DNA of 64,000 nucleotides, taken from contig CM073193.1 in NCBI GenBank assembly GCA_037042915.1, positions 8,494,001 to 8,558,000 on the forward strand. Reading direction: 5' to 3'. This DNA comes from Auricularia sp. M13. Lineage: Eukaryota > Basidiomycota > Agaricomycetes > Auriculariales > Auriculariaceae. Below the pieces are notes generated by a model. It did no database searches. It had not been told where the DNA came from and was given only the letters and a program-made list of their open reading frames with translations. A program made the translations under genes and the position numbers. Below, in pieces: positions 1-64,000 of the stretch (positions are counted from its first letter, which is position 1; each line of letters opens with the position of its first letter).

Positions 1-707
1 GGAGGGAGGCGGTCAGCATAGCGTGTGCGCAAGCAAGATACTGAGAGAGCGAGATAACGCACCATGTAAATGCCCAGCACGACGAAGGCCCAGTAGGCGA
101 GGTAGAAAAGACCGAGGAGGACCTTGACGAGCGTGTTCCGGCCGGAGAGTGCGACGCTAATCCAGTTGAAGTCTCAGTGCACTCTGAAGGATGTTACAGT
201 GGCGAACGCACACGCGAATGTAGAGCAGGCCCGAGGTGAACGCGACGGAGCCGTAGGCGCACGAGTGAAGGAGGTAGTTCCACACCTGCGTTGGCGCGTG
301 AGAAAGGACAGGGGATAGGGGAAGAATAATGGACAGACCTGGCAATCGACGTCAGGCGTGAGTACGTTGCTGATCCGGACGCCGATAATGAGTGCCGCGA
401 GGGTCGCGTAGCGCGCGAGGAGGTAGAACTACAAGTGTGCAAAATATGAGTTAGAATTTGAACTGGGGAACGGAGGTGTAAGTGTAGAATGTACCCCGGC
501 GGCGACGTTTAGAGGACGTTTGCCGATGACGAAGGAGAAGTCGAAGCCGAGCGTGGCGAGGAACTCGCACCTTTCGAAATCTATTGGGATTCCAACAAGG
601 ATAGCAATGGGGACGCACAGGTAGATGCCGAAGCAGGTATGTACGATGAGGATGAAGGCGCGGCCGCTCATGTAGAGCGTCGTCGGGTCCTGCCAGTTCT
701 TGACCAT
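1..707 (-). CDS. multi-span membrane protein of a basidiomycete family, 3' end off the window
   Basis: The start is the ATG at 707 (MVKNWQDPTTLYMSGR). Exon 1 is 707..495 (71 codons) and exon 2 is 428..339 (30 codons), separated by a GT-AG intron of 66 bases. A third exon starts at 285, and a further coding stretch runs at about 125-65 (GRNTLVKVLLGLFYLAYWAF). Each block holds a strongly hydrophobic segment, so at least four membrane spans are visible. The order of motifs (DPTT.Y.SGR, FERCEFLATLGFDFSFVIGK, YLLARYATL) resembles a family of integral membrane proteins of unknown function that is common in Agaricomycetes; I recognise it from pattern only. The exon 3 donor is uncertain and the C-terminus lies beyond base 1. 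No function can be assigned. Confidence 0.6.
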
Positions 708-1258
708 CTTGGATCTTGAGTTTGGGTTTTCTGCTCGAACAAGGTATCCTGCAAACTTGAAGTAAAGTGGAAGGCCACTGGCAGCGAGCGACGGGGGTCG
801 GCGAGAGGGAGAGAGAGCGAAAGGGAAAGAGGTGGGGTTAGGAGGCGACGGAGTTGCAGTGGGGTAAGTGTGTCGACGGAAGATGATCGAGCGCGTGCCG
901 CGTAAAGGAGGATGGCATTGGACGGCATTAGCACGCGCACAGATGGTATTGGAAGCCGATTTCTGGTATATGGTGCTGCCCACAGAAAGAACGCGTCGCT
1001 AAAGGCATTCGGCAGCATCGAAGGTTTGCTGAAATATTCAACATTTACGGGTCCCAGGATGATTTTAGGTATTCCGGTGTAGTTTCAATGCACTGAGCCA
1101 TACAGTCATGTATCTTAGCAGCAAGATATGAGATTGGGTAGTCGCTGTCGCTGTGAACGGGAACGTGAACGAGAACGAGAACGGAAAAGAGACGCGATCG
1201 GCCTCTTCCGAGGGCCGAACCTTCCGTTCTCCGCGACCGCGAACTCGTGCAGACCGAC
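708..1258. other. intergenic region between divergent genes
   Basis: These 550 bases separate the start of the minus-strand membrane protein gene from the start of FIP1, so they should hold both promoters. A purine-rich stretch of GAGA/GAAC-type simple repeats lies near 800-830 and 1150-1190. I see no convincing coding exon or TATA box. Confidence 0.5.
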
Positions 1259-3392
1259 ATGGACGACGACGACGACTTCCTGTACGCCGGCGCTCCCACC
1301 GAGCTTCCCCCGCCGCCAGCGAACAAGGCCGCGAGTCCGGAGCCTGATGAGTGCGTGTCAGAGCTGCAACCCTGCCTTTGCGACTTACATTAATTGTACA
1401 GACCTCAGTCACCCCCGGAAGAGCCTGCGCCTGCACCGACAGCTCAGTCTAATGCTCCTGAGCCGTCTGAAACGGTGGAGATGGCTATGGACGTTGCGGA
1501 CGAGGGCAACGGCGACGACGGTGGCTCGGGCGGCGAGCAGCAAGACGAGGAGGAAGAGGAGGAAGACAGCGACGACGTACGCGATCTCATATTCACTCAA
1601 AGCTTGTACTTATGCGTCTGCTACTCTCAGGATATTGAGATTATCATTGACGCGCCCGCACGCTCGCTCGACTTCCGGTGCGCGTATTTCGCTTTCATTA
1701 CTGCCTCAACTAATCCACTCATAGCGGCCAGGCACAAGGCCGAGCAGGACCAGTTGCATCCTCGCGTTTAACCCCAATAAAACGTCAATTTCCCTGCAAT
1801 TTTTACAATGAAGTTGACTGACACAGCTCCAGCTCCAGCTGCGCCCACACCAGCATTAACAACGGAATACACGCCTATACAGCGCGACGCCGCCATCCCG
1901 CAACGACCACCTCCTCCGGCGCCCGCGCCCGCAACCCCTGCATCACTCCCAGCGCCCGTTGTAGCAGCTTCCATACCGCCTTCATTCGGCGGGTCGACTC
2001 CCGCGGGAGCAGCAGCACAAGCAAAACCCGACCCGGCCGCGGCAGCGTTGCAAGCCATCCAGGCGCAGTTGGCAGCGGCGACGCAGCAACAGCAGCAGCA
2101 GCAGCCGACGCAGCAGCCGCAGGACGACGTCGACACCAGCAAGCTCCCCGTCGCGCGCGCGCCGCCGTCGCACCCGCCGCTCAATCCCGACGGCGTACTC
2201 AACCACGACCTCGCCGCGCTCGGCCCCGAGAAGCCCTGGCGACGCCCAGGCGCGGACATTTCTGATTGGTTCAACTATGGCTTTGACGAGATCAGCTGGG
2301 AAGCGTATGTGTACCGCCGCAAGGAGGTTGGGGATTTGGGGAAATTGTTGAAGGAGAAAGTTTTGGTGCGTCTCTGCACCTGTTGCAGTTTTTCAACTTC
2401 AATTACGACTTAGAATCTGACATTGGCGCGCTTTGGCAGACCTACACGCAGATGGACGAGAACCAAGTGGGCGCGCTCCCACCGGACTTCCGTCAAATGG
2501 TCATCGCGGGCACCTTTGCGCCGCCAGCCATGAACGTCGGCGTCGGTGTCGGGGTTCCGGGCGCCGTGGAGATGCACAACGTGAATCCCTTCGCGGTCGC
2601 GCATCCGCAACCGCATGGCTTCGAGGACGCCGGGATGGGCATGATGCAGGACTACGCCGGCGCCATGCACGATCCCCAGAGTATGTTCCAGCAGCAACAG
2701 CAGCAGCAGCAGGGGATGCAGCAGGCGATGCAACAACAGCAACAGCCGATGCAGCAGCAGCAACCGGCGCCTACCCTGCCCGTGCCTCAACCAGCGCAGG
2801 CACCGCGCGCGCCGCCCACGGGCCCGTCGCGCGGTATACCCGGCGCGCCGCGTGCGCCAGCAGCGCTGTTGCGGGGCGGGTACGTTTCGCGCGGGACAGG
2901 TCGGCGTACGTCTACTTCTCCTCTTTCGCTTCTTTCGCTTTCGTTTTGCTCACGCAGGCTTCAATATTCCCACAGCGCCTCCGACGGGCCCGCGCGCCGC
3001 GTCGCCGCTCCCGCCGAACGTCCCCACCGGCCCGCGGGGCGCGAATCGGTACAAGGACCGCGATGGGAACGCGCCGGCGTCCGACGGGCTGGACTATGGT
3101 GGCGGCGCTGGCGGGGGAGGGGGAAGTGTGAGGGACGATGAGAAGGACCATCGGGATCGGGACAGGGATCGCGATCGGGATCGCGACCGCGAACGTGATA
3201 GGGAACGCGAGCGGGAGCGTGAAAGGGAGAGGGATAGGGAACGGGACGACCGGTCAGGGTCGCGGTGCGTGCTTGCTTTGTTGTGCGGCGTTGAGACAAG
3301 AAGGCTCATGACATGCCCTTCTCTTTTTTTATTTCTTCAGAAAGAGACGCGGGAGTCCGGAGGAGAGTGGGCGCGCGAGTAAGAGGAGATGA
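1259..3392 (+). CDS. FIP1: pre-mRNA 3'-end processing factor FIP1
   Basis: FIP1 is a subunit of the cleavage and polyadenylation complex that tethers poly(A) polymerase to it in the nucleus. Eight exons join in frame: 1259..1350, 1402..1576, 1631..1677, 1732..1765, 1814..2365, 2440..2899, 2958..3264 and 3341..3392, giving 572 residues. The N-terminus MDDDDDFLYAGA is the acidic start typical of Fip1. An acidic Glu-rich patch follows. The diagnostic Fip1 motif lies near residues 256-286 (PWRRPGADISDWFNYGFDE, then W..Y..RR). Pro-rich and poly-Gln stretches flank it. The C-terminus has an Arg-Asp/Arg-Glu repeat tract (about 510-555) and ends in SRKRR..., as in animal FIP1L1 proteins. The first ATG of the acidic motif was chosen because upstream ATGs are out of frame. 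Exon 4 is only 34 bases. Confidence 0.93.
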
Positions 3393-3723
3393 GCTCGAGT
3401 GCGACGCTCGTGTGCGGCAAAACTATACAGTACGATAAAGCTTTGTATCACCTATAGCTACCAGGCGGCAGCGGCCAGGCACCGTGCTGGAACTTACTCT
3501 CCATAATGTACAACTCTTCGGGTTTCGTGAGTTCTGCACTGCAAGTGAGAGTCTTGAAAGCGCCGCACTCTGCTCTTGCCGTCTGAGTTTGTTATCCGCA
3601 TGACTTGTTTCACCTATTGTTGAGTGTGCTTTATGCTCGACCAACGTGTTCCAGTCTACATGAGGCCTCTAACGTGTCGTAGAGGGCGCGGCGCTCCAGG
3701 TGGTACGCGCACCCCGCCATACT
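3393..3723. other. intergenic spacer FIP1 / F-box gene
   Basis: This spacer must hold the FIP1 3' UTR and the F-box gene promoter. I see no open frame of interest and no clear promoter element. Confidence 0.4.
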
Positions 3724-5469
3724 ATGTCGAACCGGCCAGAGAGTACACCCATGCGCCCACCCATTGATTATTCTACCTTCAGGGCGTTCATTCTCGACCA
3801 CATTTTGGCTGCTCTGGGTAACGACGGGTCCAAGCCGTGGACGTGGACGCCAGGCGGTGTTCAATCCTTTGAGCAACTCGTGTCGAATATGCACTATTGG
3901 ATAGACTACCTCGCGGCAGACATCGGTAACCAGGTCAACCTCTACAACCCTGTGAACAAACTGCCCACCGAAATTCTGACCATGATCTTCGCCGAGGCAG
4001 TCGAGCCTTTCGACATCGACGAGCGCATTGCTCTGTCCGACGTTTGCTGCCATTGGCGGGAGGCGATATACAACAACAAAGCTTTCTGGACGACGATTCG
4101 ATTGGACGAGACGGACAGAGCGGCCAGCGGCGACGACATGCTCGCCCCGTTTCAATGGCGCCTGGAGCACGCAGAGCCTGCGCTGCTCGACCTGGATTTG
4201 CGTTTTCGCACTGGCGCGCGCAGCGCGCGGCTCGACGAACCGCTCCGCGAGCACATGCACCACGTCCGCTCGCTCGTGGTAGACATCCGCAAGAACGTGC
4301 TCGAAGAGCACTGGCGAACGGCGTTCAGCATGCCCGCGCCGCACCTCTCGAAGTTGTCTATCACCGCACAGTCACACTGGACGCTTGGGGCCCACGACCG
4401 CGAGATTTCGGCTCAGTTCTCTCGAAACATGTTTGCCGACCACGCCCCGCGCCTGCAAGAAATGTTCCTCGCGAGGGTGCAGCTGCCCAATCCAATGTGG
4501 TCGCCGCTCCGGTCTTTGACGACGCTCATATACAAAGCAAGCACTATTGACGCGTCGGAACTCGCGCGGATGGTATTGGCATGTCCATCCCTGCGTACTT
4601 TGCATTTTCGAGCTTTCAACCACTTCATTGCCGGCGAGGATGCCAGGAACCCATCACAACGCACTTCTGTGCCAGATGCCGGTGGTCCGCGCCTTACATC
4701 GCTGGCCTTCTGGACCTGGCATACAGGCTGGAGGACTCCTCTCAACTTCTTCCTGAATCGGATCCGCTGTCACGATCTATTTCGGTCCGTTCACGACCTT
4801 CATAGCAATACGAACCGGGCTTGGGTCATGGATGCCATACGCACAGATGGCATGGACGAATTACATATAAGTCGCTGCGACGCCGAGGCTGCAGGATCTC
4901 TCTGCGCCACTGCCCGTCGCGCGTCGGGGAAGACGCGTTCTTCGTGGATCGAAATTCCCACCCTATCTGGGTTGTTTCAGGCATTTGCCTTCATCACACA
5001 GCTGACGTTCCCCGAGACTATGTGGCCTGTCGACGAGTTCCCGAGCATTCCCAACCTGCGCATCCTCACCATCGTGCTGGAGGATCCGGAACAAACGCGA
5101 TCTGATTCTTACGAGATGCCCGGAATATTCTTCCTCGCACTGCGACCTGGCAATTCCTGGTACCTTCCATCGTTGCGCTCTCTTCATCTCGCCTACATGG
5201 ACGCAGAAGCCGACGAGGACGACGCGAATGCAGTCTGGGGCGATCGGTGTTATTCTGGCAACCCATTGGTAATCTCCGCTTTCGAGGTTGCCGCTTTCCT
5301 CAGGTGGAACGTCGATACCGGTCACCCTGTCCGCTTGGTGCTCCAGAACGTACTACTGCTGGAGCCGTCGGACAGCGCGTCAATGCGCCAACTAAACAGT
5401 TTGATAGAGGAACTCGTCATCGAACCCGTATATTCACCTCGGTCCTTCAACGTCGTGTCTTTGCTGTAA
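3724..5469 (+). CDS. F-box domain protein with leucine-rich C-terminal part
   Basis: This is an intronless frame of 581 residues. The ATG at 3724 (MSNRPESTPMRPPIDY) is the first in-frame Met; the open frame extends 8 codons further upstream without an ATG. Residues ~78-128 form a basidiomycete-type F-box: NKLPTEILTMIFAEAVEP, then a short loop, RIALSDVCCHWREAIYNN and KAFWTTIRL. The remainder is regularly spaced in leucines (for example LREHMHHVRSLVVDI, LRTLHFRAF, LRSLHLAYMD), as in the degenerate LRR tail of such proteins. F-box proteins link substrates to SCF ubiquitin ligases through Skp1; the substrate cannot be inferred. Its first ~65 codons recur as truncated fragments at 23.81, 33.98 and 52.08 kb, so this gene or a close relative donated material to the tandem array downstream. 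Confidence 0.85.
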   Translation: MSNRPESTPMRPPIDYSTFRAFILDHILAALGNDGSKPWTWTPGGVQSFEQLVSNMHYWIDYLAADIGNQVNLYNPVNKLPTEILTMIFAEAVEPFDIDERIALSDVCCHWREAIYNNKAFWTTIRLDETDRAASGDDMLAPFQWRLEHAEPALLDLDLRFRTGARSARLDEPLREHMHHVRSLVVDIRKNVLEEHWRTAFSMPAPHLSKLSITAQSHWTLGAHDREISAQFSRNMFADHAPRLQEMFLARVQLPNPMWSPLRSLTTLIYKASTIDASELARMVLACPSLRTLHFRAFNHFIAGEDARNPSQRTSVPDAGGPRLTSLAFWTWHTGWRTPLNFFLNRIRCHDLFRSVHDLHSNTNRAWVMDAIRTDGMDELHISRCDAEAAGSLCATARRASGKTRSSWIEIPTLSGLFQAFAFITQLTFPETMWPVDEFPSIPNLRILTIVLEDPEQTRSDSYEMPGIFFLALRPGNSWYLPSLRSLHLAYMDAEADEDDANAVWGDRCYSGNPLVISAFEVAAFLRWNVDTGHPVRLVLQNVLLLEPSDSASMRQLNSLIEELVIEPVYSPRSFNVVSLL

Positions 5470-6345
5470 TCAACTCTCCCGAGCCCCAGCGCTTCCTTGT
5501 TCTTTTGGTGATTCGGCACACCCAAGCGCATATAACGGCCGACCACACAGGAGGCTTCGTTGGCAAGCGTCCGCAGATGCCTTCGAAGTTCACAGTGACA
5601 GTAATGCGCCAGCCAGAGGTAGCTCATACGGCGTTTCAGTTCGGACAGCTGACCCTGGGCACATCGATGTTGCTGTGACGATAGCGCCGGTCTCACCACG
5701 TCAGACAGGAAATTAACAATGGTTCTCAATGTACCGACTAGAGCCTGTTCCGCTCAACAGGGCTTCCTCGCGCTGTCTGAGCGACAGTGACAGCCGAGGC
5801 CCAGGAGTGTGTAGTCCAGATTCTCAGCTGGCCAGGAGTCCAGTCACTACCAGCCCGACGCCGACAAAGACCGAGGGACTCGGGAGGTCAAACTGCCCGG
5901 AAGGTGGCGTCGCTGCTGACATCGCCAACACAGGCCAGCTACTCGCAGATGGTCGATCAGAAGAGAAAACCCTGCGGATATCGCGCTGCTATATGAGCAA
6001 CGTCCGATGTTCAGATCAGCAGTACATACTACCCTGCAGGTTCCATTGCAGACGTCCGATCGTGATGTCGCTTCGTTTGGCGCGGTGTAGTACGTCTTGT
6101 CCGGCGTTTGGACCAGTTAGGTACTGACCACTTGGTACTACAACCTGAAGGCCCCAATTATATGCAGTCCATCGAACCTTGCCTCGGTCCCGACTCCATT
6201 GATTAGCGCCATTCATCGCAGCACGGCGTGCGACAGGCGTCCTTTCAGTTGAGCCACTGTCTCGAAATAGATCACGTAAAGCGCCCTTAGTGCTATAAAA
6301 CTGGCATCCGGACCACGAAAAGTCCCTCACCATCCATCAACTTGA
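5470..6345. other. intergenic region upstream of the thaumatin-like gene
   Basis: No coding exon can be supported here. The last ~60 bases hold a TATA box serving the gene at 6346. The middle (5700-6200) has a lower GC content than the genes and no repeats that I can see. Confidence 0.45.
6294..6300 (+). promoter_or_regulatory. TATA box of the thaumatin-like gene
   Basis: The sequence TATAAAA lies 46 bases before the ATG at 6346. That leaves room for a short 5' leader, a normal geometry for a strongly expressed fungal secreted-protein gene. Confidence 0.6.
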
Positions 6346-7191
6346 ATGGTCTCAGAGATGTTCGGACTCGTGAAGCTCATCGCCGTTCTGGTCGTCGCCC
6401 CACTTGCAGTCCTCGGCGGCGTAATCGAGAAGCGCGACCATATCGTGACCTTCGTCAACAACTGCGGGAGGAACGTGACGCCTGTCTACCACGACGCAAA
6501 CCTGAGGACTGTCACTCTCTCGACCATTGGCCCCGGTCAGCGGACCGCTCTTCAAGTCCCGGAGGCTGTAGGTGGCCCAATGCTGCATGTCCGTGAATTC
6601 TGATGTTCCCGCGCAGCAACTCGGGTGGCGAGCCTTTGGGCAGACAGGCCAATGCGTGTACGTCGAGACCCCTTGTCGAACGCGCCAGATCCTGATGTTG
6701 AACCATAGCATGCCAGATGGTCGCGGCTGTACTCTTCTCGAATGTAGCTTCGATAATCCCGGCTTCCGCCAGTGCAACCTCTCTCGCATCGACGGCTTCA
6801 ACGTGCGTATATGCCTGATTGACCAGGACTCAGTCTCATCAAATGGGCCACAAATAGGTCGGACTCTCGTTCTCCTTCAACGCCGCGGGGTGCGGTGGCA
6901 ACTCTTGCCCTTCTAGCTCCTGTGCGTGGCGATCTCAATGATCAATTCAGCCTTAATTACAGTGATGCGACTCTTGTGCAGGCCCTCCAAGCCAAGCATT
7001 CTCTACCCCAGATAACGGTGGTGGTGCGTCAAGCACTGAGGCATTGTGCCCCGGACCATGATCGTTAACTGCTATTGTAGCTTCGCTCCGCCAGTGCAAC
7101 ACGCCTGGCGTCTCCATCACGTGCGTTAACATGACTGCATCGGTAGACTTTTGATATTGACATTGAGCGCAGAGTGACGTTCTGTCCCTGA
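6346..7191 (+). CDS. small secreted thaumatin-like (glycopeptide-type) protein
   Basis: Exon 1 is 6346..6567 and exon 2 is 6617..6802, joined by a 49-base GT-AG intron in phase 0. Exon 3 starts at 6858. The product begins with a hydrophobic signal sequence (MFGLVKLIAVLVVAPLAVLG) followed by a Lys-Arg (Kex2-type) site, then DHIVTFVNNCGR. That is the hallmark N-terminus of the basidiomycete thaumatin-like or glycopeptide secreted family. Several family cysteines follow (GQCVYVETPC, GCTLLECSFDNP, AAGCGGNSCPSSSC). The family C-terminus is recovered by splicing QCNTPGVSIT (near 7095-7128) to VTFCP and a stop at 7189..7191. One or two exon borders between 6925 and 7080 are uncertain. Function is unproven; family members are extracellular, some with glucan-binding or antifungal activity. 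Confidence 0.78.
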
Positions 7192-7615
7192 ATATGCATC
7201 ATTATGCACGCAGTAGAACATTGTACGCATGAACGATCACGTCTTCCAATGGCAAAATTCATGAAACTCCAAGACGCAAGGACAGGAGAGAGTGCAAGTT
7301 CCAGCGGCTGCAAGTACATATTGCTTCGATTGTTGGTGCCGGGGCAGTCACCGTCACGTTGCCACTACACTCCCATACGATCTCGATTCCCTCCTGACAT
7401 AATCCCTTGCTGCCGTGGAGAAGCGACACGTCAATCTCTGCCGCGAGCATGGATACCATTATAGTTCAACGCTGGATGGTCACCTTCTAGAGAAATGCGA
7501 GGTGACCCCGGAAATGTATTACGAGGCGCATAGAGTATTCTAGTGCGGCTTGATATAACTGAATGTAGAATGGGGTGCTGAAGACCGACTGCGAGAATAA
7601 AGGACCAACACCTCG
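7192..7615. other. intergenic region between convergent genes
   Basis: These 424 bases lie between the 3' ends of the thaumatin-like gene and the dehydrogenase gene. A minus-strand open stretch of 66 codons crosses 7259-7459, but it has no splice partners or recognisable motif, so I see no gene. Confidence 0.4.
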
Positions 7616-8715
7616 TCAACGCGCCATCTGCGCAAGCAGCCAGTCCCAAATCGCTTTCCGCGTGTCCTCGTCCTCGGCAGCTGGCGCGGCCCCGACGTTC
7701 TGGAACTTGTCATTCCAGAATCCACCCTCGCGCTCGACGAGCTTGCGGCCCTCGGGGTTCGCAGTGAGGTAGAACGGGATTTCAGCGTACTGCTCAATTG
7801 TCCGGCCAAAGAGCACGCCGACGACCTTGCTGACGCCGACGACCAGTGCATTCTGGCCGCTGTTGGCGATCACGTTGGTCTTGACGATCCCCGGGAAGAG
7901 GTGGAGGTACTGGAGGCCAGGTGACGAGTCCTTTGCGAGTTCCTGAGGTCAAAGTCAGGCTGACCGAGGCCAACTTGGCCTCGAGTCAATAGCCTGAGAA
8001 AAATATCGGAGGCGTACCTTCCACGCAGCGTCCAGCATTGTCGCGTTTCGTTCACGGACTGCCATGATCTTTGCATAGGTCGACGCGCCACTTGCCTTGA
8101 AGCGGTCAAGTGTAATATCATCCTTGTCGAACGTCTTTCCGCCCTTCCCAGCAATCGCAATAGCGACCGAAGAGTGCTTGACGGTATGCCGCAGCTCATA
8201 TGCGAGCAGGATGCGCGAGAAGACCTGGACAGAGAATTGCGGATCCAGGCCAGGCGCCGCCAAGTCGCTCGGACGCGCCGCGCCGCCTGAGAGTGACGAT
8301 AATATGAGCTAGAAGCTTGTGCAATGTCTAAGAGTGCCAACCTTGTGTTTGAAAGAGATATCCGACGCCAGCCTCGCCCGCGGCCGCTTTTATTTCGTCA
8401 GCGGCGCGCAGGACGTCGGCCTTGCTGCTCAAGTCCGCGAGGAAGTAGCACGCGTCGGGCGCGCCGGCTTGCTTGAGCTGTTCGACGACGTCTTTGCCTA
8501 CCAAGACAGGCCATTTAGCGAGGGGCTCCGAAGTCAAACTCGGTCGCGTACGTACCGCGTTGCTCGTTACGCACAACGATCCATACACTGGCGCCCGCCC
8601 TGGCGAAGCGTAGCGCGACACCGAGCCCGATGCCTTGGGAGGCCCCTGCAACGACCGCAATTCCGCCTTTGAGGCTTACGGTCGCATTCGACGAAAGATT
8701 CGGCTGCGCTCCCAT
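7616..8715 (-). CDS. short-chain dehydrogenase/reductase (SDR)
   Basis: Four exons join in frame: 8715..8556, 8497..8342, 8286..8018 and 7942..7616 (303 residues), with GT-AG introns of 55-75 bases. The N-terminus has the Rossmann nucleotide-binding motif GASQGIG in AVVAGASQGIGLGVALRFAR, followed by VRN at the cofactor-selecting position. Later blocks (HFSVQ-like FSVQVFSRILLAYELRH, a glycine-rich GKGGKTFDKDD, and an LHLFPGIVKTNVI strand before QYAEIPFYLTANPEGRKL) match a fungal SDR subfamily. I could not place a classical YxxxK pair; the nearest candidate is TYAKIM near 8060, so the catalytic residues may differ from standard SDRs. Substrate is unknown. A TATA-like stretch lies about 50 bases upstream on this strand. 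Confidence 0.88.
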
Positions 8716-9641
8716 GGAATGTCTGGATATGGGAAGTTCGAGCCTGTGGAACTAATCGTCAACTGTATATAAAGTGTAGGGGCAGCGGCACGCAAGCAGG
8801 CATAAGCGCGGCATCGGAAGGTAGTGACTGAGGATGTCGGAGAGTCCTGCATGACAGGGAATGCCGGGAAAATCATGGGTCTCATCAGATCGCCCAAGCA
8901 AACATTCTTTTTGCAGACATAGTATGATTGAGCCCGGGTTTCCTGGCAATCTTGCAGGTCACATTTCCACTTAATTTATTCCTGGGTATACCCTTTGGGC
9001 AACTGCAGTTTGAAAACATGGATTCATGCACTTTTTTGCTCTGCAGTTTCGATCATCCGTGTCATCCGCCCCTTCTTGGCATGCGCCGCGTCCGATCGGA
9101 ATACCTGGAATGCTTAGTTAGTATAGGGGTATGCCTCCGACTATGGCTCCAGGACTTGAAGCATTAAAAGTCTCTCTTGCTTGAGAGTTATAGAGCAGAA
9201 CGCCGAGACGGTCACAGGACACCTACCCGTTCCCATCTCATTGCCCCCTGGCATCAACTGAGATTCGGCGTATCCTCACTAGCCACACTGTCGAGTTGCT
9301 GCCAAGGTAAATAGGCCTTGCATGCCATAGTCAGACGTGACGGCCCTTCGATGCTTGGTACCTCAATCGGTCAGGAAAACGTACCTTCGCACATGTGCGT
9401 GATGGACGCTTTATTCGATCAGGAAGACTCACTCCGCCGCATTCACACTTCACTCCCAGCAGTCGCGCCTAATCGCGCTGACTCTCTGCTATATAGATGG
9501 ACAGGCTTCCGAGTATTCGAGATATAGATCCCGGTTCGTAACGAACGTATATTAATTCCAAACGAGTGCTGACAAGGAGCGGTCATTAGTTGAGTGTAAG
9601 CATGACATGAAAGTGTCCAAGTCCGATAGCAGATGTCAAGG
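8716..9641. other. intergenic region with a possible decayed thaumatin-like fragment
   Basis: No intact gene is present. Around 9029-9075 the plus strand reads CTFLLCSFDHP. This resembles the CTLLECSFDNP block of the thaumatin-like gene at 6.7 kb, and the bases around it also match in patches. It may be a decayed paralogue; the rest of the interval shows nothing I can name. Confidence 0.3.
8766..8773 (-). promoter_or_regulatory. possible TATA element of the SDR gene
   Basis: Read on the minus strand this is TTTATATA, about 50 bases before the ATG at 8715. Position and composition fit a TATA element, but the match is loose. Confidence 0.35.
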
Positions 9642-12600
9642 TTATAACGACTCAACGATGCCCACAATATCGCTCACATAAACGTCATAGTCTTTCTCAA
9701 GCTTGGGGTCTCCAAAGGGCCTGAGCGCGCGGAGAAGGTACCTGTACTGGCCGACGGGTACCGGGGCATTGTTGAAAAAGTAGGGGAAAAACACTCGGAA
9801 AAGGGGAGAAATTCCGATGTTGACGTGCATCACGTTGGTGCCGTCCGCAATGCGATAGACTATGGGTATGTCGTCGAAAGAGCCACCGGTTTTCTGGATG
9901 GGCATGCCGGGCTGCCACCACCCGGACAAAACAGAACGCTTCTTGTTCTGGATGGGGATCGTCGCGGCGACCTCGGTGCTCGCGTCGATAAGATCAACGA
10001 CAAGGCGCGCCGTATTCTGCGCAAGGCTTCGGAGCATATTAGCTCGAACTCCACACAGTATGCCAGCGAGGCTTACACGAAAGTAAACCACGACGCTCCC
10101 GGGGCATCGCGCGTGAAGTTGCGCGGCCCGATCTGCGGTTTCGACACTGGTTCGTCGTTGATGCCCTCCGGCAGGATGGGTGTAGGCAGGTTGAACGGCA
10201 GTCCGAACTGGCTAGCATCGCCAGTGCCGATTGTCTCTGCGTCGTACATGGACCCCGCGATGCCAAGATACGAAACCTGCAGGCGGTCTCCCAAGGACCC
10301 CTGAACGCGAATCCAGCCTGATACGAGGGGCAGCGTCTTCGGGTCCACGTTCTTTGGCGCAGCGATGTTCGCGGTGACGGTGACCGATGAACCGGGGGCA
10401 ACAATCACCTTCGTTTGGCTGAGCTTGACCGTGACCGGGGCGTCGATCAGTGGGACAGGGTACGTCGCCGTGTAGTGGCCAGTCTGCGACGCATTAGTAT
10501 GGTGCGCAATTGCGGAGCGGTAGAACGCACAGGCATAGTCAAGGCCGTCCCCGCGGGCTGGTGTGACAACACGTACGTCTGCTTCTTCTTGCCCGTATTC
10601 TTGATCACGATCTTGTGCCTGTCCGAGAGAATGTGAGTCGTAATACAACAGCACTTCCTAATGCACATACACGCCCTTCCAATGCGCAGTGTCGTTAAGG
10701 AGCAGTTCGCCCGGGGAGACTTCGGTCTTGACGTTGAGCGCATTAAAGACGTTGATGAGCCCAGCGCCCTGCTGTGAGAGCGTCTGCGGCAGCGCCTTGC
10801 TATCCCGTGAGTCAGGAACGCCCACAGCGGTCGACTGGAAAATTGCGCGAGTGTTCTTCGAAACGCCCTTGCCGCGGGCCTGCAGGAGGAGCGCCGCGCT
10901 GCCCGCCATCTACAATGCGACCGAACGGTCAGTGCTTACCGCGCGTATACAACCGGCGGCGACCTACGTATGGCGTGGACATGCTTGTCCCAGACGCAAC
11001 AGCCCAGCTTCCCTTGTTCGTCAAAAACGTGCTGGTGATGTTGCCTGCAATGGATCAGATAATTTGACATTCCAGCTACGGAGGACGCGCACCTCCAGGT
11101 GCGCTGAGCGCTGGCTTGAAAAGCAGGTCCTGGCTCGGGCCGAATGACGAGAAGGACGACATCAGCCCTCCGGTCTCCGGGTTGGGGACGTCGGTGCTGG
11201 CGCCGTGTTGCGGGAAGGTGACGGTGATGTTGCTGCCCTTGTTGAACTCGTTGACGAGCTGTGCGGGCTGCGTTACAAAGCATCGAAGAGTGGACGTGAA
11301 AGGACGCACGAATACGCCGTCATCGCCGTTCCTCAATACCACGACCGCGTTGAGGTGATCCCACGCTCTCGGCTGCCACATCGGACTTCGTGGCGTCAGA
11401 CATGTGTCCATGCTTGCTATCGAAGTGCTCACTCGTAAACTATGAAATAGCGAGCGCCCTGCACCAGTAATCAAAATCATCGACCGCCGCTATGATGTGG
11501 GACACAAACCTTGTTGCCAATGTTCGTGATTTGGTCTTCCTGCTTGAGTTCAGGCGCGCAAGAACAATTTCAGCTGGGAGTTACGCACAACGAAACAGGT
11601 CGCAAAGTCTGATAGAGTCGCCGACCTGAACACGACGATGTAGTTCGACAGGTCTGGAACGTCGTCTCCAAGACTGGAGCATGCAGTCGTGTTGGAAACT
11701 GGTATACTGCATTGAGTGGACGGTTGCCCAAGATAGAACACTCACGAGGGTCAGACTGAAGCGCATAGATAGGCAGAGGTGTTTCGGGCACATTCAGTGG
11801 CAGCCCGTCAACGCCTGATTCAAGATCAGTTACTGTATACGGCTGTGGCACATTGGTCAACAAAGGATCCTAGCTAGATACACAGGCTCATGACTCACTA
11901 TCGGTGCATGCTCGACGCTGGTGGTAAGGGTTTGATACAGCTTGACCGTGCTGAGAGCGTGATGAGTTTTCGAATGGCACTCGACGCGGTCCACACACTT
12001 TTCGACAGATCCCACGGCGATAACATCCTTTCCTGTGGCCGGCGAGCTCATGAAGTAGGAGCCCAGACGACCATCGTTTCCTTGAGGTTAGAAGAAAATA
12101 GTCAGACAAGTACACATGCCGCAAAATGGGACCCACCAGCAGAGACGGTAACGACCCTTCCTGCGGCCGCAATACGGCTTGCGACCACAGAAACCGGCTC
12201 GTCCGACCAGTTCGTAGCGATCCCGATGCTGAGCGTGATGATGTCCATGCCGTCGTCATACGCGCGGAGGAGCGCGTCGATGAGGATGTCGTCGCTGCTG
12301 GTGCCAGAGCACCCAAAGACCCGGTACGCGTATAGCGTGGCATCGTACGCGACACCGGAGACGTTGAACTCGTTCCCCGGCGTGGCGGCGACGATGCCCG
12401 CGACGTGCGTGCCGTGCCCGGCGCATGTGTCGAGCGGGTCGTCGTCGGGCTGCGCGGGGGATTCTCCGGGCCAGTAGTCGTCTCCCACGAAGTCGTAGCC
12501 CCCTTGTGGGGTAAGGTAAGAAAGAGTCGTCGCGCGAAAACGCGGTGCGCGTACCAGCAACTTTGAATCCCGGACCGAAGCCTCCGCCAAGGGATGGATG

Positions 12601-13487
12601 CGTGTAGTCGACACCGGCGTCAATTCTACACCATGGTCATCTGGAGCCGTCGCGACAAGATGAGGAAGAACGCACATTCCTATCTTTATGCCCTTCCCGG
12701 TGAAGCCTTGCTCGTGCGCCTTGTCGACGCCCTGAATCAATTGGATGTTGAAGAAGCGTCTCTTTGAAAGTCTTTGAAGAACATACCGTCATGACATGGA
12801 CACTTTGTCCGTAAGGCGCGGCTGCGGGGTCCTGCGGTCCTTGGGGAACATGGAGGAGCACGGGCCTGCAAAGAGCAGTGTCGCGCTTAGCAGTCTATCC
12901 TGAAGCCGCAAAGCTGGGGAGCGTACTTGGGAGCAGGAACCTTGAATACCGGCCGGACCGAGACGACGTTTGGGATGGACGCGAGATCGACGATGTCCTG
13001 CTGCAGTCAGAATGTGCTTCGTACGGGTTGCGGGAGAGACAAAGCTTACCGCAGCAGTCTGATACATTGTTCAAATAGGTGCGCTCGCTGCCTCTGCTAT
13101 AAAACGCGTACCTTGAGCTCGACAGCGATGCCGTTGAAAATGGGGGACTTGAACTTCTTCCGCGTCACGAACTTGCCCGCCGCGCGTTTGTCGAGCTCGC
13201 CGAGGAAGTCATCGTGGACCTAATCGGCGCGTAAGCGCTTTGCAATATACGCAAAAAGCTCGATACTGACACTTCGCTTGCTGGGTGCAGATGAGAGCTC
13301 GACGATGAAAGCCCCGGGGACAACGTCACGATTAAAAGGTAGTCTATCCGGTGTAGCGCCATCGGTCAGCCGTTGAAGCACGCGTTTCGACGACGCGCGG
13401 CACGCACTGCGAGTTGTCGGCAGGGGCAGACGTTGCGGCAAGTACGGCGCTTGCCGCAAACAGCGCGGCGGCGGCGAAAGTTTTCAT
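9642..13487 (-). CDS. secreted subtilisin-like serine protease (peptidase family S8)
   Basis: The gene begins with ATG at 13487 and a signal peptide (MKTFAAAALFAASAVLA), followed by an inhibitor-like prodomain (PGAFIVELSS..., IFNGIAVELK). The catalytic domain follows across many short introns. The catalytic Asp is in IIDAGVDYTHPSLGG (codon 12621..12619), His in AGHGTHVAGIVAA (12416..12414), the oxyanion Asn in VSAGNDG (12078..12076) and Ser in GTSMSTPYMAGSAAL (10985..10983). A protease-associated type insert lies between Asn and Ser. The C-terminal part (LSHQPAGTAL, VTVKLSQTKVIVAPGSSVTV, LPLVSGWIRV, YLGIAGSM) matches the Fn3-like tail of fungal minor extracellular (vpr-type) subtilases. The stop is at 9644..9642. 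Introns such as the one at about 10495 carry a textbook TACTAAT branch site. All catalytic residues are present, so it is probably active. It should act outside the cell in protein degradation. Confidence 0.87.
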
Positions 13488-15552
13488 GCTCTTTCGACGC
13501 GATCTCTGAAAAGCGAACGTAGTAGTAGAGGGGATGATGGAAAGGGCCTCTCCGTCGTTGGCGACGATACTTGAAGCAAGCTGCTGAAGAATCCGCAGTC
13601 TAGATTGTCTAGATTCTGTATCTGATCGCAGCGAGTCGGATACGTCGGCGTATTGTCGAGGCCGGTCAGGACGGTGTCCGACATTCAAGACGTAATACCA
13701 ATATGCTCAGTAAAATCTCAAACTCATACCCGTCTTCTGCGCGGGACACAAGAACAAGAAACTCATTTGGCCAGTAAATAACTCGGCCGACCCTGAACGT
13801 GCTGTACGTGTCCCCAACGAGACTGAGACTCTGACAGTATGTCGCATAGTGCTGATTATTTGGGACCTATTCCGATTCGCAGCATTGCTTCTCCAATCAG
13901 TGAGCAATGCTGGATCAAAGTCCGACGTCACGGGCACAGCGCAAGCATCACGTGAAGCGCGGCCCGGAACCGATTAGAATGCCTGTTTGCTCTTGCATCT
14001 CTATCTCGCAGCACTTCCGCTCGCCGTAACCGTCGCCCCGCAGAAATTCAGCGTCGCCAGGGTGCCTCGAGCTGAAAAATGTGGCGTGGACCTGGAACAG
14101 TGCTCGCTGGCCGTCGGCCATTGCGCCGAGGCGCCCTCCGTCCGCCAGGGGTGCGTGCCCACCGACAGGCGCATAGCCTTTGGGGCGAGCACGCACTACA
14201 ACAGGCGTTCGGGGTTATCACGTCATGGCTGGTGCGCCCAGCACCGCGCGAGACCGGACCATCGCCCAGTCCAGAGACTGCTTGACTGCACCCGAATCTG
14301 CTGCCGCGGTCGCGCGGGCTCATAGTGCGGCAGTGCTTCATGTGCCTTCGCGTGCTCGAGGTTCCCGCGTTTGTCGTGCAGCCCAAGGTCGTCCAATGAG
14401 CGCAAGACGCCCTCGTTGCGCGCGTGGAGATTACGAGTCGCCCAGGCCCTGTCGGGCCTGGTGAAACCGAAAGCCACAAGCGCAATTGCCCAGCGCGCCT
14501 CGTGCAGGTGCTCCACGGCCCAACCACTGCTCCCGCGTATTCTCGTTCCAACAGAAGCACTTGTCGTCGCGTCCCCTGGAACTGTTGTGCTGCGCTCCGG
14601 ACGACGATTGCGACGGCGCCGCAGTGCGCGCCTTCTTCTCATCTCACCCATCACCGCGTTTGGCCAGTGCATGGCTCGGAAATATTCCTCCAGAAACACT
14701 CAATGTGCTCTTATCGTCACTTCTCAGGTCTCATACATCCCACAAACATGCCCATTAACCAACTTGTTTCCTTCCACCATGTCAGTGCGCTAATCTTCAG
14801 CCCACATAACTGTGAATGGGCAGCATATCCCGTTTCCTGATCGTCCGCTGGCCTCGAGATGTCAGGCTGACGTGACACGCACTAGACATACGCGCAACAA
14901 AAGCGTCCGTGCACGCCGTCGCTGCGAGCTCATGCGGCCAGGCACCCCCCCGCTCTTGGGTGCTTACACGCCCATTCTCCATCTGTTCCCGCCGCCGTCA
15001 GGTTCCCTATCCGCTTCCTTGCACGAACGGCAGCAGTCCTTGGCGCTGGCGGTGGGGCCCGCCCCGCCTCTGTCGACCTCGACCTCCTAGCTGCACCCTA
15101 CGCAGTGACGCCGTGATTTTTCTCTCGTCGCGCTGCGCGCTGCATCCTAAGGCACAGACTACTGTTTCGGATGGCAGAGCTTCAGCAACACGATCTCATT
15201 CCCAGGCTACCACGTGCAATGCGCATGTCGCTTGTGGCGCCGAGTCCTGAACATGCTGCTCCGGTCTGCAGGGATCTGTCCCTCACACGTTCCGCACGTT
15301 GCGATCAGAATCTACCCTTGCAAAGTCCTGGTCTACTTTCAAATTCAACCACCGGACTGTCTTGCCAATCGTTCAAGCCGCCTACGGGAACCCGCGCGAC
15401 GTGAAAGCAGACACTGATACAGTCTTCCGCGGCGCTTCAAGCTCTATCAGTACAGCCTTGTTGACACGTTTTTGCCACGATCGTTCTTATGAATCAAAGG
15501 GTTGCGCTCAATCTGAATTAGAACATACGCTTGCTATTACGGTGGCGCGGGA
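13488..15552. other. 2-kb region without a supported gene
   Basis: Open stretches exist on both strands (for example minus-strand 14223-14699, 158 codons), but none has a recognisable motif, a plausible exon chain or an appropriate start. They look like chance frames in GC-rich DNA. The right end (15.2-15.55 kb) shows weak similarity to the sequence upstream of hydrolase-WD40 copies 3 and 5. The left end is the promoter of the subtilase. Confidence 0.45.
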
Positions 15553-15559
15553 CCCATAA

Positions 15560-18500
15560 ATGCGGCGCCTCGATGTCCCATGTTTTGACAAGGTGTTTGC
15601 TGCACCCCTCTCCAAGGTCGCTTCACCTCCGACTCAGCTTGAAAGCGCTCTCAAGGCCGATCCAACGTCGTCGCCGCCTTCACCGATGTTGGCCGCTTCA
15701 GCGTCCCCTACAACTACTGAGGCCGGCCTGGGCCTGGCGGAAGTAGCGCCCGCGCTTCCAGGAGGACAGAGAGATGAACCGAGTAGCTCTGGCTTTCCGC
15801 GCGAGACCGACGCCCCGCAGGCCACTCCAGCTGTGCCCTTCGTGCCGACCTCTGCTCCACCACCGCCCGTCCATACCGCACCACCTGTTGCGGCGGATTC
15901 CAGTCGTCCAGGCGAGCACAAGACCACGGCGAAAGCTCGAGACGCCGCCAAGTGCCCCACGTGCAACAGCGGCGGAGACGAGAGCCGCAATCTTGTGATC
16001 TGCATCGATGGCACTTCGAACCAGTTTAGCATCAAGGTCTGTTCATATGCCTGCTTTTTCCGCCTTCTGATAATGTCTTCCAGAATACGAATGTCGTCGA
16101 ACTTTACAGTCGCCTTAAAAGGAACAAGAAGCAATTCACATTCTACGACAGCGGCATTGGAACGTACGCGAAGCCGAGCTACATATCCTGGAGCTATATC
16201 AAGCAGGTCGGCGCGAACAAGTTAGACCTTATGTTTGCCCTGTATGCCGTCAGTCGCTGGTTAATTTCATCTAATTCTGAGTCTCCACTAGCCGATTCGA
16301 AAAGATCATCATGAGCGCATACAGATGGCTCGTAGACAACTACCAGGAAGGCGATCGCATCTACATGTTCGGTTCGTTTCCTTCTCCAATATTGCAGTAT
16401 CCCTCCTTAGGCTACCATAGGTTTCTCCCGCGGCGCTTATCAAGTTCGAGCGCTGGCGGCAATGCTCGACACGGTCTGTCCAATCTGTTCTTACCGCACG
16501 TCAATACTTATGCATCAATAGGTCGGGCTCCTTGAAAAAGGAAACGAAGACCAGATTCCATTGTGAGTATTGGTGCGGGTGTCACGTAGGGATCACTGAT
16601 ACTCATTGCCTCAGTGCATACGAACTGTTCGCTGCAGGCGAATCCCGCTCTTCCCACAAACGGGCGGGCATTTTCCAGTGTCTATACAGTACGATCAAGC
16701 CCGTCAAATCCGTTGCTACCGTCATGGGCCGCTCTCTTCGCAACGGCGCCTCCAGATCTTTCAAGTTCATTGTTCCTGACCAGAAAAGCCAAAGCCCGTA
16801 AACTGCTCGGGCTACAGCCGATTTTTCCACATCCCGAGCAGACGCCTCCCCCACCACAGGTCCCAGATGATCAGACACTACAAGAGCACTTCAAGGAAAC
16901 GTTTTCCCGTACCGTCAATGTCCACTTTGTCGGAGTATGGTACGTACCGACTTGATACAGGTTGTTCAACCTTTATTGATAACAGCTAGGGATACGGTCT
17001 CCTCTGTTGGCTTCATCCGTGGCAAGACCTTGCCGGGCACGACCGACGGCATGCGCCATGTCTGTTTCTTCCGCCACGCTCTCGCCATGCACGAATATCG
17101 CGTTAAGTTCCTGCCCGAATACGTCAACGGCGGCAATGGGCCAGACCCTGCATCTTGCGGCGGTAACCTTCCGCACACTAAGGAATGCTGGTTCATCGGA
17201 TCTCACTCGGATATGTGAGTGATCTCCCTCGTCATACTTGCTCATCTGAACCTTGCACTCACAGAGGTGGCGGAAACATGGTTAATACAAAGCTCCAGAC
17301 GTTTGGACCGGCGCTTCGCTGGATGTCGTTCGAAGCTGTCCTCGCCGGGCTCCAAGTCAAAGAGGGGCCTCGAGAGTGGGAGAGTCCCGTGGTCTCCAAG
17401 TCAATGACATGGTACTATAGGATTATGGAGATCTTCCCCATCAAGAGATTATCCTACAAGACCAAGGATTCCTCGTCCTGGCACGTGCATCTCCTCTTGA
17501 GACCTCCTCGTAATTTACCGGTTTTGCTAGGTGGCCTCACTTCTGCTCGCAAAGGCGCATTCGGCCGAATCAGCTCATACACGAAACCGTCTTGAATGAG
17601 TGCGGAATAGAATTATCAGGCCTCCACGACAACTTCGAACTCGTCGACGGCAAGATCACCAACCGCCAGGAAAACGACGCTTATACATCAGCAAAGGCTC
17701 TTCTTGAAGTCCCAACCAACGACGCAGCATGGATAGACCGGCTGACAACATTGTGGGGTACAAGTAGGTTTTTGTTTTGGTTAAACGACACGATGTCTCA
17801 CGACAACCAGTACCGGGTCAGCAGTCGCTAATCGACCTCATGGATGACATCCTGGTTTACCTTGAGAAGAGTTGGCGGTCGCACCCGGCGGAAGACGCAG
17901 CTAGGGAGAACATTTGCTTGCTCCGGGACGCTCTTTTCTACGGTCCATCGATCGTGAAGCACAGAATGCAACCTTTGAGCCAGCTCCTCGGCATTCAGAC
18001 CACTGTTACGCACTGTGAGGCAGATTTGTTCATCCGAGATCGGTACTTATTAGCACACAGGGACGTATCCATTCGCACTTCGAGGTCACACCAGCGCTCT
18101 CAGCTCGGTCGCGTTTCTGTCCCCGCAGCTCGTCGTGTCCGGCTCGTGGGATAACACCCTTCGCATGTGGAATATCGAAACAGGAGAAGCCGTCGGTGAC
18201 CCGTTGACGGGGCACACCTACGCGATCAACTGTGTTGCTGTCTCACCGAACGGCAGTCTCGTCGCATCTGGCTCTGATGACGGTACCGTACGTACTTGGA
18301 GGTTTGACGCCGGAAAACTCGTCGCCGGAGGGCTTGTCATACGAGCGGACGGCATGCAGCATGTCTTTTCAGTTGCATTCTCACCCGATGGATCGCGGAT
18401 TGTTTCTGGCTCTGGAGACAGAGCTCTCCGTATATGGGATGCTGAGACGGGACAGCAGGTCGGAAACGCAATGGAAGGGCATGATGGTTGGGTACGGTCC

Positions 18501-18980
18501 GTCGCATTCTCCCCGGACGGTGCACGCATTGTGTCCGGCTCAGCCGACCGGACCGTGCGATTATGGGACGCTAGGACATTTCAACCTCTCGGTGACCCTC
18601 TGATCGGACACACGCACCATGTGCGCTCAGTTGCATTCTCCCCGGACGGCGTCTCCATTGCTTCTGGCAGTAACGACAAAACGGTCCGAATCTGGAACTC
18701 AAACACTCGCGAGTTGATGCCCACACTGGTGGGGCATTCCCACTGGGTCCTGTCCGTCGCATTCTCACCCAGCGGACGACACGTCGCATCAGCTTCATGG
18801 GACGGCACTGTGCGCATCTGGGATGTCGTCAACGGAGAGGCGGTCGGCGTGCTCAAGGGACACACCAACATTGTTCGTTCGGTCGCGTTTTCTCCAGACG
18901 GTACACGGATAGCGTCGGGCTCGGAAGACGAGACTGTACGCATTTGGGACCGCATTCCTGTATCATCCACGGAGACGTGA
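15560..18980 (+). CDS. DUF2235 hydrolase - WD40 fusion, copy 1
   Basis: Order of parts: a Pro/Ser/Thr-rich disordered N-terminus of about 130 residues, a short CPTCNSGG element, the DUF2235 domain, a ~150-residue linker, and a seven-repeat WD40 propeller. Catalytic motifs of the family are present: LVICIDGTSNQF, the nucleophile elbow GFSRGA (near 16422), WDTVSSV and FIGSHSDIGGG. DUF2235 is the alpha/beta-hydrolase fold of bacterial Tle1 phospholipases. The start ATG at 15560 lies inside a CCCATAAATGC block that in copies 3 and 5 is upstream promoter sequence; here the frame stays open from it. The linker near 16.68-16.78 kb needs an extra intron, and the donor at ~17480 is GC rather than GT. 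This copy is the most diverged in the linker. Stop 18978..18980. Expected to be cytosolic (no signal peptide). Confidence 0.82.
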
Positions 18981-19566
18981 AGAGATCATCGCGCCTGTAC
19001 CCATGTAGTGCCGTCTCATTTTGCTCAACTGTGTCGGTCTGCAATCTTGAATGTAGAATTGGATGTTATTCAACCTCACATGCAGGCGTCTGCGCGCCCG
19101 GATGTCATGCACAGGTGGACGAGAAGTATGGCAGGTGAGATACTGCACGCATCGCCGGACGCGGCTTCACACTGACAGTACTCACTTTGTACATTGTGAT
19201 CGTCGGTGTGTGCAAGCCCGAGAAATGCTATACCATCAGGAAGCCAACGACGGTCGCGGTCACCCTTAGTCACAAAGATACTTACAAGATGGCTGTCTCG
19301 GCGGCCATCTCTCTGCGAACGCACATAGTCGACCTATGCATAGTCTGCAGTTGGCGCGTCATTTTGAATTTTTTTTTTGCGTCTGGTCGAGGCGGTCGCC
19401 AGGCTTGTTTCGCGAGCCGCATTGCATGCCTGCAAACAAAAATGCGAGTTTTCCTCGAGCTCTCCCTCTATCACCTAGGGGAATATATAATACAGTGATA
19501 ATGTTCAATAAATCTACAAGGCGTCAGCACGCGATGATACTTATCAGATCGCCAACAGCAGCGTAC
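18981..19566. other. convergent 3' flank of cassette 1
   Basis: This stretch lies between the 3' ends of the hydrolase gene and the ATP23 copy. It holds sequence shared with the same position of the other cassettes, such as CGGACGCGG followed by TTCACACTGA and AGTACT about 20 bases on. It is non-coding on both strands and serves as a marker of the duplicated unit. Confidence 0.5.
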
Positions 19567-20340
19567 CTGGTCGAACGGACGGGTGTCGGCGAAACACGAC
19601 TCCTAGACCTCGTTGAGGGCGCGCTCCGCCGTCGCGTCGTCCGGGCAGTTTGGGTATCTTTTTAGCAGAGTAGTGCTCGTCGTCTTGCACGGGCCTTTTC
19701 GACGTGAGCAAGGGATAAACTGTTCAAATGAGAAAGGAACGACTCGCCTGGAATTGTTTCGTTATTCTAAAGTTTCCCCCGGTCAATTTCGCGGCCGAAT
19801 CCACAGTCGCCGCTCAAGCTTGCCGCGCGAATCTAAGGAGTTCAGAGCGAGAACATCAGGATGCGGGTAGCCACACACAAGTCGCATTGCGGGACGCACC
19901 TCAGAGCAAGCGACATGTCGCAAATTGTACCAATCCATCTTGAAGCGACGATGATCGAACAAACGAATCAGTTCATGCGCAAGCGTATCTTCGATATGAT
20001 TCTTGCTCATGAATCGATTCTGGCAAAGTAATATCGTGCCCGTAGGCCTGCCAAACCCCTCAACGCGCGCGGCGTCGCACGGCGCACTAGGGTATGCGGG
20101 TTGGAGACAGCACAGCCCGTGAGCGCTAGGTACTTGCGCAGGGATACAACGAGCGGGTTAGAGTGCATCAGGTCCTTCTTCCCGCACACACGCGCGCGTT
20201 CGCTGCGCGCAACGTCTCCGTCGACAGCGGCGCATCTTCGGCCGGCGCGTTCGCTAGGATGGTGTCCGTGTATTGGCGCAAGCGCGTGAAGGCCGCGTCG
20301 CGCGTCGTAGTCGTCGTTGGCGACGGCGGCGGAGGCGAGG
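19567..20340 (-). pseudogene. ATP23: ATP23-type metalloprotease, copy 1, inactivated
   Basis: ATP23 is a zinc metalloprotease of the mitochondrial intermembrane space that processes Atp6 and aids F0 assembly. The copy shows the family core: KDLMHSNPLVVSLRKYLALTG, then DTLAHELIRLFDH, KMDWYNLRHVACSEVR and a C-terminal NEV.ESCFADTRPFDQ. Two lesions are visible. The second zinc-binding His of HEXXH is Arg (codon 19965..19963, HELIR). The conserved Trp in NEVWESC is a TAG stop (19605..19603). The N-terminal frame (DAAFTRLRQYTDT) is better kept than in copies 2 and 4. It is convergent with the hydrolase gene. Right of it lies a 2.19-kb insertion that separates it from its usual neighbour, the carrier relic. 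Confidence 0.82.
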
Positions 20341-20821
20341 ACAATGAGTAAAAGAGCCATGAGCCATCGGGGGAAACCCGAAAGTCTGGTATCGGCCTGA
20401 CGGAACCTTGCGGGGTTTACGGCGTTGACCAACTGTTTGCGTTGCTTGGCCAAGCCGCAATCCATCGCCAGGTGATGGCAATCCTCTGGCCACCGCACGT
20501 CAAGTTGGCGGTTGTTGGCAAGGCCATCGGCACCTCCCTCCAAGTTGGTGCTCGAATGGCACAGACCTTGCTAAGCTCTCCTGCCCCGGGCTGTAATATA
20601 TCTCTGTGAGCTCAGGAAGAACAGAAACCTGACTGTATTATCAATCGGCGACTCGAGGTGCGATAAGTCATTTAGGTCACTGGTACAGTGGTCGGTCGCT
20701 GGTCGGTTGTGCTCACCGCGTCCGCAGTTGTTTACTTCCGACGTTCCGAACCTTGCTGCTTTTCGCGTCCAAGTCCACAAACCGGCATACCCCGGCTCTC
20801 CAACCTTTCTTGTCCTTCGCC

Positions 20822-21654
20822 TAGGTTCGGACCAAACCGCGCCGGTTCCGGCGCCCTCCTCCGGAGGGGTTTGTGACAAAGTGCCCGAAAACAGGGGGTT
20901 TGAATCTTCCATTTTGCTCTTTATCCCCTACATTTCTCCCTTCGCTATACTGGGGAATATTGTTTGGGAGAAGCCTCTCTACCGATCTGTATACTCGGTT
21001 TACACAAATATTGAAAATGGACGGTTGCAGGGAGGCGGCATCTCGCCGTACAGGAAATTCATCTTAACACTTAATTAAATCGTAAGAGCTTATTCCCGTA
21101 CACTTGAGCTTCTATAAAGCTATATTCCGCTTATATATAACCATAAACAGGTTGCAATTCGTAAGGGAAGCTTGTATTGGCTGTGTGGAGGAGCATTCCG
21201 CGCTGGAGGGATGCCTTGCGCAACCCAGACCCGTTCGGCATTAGCCGACCCGTCGCTTGTCAGCCACTGGCGAGCACATAACATCTCTGCTGTGATATCC
21301 CCTCACATATCCCTCATGAGACATAGAAAATACTTTTATTACATGCCTTAAAAATCTAATTCTGAAGCAAGTTTGATTACCTGGCACCGATAATGCCGGC
21401 GAAATGGTGGCTGCTTGAAATCAACACCTCCACTTACCTGGCTTCGTTTGCTCCAGAATGCTTAGATATAACTATGAATAAATCACCACAAAATAGATTA
21501 GCTTCTCCTCTTTCGGATGATATATATATTTGATGGTGAGAAACAAGAGGTTGAGGAGGTAGGATGCAAATTCAAACCCCCTGGTTCGGAGCACAAACGT
21601 ATAAGCCCCTCCGGAGGAGGGCGCCGGGCGGAGCCGGCGGCTTAGTTGAGCCTA
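20822..21654. mobile_element. 0.83-kb AT-rich MITE-like element with 9-bp target duplication
   Basis: The ends are inverted repeats about 85 bases long. The left begins TAGGTTCGGACC, the right (reverse complement) TAGGCTCAACTA. Both continue to a perfect GCGCCCTCCTCCGGAGGGG (20851.. and the complement ending 21622) and a perfect CAGGGGGTTTGAAT. The direct repeat TCCTTCGCC flanks both sides (20813..20821 and 21655..21663). The interior is markedly AT-rich against the GC-rich surroundings and has no transposase. TAGG ends with an 8-9 bp duplication suggest a hAT-like, or alternatively a Mutator-like, miniature element. Confidence 0.65.
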
Positions 21655-22375
21655 TCCTTCGCCCCCTCGCTCTTCGTTGCCTCACCGCAAGTTACAGTGT
21701 CAGGTACCATCTCTACGTTATGGAGAGCGTCCCCGCCGTCTTACTCTGTTACAGTTCTTCACGCGTCAGCGCGGTCTCCGTCGAGCGCGCCTCCAGTCTT
21801 TCCCTCTCATATGCTCGCTCACAGCTCTCCCAGGCCTGCCGACTGCTCACCGCGCCCACGGTGAGTATCCATCGTGCCGTTATATCTCGTAGTTAACTTA
21901 CTGCCCACCCCGTAGTTCTTCCTTGTACGCACGACACATCGTTACGTCTCTATTTGGTTCCCTTTTACTGACCACCCTCGTCTTGCTGCGTCCTCCTCGC
22001 TGTACTTGGTGCCACCCCCACTAAGCCCAGTGAGTGCTGAGTTCTCGCCCGTGCTCGAGACTCACTGCTGATCACTTGCCAGACGAACCGGGTTCCGGTT
22101 GCAGGGTCTACAGTGCGTATCGCGCTCTCGCTTCTAGACATCATATCGTACTGTGCCGAGCCGTTAGCGTAGTAGCTAGCAACTGTGCAATATAGTGTTT
22201 TTTATCCCGCATTTTATTTTCTATTCTGTGCCGTCTGTGTGGCAAGTACCCTGAATAAGCAAAGCAACCGAGCGAGCAGCAAAAGCAGCTCCTGGGCACC
22301 GTGACATTGTACAGCGTAGGCCAACGTTCACCAAGCCTGGCAAAGAGCTAGCAGCCTGGAGGACCTTGGTAAACC

Positions 22376-22414
22376 CATGGCAAACCATCACCAGGTTGGT
22401 GATGGTTTGCCATG
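22376..22414. repeat. perfect 18-bp arm hairpin inside the 2.19-kb insertion
   Basis: The arm CATGGCAAACCATCACCA is followed by a 3-base spacer (GGT) and its exact reverse complement TGGTGATGGTTTGCCATG. It lies about 145 bases from the right end of the insertion, so it may be a subterminal structural element. No function is known. Confidence 0.8.
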
Positions 22415-22597
22415 CCTCGGCACGGGATTCTCACTTCAACAGTTTTGTCACGACCGGTTGCCAGGGATTGTGAGCATGGCCGAGCCTCGGCCGGGGATTC
22501 CGACCTCGGCCATCAACTTCCGACCTGATGTCAAACATTTCGTGTTTCCCCCGATGGCGGCCCCTGAATTCGCAATCGTGATTTCTTCTTCTTTCGA

Positions 22598-23660
22598 TGG
22601 CCCAGCCTGCCACTGTGAAGCACGAGCGCAAGCGCACACTGGCACATGCGCGCCGTTCTGCGCTCCATTCCGACCGTCGCTGCTGTGGACAGCGCTGCCG
22701 TTCGCAGCGAGCTTCGTCGCGGGCGCCATCGCCGGCGTCTCAGAAAGCCTGACAAGGCTGGCATTTCATCCGCTCGGTGCGCACCACTCACACTACCCAG
22801 GCTAGCCTTGCACGCTGACGCGTCATCCTGGTGCTCAGATGTTGTGCGTGCGGCGCGCTGCCCGTAATCCAAATGCTCAGCCGTGTGCGCAGGTCACGAC
22901 GAGGATGCAGCTCTAGGTCGGCGCGTCCAGAGCCGTGGGCATCTTCAAGGACATCTTGAAACAGGAGGTGCGCCGGTTTCTCCTGCTCGTTGTCTAGCCG
23001 GCTGTACTGACACCACGGGCGCAGTTTCAGCCGTCTGTACCGCTGTATGCTGACGCCTTTGCGCGTCCCGGACCACGCGCCTGGAGCGTTCTGCGTACCG
23101 CCAGGCCTGGCCGCACCATTGCTGCAGCTCGAACCCGAGCGGGCCGTCCAATTGTACGCGCCCCCGCCATCCACTCCTTGTGCCCTCGCACTCAAACTCG
23201 CGAAGCACGGCGAACGGTTTCTAGGGCAAGAGATACTGCCGGCAGGGAGAGATGGCCACGGTGAAGTTTGAGCGTACCAGGACACAAGGGAAGCTCTAGG
23301 AGCTCGGACGACGGAATAACGATGCTGGACCGGAGGAGCAGGAGGAAACCACTTATCGCGACCTTCGATTCAAGTTGACATTCTCGATACACGGCGCGCA
23401 CACAGCGGCGATGGTGCATGTGAGGGTTGGCTGCAGGCGGCGATCGCTGTTGCTCGAGGGGCCCAAGCGCGCCGGCGAATTGTATGCCCGGCGCCATCCA
23501 CCCGTGCGCACTCGCTCCGCGGCGAACGACTTCCGGGGAAAGACGTATCGCGGGCTCGTGGGGACGGACAAGATGCCGCAGAGGGTCTCAATCGCGACGG
23601 GCTGCTGGCGGCGCGTCTTCGCTCGGCGCGCTCGGCGGTGGCGGCCATGATCATCGCTCA
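22598..23660 (+). pseudogene. mitochondrial carrier (2-oxodicarboxylate carrier-like) relic, copy 1
   Basis: The start region reads MAQPATVKHERK, and in another frame WTALPFAASFVAGAIAGVSE, the first membrane helix of a mitochondrial carrier. Then come TRMQL, an FKDI.KQE segment and the KRAVKFAANDFWGKTYRGL-type block of ODC carriers. That block occurs twice in tandem (near 23130-23240 and 23450-23560), so the middle of the gene is internally duplicated. In the first block the conserved Trp after NGF is a TAG stop; in the second the splice acceptor is damaged. Frames shift several times. The family exchanges 2-oxodicarboxylates across the inner mitochondrial membrane; this copy cannot. It stands divergent to ATP23, as in the other cassettes, but is pushed away by the 2.19-kb insertion. 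Confidence 0.72.
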
Positions 23661-23990
23661 CAGGTGCTCGGGATACAGTGGCCCGGTGGCGGCAGACGAG
23701 CGACGCGGTAACGCCGAGGGTGTGCTGGTTTTGAGCGTGCAATTTCCAACTGGACTCCAAACGATTGTACTCCGCTGAGCGCTCTCCCGAGTCCCGACTC
23801 TGTCTTCGCATGTCGACCCAGCTGCAAATTGCGCCCATGCACCCTCGCCTAGGTTATGGCACCTTCAGGGCCTTCATTCTCGACGAAAGTCTGGCTGCGC
23901 AGAGGAACGATAAGTCCGCGCCGTGGATATGGCCGAGTGCCAACTCACGCAGTGTTCATTCCTTTGAGCGACCCCGGTTGGACATGCACC
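22950..23990. repeat. block nearly identical to 33123-34163
   Basis: Through the carrier relic and F-box fragment, this block aligns to 33123-34163 at a constant offset of 10173 bases without indels over most of its length and with few substitutions. It is more alike than the surrounding cassettes, which points to recent duplication or gene conversion. Confidence 0.7.
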
Positions 23991-24000
23991 ATTGCCAGAT
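23810..24000 (+). pseudogene. 5' fragment of an F-box gene, copy A
   Basis: From the ATG at 23810 the frame reads MSTQLQIAPMHPRLGYGTFR, then AFILDESLAAQRNDKSAPWI and SFERPRLDMHH. It follows the first ~65 codons of the F-box gene at 3724 (YSTFRAFILDHILAALGNDG, SFEQLVSNMHY). It stops just before the F-box itself. The similarity ends where the minus-strand RSRPASP gene is cut off, so 24.0 kb is a rearrangement junction. Confidence 0.75.
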
Positions 24001-26360
24001 TCCAACTTCTCCAGGACACGCTGCCGGTTCGCATGCCCCGGCGCATCCCACGATGCCTCGAGCGCGCGCCGGCTCTCGCTCCTCGACCCACCAGAGCGGC
24101 TGCTCTCCGTCCGCAAAACTGCGCGCGAGCGCACGGACTCATCGTGCCTACTGGCAGCACGCGACGTAGGATGAACCGGTGGGTTGTCCCGTCGGACAAT
24201 ATGGCGCGACGCTGGCCTCGGCAGGGGCTCATCATACTCATGATACCCTCTCAGCGGCCACGACGGGCTGGGGGTGCGCGAGCTGGGCGGCGGCAGCGGT
24301 CGCGCCCTCTTGTAATCTCTATCACTACCAGGTCTGTCAGTAACAGGCTCGTCCGAGCTCCGCTTGTACGCCGGCCGCATGGGCGACTCCAGCCCGCCCA
24401 GCGCCTGTCGTCCTTTGCGCGGCGAGAGGTCGTCCAGCGTCAGTGGCCTGTAAGGATCGTGGTCTTCTTCACCCGCGCTCGATTCGTCCGCCTCGTCTGC
24501 GGAGCGCGGCGGCGGAGGAGGAAGGACCGGCGGCGCAACGCGTTTGCTCGACGGAGGGTCTGACCTGGGCTGAGGTTCGGTCTCGGGTTGCGCGATCCAA
24601 GCCAACCTACATATTGTGAGCACCGATCAGAATCTCAATCTCGAAACGAAGCAGGCACGCACCCGCTAGCCTTGAGCAACTTCTCGCCATACTTCGCAAG
24701 GACGTCCGCAATTCCCTCTCCTTCGTCCTCCTTGCCCTTCCCGCCATCCCTGAGCTTTGTCTTGGCTTTATCCTGCGCAGTGAGCGCCCATTTGAACTGC
24801 GACGGCGGGAGGCGCTCCTTCGCTTTGGCCTGCGCCGTCGCAGTTGGTTTTGCCTTGGGCTTGAGAATGCCCCTGGGCGCCGTGCGCGCCGACACCGCGC
24901 GCGCGGGGTCAGCCTGTACAACAAGGTCAGCATTGGCCGTCGTGTCTGTAAGACGGAAACTCGGCTCACCGGAGCAGGCGCAGGCTTGCTCGCAGCAGCA
25001 GGCTTGGGATTGGCGGTAGACGCAGGTTTGGCATTCTTCGACGGAGGAGGGCGCTCGCGGCTCTTGCTCTTGCTCGTGTTCATATTACGCTCACGCAACG
25101 GTCTCTCCTTCGCCTCAGCAGCGCGCTGGCGGCTGGCCGTGGTGCCCGCCGCAAATCCACCCCGCTCCCTCTCCCTCCTGGGCGCAGGCGCTGCCTCCGC
25201 GGGACGCGTGCGGGTCGCTTGGGGCTGCCGACTCTGCGAGCGCGCACGACCACGAGCAGGCGATGCAGGTCGTGAGCGCGACCGACTGCGACTGTCTCTG
25301 GGCGACGGCGGCCGCGACCTCTCCCTTCCGCGCTCAGGCGACGCCGGCCTCGAAACCGAGATAGGATTTGCGCGGCTCCTGCTGGCCGCAGTTGGCGCCG
25401 CCGCCGCGTGTGGAGTGCGGACTGTGCTCGATGCCGAGATGTGAGTTGCTGTCGCGCACACGGCGCGCGAACATGTCATCTATGCGCGCCTCCTGTTGCG
25501 CGGCGAACGAGCGGCTGCGCGGGCGCGACGTCGAGGGTGCAGCCCCAGTGGCGGAGGGGCGCGTGGATGCGTGGCCGCGTGAGAGCGGGCTCGCCGGGCG
25601 GGACTGCGAACGAGAGTATGAATATTGGGGACTGGCGGGACGCGGCCGCGTCGCGTATTGCGGGCTAGCAGCCCGCGACCTCGCAGTGTATAGCGGACTG
25701 GCAGGCCGCGACCTTGCGACGGGATACTGCGGACTGTCGGGACGCGACCTGGTCTCGCGTTGAGGGCTAACAGGATATTGCGGGCTAGCAGGCCGCGAGC
25801 GCGCAAGCGCACGCTCGAACGGCGGCTCGGGCGCGACGGCACGCACTCATACTGATACTGCTCGGGCGCAGGCGCGGGCACTGGCACCCTGACCGCACGG
25901 CGGGCGACGACGGCCGGGCTACGCAGCGGCTGCGACCTCCGCGGGCTGTACAACGCGCCTGCACCACGGCTCGCCCGGCTCTGGCGTCGGGCGGCGGGGC
26001 GCGCTGGGCTGATTTGCATCGCGTCTGCGTCTTCGTGATGACCAGCGAGCGGCGGAGCGGGGGATTCGTCCGGCAGTGTCAGTTAGAGACCTTGACGCGT
26101 GCTCGCCCTCCTACTCGGGCTCGCCGTGTCCAGGTCCATCCCATCCTCCTCCTCATCGTCAAACACGTCAGCATACGTGCGCGCAGGGCCGGCGGCCGAG
26201 GCGTGGCGCGAGGCACGCGCGACTGAGTCGCGACGCCATGTCACGGATTCACGGCGCGAGACAGCCGACTCGCGACGCGAGGCCACCGAATTGCGACGCG
26301 ACGGTGCTGCGGGCTTCCCGAGTCGAAATCGAAGCCACCGAGCATGAACATGTCTGCCAT
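23994..26360 (-). pseudogene. Arg/Ser/Pro-rich disordered protein, copy A, 3'-truncated and frameshifted
   Basis: Read from ATG 26360 (MADMFMLGGFDFDSG) the gene shows an Arg-Ser region, an acidic YADVFDDEEEDGMDLD, an intron near 26100-26032, then repeats of the type RSRPASPQY (25.47-25.80 kb). A ~40-base intron after DDMFARR, a basic stretch (RGILKPKAKPTATAQAKA) and a C-terminal SR/RD/PPPP part follow. Compared with copies B and C, about 10 bases are missing after VPSRP (near 25840), which breaks the frame; a second shift lies near 26310. The C-terminal coding sequence is cut at RVLEKLE and joined to the F-box fragment. I know no family for it; low complexity and charge suggest a nuclear or RNA-linked protein, which is speculation. 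Confidence 0.6.
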
Positions 26361-27917
26361 CGTGTCGTCCTGATTGGGCGCGGCGAGCAGGCGGAATGCA
26401 CTCGCGGCGAGGTGCAGCTGATTCGCGACGGGCTGGTGCAACAGATTCGCGGCGAGGAGCTACAGCTTCGCGGCGGGCACCGGAAGTGGACGGCCCAGAG
26501 GCAGCCTGTAGTTGAGCTTGAGGCTACGAGACCAGCAAAACTTTGCCAGCGGCGACTTGGGTGACCGTTGAAGTCGATTCACGACCGGCGCGGCGAGACG
26601 GAGGCTCGTCTGCGTCCTGTGCCATGGCGACATCGTCGTTCGGACCCGAGACAGCAGCAGCAGAGTCGCGGTGGCGGGCAGCAGCAGGAAGTGACGGACG
26701 CAGCGCAGTCTGAGCGAGGGACACAAGAGAAGCTCTAGGAGCTTGAACTACGGAGTCACGTCGCTCCGCCTGAACGACGCACGGCGCGCACGAAGCGGAG
26801 ATGGCGCACCGCGGTTCCTGGTGGCATCTGCACACGGCTTTGAACGCTTGAGCTGGGGGTACATGAAGGCGGGTCAGGCGCTCGTGCAACGTTGGCAAAC
26901 GCGCGACGAGGCCCACTGAGTGAGGCATACGGGGTGGTCGGGGTCCATCGTCAAGGAACGGTTTAATACGGCAGGGCGGGAGCGCAAACGGTTTTGACGC
27001 AGGGGAGCCAGAGGTCCAGGAAGAGCGAGCACGACTGTACGGTCCGCGAGCGCCAGGCCTGGTGCATGTGAGATCGGACCTCGAATCGTGTAGTTTGAAG
27101 GTCGCCGCCGCGCTTTCCAAGAGCTCATGCCACATGTAGCTCTGCCAACCGTCACCGTCGTGCCACCCGCAAAGAACGACATCCTCGTCGCGGAGCTCAC
27201 ATCGCGCCCATAAAACCTTCATCTGTCGTGCAGCGGTCGTGGCATACATTACAATCCTGACACCCGCCGACAGCGTCTATTGTACGAATATTGACTAGCG
27301 CCCGTTGGTGCTGCAGGGCGAGGCACGCTCTTGTTCAGTGTTTGGTGCGTGCCTGGGTGACTTCCTGGGCGGCGGCTACAGCGCCTGTGGGAGATCTGTG
27401 GTCATGGGCTGCACGTTTTCCATCAGCACTAGTCTGCAGTCGCTAACCTCGTACATTACTCCTCGTTCTGGTTCGCGTCTGACGCAGCACGGGACCACCG
27501 CGCGACCGTGGTAGTCAGCCGGCGTACGTACTTCTGCCATGAGGTCAACATACCACACCCCATGGCCATCTCCCGGGTTCGAGCTCCTGCGCGCGTGCAT
27601 GCTGTTCTAGCTTATCCTCCAATTACAACCAGCCCAACAGGAAGGGTCTAGCCGTCAGCGCTCCTCGTGATACAATAAATGCTACACCAGTGCCACTCCT
27701 GAGGAATTTCATCAACCGGGTTCTTCGCTCGCCTTAGCTCCACTGGATTTTCCGATCCATAATGAGCATTCGCCGTACTACAACCGTCCGGAAAGAAAGG
27801 GTTGCGCCCGAACTGGGTTGGTAATTGCGCATGTAGTTGCGCACGCCGCGCGGCCTTCAGGATGCAGCAAGCCAACTGTTTGGCGAGGTGTTTGCTGTCT
27901 CTCTCTCTCCCTTGTCC
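26361..27917. other. spacer before hydrolase-WD40 copy 2
   Basis: No intact gene is supported. A block at 26710-26840 resembles the downstream part of the carrier relics (ACACAAG..AAGCTCTAGGAGCT, GGCGCGCAC). From about 27.2 kb the sequence matches 45.45-46.25 kb, the upstream region of copy 4, and contains the copy 2 promoter. A long minus-strand open stretch (26524-27249) has no motif and is probably chance. Confidence 0.45.
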
Positions 27918-30900
27918 ATGTCCCGTCCTGCTTCACCTCTGCCGGAGGATGGCCCCCGAGCGGATCCCATGCCATCCGCGCCTCCACCCACGTCGACTGA
28001 GCCCGCATTCTCGCGGTCTGCGCAACTTATTGCAGCATCTGCGCGCGCTGTTCCGTCCGTCCCGACCGCTGCTCCGGCGCCGCCCATCGCTATTTCAACA
28101 CCGGCTGCAACACCGGCTGCAACACTACGAGGTCGTTCGGGCGAGCGGAAAACCACGGAGGCAGCTTCTGACCCCGGGAAATGTCCAACGTGCAAGGGTG
28201 GTGGCCGTCGATCTCGTAACCTCGTGGTCTGCATCGACGGCACGTCGAACCAGTTTAGCAAGAAGGTCCGTCAATGATGTTCAGTATAACTTGGATCGCG
28301 CTGAGTTACTTTCCCAGAATACCAATGTCGTCGAGCTTTACAGCCGTCTGATCAAAGACGAGAATCAACTCACGTTCTACAATAGCGGCATCGGCACATA
28401 CGCCGAGCCGTCCTGGAAATCCTGGAGCTATCGCAAGCAGGTCTTCATGAACATGCTCGACCTCATGTTTGCCCTGTACGTCGCCAGCCACCGATTAATT
28501 GCTCCTGACCCTTCCTAGTCGATTGGAGAAGATTATCATCAGCGCGTATGCTTGGCTTGTAGACAACTACGAGGAGGGAGACCGTATCTTTTTATTTGGT
28601 TGGTTTGCTCCGCGGTCTACTGAGTATCCTACTGAAGACGTCAAAGGGTTTTCGCGCGGGGCTTATCAAGTTCGAGCTCTCGCGGCTATGCTTGACATCG
28701 TTCGTCTTGTTCATTCGCACGTCATATGCGTCGAACTCACCCGGACTATAGGTTGGACTTCTGCACAAGGGCAATCGCGACCAGATCCCCTTGTGAGCTC
28801 CACCCTTTTTCAATTAACTGCAATGCTCAACGACGTAGCGCATTCGAGTTGTACGCTGCGTCCGACCGGGACCGGCAGCCGCAGCTTCTCGCCCCGGCTG
28901 TCAACGCCTTGTCACAACTCCGCGAAAGCGCGCCGTCGGTCACGACAGATCCTTCGACCGAATCACTGGCAGATATCCGCGAGTCGACATCGAGATGTCT
29001 GCCATCGCTACGTGGTGCTTTCAATACGATGTCAGCGGGCAGCGCCCGCGTGTCCAACGGCCTTCGCAGTGCTGTATCCAAAGTTCGCTCTGCCACCGCG
29101 GGCGTTCAGATCCTGGCGCCGGTTCGTGCGAAGCTTTCTCAGTGCATCAGTCTTGTCCCGCGCCCTGGCCTGGGGGCACCTGCTCGCAAATTCCGTCTCC
29201 CGCAGGCGCAGGCACAAGCTGGAGAAACCTCGCCTGATACTGATTCACCTGAGATCACAATGCAAGAGCGCTTCAAGGCAACTTTCTCCAGAGATGTCAA
29301 GGCGCATTTCCTCGGCGCATGGTTCGTTCAGTTAGAGTACGGATATTCTAGCTTTTGTTGACCGCATACAGGGACACAGTCTCGTCCGTTCGCTTGATTC
29401 GTGGCAGTACATTGCCCGGTACAACGGACGGCATGGGGACTGTCTGCTTCTTCCGTCACGCGCTTGCTATGCACGAATATCGTGTCAAATTCCTGCCAGA
29501 ATACGCCAACGGTGGTAACGGACCAGACGAAAAAGCCGCAAATAGCCACAATAACATGCCTCCGCATACTAAGGAGGTTTGGTTCATTGGATCTCACTCG
29601 GATATGTGAGTTTCCTTGTATCTTTCCTCATATTCCCGAGTCTCTGAACGTGCCTGATGGACAGCGGCGGAGGAAGCACGGTGAATACTGAACTCGACAA
29701 ATTCGGCCCTGCGCTGCGATGGATGTCGTTTGAGGCTGGGCTTGCTGGGCTAAGGATAAAGCCCGGTCCCCGACAATGGGAAGAGCAGACCTTGGTAACA
29801 GACTCGATGGCATGTTATTATAAACCCATGGAGTGGCTGCCCGTCAAGAGACTAACGTACGCCGACAAGAAATCTCTGACGCTTTGGTAAGTACTGTAGT
29901 CCGCATCCGGAATGTTCAAGCCCTCAATTGTATATGCAGGCGGCCTCATCGATACTCCGAACGCGTTGTACGACCCAATCAGCTCATCCACGAAACATAC
30001 TTGAAGGAAACTGGAACGACGATTGCTGATCTTCAAACCGAAATTGGCTTCGAGATTAAAATCGAAAAGGATGCATATACCGATGCGCAAGCGCTGCTCT
30101 CGGTTCCACGAGACCAACCATCCAGGAATGACTGGCTTCAGCAGTTACAGATTCTGCAGGAATCAGGTGCGGGCGAATGTCGTGATTGAACTGCACGCAG
30201 CCTTAACATTAGAAACAGAACCCGGCCTTCAGTCGCTATTGGACCTGGAGCGAGATATTTGGCTTGCATTAGCCAGATCAGTTCCTAGCTATCCAGAGCA
30301 TGGGAGGGAGCTCCGTCCACTTGAGAATGCGCTTGTGTGCCGCGGCTCAAATGAAGTGGATTCAACTCGGCGCCTGAGCGAGGTATTCGAAACTAGTGAC
30401 CAGGACACGTACTGTGAGCCAGACGTGCGTACTACGAGCTATGAACTCACATACACACAGGGACGTATCCCTTCCCACTTCGAGGTCACACCCTACCTGT
30501 CAGCTCGGTCGCGTTTCTGACCTCGCAGCTCGTCGTGTCCGGCTCGTGGGATAACACCCTTCGCATGTGGAATATCGAAACGGGAGAAGCCGTCGGTGAC
30601 CCGTTGACGGGGCACACCGACTCGATCAACTGTGTCGCTGTCTCACCGAACGGCAGTCTCGTCGCATCTGGCTCTTATGACAGTACCATCCGCACTTGGA
30701 GGTTTGACGCCGGAAAACTCGTCGGCGGAGGGCTTGTCATACGAGCGGACGGCATGGACCATGTCTTTTCAGTTGCGTTCTCACCCGATGGATCGCGGAT
30801 TGTTTCTGGCTCTGGTGACGGAGCTCTCCGCATGTGGGACGCTGCAACGGGACGGCAGGTTGGAAACGCAATGGAAGGGCATGATGCTTGGGTATTTTCC

Positions 30901-31383
30901 GTCGCATTCTCTCCGGACGGTGCACGCATTGCGTCCGGCTCAGCCGACCGGACCGTGCGATTATGGGACGCTAGGACATTTCAACCTCTCGGTGACCCTC
31001 TGATCGGACACACGGACTACGTGCGCTCAGTTGCATTCTCCCCGGACGGCGTCTCCATCGCTTCTGGCAGCGACGACGCAACGATCCGAATCTGGAACTC
31101 AAACGCTCGCGAGCTGATGCACATACTGGCCGGGCATTCCAGTTTGGTCTGGTCAGTCGCATTCTCACCGAGCGGACGGCACATCGCATCAGCTTCTTTA
31201 GACGATACAGTGCGCATATGGGATGTCGTCAGCCGAGAGACGGTCAGCGTGCTCAAGGGACACACCAGCCTTGTCTATTCGGTCGCATTTTCTCCGGACG
31301 GCACGCGGATGGCGTCGGGCTCGCGGGACGATACTGTACGCATTTGGGACCGCATTCCTGTCTCATCTACGGACGCGACGTGA
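27918..31383 (+). CDS. DUF2235 hydrolase - WD40 fusion, copy 2
   Basis: The start is ATG 27918 (MSRPASPLPEDGPRADPMPS). The disordered N-terminus leads to KCPTCKGGG and NLVVCIDGTSNQFSKK. The hydrolase core then reads through GT-AG introns: FYNSGIGTYAEPSW, YAWLVDNYEEGDRIFLFG, GFSRGAYQVRALAAML (nucleophile Ser), VGLLHKGNRDQIPL, the variable linker, WDTVSSVRLI, CFFRHALAMHEYRVKFLPEY and FIGSHSDIGGG. A helical linker (HETYLKETG..., LLDLERDIWLALA) joins seven WD40 repeats of ~42 residues ending ..VRIWDRIPVSST. Layout matches the 11-exon model traced for copy 5, and I found no stop or frame break. DUF2235 proteins of known activity (bacterial Tle1) are phospholipases; the substrate here is unknown. 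The WD40 part presumably recognises a protein ligand. Confidence 0.87.
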
Positions 31384-31930
31384 AGAGTACATTGTGCACG
31401 CATTCATGTAGCGCCGATCTCGTCTTGCTCAATTGTGTCGGTCTAGAATTTTGCATATACAGTAAAATTGGATGTTGTTAGATCCCCCCATCAAGCGTCC
31501 GCGCGCCCGGATTCCATGCACAGATGGACCAGAAGCGTGGCAGGTAATATACTGCACGCAACGCCGGACGCGGTTTCACATTGACAATGATTTGTATGTC
31601 GCGATCGTCGCGGTGTGGAAGCCTGAGAAACGTTATACTGTCACCGTCTCAGGAAGCCGACGACCCTTAGCCACGAGGATACTTATAGATACTTGACTTG
31701 GCGGCCAACTCTCTTCGGAAAGCATATTGTCGACTTGCCAGTGTAGTCTGTAGTTGCGCGCCACTTTATAAAATCCAGTGTCTGGCCAAGACTGTTCGGA
31801 GGACACGCCCATTTCGGCGACACGCGTCGTCCATTTGCAAACAAGACGCGAGTTGTGCTCGAGTTCTCCCTTTATAAAAGAGTAATGATTATACAGTAAT
31901 AATTTCAATAGATCTAGGTTTCACTCCGTG

Positions 31931-32664
31931 TTAGAAGGAGAAAAGACGAGGGCGACGACGGCCTATGCGAACCTGGTCGAACGGGCGGGTGTCGGCAAAA
32001 CACGACTCCCAGACCTCGTTTAGGGCGCGCTCCGCCGTCGCGTCGTCCGGGCAGTTTGGGTGGCCTTTGAGCGAGAGCAGCGCTCGTCGTCTTACGCAGG
32101 CCTTTTCGACGTGAGCAAAGGAATAACTTTCAGATAAGAAAGGAATGACTTGCCTGGTGCTGTTTTGTTATCCTGAAGTTTCCGCGATCTATTTCGCGTC
32201 CGAATCTACAGTCGCCGCTCAAACTCGCCGCGCGAATCTACGGGGAAAACTTCATGAGAATGCGGGCAGCGCTGTCGGGCGAGTTGTGGACTGACCTCAG
32301 AGCAAGCGACATGCCGCAAATTGTACCAATCCACCTTAAACCGACAATGGTCGAACATATGTATCAGTTCATGCGCAAGTGTATCTTCCATGTGTTTCTT
32401 GTTCATAAACCGGTCCTGGTAAAGTAATATCGTGCCCGTAGGCGGGCCAAACCCCCCAGCGCGCGCGGCGTCACACGGTACACGTAGGATATGCGGGTGG
32501 GAGACAGCGCAGCCCGTGAGCGCCAGGTGCTTGCGCAGGAAAACGACGAGCAGCAACGAGTGCATGAGGTCCTTCTTCCAGCGCTCGCAGCGCGCGTTCT
32601 GCGCGCGCAACGTCTCGGCCGACGGCGCTCCTGTCGCGCCTTCAGCCGGCGCGCTCGCGGTCAT
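31931..32664 (-). CDS. ATP23: ATP23-type mitochondrial metalloprotease, copy 2, the only complete one
   Basis: Exons 32664..32296, 32237..32154 and 32101..31931 give 207 residues. The protein has the family N-terminal C/W...LRKHLALTG and PCDAARAGGFGP blocks, the zinc site HELIH in DTLAHELIHMFDHCRF, DWYNLRHVACSE, IRAASLSGDCRFGREI, KQHQACVRRRALLSLKGHPN and NEVWESCFADTRPFDQV. ATP23 processes the mitochondrial Atp6 precursor and helps F0 assembly. Intron 2 starts with GC (GCAAGT). The ATG at 32664 is used because the upstream coding frame (KKAFTRWPTHT) is lost by a frame change, so ~40 ancestral N-terminal residues are missing. A few extra residues (IGRRRPRLFSF) follow the usual end. The gene is convergent with hydrolase copy 2. 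Confidence 0.85.
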
Positions 32665-32827
32665 TGATGATCACGCTCATGTGTGTGTGGGCCAGCGCGT
32701 GAAGGCTTTTTTGGGCGTCGTCGTCGTTGATGTCTGCAGCGGCGGCGGCGCGGATATGACGGGAACTGAAATAGGCAAAAGAAACAGAGCCGCGGTCCCT
32801 GAATTCGCGATACAATATCGGTCCGAT

Positions 32828-33830
32828 GTCCCAGCCTGCGAAGCACGAGCGCAAGCGTACGCCGACTGCGCCGTGTTACGCGCTGCCGGCTCGACCTTTA
32901 CTGCCATGGACAGCGCTGCCGTTCGTTGCGAGCACCGTCGCGGGCGCCAACGCCGAGGTCTCGGAAATTCAGTCGGAAATTCAGACCTTCCAACCGCTCG
33001 GTGCGCCCCGCTCACACAGCCCAGGCTACTGCTGCAAGCTCACGCGTGGTCCTGTGCGCAGGTCACGACCCGGATGCAGCTCTAGGTCGCCGCGTCCAAC
33101 GTCGGAGCCGTGGGCAGCTTCAAGGGTGTCATTGCAGAGGGGTGCGCCGTTTCTCCTGCTCGCTGTCTAGCCGGCTGTACTGACACCACGCGCGCAGTTT
33201 CGGCCGTCTGTACCGCTGTATGCTGACGCTTTTGCGCATCCCGGACCACGCGCCTGGAGCGTTCTGCGTACCGCCAGGCCGGGCCGCACCATTGCTGCAG
33301 CTCGAGCCCGAGCGGGCCGTCCAATTGTACGCGCCCCCGCCATCCACTCCTTGTGCCCTCGCACTCAAACTCGCGAAGCACGGCGAACGGTTTCTAGGGC
33401 AAGAGATACTGCCGGCAGGGAGAGATGGCCACGGTGAAGTCTGAGCGTACCAGGACACAAGGGAAGCTCTAGGAGCTCGGACGACGGAATAACGATGCTG
33501 GACCGGAGGAGCAGGAGGAAACCACTTATCGCGACCTTCGATCCAAGTTGACATTCTCGATACACGGCGCGCACACAGCGGCGATGGTGCATGTGAGGGT
33601 TGGCTGCAGGCGGCGATCGCTGTTGCTCGAGGGGCCCAAGCGCGCCGGCGAATTGTATGCCCGGCGCCATCCACCCGTGCGCACTCGCTCCGCGGCGAAC
33701 GACTTCCGGGGAAAGACGTATCGCGGGCTCGTGGGGACGGACAAGATGCCGCAGAGGGTCTCAATCGCGACGGGCTGCTGGCGGCGCGTCTTCGCTCGGC
33801 GCGCTCGGCGGTGGCGGCCATGATCATCGC
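32828..33830 (+). pseudogene. mitochondrial carrier relic, copy 2
   Basis: Homologous to copy 1 with the same order: MSQPAKHERK start, WTALPFVASTVAGANAEVSE helix, TTRMQL, then the KRAVKFAAND-type block twice (33305-33410 and 33625-33735). It shares the TAG stop in place of Trp in the first block and the damaged acceptor in the second, so these lesions predate the duplication. From ~33.12 kb it is nearly identical to copy 1. It is closely divergent from ATP23 copy 2, as the intact gene pair would have been. Confidence 0.72.
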
Positions 33831-34163
33831 TCACAGGTGCTCGGGATACAGTGGCCCGGTGGCGGCAGACGAGCGACGCGGTAACGCCGAGGGTGTGCTG
33901 GTTTTGAGCGTGCAATTTCCAACTGGACTCCAAACGATTGTACTCCGCTGAGCGCTCTCCCGAGTCCCGACTCTGTCTTCGCATGTCGACCCAGCCGCAG
34001 ATTGCGCCCATGCACCCTCGACTAGGTTATGCTGCCTTCTGGGCCTTCATTCTCGACGAAAGTCTGGCTGCGCAGAGGAACGATAAGTCCGCGCCGTGGA
34101 TATGGCCGAGTGCCAACCCACAGGCAGTGTTCATTCCTTTGAGCGACCCCGGTTGGACATGCA
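33123..34163. repeat. block nearly identical to 22950-23990
   Basis: Partner of the block at 22950-23990, at a constant offset of 10173 bases. One-base differences such as at 33543 (C here, T in the partner) are rare. A single inserted base near 34124 shifts the F-box fragment frame relative to copy A. Confidence 0.7.
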
Positions 34164-34175
34164 CCATTGCTAGAT
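33983..34175 (+). pseudogene. 5' fragment of an F-box gene, copy B
   Basis: It starts MSTQPQIAPMHPRLGYAAFW and continues AFILDESLAAQRNDKSAPWI as in copy A. One extra base after SAN changes the frame at the end. It lies at the same junction with a truncated RSRPASP gene. Confidence 0.72.
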
Positions 34176-36300
34176 TCCAACTTCTCGAGGACACGCTGCC
34201 GATTTGCGTGCTACCGGTGCGTCCCACGATGCCTCGAGCGCGCGCCGGCTCTCGCCCCGCGACCCACCAGAGCGGGTGCTCTCAGTGCGCGAAACTGCAC
34301 GCGAGCGCACAGACTCATCGTGCGTACTCGCAGCGCGCGACACTGGGCGAGGAGGCGGGTCGTCCCGTCGGACAGAATGGCGCGACGCTGGCCTCGGCGG
34401 TGGCTCGTCATACTGATGATGCCCTCTGGGCGGCGACGACGGGCTGGGGGTGCGCGAGCTTGGCGGCGGCAGCGGTCGCGCCCTCTTGTAGTCCCTCTCG
34501 CTGCCGGGGCTTCCGGTAACAGTCTCATCCGAACTGCGCTTGCCATACGCCGGACGCATAGGCGATTCCAGCCCGCCCAGCGCCTGCCGTCTCTTGCGCG
34601 GCGAGGGGTCGTCCAGCGTCAGTGGCCTCGCGCTCGGTTCGTCCGCCTCGTCTGCGGTGCGCGGAAGCGGGGGAGGAATGACCGGCGGCGCAATGCATTT
34701 TCTCGACGGAGGGTTTGACCTTCGCTGAGGTTGAGACTGAGGTTCGGGCTCGGGTTGAGCGATTCACGCCAACTTGGCATATGATAGACCTCGTCAGTAC
34801 CGAATACAGACTGAAAAGAAACTAAAAAGGCGAGTACGAACCCGCTGGCCTTGAGCACCTTCTCGCCATACTTCGCAAGGACATCCGCAATGCCCTCTCC
34901 CTCGTTCTCCTTACCCTTCCAGCCGTCCTTGGGCTTCGCTCTGGCCTTCTCCTGCGCAGTGAGCGCGCGTTTGAACTGCGACGGCGGTAGGAGCTCCTTC
35001 GCTTTGGCCTGCGCCGTCACAGTCGGTTTCGCCTTAGGCTTGAGGATGCCCTTGGGCGCCGTGCGCGCCGACACCGCGCGCGCGGGGTCAGCCTGTACAA
35101 CAAGGTCAGCCCTGGCCGTCGTGTCTGTAAGACGGAAACTCGGCTCACCGGAGCAGGCGCAGGCTTCCTCGCAGCAGCAGGCTTGGGATTGGCGGTAGAC
35201 GTCGGTTTGGCAGTCTTCGACGCAGGCGTGGGCGCTCGCGGCTCTTGCTCTTGCTAGTGTTCATATTACGCTCGTGCAGCGGCCGCCCGTTCGCCTCAGC
35301 AGCACGCCGCCGACTGGCCGGCGTGCCCGCTGCAAATCCACCCCGCTCCTCTCCCGCCTGGGAGCCGGTGCAGGCTCAGCGGGCCGCGCACGCCGAGTCA
35401 GCTGTGGTTGCCGACTCTGCGAGCGCGCACGGTCACGAGCGGGTGAAGCAGGTCGTGAGCGCGACCAACTGCGACTGTCTCTGGGCGACGGCGGCCGCGA
35501 CCTCTCCCTCCCGCGATCGGGCGACGCCGGTCTTGAGACTGAGATGGAGTTCGCGCGGCTCCTGCTGGCCGCAGTCGGCGCCATGTCTGCCGCCGCGCGT
35601 AGAGTGCGGGCTCAGCTCGATGCCGCGGTGCGAGTTACTGTCCCTCACGCGGCGCACATTCGAACATGTCGTGTACGCACGCCTCCTGCTGCGCGGCGAA
35701 CGAGCGGCTGCGCGGGCGCGATGTCGAGGGTGCAGTGTCAGTAGCAGAGGGTCGCGTGGATGCGCGGCCGCGTGAGAGCGGACTTGCCGAGCGGGACTGT
35801 CAATGAGATGAGAGTGTGGAACCTGGGGATTGGCGGAACGCGACCTGGCGTCACGGAGTCTAGCAGAACGGGCCCTTGTAGCCATAAGATATTGTGGGCT
35901 GGCAGGCCGCAACATCGCAGCGGCTGGATACTGCAGACCAGCTGGGCGCGACCTAGAAGCAGCAGGATACGGCGGGCTAGCAGGACGCGACCTCGCAACA
36001 GCACTTTGCGGACTCGCAGGCCGAGAGAACGCAGGCGCGCGCACGAACAGCGGCTCCGGACTGGCCGGGCTCGACGGCACATAGTCATAGTGGTGCTGCT
36101 ATGGCGCGGGCACTTGCACCCTCGACGAGCGAAGACAGCCGGGCTACGCAGCGCCGCAGAGGCTGCGACCTCAGCCGGCTGTACACGGCACCCGCCCCGA
36201 CGCTCGGCTGGCTTTGGGTCTGTCTTCGGGGCGATGGCGCGCGCGAGGCTGGTTGCATAGCGCCTGCATCTTCGTGGTGACCATGGAGCGGGGCTGCACA
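34170..36300 (-). pseudogene. Arg/Ser/Pro-rich disordered protein, copy B, 3'-truncated
   Basis: Order from high to low coordinates: QPRARHR..Q-rich start region, VPSSPASPEPLFVRAPAFSR, degenerate RSRPASPPY repeats (35.85-36.05 kb), the conserved intron after the NVRRV region, SRPASPDRGRERSRPPSPRD, GILKPKAKPTVTAQAKAKE (35.04 kb), SQFKRALTAQEKARAKPKDG, then IADVLAKYGEKVLKASG. After an intron come a shortened Pro-rich part and RTPSPSSPPRGHHQYDE. The RPASPEP segment lost in copy A is intact here. The C-terminus is missing at the F-box junction (about 34.17 kb), and the N-terminal acidic exon seen in copy A is not recognisable. I treat it as a truncated gene; a shortened protein cannot be excluded. 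Confidence 0.52.
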
Positions 36301-37424
36301 GCTGCAGGTCTTGACCAGCAAACTAAGCTGGGCTTTGGCCAGGAGCTTGTCAAGCACATCCTACGGGTGCAGAACTTGCCAGCAAAAGCCGTGGGTTGAA
36401 ATGGAGCGATGAGTACATAAGACAGGGAGGTGAGCGAGAGCGAGAGCCGGCCAGGTGCTCGGGATGGCGACAACCACGCGCCGACGGATGCAATGTAACT
36501 CCGACCCGTGTCTTTAGACTTCTGCCGAGCCAATGCGTCTTCTTGCAGTTCGACAGAACCCTGCGCTCGCTCATTCTACCACTGGCCGTATTCTGGCTCG
36601 GCGCCAGAAGAACCTGCGCACGAGTCAGCCGGTCGTCGACTTCGTACGGCGTCTAGCGCTAAATACATTTACATTTTCGCCCCTTTCGTCCACGTCTCGT
36701 CCACGTGTCATTGTCCAGCGTCCTCGGCTTGCATTGCGACATGCTGTCCTCGCATGGTTGTTCTCGCGGACCCTCGTGGAAAACAAGGCACTCGTCTTCG
36801 CGCCACGCTTTCCGGCTGACGATTGCGCGGCGGGTAGTACGAGCGCGTAATCTAGAACCTCTCCACGATGCAATCGTCCTTCTGGAGTGCGGGCCTGTGG
36901 CTGCTTTCTGGCGCGGCTTGCGCGCTCAACTTGAAGAAGCGTTCGTTATTCGGTGCATGCTCATTTGCTGCCTCGAGGTCGTGGCCAGGCAACTCTCTGC
37001 ACTCGCATATTGGTCACCGGTTGCTTGCATGCACACTTTCCGCCCGACTCCAGCGTCGCATGAAAGGTCAGGTTTCCACGTGCTTCCCTTGCGCTCGTTA
37101 GCACCTTTGACGAGGCCCGCGCAGCATTGCCTCTCCTGTTCGATAAGTAGTGACGCCACGCCGCACTTTGCTGTCGCATCGCCATGAATTGGATGGCAGA
37201 GTGTCTTGTTTTGGATGCAAGCGCAATTCCGACACGAGTCTATTCCCGGCGGTCCACACGCAAGGAGCGCCAAGTCCTCCAGCGCCACGTGCGGGGAATG
37301 CTGCTCATGACTTCGCCTGTATCGGTAGGGTCATATGTGCGCACGAGGCAAAAGCGTCTGGACGACCGCCAGGGTTGCGCTCGTTATTAAATGGAGGCTG
37401 GCGTGCTATTGCGGACGAGTATCT
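36301..37424. other. spacer before hydrolase-WD40 copy 3
   Basis: This interval is the counterpart of 54.40-55.61 kb and very similar to it. No gene is supported. A minus-strand open stretch at 36926-37288 is kept in both copies, with six or more cysteines (SCRNCACIQ), but the copies are so similar overall that this is weak evidence. The right copy has 177 extra bases (54841-55017). Confidence 0.4.
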
Positions 37425-37435
37425 CCCATAAATGC
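37425..37435 (+). promoter_or_regulatory. conserved CCCATAAATGC block, copy 3 promoter
   Basis: This 11-base block lies 64 bases before the ATG at 37489. It recurs in copy 5 (55612, 63 bases before its ATG) and in copy 1 (15553), where its ATG has become the probable start codon. Position and the ATAAAT core suggest a TATA-like element. Confidence 0.4.
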
Positions 37436-37488
37436 AGCGCCGCGTTGCCTCACTGTTTTGACGAAGCGTCTGCTGCCCCCCACCGCGA

Positions 37489-40400
37489 ATGTCGCGTTCA
37501 CCGTCGCCCCAGCTGCAAACCGCTCTCCACGCTGATCCGACGTCACCTGCGCCTCCGCCAACGTTTATCAAGGCTCCATCGTCCGTTCCCGCTGCCGAAA
37601 CTGAGTTGGTAGCTCCGGCAGACGGAGCGCCGGGGCTCTCAGGAGGACGGAGGGAAGCGACGAGCACCTCAGACTCTATGCGCGACACCGACGATGTGCG
37701 GCTCACTCCTGCTTATGCTTCTTAAAGTGTACATATATTATTTCCCACTAAAATGGGGGTGTCACACGAAATTTGGTGTCTCTCACCTGTATGAAGTGTG
37801 GGCACATCATCTGGGATGTGTGGACACACTCCACCCAGATGGAGGACAGACTTAGTCAGCAGTGCCAATTCTCCCATTGGAGTGCCGACACTCCATCAAG
37901 GTGCCGAATCTCCCATCAAGGTGCCGAATCTCCCATCAAGGTGCCGACACACTTTCAGCTGGTGGAACACCAGATACCCTCACCTCCCAGAACTGCTCCA
38001 AGTACTGGGAAATGGTTGGGGAACCTATAAAGAGTTCATTTCTACCTTTATTTCGAATTTATTTAAAACTTTATTTTTCCTAAATAGGCAATTTGGACCC
38101 TGAGGAGGCCTCCTGAGTATGCTCCCCAACCATTCCCAGTACTTGGAGCAGTTCTGGGAGGTGAGGGTATCTGGTGTTCCACCAGCTGAAAGTGTGTCGG
38201 CACCTTGATGGGAGATTCGGCACCTTGATGGGAGATTCGGCACCTTGATGGAGTGTCGGCACTCCAATGGGAGAATTGGCACTGCTGACTAAGTCTGTCC
38301 TCCATCTGGGTGGAGTGTGTCCACACATCCCAGATGATGTGCCCACACTTCATACAGGTGAGAGACACCAAATTTCGTGTGACACCCCCATTTTAGTGGG
38401 AAATAATATATGTACACTTTAAGAAGCATACCTGCTGCGTCCGTCATCCCGTCTGAGCCGGCCGCTGCTCCATTGCCGCCCGTTCATACTGCAGCACCGG
38501 CCGAGAAAGAACCCGGTCTTTCAGGCGAGCGGAAGATTACGGCGGACGCATCAGATCCTCGCGTATGTCCCAAGTGCAGGAGTGGTGGCGGAAACTCTCG
38601 GAATCTTGTGGTCTGCATCGATGGCACTTCAAACCAGTTCAACGATAAGGTGCGCATAGCTTTCTCATATTGAGGCTGTCAAGCCGACTTTCTGCCTTTT
38701 AGAACACAAACGTCGTCGAGCTCTACAGCCGCCTCATTAAGGACGATAGGCAGTTGACGTTCTACAACAGCGGCATTGCCACATACGCCGAGCCGTACTG
38801 GAAGTCCTGGAGTTATTACCAGCAGGTCTTACTCAATATTCTAGACCTCATGTTTGCCCTGTACGTCGCCAGTCACCGTCCGAGCTTTCCTGACCCCTCC
38901 AAGCCAATTGGAAAATATCATCAAGAGTGCATATGCTTGGCTTGTCGACAACTACCGGGATGGGGACCGCATCTTCTTGTTCGGTTCGTTCCAGCTTTAG
39001 GGGCGACTCGCCTTCGTGCGCGGCTCAATTAAGGACAGGTTTCTCGCGCGGCGCGTATCAAGTTCGAGCGCTCGCGGCGATGCTCGATAGAGTTCGTCTT
39101 GTTTCTTACTTTGTTACTCGCGTCGATAACACGTTTGAACTACAGGTTGGACTGCTACACAAAGGCAATCAAGACCAGATCCCCTTGTGAGCCTTGATCT
39201 TTTGAAGCAAATGTGATGCTCAATCTTGTAGCGCATTCGAACTATATGCTGCACCCGACCGGGAGGAGCCCACCGCAGCTGCAGATACGCCCTCACAGCC
39301 CACGGAGAGCCCCGCGGAGGACTCAGCGACGCCGTCGGTCGCGACAAAGCCCCCGACGCCAGAAGAGCGCGAGGCAACGTCGTCTTTTCTACATTCGCTG
39401 CGTAGTTCTTTTGGAAAGCTGTCAGCAAGCGCTGGGCGCCTATTTGGAGGTCTTCGAAAGGCTGTCTCCAGCTTCTGCGCACCTGCTGTTGCTGCAATTC
39501 CAGCCTGGGTCTCACGAACTAGGACAACCGTTGGTTCGAAACTCTCGCACTGGGCGAGAAATGTCCCACGCTTTGCCCCCGAGCCTCCTGCGCGCATATT
39601 TCGTCGTCCGCAGCCGCAGGCGCGCGTTGGAGAAGCGGCATCTGCTACGATCAAACAGAAACAACAGCGCTTCAAGGAGACTTTCTCGCGCGACGTCAAG
39701 GTCCATTATCTCGGCGCATGGTGCGTTATAATAGAGTAGAAATGATCTGACTTTGATTCGTTCCTTCCAGGGACACAGTCTCGTCCGTTGGACTCGTCCG
39801 GGACAAGACTTTGCCCGGTACGACTAACGGAATGAACAGTGTCTGTTTCTTCCGCCACGCGCTCGCGATGCACGAATATCGCGTCAAATTCCTGCCCGAA
39901 TACGTCAACGGTGGCGCTGGGCCCGACGAAACTGCTTGCAGCGGCGAATCTCCGCATACAAAGGAGTGCTGGTTCATCGGTTCTCACTCGGATATGTGAG
40001 TGTCTGGTTCAGGCTCCGCGTCATCTCTTGGACCCGGTTTGAATGTGTCCTTTAAACAGTGGAGGTGGAAACACCATGAATACTGAACTTGACAAGTTCG
40101 GCCCCGCCCTGCGATGGATGTCGTTCGAGGCTGTTCTGGCAGGGCTGAGAATAAAGCCAGGTCCTCGGCTGTGGGAGAAGCCCGTGGTGACCGACTCAAT
40201 GACCTGGTTATACAGGCCGATGGAGTGGGCGCCCATCACAAGATTATCCTACATTGACGCTAACTCTCTCGTACGCTGGTAAGTCCATCACATCCAAAGC
40301 TCTCATACCTGTCTCATATCTATAGGCTGCCTCATCGATATTCCGAACGCGTTCTACAGCCCAATCAGCTGATCCACGAGACATACTTCAAAGAAACCAA

Positions 40401-41766
40401 AACCTCCATTGAGCAGCTTCGCATAAAGTTCAAATTCTCGATTAACACGGAGAACGATGCCTATACCAACGCGCAGGCACTTCTTTCGATTCCACGCGAT
40501 GCGAAGTTCATGGACGACTGGCTGAAGCGTTTTAAGACGCTGCAGGAGACGGGTGCGGGCACATGTCATGATTTATCCGCTCATAGTCTCAACATAACGA
40601 CCAGGACCCGGTCGCCAATCGCTATTGGACCTTGAGGCTGAGATATGGCGTGCACTTGCGATTTCGGCTCGGGGAGCTCCAGAACTCAACGAGCAGCTAC
40701 GCCGACTCGAGCACCACCTCATATGCCACTCTCTAACTGAGGTGCCTGCAGCTACGCGGCTAAGCGAGATATTTGGGACCAGCGACAAAGACACACACTG
40801 TGAGCCAGGGGTTTGTACTGCAAGGCATGAACTCACATACACGCAGGGACGTATCCCTTCGCTCTTCGAGGTCACACCGGACCTGTCAGCTCGGTCGCGT
40901 TTCTGACCTCGCAGCTCGTCGTGTCCGGCTCATACGATCAGACTCTTCGGGTGTGGAATATCGAAACCGGAGAAGCTGTCGGTGACCCGTTGACGGGGCA
41001 CACCGACTGGATCTACTGTGTTGCTGTCTCACCGGACGGCAGTCTCGTCGCATCTGCATCTCAGGACGGAATCATCCGCACTTGGGGGTTTGACGCCGGA
41101 AAACTCGTCGGAGGGCTCGTCATACGAACAGACGGCATGGACACGGTTTTCTCAGTAGCGTTCTCACCCGATGGATCGCGGATTGTTTCTAACTCTGCTG
41201 ACGGAGCTCTGCGCATTTGGGACGCTGCAACGGGACAGCAGGTCGGAAACACAATGGAAGGGCATGATCGTTCGGTACAGTCGGTCGCATTCTCCCCGGA
41301 CGGTGCACGCATTGCGTCCGGCTCATACGACCGGACCGTGCGATTATGGGACGCTAGGACGTTTCAACCTCTCGGTGACCCTCTGACCGGACACACGAGC
41401 GCTGTGGTTTCAGTAACATTCTCCCCGGACGGCGTCTCCATCGCTTCTGTCAGCATCGACGAAACGGTCCGAATCTGGAACTCAAACACTCGCCAGCTGA
41501 TGCACACACTGGTGGGGCATTCCCGCTGGGTCACGTCCGTCGCATTCTCACCCAGCAGACGACACGTCGCATCAGCTTCTATGGACAACACAGTGCGCAT
41601 ATGGGATTGCGGCACGGGAGAGACGGTCGGCGTGCTCAAGGGACACACCAACTGGGTCTATTCAGTCGCGTTTTCTCCAGACGGCACGCGGATAGCGTCG
41701 GGCTCGTGGGACAAGACTGTACGCATTTGGGACCGCATTCCTATATTATCTACGGACGCGACGTGA
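37489..41766 (+). CDS. DUF2235 hydrolase - WD40 fusion, copy 3, exon 1 split by a foldback element
   Basis: The original start (MSRSPSPQLQTALHADPTSP at 37489) runs 75 codons and enters the element at 37714, where TATGCTTCTTAA stops it. Downstream, an ATG inside the right terminal repeat (38410) opens MYTLRSI in frame with PAASVIPSE..., CPKCRSGGG and NLVVCIDGTSNQF. The rest has the same exon layout as copy 5: NTNVVELYSRLIKDDRQ, GFSRGAYQVRALAAML, WDTVSSVGLV, FIGSHSDIGGG, linker, and seven WD40 repeats to the stop at 41764..41766. So a shortened protein lacking ~75 disordered residues can still be made if transcription starts within or is carried through the element. Catalytic residues are intact. 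WD40 residues at variable positions differ from every other copy. Confidence 0.8.
37714..38430. mobile_element. 717-bp foldback (long inverted repeat) element with 6-bp target duplication
   Basis: The left arm 37714..38022 (309 bases) and right arm 38123..38430 (308 bases) are near-perfect reverse complements. The ends read TATGCTTCTTAAAGTGTACA. A 100-base AT-rich centre separates the arms. The direct repeat CCTGCT flanks it (37708..37713 and 38431..38436), and copy 5 has the uninterrupted site (CCCCTGCTGCG), which proves insertion. Each arm contains tandem AATCTCCCATCAAGGTGCCG units. No protein is encoded; the mirror-image open frames on the two strands are the same peptide read from the two arms. 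It is a non-autonomous element, probably mobilised by a transposase elsewhere. Confidence 0.92.
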
Positions 41767-42299
41767 AGAGTTCATCGCGCCTGTACCCATGTAGCGCCGT
41801 CTCATGTTGCTCAATTGTGTCTGTAAATGTGAATGTAAGATTGGGTGTTGCTTAATCGATTAAGCTTAATCCCCGGCCCGCGCATCCTGAATTCATGCAG
41901 TAAGATACTGTACGCATCGCCGGACGCGGGTTCACATTGATAGTACTTGGTACATCGCGATTGTTGGGGTGCGCAAGCCTGAGAGATGATATACCGTCAG
42001 GAAGCCGACGACGGTCTTGGTCACCCTTAGCCCTGACTCGTCCCTCTGCGGAAAGCGGATTGTCGACCGTAGTTAGCGCGTACCCTTGAAAAATCCTTTT
42101 GCATCTGGCCAAGGGCCTAGACGGTCCCCAATTGAACAGGAACGTCAGCTCGTTTCGCGACACGCGCTGTCCATTTGCAAACAAAATGCGAGTTATGCTC
42201 GAGTTCTCCCTTTAGGGAGGAGCAATGATTATACAGTAATGGTTTCAATAGATCTAGTTTTTTCCTGTGTGTCAGAACGAGACGATGCGAAGGAGACAG
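41767..42299. other. convergent 3' flank of cassette 3
   Basis: Non-coding flank between the hydrolase stop and the end of the ATP23 copy. It has the CGGACGCGGGTTCACATTGA motif shared with the same place in the other cassettes and nothing else recognisable. Confidence 0.45.
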
Positions 42300-43105
42300 C
42301 CTGCGAACCTGGTCAAACGGGCGGGTGTCAGCGAAACACGACTCCCATACTTCGTTGAGGGCACGCTCCGCCATCGCGTCGTCTGGGCAATTCGGGTGGC
42401 CTTTGAGCGAGAGAAGCGCTCGTCGCCTTACGCACGCCTGCGGTAAGCAAGGGATTTATGATTAATATATCTCGCGGTGGGAGTGCGAGAGGGAGGGCGC
42501 GACACACCTGGTTTTGTTATATTAGAATTTCCCCGGTCAATTTTGCGGCCGCATCTACAGTCGTCGCTCAAGCTCGCCGTGCGAATACATAGTCCAAGGT
42601 AAAAGGGTTAGAACGCGGGCAGCGCTGCAAATTCATAGTAAGACGCACCTCGGAGCAAGCGACATGCCGCAGATTGTACCAATCCATCTTGAAGTGACAA
42701 TGGTCCAACATATAAATAAGTTCGTGCGCTAGAGTATTCATCATATGTTTCTTGCTCATGAACCGGTTTGGCAGAGCAATATCGTGCCCGTAGGCAGGCC
42801 AAATCCGCGGGCGCGCGCAGTGTCGCACGGTTCACACAAGATATATGGGTTCGAGACGGCGCAGCCGGTGAGCGCGAGATGCTTGCGCAGGAAGACGACG
42901 AGCGGCGACGAGTGCATGTGGACCTTCCAGCGCTCGCAGCGCGCGTTCTGCGCGCACAACGTCTCGACACACGGCGGCGCCTCTTCGGCCGGCGCGCTCG
43001 CGGGCGGATCGCTCCCATGTGCACGCGCCAGCGCGTGAAGGCCGCGTCGCGCGTCATTGTCGTTGTCAGCGGCGGCGGCGGCGGCAACGCGGACGTCACG
43101 AGAAA
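42300..43105 (-). pseudogene. ATP23: ATP23-type metalloprotease, copy 3, inactivated
   Basis: The family blocks are present: ASAPAEEAPPCVETL, LVVFLRKHLALTGCAVSNPY, NRFMSKKHMMNTLAHEL, KMDWYNLRHVACSEVR and, at the low-coordinate end, ALNEVWESCFADTRPFDQV. The zinc motif is destroyed: HELIY replaces HELIH (codon 42714..42712). A one-base frame change lies just before NRFMSKK (near 42775), where the first part ends in LLCQTGS and a stop. The second intron here keeps a normal GT donor (GTGTGT), unlike the GC donors of the other copies. Divergent from carrier relic 3. Confidence 0.8.
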
Positions 43106-43157
43106 TAAGCGCTGCGCGGTCCCTGAATTCCCGATAATTTCTCTTCTCCTTCCCGTT

Positions 43158-43896
43158 CGATCCGACGGCCCAGCCTGCTGCTGTGAAGCACGAGCGCAAG
43201 CATACGCCGGCCGCGTCGTTGTGCGCCCTTCCTGTGCTAACCGTTGCTGCTGTGGACAGCGCTGTCGTTCGCGGCGAACTTCGTGGCGGGCGCCATCACC
43301 GGCGTTTCGGAAATGTTGACGCTCTACTCGCTCGGTGTGCATCGCCCACACGCTGCAAGCTGACGCGTAACCCAGATACTCCGAAGTCGTCCACGTGCCC
43401 CGCTGTAAAACGTAGTGCCCAGACTTGTGCGCAAGTCAAGTCGCATATGCAGCTCCAGATTGGCGTATCCAACGTCGGTCGTCACGGTGTAAACAGCTTC
43501 AAGGGCATCAACGGAGAGGGGTGCGCGCGTTGCTGCCGCTCGCTGACTAGCCAGTTGTACTGACAGCACGCCCAGTTTCGGCCGTCCGTACTGCGGTACG
43601 CTTACGCCTTTCAATGCGAGTCCCTATCCTCGCACCTCGCAGGCGCCGCCGCACCGCTGCTGCTCGAGAAGTCCAAGCGCGCCGTTGAATTGTACGCGCG
43701 CCCGCCACCCACTCCCTGCGCACTCGCACTCAAACTCGCGCAGCCCGGCGAACGATTCCTCGAGAAGACGCACCGCGGGTTGGCGGGTGCGGACAAGATG
43801 TCGCAGGCGATCTCGATCGCGACGGGCTGCTCGACGGGCGCGAGGAAGAGCTTCGTCGTCGTTCCGTTCGAGACCAAGAATCACGGCGGGCGATAG
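43158..43896 (+). pseudogene. mitochondrial carrier relic, copy 3
   Basis: This copy shows the carrier pattern most clearly: a HMQLQIGVSNVGRHGV segment followed by FKGINGEGCAR, matching TRMQL..G...G..FKGI..EG.ARLYRG of carriers. Then LLLEKSKRAVE with a conserved intron (GTACGCGCG...GCGCAG), and SQAISIATGC with SFVVVPFE, the second-repeat helix and signature. A frameshift after the ANDSS region and loss of the remaining three helices make it non-functional. The middle block is single here, unlike copies 1 and 2. Confidence 0.75.
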
Positions 43897-46297
43897 AAGC
43901 AGGGAGAGACGGTCGCAGTGAAGTCTGAGCATGCCAGGACACAGGGGATGCTCTAGGAGCTCGGGCGAAGGAGGCACGACACTCGACAGGACGCGCAGCA
44001 GCAGGCCGCCCATCGCAACCTTCATCTGCAGCTGGCGGTCTCGACAGACGGGGTGCACGCAGCGGGCTGACGCACGCGCCGGCGCGAACACGTCATGGAC
44101 ATACTCCGGACGGTCATCGTCCTCGCCCACCCGTGAGTGTAAAGGAGACCCGTCCAGCTGCGAGCGACGATAACGCGGACGGACGCAGGGCATTCTACGG
44201 GTTCCCGTTCCGCCAGCTCGATGTAGGACGACTGCTGGGATACAAGCTGAACGAGTACGCTCGACGCGCGCGCCAATATTAGGGCTGCGGCAGCTGGGGT
44301 GGAGTGGTGACGAGGAGGCGTTGTTGGCGCAGTGACGCAGCGGCTGGTTCGTCCAGCTCTGGCTGAGGTTCGGATCCGGGATCAGGCTGTGCGACCACCC
44401 GCGAGGCACGGTGCGCCGGCTTGGTCGCTGGAGTTGGTGGGTGTGAGGATATATATGTCCTGGTAGCAGCAAGTTGGAGGGAGTAGCATAAAGAGCAGGA
44501 GCAACTAGCGAAGCAGGGTGTAAGGGAGGCGAGAATGACGAGGAGGTGAGGCAGCCCGGAGACGAACAGACGAAGCTCCCTTCGTAGGCACAGCAGGCGA
44601 GCGAATACCAGCGTATGTGAGCGCCCTCTGGCGGTCGAGTTCCGCCGGAGCTGCATGCGCTAGGCCTCGAGCTGCGCGAGGACGGCCTCGTCGTTGTCAT
44701 CGCGTCTTCCTCGTGGCGAGTCGTTTTCGCAAACGTGCTGGCGGCGATGTGGGTTGCGTCTGCGACGTTGGATAGGTTGCCCAGTGCAGGGATGTTGATA
44801 AAGTGGCCAAGAAAAAGGATGTAGGAAACGTTGGCTGATGTATTCGTTGTGCTGGCAGAGCGTTATTGAAAAGCCGAATGAAAGACGCGCAGTCAGGCTT
44901 ACCACTGACTTTGGCTTGAACTTGCTCCTACTCACGAAGGGATTCCTGCGTCGGGCTCGCCGCCGGACGAGCGCCATGGTCATCGCCGTCGCCGCTCCAG
45001 CCAGCAGCAGCAACGGGCACTGTCCACTGGATAGGCGGACCTGGCACTACGCTCGCGTCCTTCCTGATGAATGGGTCACGCATCGCGCTTCGTTGGGATT
45101 GGTATGCGCGCGGGTTGAGGTCGCGTACTATGCGCGGGCTAGCAAATGCCTGGGCGCGGGCGCGAAGCCGCGTGTGATGGCTAGGAAAAGGACAATCGCC
45201 CAGAGGAATATGGCGCATGTTGGCGCCGGCGGGCAGCACCCAGAGCGGTCAGCCTGGCAGGCTTTAGAAAGCTCCGCGCGACGACCGTCACCGTGACCGG
45301 GAGCGGAGTTTGCACGGTTTGACTTTGCCCCATTGGCCTGCCAACATCCGAGATGGTGACGCGGCGCCGCTACCTTAGTAGTACCTCCCCGGTGTTGTCC
45401 CGACCAACCGCCGCTCTGCAGACCGTGTCATCCATAAGCACAAAATTGCTGCGGCCATCGCGCCGATGAAATCTTCATCTGTTGTGCAGCGCCCGTGGCA
45501 TCGCCGAAGCCGACGGTCCTGACGACCACCGACAGCATACACTGTACGAATATGAACTGGTGCCTGTTGGTGCCGCAGGGCAAGGCATGCTGCTGTTCAG
45601 TGTTTTGCGCGTGCCCGGGAGACTTCCTGGGCGGCTACAGCGCCTACGCGGGAGCTTGTGCAGGCTGCTATTCGTCCCACGAGGCTTCCGCTGACGACCC
45701 TATTGCAGCCAGCTTCGCAAATGATCGCTATCTGACGGCGTCAGTCCGCTGTGCCAATACTTCGGCCTGGGCGTTGCAATGAGTGCCAAACACTGAGGCA
45801 GGACATGCTCGCTGTAGGCTGCATCGGCTTTCAGTCTGTGCGGTTTTCCAACACCACCAGTTTGAAGTCACAACCCGCGTGTGCTACCCCTCGTTCTATT
45901 TTGCTTCTGACGTAGCACTCGACCACCGCGCGGAAGCGATGAAATCGGCACACGCACAGCTCCCCAATTCCCCGGGCTCCGCACTCCTGCGCGCTCGCAT
46001 GCTGGCTTCTAGCTTATCCTCCAACTACAACCTGCACAACAGGAACGGCCTAGTCTCCAACCGCGCTTCTTCACGCAATATATGCTGTCACCGGTGCCAG
46101 TCCTGAGCCGGGTTATTGCTTCGCTCCTCTTACAGCCGCTGGGCTGTCCGATCCATAATCAGCATTCACCGCACTGCAACCGTCGGTCCGAAACTTCGTT
46201 GTTGCGCGTGCAGTTGCGCACGCCGCGCGGCCTCTAGCATGCAGCGGGCCGACTCCATACTGTTTGGCGAGGTGTTGCCTGCCCGTCTCTCTTTACC
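43897..46297. other. spacer with a remnant of the RSRPASP gene, before copy 4
   Basis: Here the RSRPASP gene is almost gone. Only a minus-strand piece near 44340-44410 reading VAQPDPGSEPQPELDEPAA, similar to WIAQPETEPQP of the other copies, and scattered bits remain. There is no F-box fragment. The long minus-strand frame 43624-44700 has no motif beyond this piece. From 45.45 kb the sequence matches the upstream region of copy 2 (27.2-27.9 kb). Confidence 0.45.
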
Positions 46298-49200
46298 ATG
46301 TCGCGTCCAGCTTCGCCTCTGCCGGAAAACGCCCCCCAAGCTGATCTCATGCCAGCCGCGCCTCCACCCGCGTCCACTGAGCCTGCATCCCCACGGTCTG
46401 CACCACCTATCGCAGCCGACTCTGTGGCTGACATCTCAACAGTGTTTCCGGCGAACGGAGGGGCGCGACGTCCAGCTCTAGTCATCTGCATGAAACCGAC
46501 GGCCCAGCTACGCGCGCTGTTCCATCCGTCTCAACCGCTGCTCCGGCGCCGCCCATCGATACTGCAGCACCGCAACCGGGTCGTTCTGGCGAGCCAAAGA
46601 CCACGGAGGCAGCTTCTGACCCCGGGAAATGTCCAACGTGCAAGGGCGGCGGCCGTAAGGGTCGTAACCTCGTCGTCTGCATCGACGGCACGTCGAATCA
46701 GTTCAGCAAGAAGGTCCGTCATGATGGTCAGCATAAATTGGACCGCGCTGAGTTGCTTCCCCAGAATACCAATGTCGTCGAGCTTTACAGCCGTCTGATC
46801 AAAGACGAGAATCAACTCACGTTCTACAACAGCGGCATAGGCACATATGCTGAGCCGTCCTGGAAATCCTGGAGCTATCGCAAGCAGGTCTTTATGAACA
46901 TGCTCGACCTCATGTTTGCCCTGTACGTCGCCAGCCACCCATTGATTTCTCCTGACCCCTCCTAGTCGATTGGAGAAGATCATTATCAGCGCATACGCCT
47001 GGCTTGTAGACAACTACGAGGAAGGAGACCGTATTTTTTTATTTGGTTGGTTTACTGCTGGTTTTATAAAGTATATTGCTGAAGACATCAAAGGCTTTTC
47101 GCGCGGGGCTTATCAAGTTCGAGCTCTCGCGGCTATGCTTGACATCGTTCGTCTTGTTCGTTCGCACGTCATATGCGTCAAACTCACCCGGACTATAGGT
47201 TGGACTCCTGCACAAGGGCAATCGCGACCAGATCCCCTTGTGAGCTCTACCCTTTCTCAATTAACTGCAGTGATCAACGACGTAGCGCATTTGAATTGTA
47301 CGCTGCGTCCGACCGGGAAAGGCGGCCGCATCCTCTCGCCTCAGCTGTCCACGCCATCGCCGGAGATAGCACGCCGTCGGTCACGACAGTTCCTTCGACC
47401 GAATCACCAGATATCCGCGAGTCGACATCGAGATGTTTGCCATCGCTACGTGGTGCTTTCAATACGATGTCAGCAGGCAGCGCCCGCATGTCTAAGGGCC
47501 TTCGAAACGCTGTTTCCAAAGTTCGCTCTGCCGCCGCGGGTGTTCAAATCCTGGCGCCGGTTCGTGCGAAGCTTTCTCAGTGCATCAGTCTTGTCCCGCG
47601 CCCTGGCCTGGGGGCACCTGCTCGCAAATTCCGTCTCCCGCAGGCGCAGGCACAAGCTGGAGAAACCTCGCCTAATACTGATTCGCCTGAGATCACAATG
47701 CAAGAGCGCTTCAAGGCAACTTTCTCCAGAGATGTCAAGGCGCATTTCCTCGGCGCATGGTTCGTAGACAGAGTACGGATGTTCTGCCTTTCATTGACCG
47801 CACACAGGGACACAGTCTCGTCCGTTCGCTTGATTCGTGGTAGTACTTTGCCCGGTACAACGGACGGCATGGGGACTGTCTGCTTCTTCCGTCACGCGCT
47901 CGCTATGCATGAATATCGTGTCAAATTCCTACCAGAATACGCCAACGGCGGCAGCGGACCAGAAGAACAAGCCGCAAATAGCCACAATAACATGCCTCCG
48001 CATACTAAGGAGGTATGGTTCATTGGATCTCACTCGGATATGTGAGCTTCCTTGCGTCCTTCCTCATATTCCCGAGTCTCTGAACGTGCCTGATGGACAG
48101 CGGCGGAGGAAGCACGGTGAATACTGAACTCGACAAATTCGGCCCTGCGCTGCGATGGATGTCGTTTGAGGCTGGGCTTGCTGGGCTAAGGATAAAGCCC
48201 GGTCCACGACAATGGGAAGAGCAGACCTTGGTAACAGACTCGATGGCGTGGTATTATAAACCCATGGAGTGGCTGCCGGTCAAGAGACTAACGTACGCCG
48301 ACAAGAAATCTCTGACGCTTTGGTAAGTACTGTAGTCGGCATCCGGAATGTTCAAGCCCTCAATTGTATATGCAGGCGGCCTCATCGATACTCCGAACGC
48401 GTTGTACGACCCAATCAGCTCATCCACGAAACATACTTGAAGGAAACTGGAACGACGATTGATGATCTTCAAACCGAAATTGGCTTCGAGATTAAAATCG
48501 AAAAGGATGCATATACCGATGCGCAAGCGCTGCTCTCGGTCCCACGAGACCAACCATCCAGGAATGACTGGCTTCAGCAGTTACAGATTCTGCAGGAATC
48601 AGGTGCGGGCGAATGTCGTGATTGAACTGCACGCAGCCTTAACATTAGAAACAGAACCCGGCCTTCAGTCGCTATTGGACCTGGAGCGAGATATTTGGCT
48701 TGCATTAGCCAGATCAGTTCCTAGCTATCCAGAGCATGGGAGGGAGCTCCGTCCACTTGAGAATGCGCTTGTGTGCCGCGGCTCAAATGAAGTGGATTCA
48801 ACTCGGCGCCTGAGCGAGGTATTCGGAACTAGTGACCAGGACACGTACTGTGAGCCAGACGTGCGTACCACGAGCTATGAACTCACATACACACAGGGAC
48901 GTATCCCTTCCCACTTCGGGGCCACACCGGACTTGTCAGCTCGGTCGCTTTTCTGACTCCGCAGCTCGTCGTGTCCGGCTCTTGGGATCGCACTCTTCGC
49001 ATTTGGAATATCGATACCGGAGAAGCCGTCGGTGACCCGTTGACGGGGCACACCGACTTGATCTACCGTGTTGCTGTCTCACCGGACGGCAGTCTCGTCG
49101 CATCTGGCTCTAATGACGGTACCATCCACACTTGGAAGTATGACGCCGGAAAACTCGTCAGAGGTCTCGTCATACGAGCAGACGGCATGTACATGGTTCT

Positions 49201-49813
49201 CTCAGTTGCGTTCTCGCCCGATGGACTGAGGATTGTTTCTTACTCTGCTGACGGAGCTTTCCGCACGTGGGACGCTGCAACGGGACAGCAGGTCGGAAAC
49301 GCAATGGAAGGACATGATGGTCCTGTACGGTCGGTCGCATTCTCCCCGGACGGTGCACGCATTGCATCCGGCTCACTCGACCGGACCGTGCGATTATGGG
49401 ACGCGAGGACATTTCAACCTCTCGGTGACCCTCTGACGGGACACACGGACTACGTGCGCTCAGTTGCATTCTCCCCGGACGGCGTCTCCATCGCATCTGG
49501 CAGCCGCGACGAAACGATCCGAATCTGGAACTCAAACACTCGCGACTTGATGCATATACTGGCCGGGCATTCCAGTTGGGTCTGGTCAGTCGCATTCTCA
49601 CCCAGCGGACGACACATCGCCTCAGGTTCTGCGGACGCCACTGTGCGCATATGGGATGCAGTCAGCGGAGAGGCGGTGGGCGTGCTCAAGGGACACAGAG
49701 GTGTCCTTTCGGTCGCGTTTTCTCCGGACGGCACGCGGATAGCGTCGGGCTCGAATGACGAGACTGTACGTATTTGGGACCGCATCCCTGTGTCATCCAT
49801 GGATACGACGTGA
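46298..49813 (+). CDS. DUF2235 hydrolase - WD40 fusion, copy 4, frame break in the N-terminus
   Basis: ATG 46298 (MSRPASPLPENAPQADLMPA) matches copy 2, but an 89-base insertion near 46405-46500 throws the N-terminal frame out of register with the catalytic domain. No GT-AG pair that I can find repairs it, and there is no in-frame ATG soon after. From KCPTCKGGGRKGRNLVVCID onward the gene reads like copy 2: AEPSWKSWSYRKQVF, EEGDRIFLFG, GFSRGAYQVRALAAML, LGAW..DTVSSVRLI, CFFRHALAMHEY, FIGSHSDIGGG, linker, and seven WD40 repeats to the stop at 49813. The last repeat is one residue shorter (GHRGVLSVAF). Between 47.9 and 48.9 kb it is almost identical to copy 2. It may be a recent pseudogene or start from an unrecognised exon. 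Confidence 0.72.
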
Positions 49814-50402
49814 AGAGATCATCGCGCCTGTACCCATGTAGCGCCGTATAGTATTACTCGTCTGTGTCGGTCTGTATTGATTGTAAAATTGGAATGTTGA
49901 TCAGTCCCCAACTGAACGTCCACGCGTCCGGATTCCATGCACAGGTGTACCAGAAGCGTGACCGGTGAGATACTGCACGCATCGCCGGACGCGGTTTTAC
50001 ACTGATAGTACTTTGTACGTCGCGACCGTCTGGGTGTGCAAGCCTGAGAAAGGTTATGCTGTCAGGAAGCGGACGACGGTCTTGGTCACCCTTAGCCCTG
50101 ACTCGTCAACCTGTTGTCTGTAGTTGGCGCGTAACCTTGAAAATCCTTTTGCGTCTGGCCAACACCCAAGGCGGTCCCCAATTGAACACGGACGTCACGC
50201 TCGCTTCGCGAGAGACGCGTTGTCCGTTTGCAATCCAAATGCGAATGTGCTCAAGCTCTCCTCTACAAAATAGCAACGATTATACAGTAATATTCTCAAT
50301 AGATCTATCCACTCTGTGTCAGAACGATATGATACGAGGGAGACGGCATGCGAACCTGGTCGAACGGACGCGTGTCGGCGAAACATGATTCCCAGACTTC
50401 GT
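49814..50402. other. convergent 3' flank of cassette 4
   Basis: Non-coding interval after the hydrolase stop. It holds the shared CGGACGCGG..TTACACTGATAGTACTT motif and the region homologous to the last ATP23 residues, which here are out of frame. Confidence 0.4.
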
Positions 50403-51073
50403 TTAATTGAGGGCACGCTCCGCCGTGGCGTCGTCCGGGCAATTCGGGTGGCCTTTAAGCGACAGAAGTGCTCGTCTTCTTACGCATGCCTAAGCCGCAA
50501 GTCACGACGTCAGCATGGGATTGTGGAGAGTGAGATGTAGAAGGAAGGACGCGCCTGGTGCTGTTTTGTTATCCTGAAGTTTCCGCGATCTATTTCGCGT
50601 CCGAATCTGCAGTCTCCGCTCAAGCTTGCAGCGCGAATCTACATAGCCCAAGGCAAAAAAAGCTTAAAACGAGGGCAGCGCTGCAAATTCATAGTAATAC
50701 GCACCTCGGAGCAAGCGACATGCCGCAAATTGTACCAATCCATCTTAAACCGACAATGGTCAAACATATGTATCAGTTCATGCGCAAGTGTATCTTCCAT
50801 GTGTTTCTTGTTCATAAACCGGTCCTGGTAAAGTAATATCGTGCCCGTAGGCGGGCCAAACCCCCCAGCGCGCGCGGCGTCACACGGTACACGTAGGATA
50901 TGCGGGTGGAAGACAGCGCAGCCCGTGAGCGCCAGGTGCTTGCGCAGGAAAACGACGAGCAGCAACGAGTGCATGAGGTCCTTCTTCCAGCGCTCGCAGC
51001 GCGCGTTCTGCGCGCGCAACGTCTCGGCCGACGGCGCTCCTGTCGCGCCTTCAGCCGGCGCGCTCGCGGTCAT
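50403..51073 (-). pseudogene. ATP23: ATP23-type metalloprotease, copy 4, C-terminally truncated
   Basis: Exons 51073..50705, 50638..50555 and 50489..50403 give 179 residues. The active site HELIH and all N-terminal and middle blocks match copy 2 almost exactly (DHCRFKMDWYNLRHVACSE, IRAASLSGDCRFGREI). In the last exon four extra bases (TTAA type) after GAGCGTGCCCTCAA create the stop in ALN* at 50405..50403 and remove NEVWESCFADTRPFDQV. The loss covers a conserved C-terminal segment, so activity is doubtful though the zinc site is intact. Intron 2 starts GC (GCGCGT). The same start problem as copy 2 applies. Confidence 0.75.
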
Positions 51074-51232
51074 TGATGATCACGCTCATGTGTGTGGGCC
51101 AGCGCGTGAAGGCCTTTTCGGGCGTCGTCGTCGTTGATGTCTGCAGCGGCGGCGGCGCGGATATAACGGGAACTGAAATAGGCAAAAGAAACAGAGCGGT
51201 CCCTGAATTCGCGATACAATATCATCGGTCCG

Positions 51233-51915
51233 ATGTCCCAGCCTGCGAAGCACGAGCGCAAGCGTACGCCGACTGCGCCGTGTTACGCGCTGCCGGCTCG
51301 ACCTTTACTGCCATGGACAGCGCTGCCGTTCGTTGCGAGCACCGTCGCGGGCGCCAACGCCGAGGTCTCGGAAATTCAGTCGGAAATTCAGACCTTCCAA
51401 CCGCTCGGTGCGCCCCGCTCACACAGCCCAGGCTACTGCTGCAAGCTCACGCGTGGTCCTGTGCGCAGGTCACGACCCGGATGCAGCTCTAGGTCGGCGC
51501 GTCCAACGTCGGAGCCGTGGGCAGCTTCAAGGGTGTCATTGCAGAGGGGTGCGCCGTTTCTCCTGCTCGTTGTCTAGCCGGCTGTACTGACACCACGCGC
51601 GCAGTTTCGGCCGTCTGTACCGCTGTATGCTGACGCCTTTGCGCGTCTCGGACCACGCGCCTTGAGCGTTCTGCGTACCGCCAGGCCTGGCCGCACCGTT
51701 GCTGCAGGTCGAACCCGAGCGGCCCGTCCAATTGTACGCGCCCCCGCCATCCACTCCTTGTGCCCTCGCACTCAAACTCGCGAAGCACGGCGAACGGTTT
51801 CTAGGGCAAGACGTATCGCGGGCTCGCGGGCACGGCCAAGATGTCGCAGGGGATCTCAATCGCGACGGGCTGCTGGCGGCGCGTCTTCGCTCGGCGCTGG
51901 CGGCCATGATCATCG
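51233..51915 (+). pseudogene. mitochondrial carrier relic, copy 4
   Basis: It starts MSQPAKHERK; the WTALPFVASTVAGANAEVSE helix and TTRMQL follow as in copy 2. The KRAVKFAAND-type block occurs once (51.71-51.83 kb): the Trp after NGF is TAG, then GKTYRGLAG and the SIATGC region. The internal tandem duplication of copies 1 and 2 is absent. It carries the same stop as those copies, which supports common descent from an already dead gene. Confidence 0.72.
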
Positions 51916-52078
51916 CGCACTGGTGCTCGGGATACAGTTGCCCGCTGGCGGCAGACGAGCGACGCGGTAACGCCAAGGTGTGCTGGTTTTGAGCGTGCCA
52001 AGTCCCAACTGGACTCTAAGCGATCGTATCGACGCTGAGCGACGCTCCATGTCTCCCGCGTCCCGACTCTGTCTTCGC

Positions 52079-52250
52079 ATGTCGACCCAGCCGCAGATTG
52101 CGCCCATGCACCCTTGCCTTCTGGGCCTTCATTCTCGACGAAAGTCTGGCTGCGCAGAGGAACGATAAGTCCGCGCCGTGGATATGGCCGAGTGCCAACT
52201 CACAGGCAGCGTTCATTCCTATGAGCGACCCCGGTTGGACATGCACCAGA
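52079..52250 (+). pseudogene. 5' fragment of an F-box gene, copy C
   Basis: It begins MSTQPQIAPMHP, then lacks the LGY.TF segment through a deletion of about 17 bases and continues AFILDESLAAQRNDKSAPWI. It ends at the same junction with the truncated RSRPASP gene. Confidence 0.68.
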
Positions 52251-54400
52251 TTCCAATTTCTCCAGGACACGCTGCCGATTTGCGTGCTACCGGTGCGTCC
52301 CACGATGCCTCGAGCGCGCGCCGGCTCTCGCCCCGCGACCCACCAGAGCGGGTGCTCTCAGTGCGCGAAACTGCACGCGAGCGCACAGACTCATCGTGCG
52401 TACTCGCAGCGCGCGACACTGGGCGAGGAGGCGGGTCGGACCGTCGGACCGTTTGGCGCGACGCCGGCCTCGGCGGTGGCTCGTCATACTGATGATGCCC
52501 TCTGGGCGGCGACGACGGGCTGGGGGTGCGCGAGCTTGGCGGCGGCAACGGCCGCGCTCTCTTGTAGTCATTCTCACTACCGGGGCTCCCAGTACAAGTC
52601 TCATCAGAGATGCGCTTGTACGCCGGACGCGTATGCGATTCCAGCCCGCCCAGCGCCTGCCGTCTCTTGCGCGGCGAAAGATCGTCCAGCGTCAGTGGCC
52701 TGTAAGGATCGTGGTCTTCTTCACCCGCGCTCGACTCGTCCGCCTCGTCTGCGGAGCGCGGCGGCGGAGGAGGAAGGACCGGCGGCGCAATACGTGTGCT
52801 CGAAGGAGGGTTTGATTTTGGCTGAGGTTCAGGCTCGGGCTGAGCTATCCACGCCAACCTGCATATCATGACTTTGTCAGTACCGAACAGTCTAAGAGAG
52901 TGGAAATGGCGATCACGCACCCGCTGGCCTTGAGCGGTTTCTCGCCATACTTCGCAAGGCCATCCGCAATGCCCTCGCCCTCGTTCTCCTTCCCCCTTCC
53001 CCCTTCCTTGGGCATTGTCTTGGCCTTCTCCTGCGCAGTGAGCGCGCGCTTGAACCGCGATGGCGGTAGGCGCACCTTCGCTTTGGCCTGCGCCGTCACG
53101 GCCGGTTTCGCCTTAGGCTTGAGGATGCCCCCAGCCGCCGTGCGCGCCGACACCGCGCGCGCGGGGTCCGTCTGCATAATAAAATCAGCACATGCCATCA
53201 TATTTGTAAGAATGGAAACTCGGCTCAGCGGAGCAGATTCCTCACAGGAGCAGCAGCAACAGCAGCAGGCCTGGCACTCTTCGACGCAGGCGGTGAGCGC
53301 TCGCGGCTCTTGCTCTGGCTCGTGTTCATATTACGCTCGCGCAGCGGCCTCTCCTTCGTCTCAGCAGCGCGCTGCCGACTGGCCGCCGTGCCCGCCGCAA
53401 ACCCACCACGCTCCCGCTCCCGCCTGGGAGCCGCCGCCGGCTGCACGGGATGCGTGCGGGGCGCGTCGGGCTGCGGACTCTGCGAGCGCGCACGGTCGCG
53501 AGCAGGCGATGTGGGTCGTGAGCGCGACCGACTGCGACTATCTCCGGACGACGGCGGCCGCGACCTCTCCCTCCCGCGATCGGGCGACGCTGGTCTCGAG
53601 ATTGAGATGGAGTTCGCGCGGCTCCTGCTGGCCGCAGTGGTGCCATGTATCCCGCACCGCCGCCGCCGCGCGTAGAGTGCGGACTCGGCTCGATACCGCG
53701 ATGCGAATTGCTATCGCGAACGCGGCGCGCGCACATGTCGTCCACGCGCGCCTCCTGTTGCGCGGCGAAGGACCGGCTGCGCGGGCACGACGTCGAGGGC
53801 CCAGCGCTAGTGGTTGAGGGCCGCGTGGATGCACGGCCAAGGAGAGCAGGCTTGCCGGCCGGGACTGTGCGCGAGAGAATGAATATTGCGGACTGGCGGG
53901 ACGCGACCTCGTCGCGTATTGCGGGCTAGCAGGGCGCGACCTCGCGTATTGCAGACTGACGAGAAGCGACCTCGCGGCAGGAATACTCCGGGTTAGCGGG
54001 ACGCGACATAGAGGTAGCAGGGTACTGCGGGCCAGCAGCACGTGACCGAAAAGGAGCTGGATATTGCGGACTAGCAGGCCGCGAGCGCGCAGGCGCACAC
54101 ATGAACGGCGGCTCCGGACTGGCCGGGCGCGACGGCACATACTCATAGAGTATCGCTATTCCGGCGCGGGCACTGGCAGCCTGGCCGCACGACGAGCGAA
54201 GACGGCCGGGCTACGCAGCGGCCGCGACTTCAGCGGGCTGTACATCGCACCCGCCCTGACGCTCGGCTGGCTTTGGCTCTGTCTTCGGGCGATGGCACGC
54301 GCGGGGCTGGTTTGCATAGCGCCTGCATCTTCGTGGTGACTATGGCTGCAGGTTTTGACCAGCAAACTGGACTGGACTATGCCCTGGAGCATGTCAAACA
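52245..54400 (-). pseudogene. Arg/Ser/Pro-rich disordered protein, copy C, 3'-truncated
   Basis: Same order as copy B: QTSPARAIARRQSQSQPSV and LKSRPLRSPAVFARR (54.2-54.3 kb), VPSRPASPEPPF, RSRPASPQY-type repeats with MSRPANPEY variants (53.9-54.1 kb), an intron after DDMCARR, GILKPKAKPAVTAQAKAKV and SRFKRALTAQEKAKTMPKEG. After an intron come LAWIAQPEPEPQP, VLPPPPPRSADEADESS, DHDPYRPLTLDDLSPRKRR and SRTPSPSSPPRGHHQYDE. The C-terminus ends at the F-box junction. A frame change in the repeat part near 53.98 kb (REVASRQ) suggests decay. Function unknown. Confidence 0.52.
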
Positions 54401-55611
54401 CATCCTACGGTTAGAATTCTTGCCAGCAAAAGCCGTGTGTTGCGATGGAGGGACAGGAAGGAGAGCGAGAGCGAGAGCTGGCATTGAACGGGCGACCGAC
54501 GGATGCAATGCAACTCCGACCCGTGTCTTTAGACTTCTGCTGTGCCAGCGCGTCTTCTAGCAGTTCAACAAAACCCTGCGCTCGCTGCCACTGGCCGTAT
54601 TCTGGCTCGGCGCCAGAAGAACCTGCGCACGAGTCAGCCGGTCGTCGACTTCGTACGGCGTCTAGCGCTAATACATCTACATTTTCGCCCCTTTCGTCCA
54701 CGTCTCGTCCTTGTGTCATTGTCCAGCGTCCTCGGCTTGCATTGCGACATGCTGTCCTCGCATGGTTGTTCTCGCGGACCCTCGTGGAAAACAAGGCACT
54801 CGTCTTCGCGCCACGCTTTCCGGCTGACAATTGCGCGGCGCAGCTCTAGCCAAAGCTCGTGATTTTCTGGCGACTTCATGGCTCGACAGATTCCCTCTAG
54901 AGACAAATAAATTACCCATTCGTCCTTTCTAGACCTCCGCGTCCCCGCTGACATGCGATTTCAACGTTTTCAAGTTCTACGGCATCTCAGCGCGCGATTC
55001 TGTTGCGCATCTGACCGGGTAGTACGAGCGCGTAATCTAGAACCTCTCCACGATGCAATCGTCCTCCTGGAGTGCGGGCCTGTGCCTGCTTTCTGGCGTG
55101 ACTTGCACGCTCAACTTGAAGAAGCGTTCGTTATTCGGTGCATGCTCATTTGCTGCCTCGAGGTTGTGGCCAGGCAAACTCTCTGCACTCGCATGTTGGT
55201 CAATCGGTTGCTTGCATGCGCACTTTCCGCCCGACTCCAGCGTCGCATGAAAGGTCAGGCTTCCACGTGTGTCCCTTGTGCTCGTTAGCACCTTTGACGA
55301 GGCCCGCGCTGCATTGCCTCTCCTGTTCGATAAGTAGTGACACCACGCCGCACCTTGCTGTCGCATCGCCATGAATTGGATGGCAGAGTGTCTTGTTTTG
55401 GATGCAAGCGCAATTCCGACACGAGTCTATTCCCGGCGGTCCACACGCAAGGAGCGCCAAATCCTCCAGCGCCACGTGCGGGGAATGCTGCTCATGTCTT
55501 CGCCTGTATCGGTAGGGTCATATGTGTGCACGAGGCAAAAGCGTTTGGACGAACGCCAGGGTTGCGCTCGTTATTAAATGGAGGCTGGCGTGCTATTGCG
55601 GACGAGTATCT
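54401..55611. other. spacer before hydrolase-WD40 copy 5
   Basis: Counterpart of 36.3-37.42 kb. It has 177 bases (54841-55017) absent there. The minus strand across the extra piece reads DEWVIYLSLEGICRAMKSPE, which may be part of an unknown coding exon. I cannot support a gene. Confidence 0.4.
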
Positions 55612-55622
55612 CCCATAAATGC
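55612..55622 (+). promoter_or_regulatory. conserved CCCATAAATGC block, copy 5 promoter
   Basis: Identical to the block in front of copy 3 and 63 bases before the ATG at 55675. Probably a TATA-like core promoter element. Confidence 0.4.
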
Positions 55623-55674
55623 AGCGCCGCGTTGCCTCACTGTTTTGACGAAGCGTCTGCTGCCCCCCCCGCGA

Positions 55675-58600
55675 ATGTCGCGTTCACCGTCGCCCCAGCT
55701 GCAAACCGCTCTCCACGCTGATCCGACGTCACCTGCGCCTCCGCCAACGTTTATCAAGGCTCCATCGTCCGTTCCCGCTGCCGAGACCGAGTCTGCAGCA
55801 CCGGCAGACGGAGCGCCGGGGCTCTCAGGAGGACGGAGCGAAACGACGAGCACCTCTAACTCTCTGCACGATAACGACGATGTGCGGGTCACCCCTGCTG
55901 CGTCCGTCATCCCGTCTGAGCCGGCCGCTGCTCCATTGCCGCCGGTGCATACTGCAGCACCGTCCGAGAAAGAACCCGGTCACTCAGGCGAGCGGAAGAT
56001 TACGACGGACGCATCAGATCCTCGCGTATGTCCCAAGTGCAGGAGTGGTGGCGGAAAATCTCGGAATCTTGTAGTCTGCATCGATGGCACTTCAAACCAG
56101 TTCAACGACAAGGTGCGCATAGCTTTCTCATATTGAGGCTGTCAAGTCGACTTTCTGTCTTTTAGAACACAAACGTTGTCGAGCTCTACAGCCGCCTCAT
56201 CAAGGACGATAGGCAGTTGACGTTCTACAACAGCGGCATCGCCACATACGCCGAGCCGTACTGGAAGTCCTGGAGTTATTACCAGCAGGTCTTACTCAAT
56301 ATTCTAGACCTCATGTTTGCCCTGTACGTCGCTAGTCACCGTCCGAGCTTTCCTGACCCCTCCAAGCCAATTGGAAAATATCATCAAGAGCGCATATGCT
56401 TGGCTTGTCGACAACTACCGGGATGGAGACCGCATCTTCTTGTTCGGTCCGTTCCAGCTTCGTGAGCGATCCACCTTCGTGCGCGGCTCAATTAAGGACA
56501 GGTTTCTCGCGCGGCGCGTATCAAGTTCGAGCGCTCGCGGCGATGCTCGACAGAGTTCGTCTTGTTTCTTACTCTGTTACTCGCGTCGATAACACGTTTG
56601 AACTACAGGTTGGACTGCTACACAAAGGCAATCAAGACCAGATCCCCTTGTGAGCCTTGATCTTTTGAAGCAAATGTGATGCTCAATCTTGTAGCGCATT
56701 CGAACTATATGCTGCACCCGACCGGGAGGAGCCCACCGCAGCTGCAGATACGCCCTCACAGCCCACGGAGAGCCCCGCGGAGGACTCAGCGACGCCGTCG
56801 GTCGCGACAAAGCCCCCGACGCCAGAAGAGCGCGAGGCAACGTCGTCTTTTCTACATTCGCTGCGTAGTTCTTTTGGAAAGCTGTCAGCAAGCGCTGGGC
56901 GCCTATTTGGAGGTCTTCGAAAGGCCGTCTCCAGCTTCTGCGCACCTGCTGTTGCTGCAATTCCAGCCTGGGTCTCACGAACTAGGACAACCGTTGGTTC
57001 GAAACTCTCGCACTGGGCGAGAAATGTCCCACGCTTTGCCCCCGAGCCTCCTGCGCGCATATTTCGTCATCCGCAGCCGCAGGCGCGCGTTGGAGAAGCG
57101 GCATCTGCTACGATCAAACAGAAACAACAGCGCTTCAAGGAGACTTTCTCGCGCGACGTCAAGGTCCATTATCTCGGCGCATGGTGCGTTATAATAGAGT
57201 AGAAATGATCTGACTTTGATTCGTTCCTTCCAGGGACACAGTCTCGTCCGTTGGACTCGTCCGGGACAAGACTTTGCCCGGTACGACTGACGGAATGAAC
57301 AGTGTCTGTTTCTTCCGCCACGCGCTCGCGATGCACGAATATCGCGTCAAATTCCTGCCCGAATACGTCAACGGTGGCGCTGGGCCCGACGAAACTGCTT
57401 GCAGCGGCGAATCTCCGCATACAAAGGAGTGCTGGTTCATCGGTTCTCACTCGGATATGTGAGTGTCTGGTTCAGGCTCCGCGTCATCTCTTGGACCCGG
57501 TTTGAATGTGTCCTTTAAACAGTGGAGGTGGAAACACCATGAATACTGAACTTGACAAGTTCGGCCCCGCCCTGCGATGGATGTCGTTCGAGGCTGTTCT
57601 GGCAGGGCTGAGAATAAAGCCAGGTCCTCGGCTGTGGGAGAAGCCCGTGGTGACCGACTCAATGACCTGGTTATACAGGCCGATGGAGTGGGCGCCCATC
57701 ACAAGATTATCCTACATTGACGCTAACTCTCTCGTACGCTGGTAAGTCCATCACATCCAAAGCTCTCATACCTATCTCATATCTATAGGCTGCCTCATCG
57801 ATATTCGGAACGCGTTCTACAGCCCAATCAGCTGATCCACGAGACATACTTCGAAGAAACCAAAACCTCCATTGAGCAGCTTCGCACAAAGTTCAAATTC
57901 TCGATTAACACGGAGAACGATGCGTATACCAACGCGCAGGCACTTCTTTCTATTCCACGCGATGCGAAGTTCATGGACGACTGGCTGAAGCGTTTTAAGA
58001 CGCTGCAGGAGACGGGTGCGGGCACATGTCATGATTTATCCGCTCATAGTCTCAACATAACGACCAGGACCCGGACGCCAATCGCTCTTGGACCTAGAGG
58101 CTGATATATGGCGAGCACTTGCGATTTCCGCTCAGGAAGCTCCAGAAATTAACGAGGAACTACGCGGGCTCGAGCACCGCCTCATATGCCACACTCTAAC
58201 TGAGGTGCCTGCAGCAACGCGGCTAAGCGAGATATTTGGGACCAGCGACAAAGTCACACACTGTGAGCCAGGCGTTTGTACTGCAAGGCATGAACTCACA
58301 TGCACGCAGGGACGTATCCCTTCGCTCTTCGAGGTCACACCCGACCTGTCAGCTCGGTTGCGTTTCTGACCTCGCAGCTCGTCGTGTCCGGCTCGTGGGA
58401 TGACACCCTTCGCATGTGGGATATCGAAACCGGAGAAGCCGTCGGTGGCCCTTTGACGGGACATACCGGCGGCGTCAACTGTGTTGCTGTCTCACCGAAC
58501 GGCAGTCTCGTCGCATCTGGCTCTGATGACGGTACCGTACGCACTTGGAGGTTTGACGCTGGAAGACTCGTCGCCGGAGGGCTTGTCATACGAGCGGACG

Positions 58601-59232
58601 GCATGCAGCATGTCTTTTCAGTTGCATTCTCACCCGATGGATCGCGGATTGTTTCTGGCTCTGCTGACGGAGCTCTGCGCATTTGGGACGCTGAAACGGG
58701 ACAGCAGGTCGGAAACGCAATGGAAGGGTATGTTGACTGGGTTCAGCCGGTCGCATTCTCCCCGGACGGTGCACGCATTGCATTCGGCTCAGGCGACTGC
58801 ACCGTGCGATTATGGGACGCTAGGACATTTCAACCTCTCGGTGACCCTCTGACCGGACACACAAACGGTGTGAATTCAGTTGCATTCTCCCCGAACGGAG
58901 TCTCCATCGCTTCTGGCAGCCGCGACGAAACGATCCGAGTCTGGAACTCAAACACTCGCCAGCTGATGCACACACTGGTGGGGCATTCCGACACGGTCTG
59001 GTCAGTCGCATTCTCACCCAGCGGACGACACGTCGCATCAGCTTCTATGGACAGCACAGTGCGCATATGGGATGCAGTCCGCGGAGAGGCGGTGGGCGTG
59101 CTCAAGGGACACACCCACTGGGTCTCATCGGTCGCGTTTTCCCCAGACGGCACGCGGATCGCGTCGGGTTCGCTTGACGAGACTGTACGCGTTTGGGACC
59201 GTATTCCTGTATCATCTACGGACGCGACGTGA
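55675..59232 (+). CDS. DUF2235 hydrolase - WD40 fusion, copy 5, complete reference copy
   Basis: Eleven exons join in frame: 55675..56112, 56166..56323, 56367..56446, 56502..56554, 56609..56649, 56695..57183, 57234..57458, 57523..57741, 57789..58015, 58068..58262 and 58310..59232, giving 1015 residues. Residues 1-~125 are Pro/Ser/Thr-rich; CPKCRSGGGKSRNLVVCIDG then opens DUF2235 (to about 600). The nucleophile Ser is in GFSRGA (codon 56507..56509), the acid in WDTVSSV and the His in GSHSDIGGG, the pattern of Tle1-type lipases. A ~150-residue segment inside the hydrolase (AFELYAAPDREEP... to KETFSRDV) is disordered and variable between copies. Seven WD40 repeats fill the last ~305 residues. 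No signal peptide, so cytosolic. I infer a ligand-sensing hydrolase. Confidence 0.92.
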
Positions 59233-59775
59233 AGAGTTCATCGCGCCTGACCCATGTAACGCCGTCTCATCTGCTCAATTGTGTCGGTCTGAAATTTTGA
59301 ATTTAAACTTGGATGTTGTTCAATCCTACAATCAAGCGTCCGCGCGCCCGGATGTCATGCACAGGTGGATCAGAAGCGTATCGCTGACAAGGTTTGACAC
59401 TGATAGTACTTGGTACATCGCGATTGTCGGAGTGCGCAAGCCTGAGAAATGTCAGACCGTCAGGAAGCCAACGTCGGTCCGGGTCACCCTTAGCCACGAC
59501 GATACTTACAAGATACCTGACTCATCTTTCTAACGGAAAGCGGATTGTCGACCTGTAATCTGTAGCTTGCGCGTCACCTGAAAACCCCTTTGGGTCTGGC
59601 CAAGGCGGTCCAGAGGTCCATTTTGGCGACAGGCGTTGTCCATTTGCAAAAAAAATGCGAGCTGGCTTAAGCTCCGCCTTTATAAAAAAAGCAATGATTA
59701 TACAGTAATAGCTTCAATAGATCTAGTTTGCACTGTGTTAGAACGAGACGATACGAGAGGGACGGCCTGAGCGAA
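59233..59775. other. convergent 3' flank of cassette 5
   Basis: Non-coding. It has the shared segment GGTTTGACACTGATAGTACT (59391-59410) and A-rich stretches near 59650 and 59690 that may belong to the 3' ends of the two convergent genes. Confidence 0.4.
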
Positions 59776-60560
59776 CCTGGTCGAACGGGCGGGTGTCGGC
59801 GAAACACGACTCCCAGACTGCGTTCAGGGCGCGCTCCGCCGTCGCGTCGTCCGGGTAGTTTGGTGTCCTTTTAGCGAGAGCAGCGCTCGCCTTCTGACGC
59901 ATACCTGCGTAGCAAAACAGGACGTCAGCATGGGATTATGAGATGGAAATCGAGCGAGCCTGGTACTGTTTTGTTATCCTGAAGTTTCCGCGCTCGATCT
60001 CGCAGCCAAATCGACAGTCGTCGCCCAAACGCGCGGCGCGTATCTACGAAAGCACAAAGCATGAGAATGCGGGCAGCGCTATAGTCGGATTGCGGGACGC
60101 ACCTCAGAGCAAGCCACACGCCACAGACTATACTAATCCATCTTGAAGCGAAAATGATCGCACGTATGACTCAGCTCGTGGGCGAGCGCGTCTCCATATT
60201 CTTCTTGCTCATAAAGCGGTTTCGGCAAAGCAATATGGTATTCGCGGCGGGCCAAATCTGCCAGCGCCCGCGGCGTCGCAGGTGGGGCAGAGAATGGGTG
60301 GTTGAGCGTGTCCCGTGAGGGCAAGATACTTGCCCAAAAAGACGACGAGCGGGAAGGAGTGAATGAAGTCTTTCTTGCAGCGCTCGCAGCGCGCGTTCGC
60401 AGCGCGCAACGTCTCGGTCGACGGCGGCGCATCTTCGGCCGGCGCGTTCGCTAGGACAGTGTCCATGTATTGGCCCCAGCGCGTGAAGGCCGCATCGCGC
60501 GTCGTTGTCGTTGTCGGCGGCGGCGGCGGCAACGCGGACGTTATGTACGAGAAGCAAGCG
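59776..60560 (-). pseudogene. ATP23: ATP23-type metalloprotease, copy 5, inactivated
   Basis: This copy keeps the most complete N-terminus: TRDAAFTRWGQYMDTVLANA, STETLRAANARCERCKKDFI, LVVFLGKYLALTG and CPTCDAAGAGRFGP with both CxxC pairs. The zinc motif HELSH in ALAHELSHTCDHFRF is intact. However, the frame changes between RIPYCFAET and NRFMSKKN (near 60235), and the conserved Trp of KMDW is a TAG stop (60135..60133). The end NAVWESCFADTRPFDQ is readable near 59.80 kb. Divergent from carrier relic 5. Confidence 0.78.
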
Positions 60561-60611
60561 ATGAGCGGCGCCTGAATTCGAAATAATCTCTTTTCTCGTT
60601 CCGCGCTCCGA

Positions 60612-61300
60612 TGACCCAGCCTGCCGCTGTGAAGCACGAGAACGTACGCCAGCTCAGACCCGCCGCTGCCTCCGTGGACAGCGCTGCCGTTCGCGGCGAG
60701 CTTCGTCGCAAGCGTCAACGCCGGCGTCTCGGAATGTTGACGTTTTAATCGCTCGGTGCGCGCCGCTCAAACGACCCAGGCTACCGCTGCAGCTGACGCG
60801 TAATCCTCGTGCTCAGATGTCGTGCGTGTGCTTTGCTGTGAAATATTCGTGCTCAGCCTTACTTTCGGATGGGATGCGCACTGTAGTTAAGCTGGTCAGG
60901 ACAGCTCCATGTCGGTGCGTCCAACGTCGGCCTCGTGGGAAGCTTTGAGGGCGTCATCGCACGGAAATTGTGCGCCCATATTTCCTGCTCGCCGTATAGC
61001 CTGTGGTACTGACACCCCGCCCATTTTTTGCCGCCTGTATCGGTACGCTCTCGCCTTTGCGCGTCGCGATCCACGCGCCTTTTGCGTTTTGCAGGCACCG
61101 CCGCTCAATTGCTGCTCCTGGGGCCCAAAAACGCCGTCAAATTGTATGCCCGCCGAGATCCACCCTTGCGCACTCGCAGCGCGGCGAACGGCTTCTGGGG
61201 CAAAACGTATCGCGGGCTCGCGGACGAACAAGATGTCGCAGGGATCTCGATTGCGACGGGCTGCTGGCAACGCATCTTCGCTCGCCGATCGCGGCCATGA
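60612..61300 (+). pseudogene. mitochondrial carrier relic, copy 5
   Basis: It begins MTQPAAVKHENVRQL, with WTALPFAASFVASVNAGVSE in another frame (first helix). Near 61.13-61.23 kb, splicing a 36-base intron (GTATGCCCGCC..TCGCAG) yields KNAVKFAANGFWGKTYRGLA. This is the best match to the KRAVKFAANDFWGKTYRGL block of 2-oxodicarboxylate carriers, and here the Trp is intact. ISIATGC follows, then the similarity fades. The missing helices and broken first half make it a pseudogene. Confidence 0.75.
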
Positions 61301-61594
61301 TTAACACGTTCAGTTGCTCGGGATACGGTGGCCCGGTGGCGGCAGACGAGCGACGCGGCAACGCCGAGGGTGTGCTGGTTTTGAGCATGGCATTTACTGC
61401 TGTGCGACGTGGCCCGCTCCCCACTTTTCTGGCCATCTGGATATGGTTTCTAAGACGGAATGCCATGAGGATTTCTTCTTCGATTCATACTGGTCTGAGC
61501 CGTCATCCAGATAACAAATAATCGGGCGTAGTTCCGCAGAGAGGGCTTCGGATTTAAACGCGCTCTTCAACTCCGCAAGTATTACCGTGTTACA

Positions 61595-64000
61595 TCAGGG
61601 TTTGCGGCTTGCTTCAACGCATTCTACATAATTCATATCATCCATATCAGTCACGACTGGACCGACTTCATACATGATGCATCGTGAGGCGCAGAACTGG
61701 CGGTACGTGACATTAAGTATTATGCGAGGATCGTCCGAGCTGTAGCACGCACGGACGATCGTCCTGGACGTCCACTGATGTCGCACAATTACAAAACATG
61801 TTGAACTGGAAAAAAACACCGCGGATGGAATTATGTTATGTATCTGTAATTCACTTGATCTGAACGTAGCCGGAGGTTGTGCCACCAAAGTCAAAGTCCC
61901 CTGCAGTGTGCACACGAACATCCGGTGTGGCGCCACAGACACCGTCGGATTCGCTCGGAGGTGGGACCGCGAGCGCGACGAGGCATGCGATGACGAGGCA
62001 TGCGACGAGCCCACACTACCGCTCTCGTGCTCGCGCTGCTGCCACAGTGCGCGTTTCGCTTTGAATTCATCGCGCAGTGCGCGTGCATGCTCGCGAAGCT
62101 GAACGGCTGCGTTTCTGTGGGCTTGGCACGTGGCTATTGTGTGTGGGAAGCGGAATCAGTAACTTGTGTCGTAACGTGAGAAAGGAAACAACACACCAGA
62201 ACGGACGGGGGCGCGGGCGCAATGGCATAATCGGGCACGAACTTCGCGCGCGCCTGTGCCTCGAACTCCTTGCGCAGCCGGTCCAGCTCCAACTTCTCCA
62301 GGACACGCTGCCGGTTCGCATGGCCCGGCGCATCGCACGATGCCTCGAGCGCGCGCCGGCTCTCGCTCCGCGACCCAGCAGAGCGGGTGCTCTCCGTCCG
62401 GGAAACAGCGCGCGAGCGCACGGACTCATCGTGTCTACTCGCAGGGCGCGACATAGGCCGAGGAGGCGGGTCGTCCCGTCGGACCGTTTGGCGCGACGCC
62501 GGCCTCGGCGGTGGCTCGTCATACTGATGATGCCCTCTGGGCGGCGACGACGGGCTGGGGGTGCGCGAGCTAGGCAGCGGCAACGGCCGCGCTCTCTTGT
62601 AGTCATTCTCACTACCGGGGCTCCTAGTACAAGTCTCATCAGAGATGCGCTTGTACGCCGGCCGCATGGGCGACTCCAGCCCGCCCAGCGCCTGCCGTCT
62701 CTTGCGCGGCGGGAGGTCGTCCAGCGTCAGTGGGCTCGAATCGTCCGCCTCGTCTGCGGAGCGCTGCGGCGGAGGAGGAAGGACCGGCGGCGCAACGCGA
62801 TTGCTCGACGGAGGGTTTGACGTTGGCCAAGGTTCGGTCTCGGGTTGCGCGATCCAAGCCAACCTACATATTGTGAACACGGAACAGCGTCTCAATTTGC
62901 AAACGAAGTAAAGCACGCACCCGCTATTTGCCTTAAGCAGCATCTCGCCGTATTTCGCAAACACGTCCGCAATGCCCTCCCCCTCGTTCTCCTTGCCCTT
63001 CCCGCCGTCCTTGGGCTTCGCTCTAGCATTCTCCTCCGCAGTGAGCGTGCGTTTAAACTGCGACGGCGGCAGGCGCTCGTTCGCTTTGGCCTGCGCCGTC
63101 GCAGTTGGTTTCGCCTTGGGCTTGAGAATGCCCTTAGGCGCCGTGCGCGCCGACACCGCGCGCGCGGGGTCAGTCTGTACAACAAGGTCAGCACCGGCCA
63201 TGGTGCCGCAGAAACAGGAAACTCGAACTCACCGCAGCAGACGCAGCTTCCTCGCGGCGGCAGCAGCAGCAGCAGCAAGCCTGGGGTTGGCGGCAGACGT
63301 CGATTTTGCACTCTTCGACGCAGGCGGAGGGCGTTCGCGGCTCTTGCTTTTGCTCGTATTCGCATTGCGCTCGCGCAGCGGCCTCTCCTTCCCCTCAGCA
63401 GCACGCTTCCAATTGACCGCCGTACCCATCGCAAACCCATCCCGCTCCCTCTCCCACCTGGGAGCCGGTGCAGGCTCAGCGGGCCGCGCATGCCGAGGCA
63501 GCTGTGGTTGAGGACTCTGCGAGCGCGTACGGTCACGAGCATGCAAAGCGGGCGACGGCGGCCTCAACAGCGACCGCGACTCTCCATCCCACGCTCCGGC
63601 GACTCGGTCGCGACACCGAGATGGGATTCGCGCGGCTCCTGCTGGCCGCAGTCGGCGCCGCCGCCGCGTGTGGTGTGCGGACTGAGCTCGATGCCGCGAC
63701 GCGAGTTGCTATCGCGAGCGCGGCGCGCGCGCACGTGTCGTCCACGCGCGCCTCCTGCTGCGCTGGGAACGAGCGGCTGCGCAGGCGCGACGTCGAGGGT
63801 GCAGTACCGGTGGCAGAGGGTCACGCGCATCCGCGGCCACGTGCGAGCGAGCTCGCCGCGCGGGGCTGCAAACGAGGGTATGAATATTGGGGACTGGCGG
63901 GACGCCACCTCGTCGCGAGTGCGGGCGAGCTGAACGCGCCGACGCTCATCTGCGTCTGTCGTCGTGCGGTGAGCGCGCGGGGCTGATTTGGCGTCTCCGC
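61595..64000 (-). CDS. Arg/Ser/Pro-rich disordered protein, copy D, C-terminus complete, N-terminus off the window
   Basis: This copy is the only one with the natural 3' end. Visible from the window edge: repeats and VRTPHAAAAPTAASRSRANP, SRPSRRS, RERDGFAMGTAVNWKRAAEG, GILKPKAKPTATAQAKANER, SQFKRTLTAEENARAKPKDG and IADVFAKYGEMLLKA. After an intron come LAWIAQPETEPWP, LPPPPQRSADEADDSS, SRTPSPSSPPRGHHQYDE and RRALEASCDAPGHANRQRVL. The chain then continues, where copies A-C are cut, into EKLELDRLRKEFEAQARAKF and, after another intron, VQLREHARALRDEFKAKRAL, a likely coiled coil. A Ser-rich tail follows with a stop at about 61595 (last exon uncertain). Probably the ancestral or intact form. Function unknown. 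Confidence 0.62.

Follow-up and report, generated by a model that had tools for sequence, protein, structure and literature searches.

In the HNWD/NWD proteins of Podospora anserina (HET-D, HET-E, HET-R) the C-terminal domain is built of WD40 repeats of about 42 residues, in which positive selection acts on codons 7, 9, 25 and 27, at the interaction face of the propeller, with positions 8 and 26 conserved (Paoletti 2007, Chevanne 2010); repeat sequence is exchanged between family members and the repeats are internally homogenised. Fungal NLRs also include proteins in which sesB-like, patatin or other N-terminal hydrolases are combined with C-terminal WD40 repeats and a NOD (NACHT or NB-ARC); in that survey high internal conservation stands for more than 85% identity, and for basidiomycetes annotation of the N-terminal domains is sparse (Dyrka 2014, PMC4986451). 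Proteases fused to ANK, TPR or WD40 repeats occur in fungal gasdermin gene clusters, where only a subset has been identified as NLRs (PMC10197012). In highly repetitive WD40 proteins of bacteria and fungi most sites are conserved and the predicted interaction hotspots are diverse (Hu 2017, PMC5587647).

HNWD-type diversification has so far been described for NLRs. Here we describe an array in a basidiomycete, Auricularia sp. M13, in which codon models place the same selected sites (omega of about 4-5) on NOD-less proteins that fuse a DUF2235 (Tle1-like) hydrolase to WD40 repeats, making it a candidate recognition system in this little-annotated group. No published description of a DUF2235-WD40 family was found in the open-access literature searched, which covers the field in part.

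The likeness to the Podospora proteins, as the available texts describe them, extends to the length and C-terminal position of the repeats, to diversifying selection at the same four codons around conserved positions 8 and 26 and, in the window and downstream copies, to exchange of repeat sequence between members. The array differs in its hydrolase, with no NACHT or HET match in the two N-terminal halves scanned, in apparent selection on position 6 as well, and in repeats that are fixed in their slots and 46% identical within a gene. Membership of the HNWD or NLR families was rejected on the missing NACHT and this internal identity. With the hydrolase-bearing NLRs the array shares an N-terminal hydrolase and a C-terminal repeat sensor; it lacks their NOD, and its internal identity (maximum 67%) lies below 85%. 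The gasdermin-cluster proteases offer a precedent for an effector enzyme beside repeat sensors; they differ in their protease domain and in forming two-gene clusters with gasdermins, and the available text of PMC10197012 mentions neither a 28-copy array nor site-specific selection. The highly repetitive WD40 proteins show a similar pattern of conserved sites and diverse hotspots; their internal identity is at least 0.7, which puts the array in the moderately repetitive class (0.4-0.7), and its diversity lies between paralogues on one effector and was examined with codon models.

The cluster and its gene models

A genome search located 28 DUF2235-WD40 loci at C1:8.198-8.801 Mb, a cluster of about 0.6 Mb, with further loci dispersed elsewhere in the genome. 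An earlier note on the window (the whole stretch of 64,000 nucleotides analysed) had described an array of five copies; on finding 28 loci we rejected that count. The five genes in the window are listed in Table 1.

Table 1. Array genes, their propeller-coding stretches and neighbouring peptidase matches in the window; gene coordinates are modelled spans, in which start codons are not fixed.
Feature	Coordinates	Strand	Basis
W1, DUF2235-WD40 gene	15803..18980	+	spliced alignment, 10 modelled introns
W1 WD40 coding stretch, seven repeats, single exon	18078..18977	+	
Peptidase_M76 (ATP23-like) match, convergent	19570..20085	-	
W2, DUF2235-WD40 gene	28038..31383	+	spliced alignment; modelled frame open
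W2 WD40 coding stretch, seven repeats	30478..31380	+	
Peptidase_M76 match, convergent	31976..32592	-	
W3, DUF2235-WD40 gene	38431..41766	+	spliced alignment; modelled frame open
W3 WD40 coding stretch, seven repeats	40864..41763	+	
Peptidase_M76 match, convergent	42312..42941	-	
W4, DUF2235-WD40 gene	46480..49813	+	spliced alignment, Pfam PF09994 and WD40; modelled frame open
W4 WD40 coding stretch, seven repeats, AlphaFold2 propeller	48914..49810	+	
Peptidase_M76 match, convergent	50675..51001	-	Pfam
W5, DUF2235-WD40 gene	55864..59232	+	spliced alignment; modelled frame open
W5 WD40 coding stretch, seven repeats	58327..59229	+	
Peptidase_M76 match, convergent	59780..60216	-	

Models were built with a purpose-written spliced aligner (introns of at least 38 nt) that admits only GT or GC donors and AG acceptors, so that the splice sites have no independent support. 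They have 10-12 short introns, keep the GFSRG and SHSD motifs and encode a propeller of seven repeats; across all 28 loci the domains are the same and the introns similarly arranged. GC donors, which may be wrong, make up 9 of 293 introns, and the few long 5' introns of D23 and D33 are doubtful. The modelled frame is complete in 19 copies; the other nine are interrupted by a frame event or stop, or are truncated. Two of these, D26 (frameshifted) and D28 (truncated), were dropped, leaving 26 usable WD40 domains; the remaining seven (W1, U1, U3, U4, U6, D25 and D33) have the event or stop upstream and were retained because their WD40 exon is open. In W1 the event lies near 16757, in a variable linker, and reflects a genuine break or else an intron missing from the model. 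For W4 there is a possible upstream start ATG at 46298.

The convergent Peptidase_M76 match belongs to the duplicated unit and is probably a passenger. The matched stretches include stop codons, introns there being unmodelled, and some of these neighbours are matched only in part. Among 20 window ORFs outside the array genes, the M76 peptidase and an F-box-like domain were the only Pfam matches above cut-off.

The catalytic half

Two N-terminal halves, those of W4 and U2, were scanned against Pfam. Both matched PF09994 (E-values of 1.5e-69 and 8.4e-73; 234.9 and 245.6 bits, with the cut-off at 27), and the one other signal was a sub-threshold Rsbr_N match in U2. Neither NACHT nor an N-terminal HET domain was found in these halves, and none of the genome's 27 NACHT exon matches falls inside the cluster, in agreement with the earlier view of the family as one without NACHT. 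A phmmer comparison of a 598-residue N-terminal stretch with PDB sequences gave no match.

The patterns GFSRGAYQVRALA, SHSD[IM]GGG and CIDGTSNQF and the GxSxG nucleophile motif (GFSRG) each occur in all 28 models, and the W-Asp-T-SS pattern in 27, U4 being the exception; we take these motifs to supply the Ser/Asp/His catalytic triad. A leader with a CPxC motif is likewise present in every copy. A scan of prokaryote genomes for a relative of the hydrolase returned one stand-alone protein, from Tahibacter aquaticus: this 373-residue ORF carries PF09994 and the stretches GFSRGAY, DTVSAIG and HSDVGGG, is 43% identical over the best segment and has no WD40 match in Pfam. Compared with such a bacterial Tle1-like hydrolase, the array copies have in addition the CPxC leader, a linker and the propeller. 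The catalytic family takes its name from a bacterial type VI effector, which would suit a role outside the cell, as a weapon akin to polymorphic toxins that is secreted or released and docks onto targets in competing organisms through its variable propeller; we consider this very unlikely, given that the W4 leader, judged by eye from the modelled start, is rich in Pro and Ala and has no hydrophobic signal stretch.

Diversity and selection in the propeller

AlphaFold2 predicts the W4 WD40 exon to form a closed seven-bladed propeller (mean pLDDT 93.2), and the best matches of this model in a structure search are seven-bladed propellers (TM-score by query 0.89-0.90 to 5yzv and 7big). Seven slot-specific repeats are present in every usable copy, and each of the 182 repeats finds its best match in its own slot. 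The earlier description of the repeats as near-identical applies, at a mean of 78%, to the same slot in different copies; it does not apply within a gene, where mean identity is 46% and the maximum 67% (26 genes).

Across the 26 domains, variation is concentrated at repeat positions 6, 7, 9, 25 and 27, where mean entropy is 1.6-2.6 bits compared with less than 0.9 at the remaining positions up to 42; position 46, found in repeat 2 only, has 0.93 bits. Positions 7, 9, 25 and 27 were fixed beforehand from the HNWD pattern and position 6 was picked after the data had been seen. The entropy difference observed for the a-priori positions was not matched in any of 20,000 permutations (p = 5e-5), and an even spread of variable sites, which would have spoken against the earlier note, was rejected. 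The places named there (after GHT/GHS, before SVAF, and both x positions of SxDxT) prove to be these same five positions, and four of them coincide with the published HNWD codons, in a register taken from the published arrangement of selected pairs flanking conserved 8 and 26, and not from a letter alignment to HET-E. In the W4 model each of the 34 variable sites that this copy has falls in a d-a loop, in the first part of strand a or in a b-c turn. Tyr and Trp are enriched at the variable sites (5.8 vs 0.3% and 9.8 vs 2.6%), and the 35-residue signatures are distinct in all 26 domains, with a minimum Hamming distance of 16.

Codon models were fitted to a whole-domain tree and to a separate tree per repeat. 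The former gave an omega of 4.59 at the HNWD positions versus 0.32 in the framework (2dlnL = 456) and the latter 4.45 versus 0.36 (2dlnL = 344). Position by position, omega (a maximum over a grid of values) was about 3.5-7 at 6, 7, 9, 25 and 27 and at most 1 at the other 37; in the per-repeat trees, too, these five of 42 positions were the only ones above 1. Exchange between copies breaks the single-tree assumption and may inflate omega; the per-repeat trees agree nonetheless. The earlier expectation of a dN/dS above 1 at the variable sites was thus borne out with both kinds of tree. By these estimates the framework is under purifying selection and the predicted binding face under positive selection; the catalytic half, by its low pN/pS (see below), is taken to be under purifying selection too.

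A neutral expansion, in which relaxed exposed loops and tandem gene conversion give the appearance of hypervariability with no function behind it, would account for the evident exchange between copies, the broken or truncated look of D26, D28 and D33, the partly matched M76 neighbours, and an all-pairs pN/pS at HNWD sites of only 1.10 (0.92-1.37), not different from 1. It is nevertheless extremely improbable: omega is well above 1 at the variable positions, on which ground pure relaxation was rejected; pN/pS at these sites rises to 1.57 (1.20-2.16) among window and downstream copies and to 1.35 (1.01-1.98) among upstream copies; and the framework omega, an N-terminal pN/pS of 0.38 (19 copies) and the 19 complete frames are at odds with it.

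Exchange between copies and proposed function

Among the window and downstream copies, reshuffling of the WD40 half between genes does not follow the catalytic half. Mosaic copies are seen there, exchange staying in the same slot; WD40 tracts of up to 125 nt are identical between genes whose N-terminal halves are more than 15% different, and the nearest neighbour is identical for both halves in 1 of 13 genes. We limit the statement to these copies because in the upstream group (six usable copies) the two halves correlate (Mantel r 0.82). By the four-gamete test the N-terminal half is also recombining.

What the sequence gives is architecture, motifs, fold, site-specific selection and decoupling of the halves; lipase function and a role in self/non-self recognition are proposals. 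Our preferred reading, to which we assign a probability of roughly 0.7, is a putative repertoire of NOD-less effector-sensor receptors. Such receptors would be intracellular and unite effector and sensor in one protein. The C-terminal seven-bladed propeller would bind a ligand by its top face. Until that happens the N-terminal Tle1-like serine hydrolase would stay inactive or diffuse; thereafter it would cleave phospholipids, causing membrane damage or a lipid signal. The 28 copies would combine a conserved effector with a diversified binding face, ectopic conversion or recombination moving WD40 stretches between copies to place new combinations on that effector, in the service of self/non-self or parasite recognition. 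The array suggests a candidate immune-type recognition repertoire without the usual NLR switch domain, and that the propeller face may itself be a recognition unit that can be wired to other outputs. Its 26 usable domains are natural variants of a single scaffold and offer a test bed for how a propeller encodes specificity.

There is no NOD to account for switching, which we weighed against the receptor reading. Also counted against it were N-terminal recombination, the upstream correlation of halves, the frame events in 9 of 28 models and the all-pairs pN/pS. The selection and diversity data are from the paralogues of one genome.

WD40 propellers are general interaction platforms, and selection on the top face shows diversification of partners only. 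The copies could be adaptor enzymes, each with its own endogenous protein or membrane, selected for new partners outside immunity. WD40 genes of the same genome with other N-terminal domains lean towards the same variable positions, so the sensor is not bound to one output, as such adaptors would allow; 26 distinct signatures on a shared effector, and a sensor reshuffled between copies, are closer to what known recognition repertoires show than to stable specialisation on partners, and we judge the adaptor explanation unlikely.

A broader extension of the receptor reading is put forward tentatively, at odds short of even: one diversifying propeller sensor may be coupled to several outputs and renewed by ectopic exchange, with effectors conserved, as an NLR-independent, NOD-free, antibody-like form of modular recognition in fungi. 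Its outputs would comprise the phospholipase-like array, with its 28 copies and five positions under selection in each blade, and a set of kinase-WD40 genes dispersed in the genome. Its odds are lowered because only four of seven other WD40 loci pass the Pfam kinase cut-off and their variability is less clean. Some of these dispersed kinase-WD40 genes do lean, in their variability, towards positions 6, 7, 9, 25 and 27.

Extent and architecture of the gene cluster

An exon-wise search of the genome (52.1 Mb, 14 contigs) matched PF09994, the Tle1-like phospholipase domain DUF2235, in at least 90 exon stretches, the majority at 8.19-8.81 Mb of contig C1. From the window (C1:8494001-8558000), 200 kb upstream and 13 downstream gene stretches we modelled 28 DUF2235-WD40 loci: U1-U10 upstream, W1-W5 in the window and D21-D33 downstream; the five copies of the earlier note are thus part of a larger cluster. 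The models come from a purpose-written spliced protein-to-DNA aligner that admits only GT/GC...AG introns, and for this reason the splice sites lend them no independent support. The genes are intron-rich (293 modelled introns, median 49 nt), consistent with a basidiomycete. Frame events are absent from 20 of the 28 models, including D28; since D28 ends inside the propeller, the complete modelled frames number 19. Frame events in W1, U1, U3, U4, U6 and D25 may reflect introns missed by the models or genuine breaks; D26 and D33 carry a stop 5' of the hydrolase, in a region of uncertain start codon, and D26 additionally loses its frame close to the C-end. By eye, the N-terminal halves of D26, D28 and D30 are near-identical and their propellers different; the WD40 end is broken in D26 and D28. 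One further WD40 match, adjoining a Peptidase_M76 match and with no DUF2235 match listed close by, is likely the remnant of another copy.

The gene product of W4 (946 modelled residues) begins with a leader rich in Pro and Ala, followed by a CPxC motif, PF09994 and a linker, and ends in seven WD40 repeats. The CPxC motif is present in all 28 copies, as is each of the patterns GFSRGAYQVRALA, SHSD[IM]GGG and CIDGTSNQF in the 28 models; the Asp motif pattern occurs in 27. A Pfam scan of two N-terminal halves returned nothing above cut-off except PF09994, and none of the genome's 27 NACHT exon matches, all of them elsewhere, falls in the cluster, two results that agree with the earlier view of receptors without NACHT. 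AlphaFold2, given an alignment of the five window copies, folds the W4 WD40 exon as a propeller (pLDDT 93.2). Among solved structures it is best matched by 5yzv, the WD40 domain of a Thermomonospora protein, and by 7big, which represents designed seven-bladed propellers.

Site-specific selection in the WD40 repeats

The HNWD proteins of Podospora anserina (HET-D/E/R, NACHT-WD40 receptors) are described by Paoletti 2007 as having repeats under strong positive selection at codons 7, 9, 25 and 27, which flank conserved 8 and 26 and sit on the propeller top face; Chevanne 2010 uses the identical four codons. Because these positions were published for HNWD, they were fixed in advance of our tests, and position 6 was included post hoc, once the data had been seen. 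Repeats were numbered with the conserved V as position 8; repeat 1 is one residue short, and its 24 and 26 were treated as 25 and 27 in later tests. Of 28 aligned WD40 domains 26 were used (D26 and D28 were left out). Mean entropy at positions 6, 7, 9, 25 and 27 is 2.4, 2.6, 2.1, 2.4 and 1.6 bits, and below 0.9 bits at all other positions up to 42, which bears out the earlier note's observation that variation is concentrated at a few places in each repeat.

At the HNWD sites, pairwise pN/pS comes to 1.57 (bootstrap 1.20-2.16) among the window and downstream copies and to 1.35 (1.01-1.98) among the upstream ones; over all pairs, with pS raised by multiple hits, it is 1.10 (0.92-1.37). The framework gives 0.31-0.34. 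A codon model assigns omega of 4.59 to the HNWD sites, 4.15 to position 6 and 0.32 to the framework; holding the HNWD sites at omega 1 is worse by 2dlnL = 456, and separate runs for the two groups give 4.99 and 4.17. When the seven repeats are each given a tree of their own, omega values of 4.45 and 0.36 result for HNWD sites and framework (2dlnL = 344). Whole-domain and per-repeat models therefore both exceed 1, as had been predicted for the variable sites, and a grid scan of 42 positions finds omega above 1 solely at 6, 7, 9, 25 and 27 (5, 5, 3.5, 7 and 3.5).

The 35 residues at these five positions of seven repeats form a signature that is distinct in each of the 26 domains (smallest difference 16) and enriched in Tyr, Trp and Asn. 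All 34 signature sites present in the W4 model fall in d-a loops, at the start of strand a, or in b-c turns, elements that Paoletti 2007 places on the propeller top; by that assignment the diversified sites are predicted to lie on the top face.

Exchange between copies

Thirteen genes of the window and downstream group have an N-terminal half that could be used. In these, third-position distances of that half are hardly correlated with those of the WD40 framework (Mantel r 0.23, p 0.053). When each region is itself split in two, its parts correlate in the N-terminal region (r 0.94) and barely in the WD40 domain (r 0.21). Only one of the 13 genes has the same nearest neighbour by both domains; W4, for example, is closest to D21 by its N-terminal half and to D31 by its propeller. 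Stretches of WD40 DNA up to 125 nt long are identical between genes that differ by more than 15% of nucleotides in their N-terminal halves (26.5% for D29 and D31), and close pairs have pS of 0.04-0.08 in the N-terminal half and about 0.15-0.20 in WD40. Judged from sequence, these data fit movement of WD40 stretches by ectopic conversion or recombination, followed by selection at the face. Repeats keep to their slots: each of the 182 is most similar to a repeat that holds the corresponding slot in a different gene. Four-gamete incompatible site pairs amount to 0.20 in the N-terminal half versus 0.48 in WD40; incompatibilities are clustered in the N-terminal half as well (p 0.003), which counts against exchange confined to WD40. 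In the upstream group (six genes) distances in the N-terminal and WD40 halves do go together (r 0.82), and the test within WD40 gives a weak result (p 0.07), so we claim independent exchange for the window and downstream group only.

Known systems, neighbours and other loci

The sensor of the array proteins appears to work like that of HNWD receptors; however, they lack NACHT, a HET domain and internal repeat conservation, and membership of HNWD is thereby ruled out. Where Dyrka 2014 (PMC4986451) treats high internal conservation the figure is >85%, whereas repeats within an array gene are 46% identical. The nearest precedents are fungal NLRs with hydrolase effectors (PMC4986451), repeat-fused proteases in gasdermin clusters (PMC10197012) and highly repetitive WD40 proteins with diverse hotspot sites (PMC5587647); no description of DUF2235-WD40 receptors was found among the open-access matches listed. 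Beyond the architecture, motifs, fold, selection and decoupling of the two halves that the data show, our preferred reading is that the top face would sense a ligand and the propeller would govern an active Tle1-like hydrolase, whose activation would cause membrane damage or a lipid signal, with cell compartment and biological outcome equally presumptive. The ligand could be conspecific (allorecognition) or foreign, one genome having been studied.

A convergent, ATP23-like Peptidase_M76 match lies within 1.1 kb downstream of 16 of the 18 window and downstream copies (exceptions D28 and D29). The exon-wise genome search gave at least 33 such exon matches, every one at C1:8.51-8.80 Mb and none outside, part of them partial or stop-containing. 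The match is a marker of the duplicated unit and most likely a passenger; the fungus's own ATP23 gene may lie inside the array. A second, GC-rich block recurs between genes (82-97% identity to a reference copy), with no Pfam match in ORFs scanned on both strands.

Coordinates of features in the window and elsewhere in the genome
Feature	Location	Strand	Remark
Peptidase_M76 match	window 19570-20085	-	beside array gene
Peptidase_M76 match	window 31976-32592	-	beside array gene
Peptidase_M76 match	window 42312-42941	-	beside array gene
Peptidase_M76 match	window 50675-51001	-	beside array gene
Peptidase_M76 match	window 59780-60216	-	beside array gene
GC-rich block	window 22976-25333		
GC-rich block	window 33149-35135		
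GC-rich block	window 51556-53579		
GC-rich block	window 62325-63217		
Inverted repeat	window 37714-38430		arms 307 nt, 99% complementary, 103 nt spacing; immediately 5' of W3
ORF	window 3700-5469		589 residues, F-box-like match
D26	C1:8662540-8665927		
D28	C1:8681951-8685155		
D30	C1:8734254-8737698		
WD40 match	C1:8711898-8713351		92-residue frame
Other WD40 genes (L034-L040)	C1:346k-808k, C6:3.18M, C9:3.17M		
DUF2235 match (L041)	C2:1.51M		
DUF2235 match (L042)	C3:3.96M		
DUF2235 match	C1:5.73M		
NACHT exon matches	C10:3.02-3.38M		nine in 0.36 Mb; WD40 exon matches in same region

Of the seven other WD40 genes retrieved, L036-L039 carry a protein-kinase match 5' of WD40 that passes a Pfam cut-off, and in L035 and L040 it is weak, below cut-off; two ORFs scanned in L034 gave no kinase match. 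Across five repeats, variability in the five C1 loci (L034-L038) is highest at positions 25, 9, 6, 7 and 27 (1.6-2.0 bits), with 42 next at 1.4; with L034 removed the order is 9, 25, 6, 42, 27, 2, 7. These loci tend to the array's pattern, less cleanly, on the evidence of variability as distinct from selection. The DUF2235 loci L041 and L042, beyond the array, contain WD40 too and have longer C-termini.
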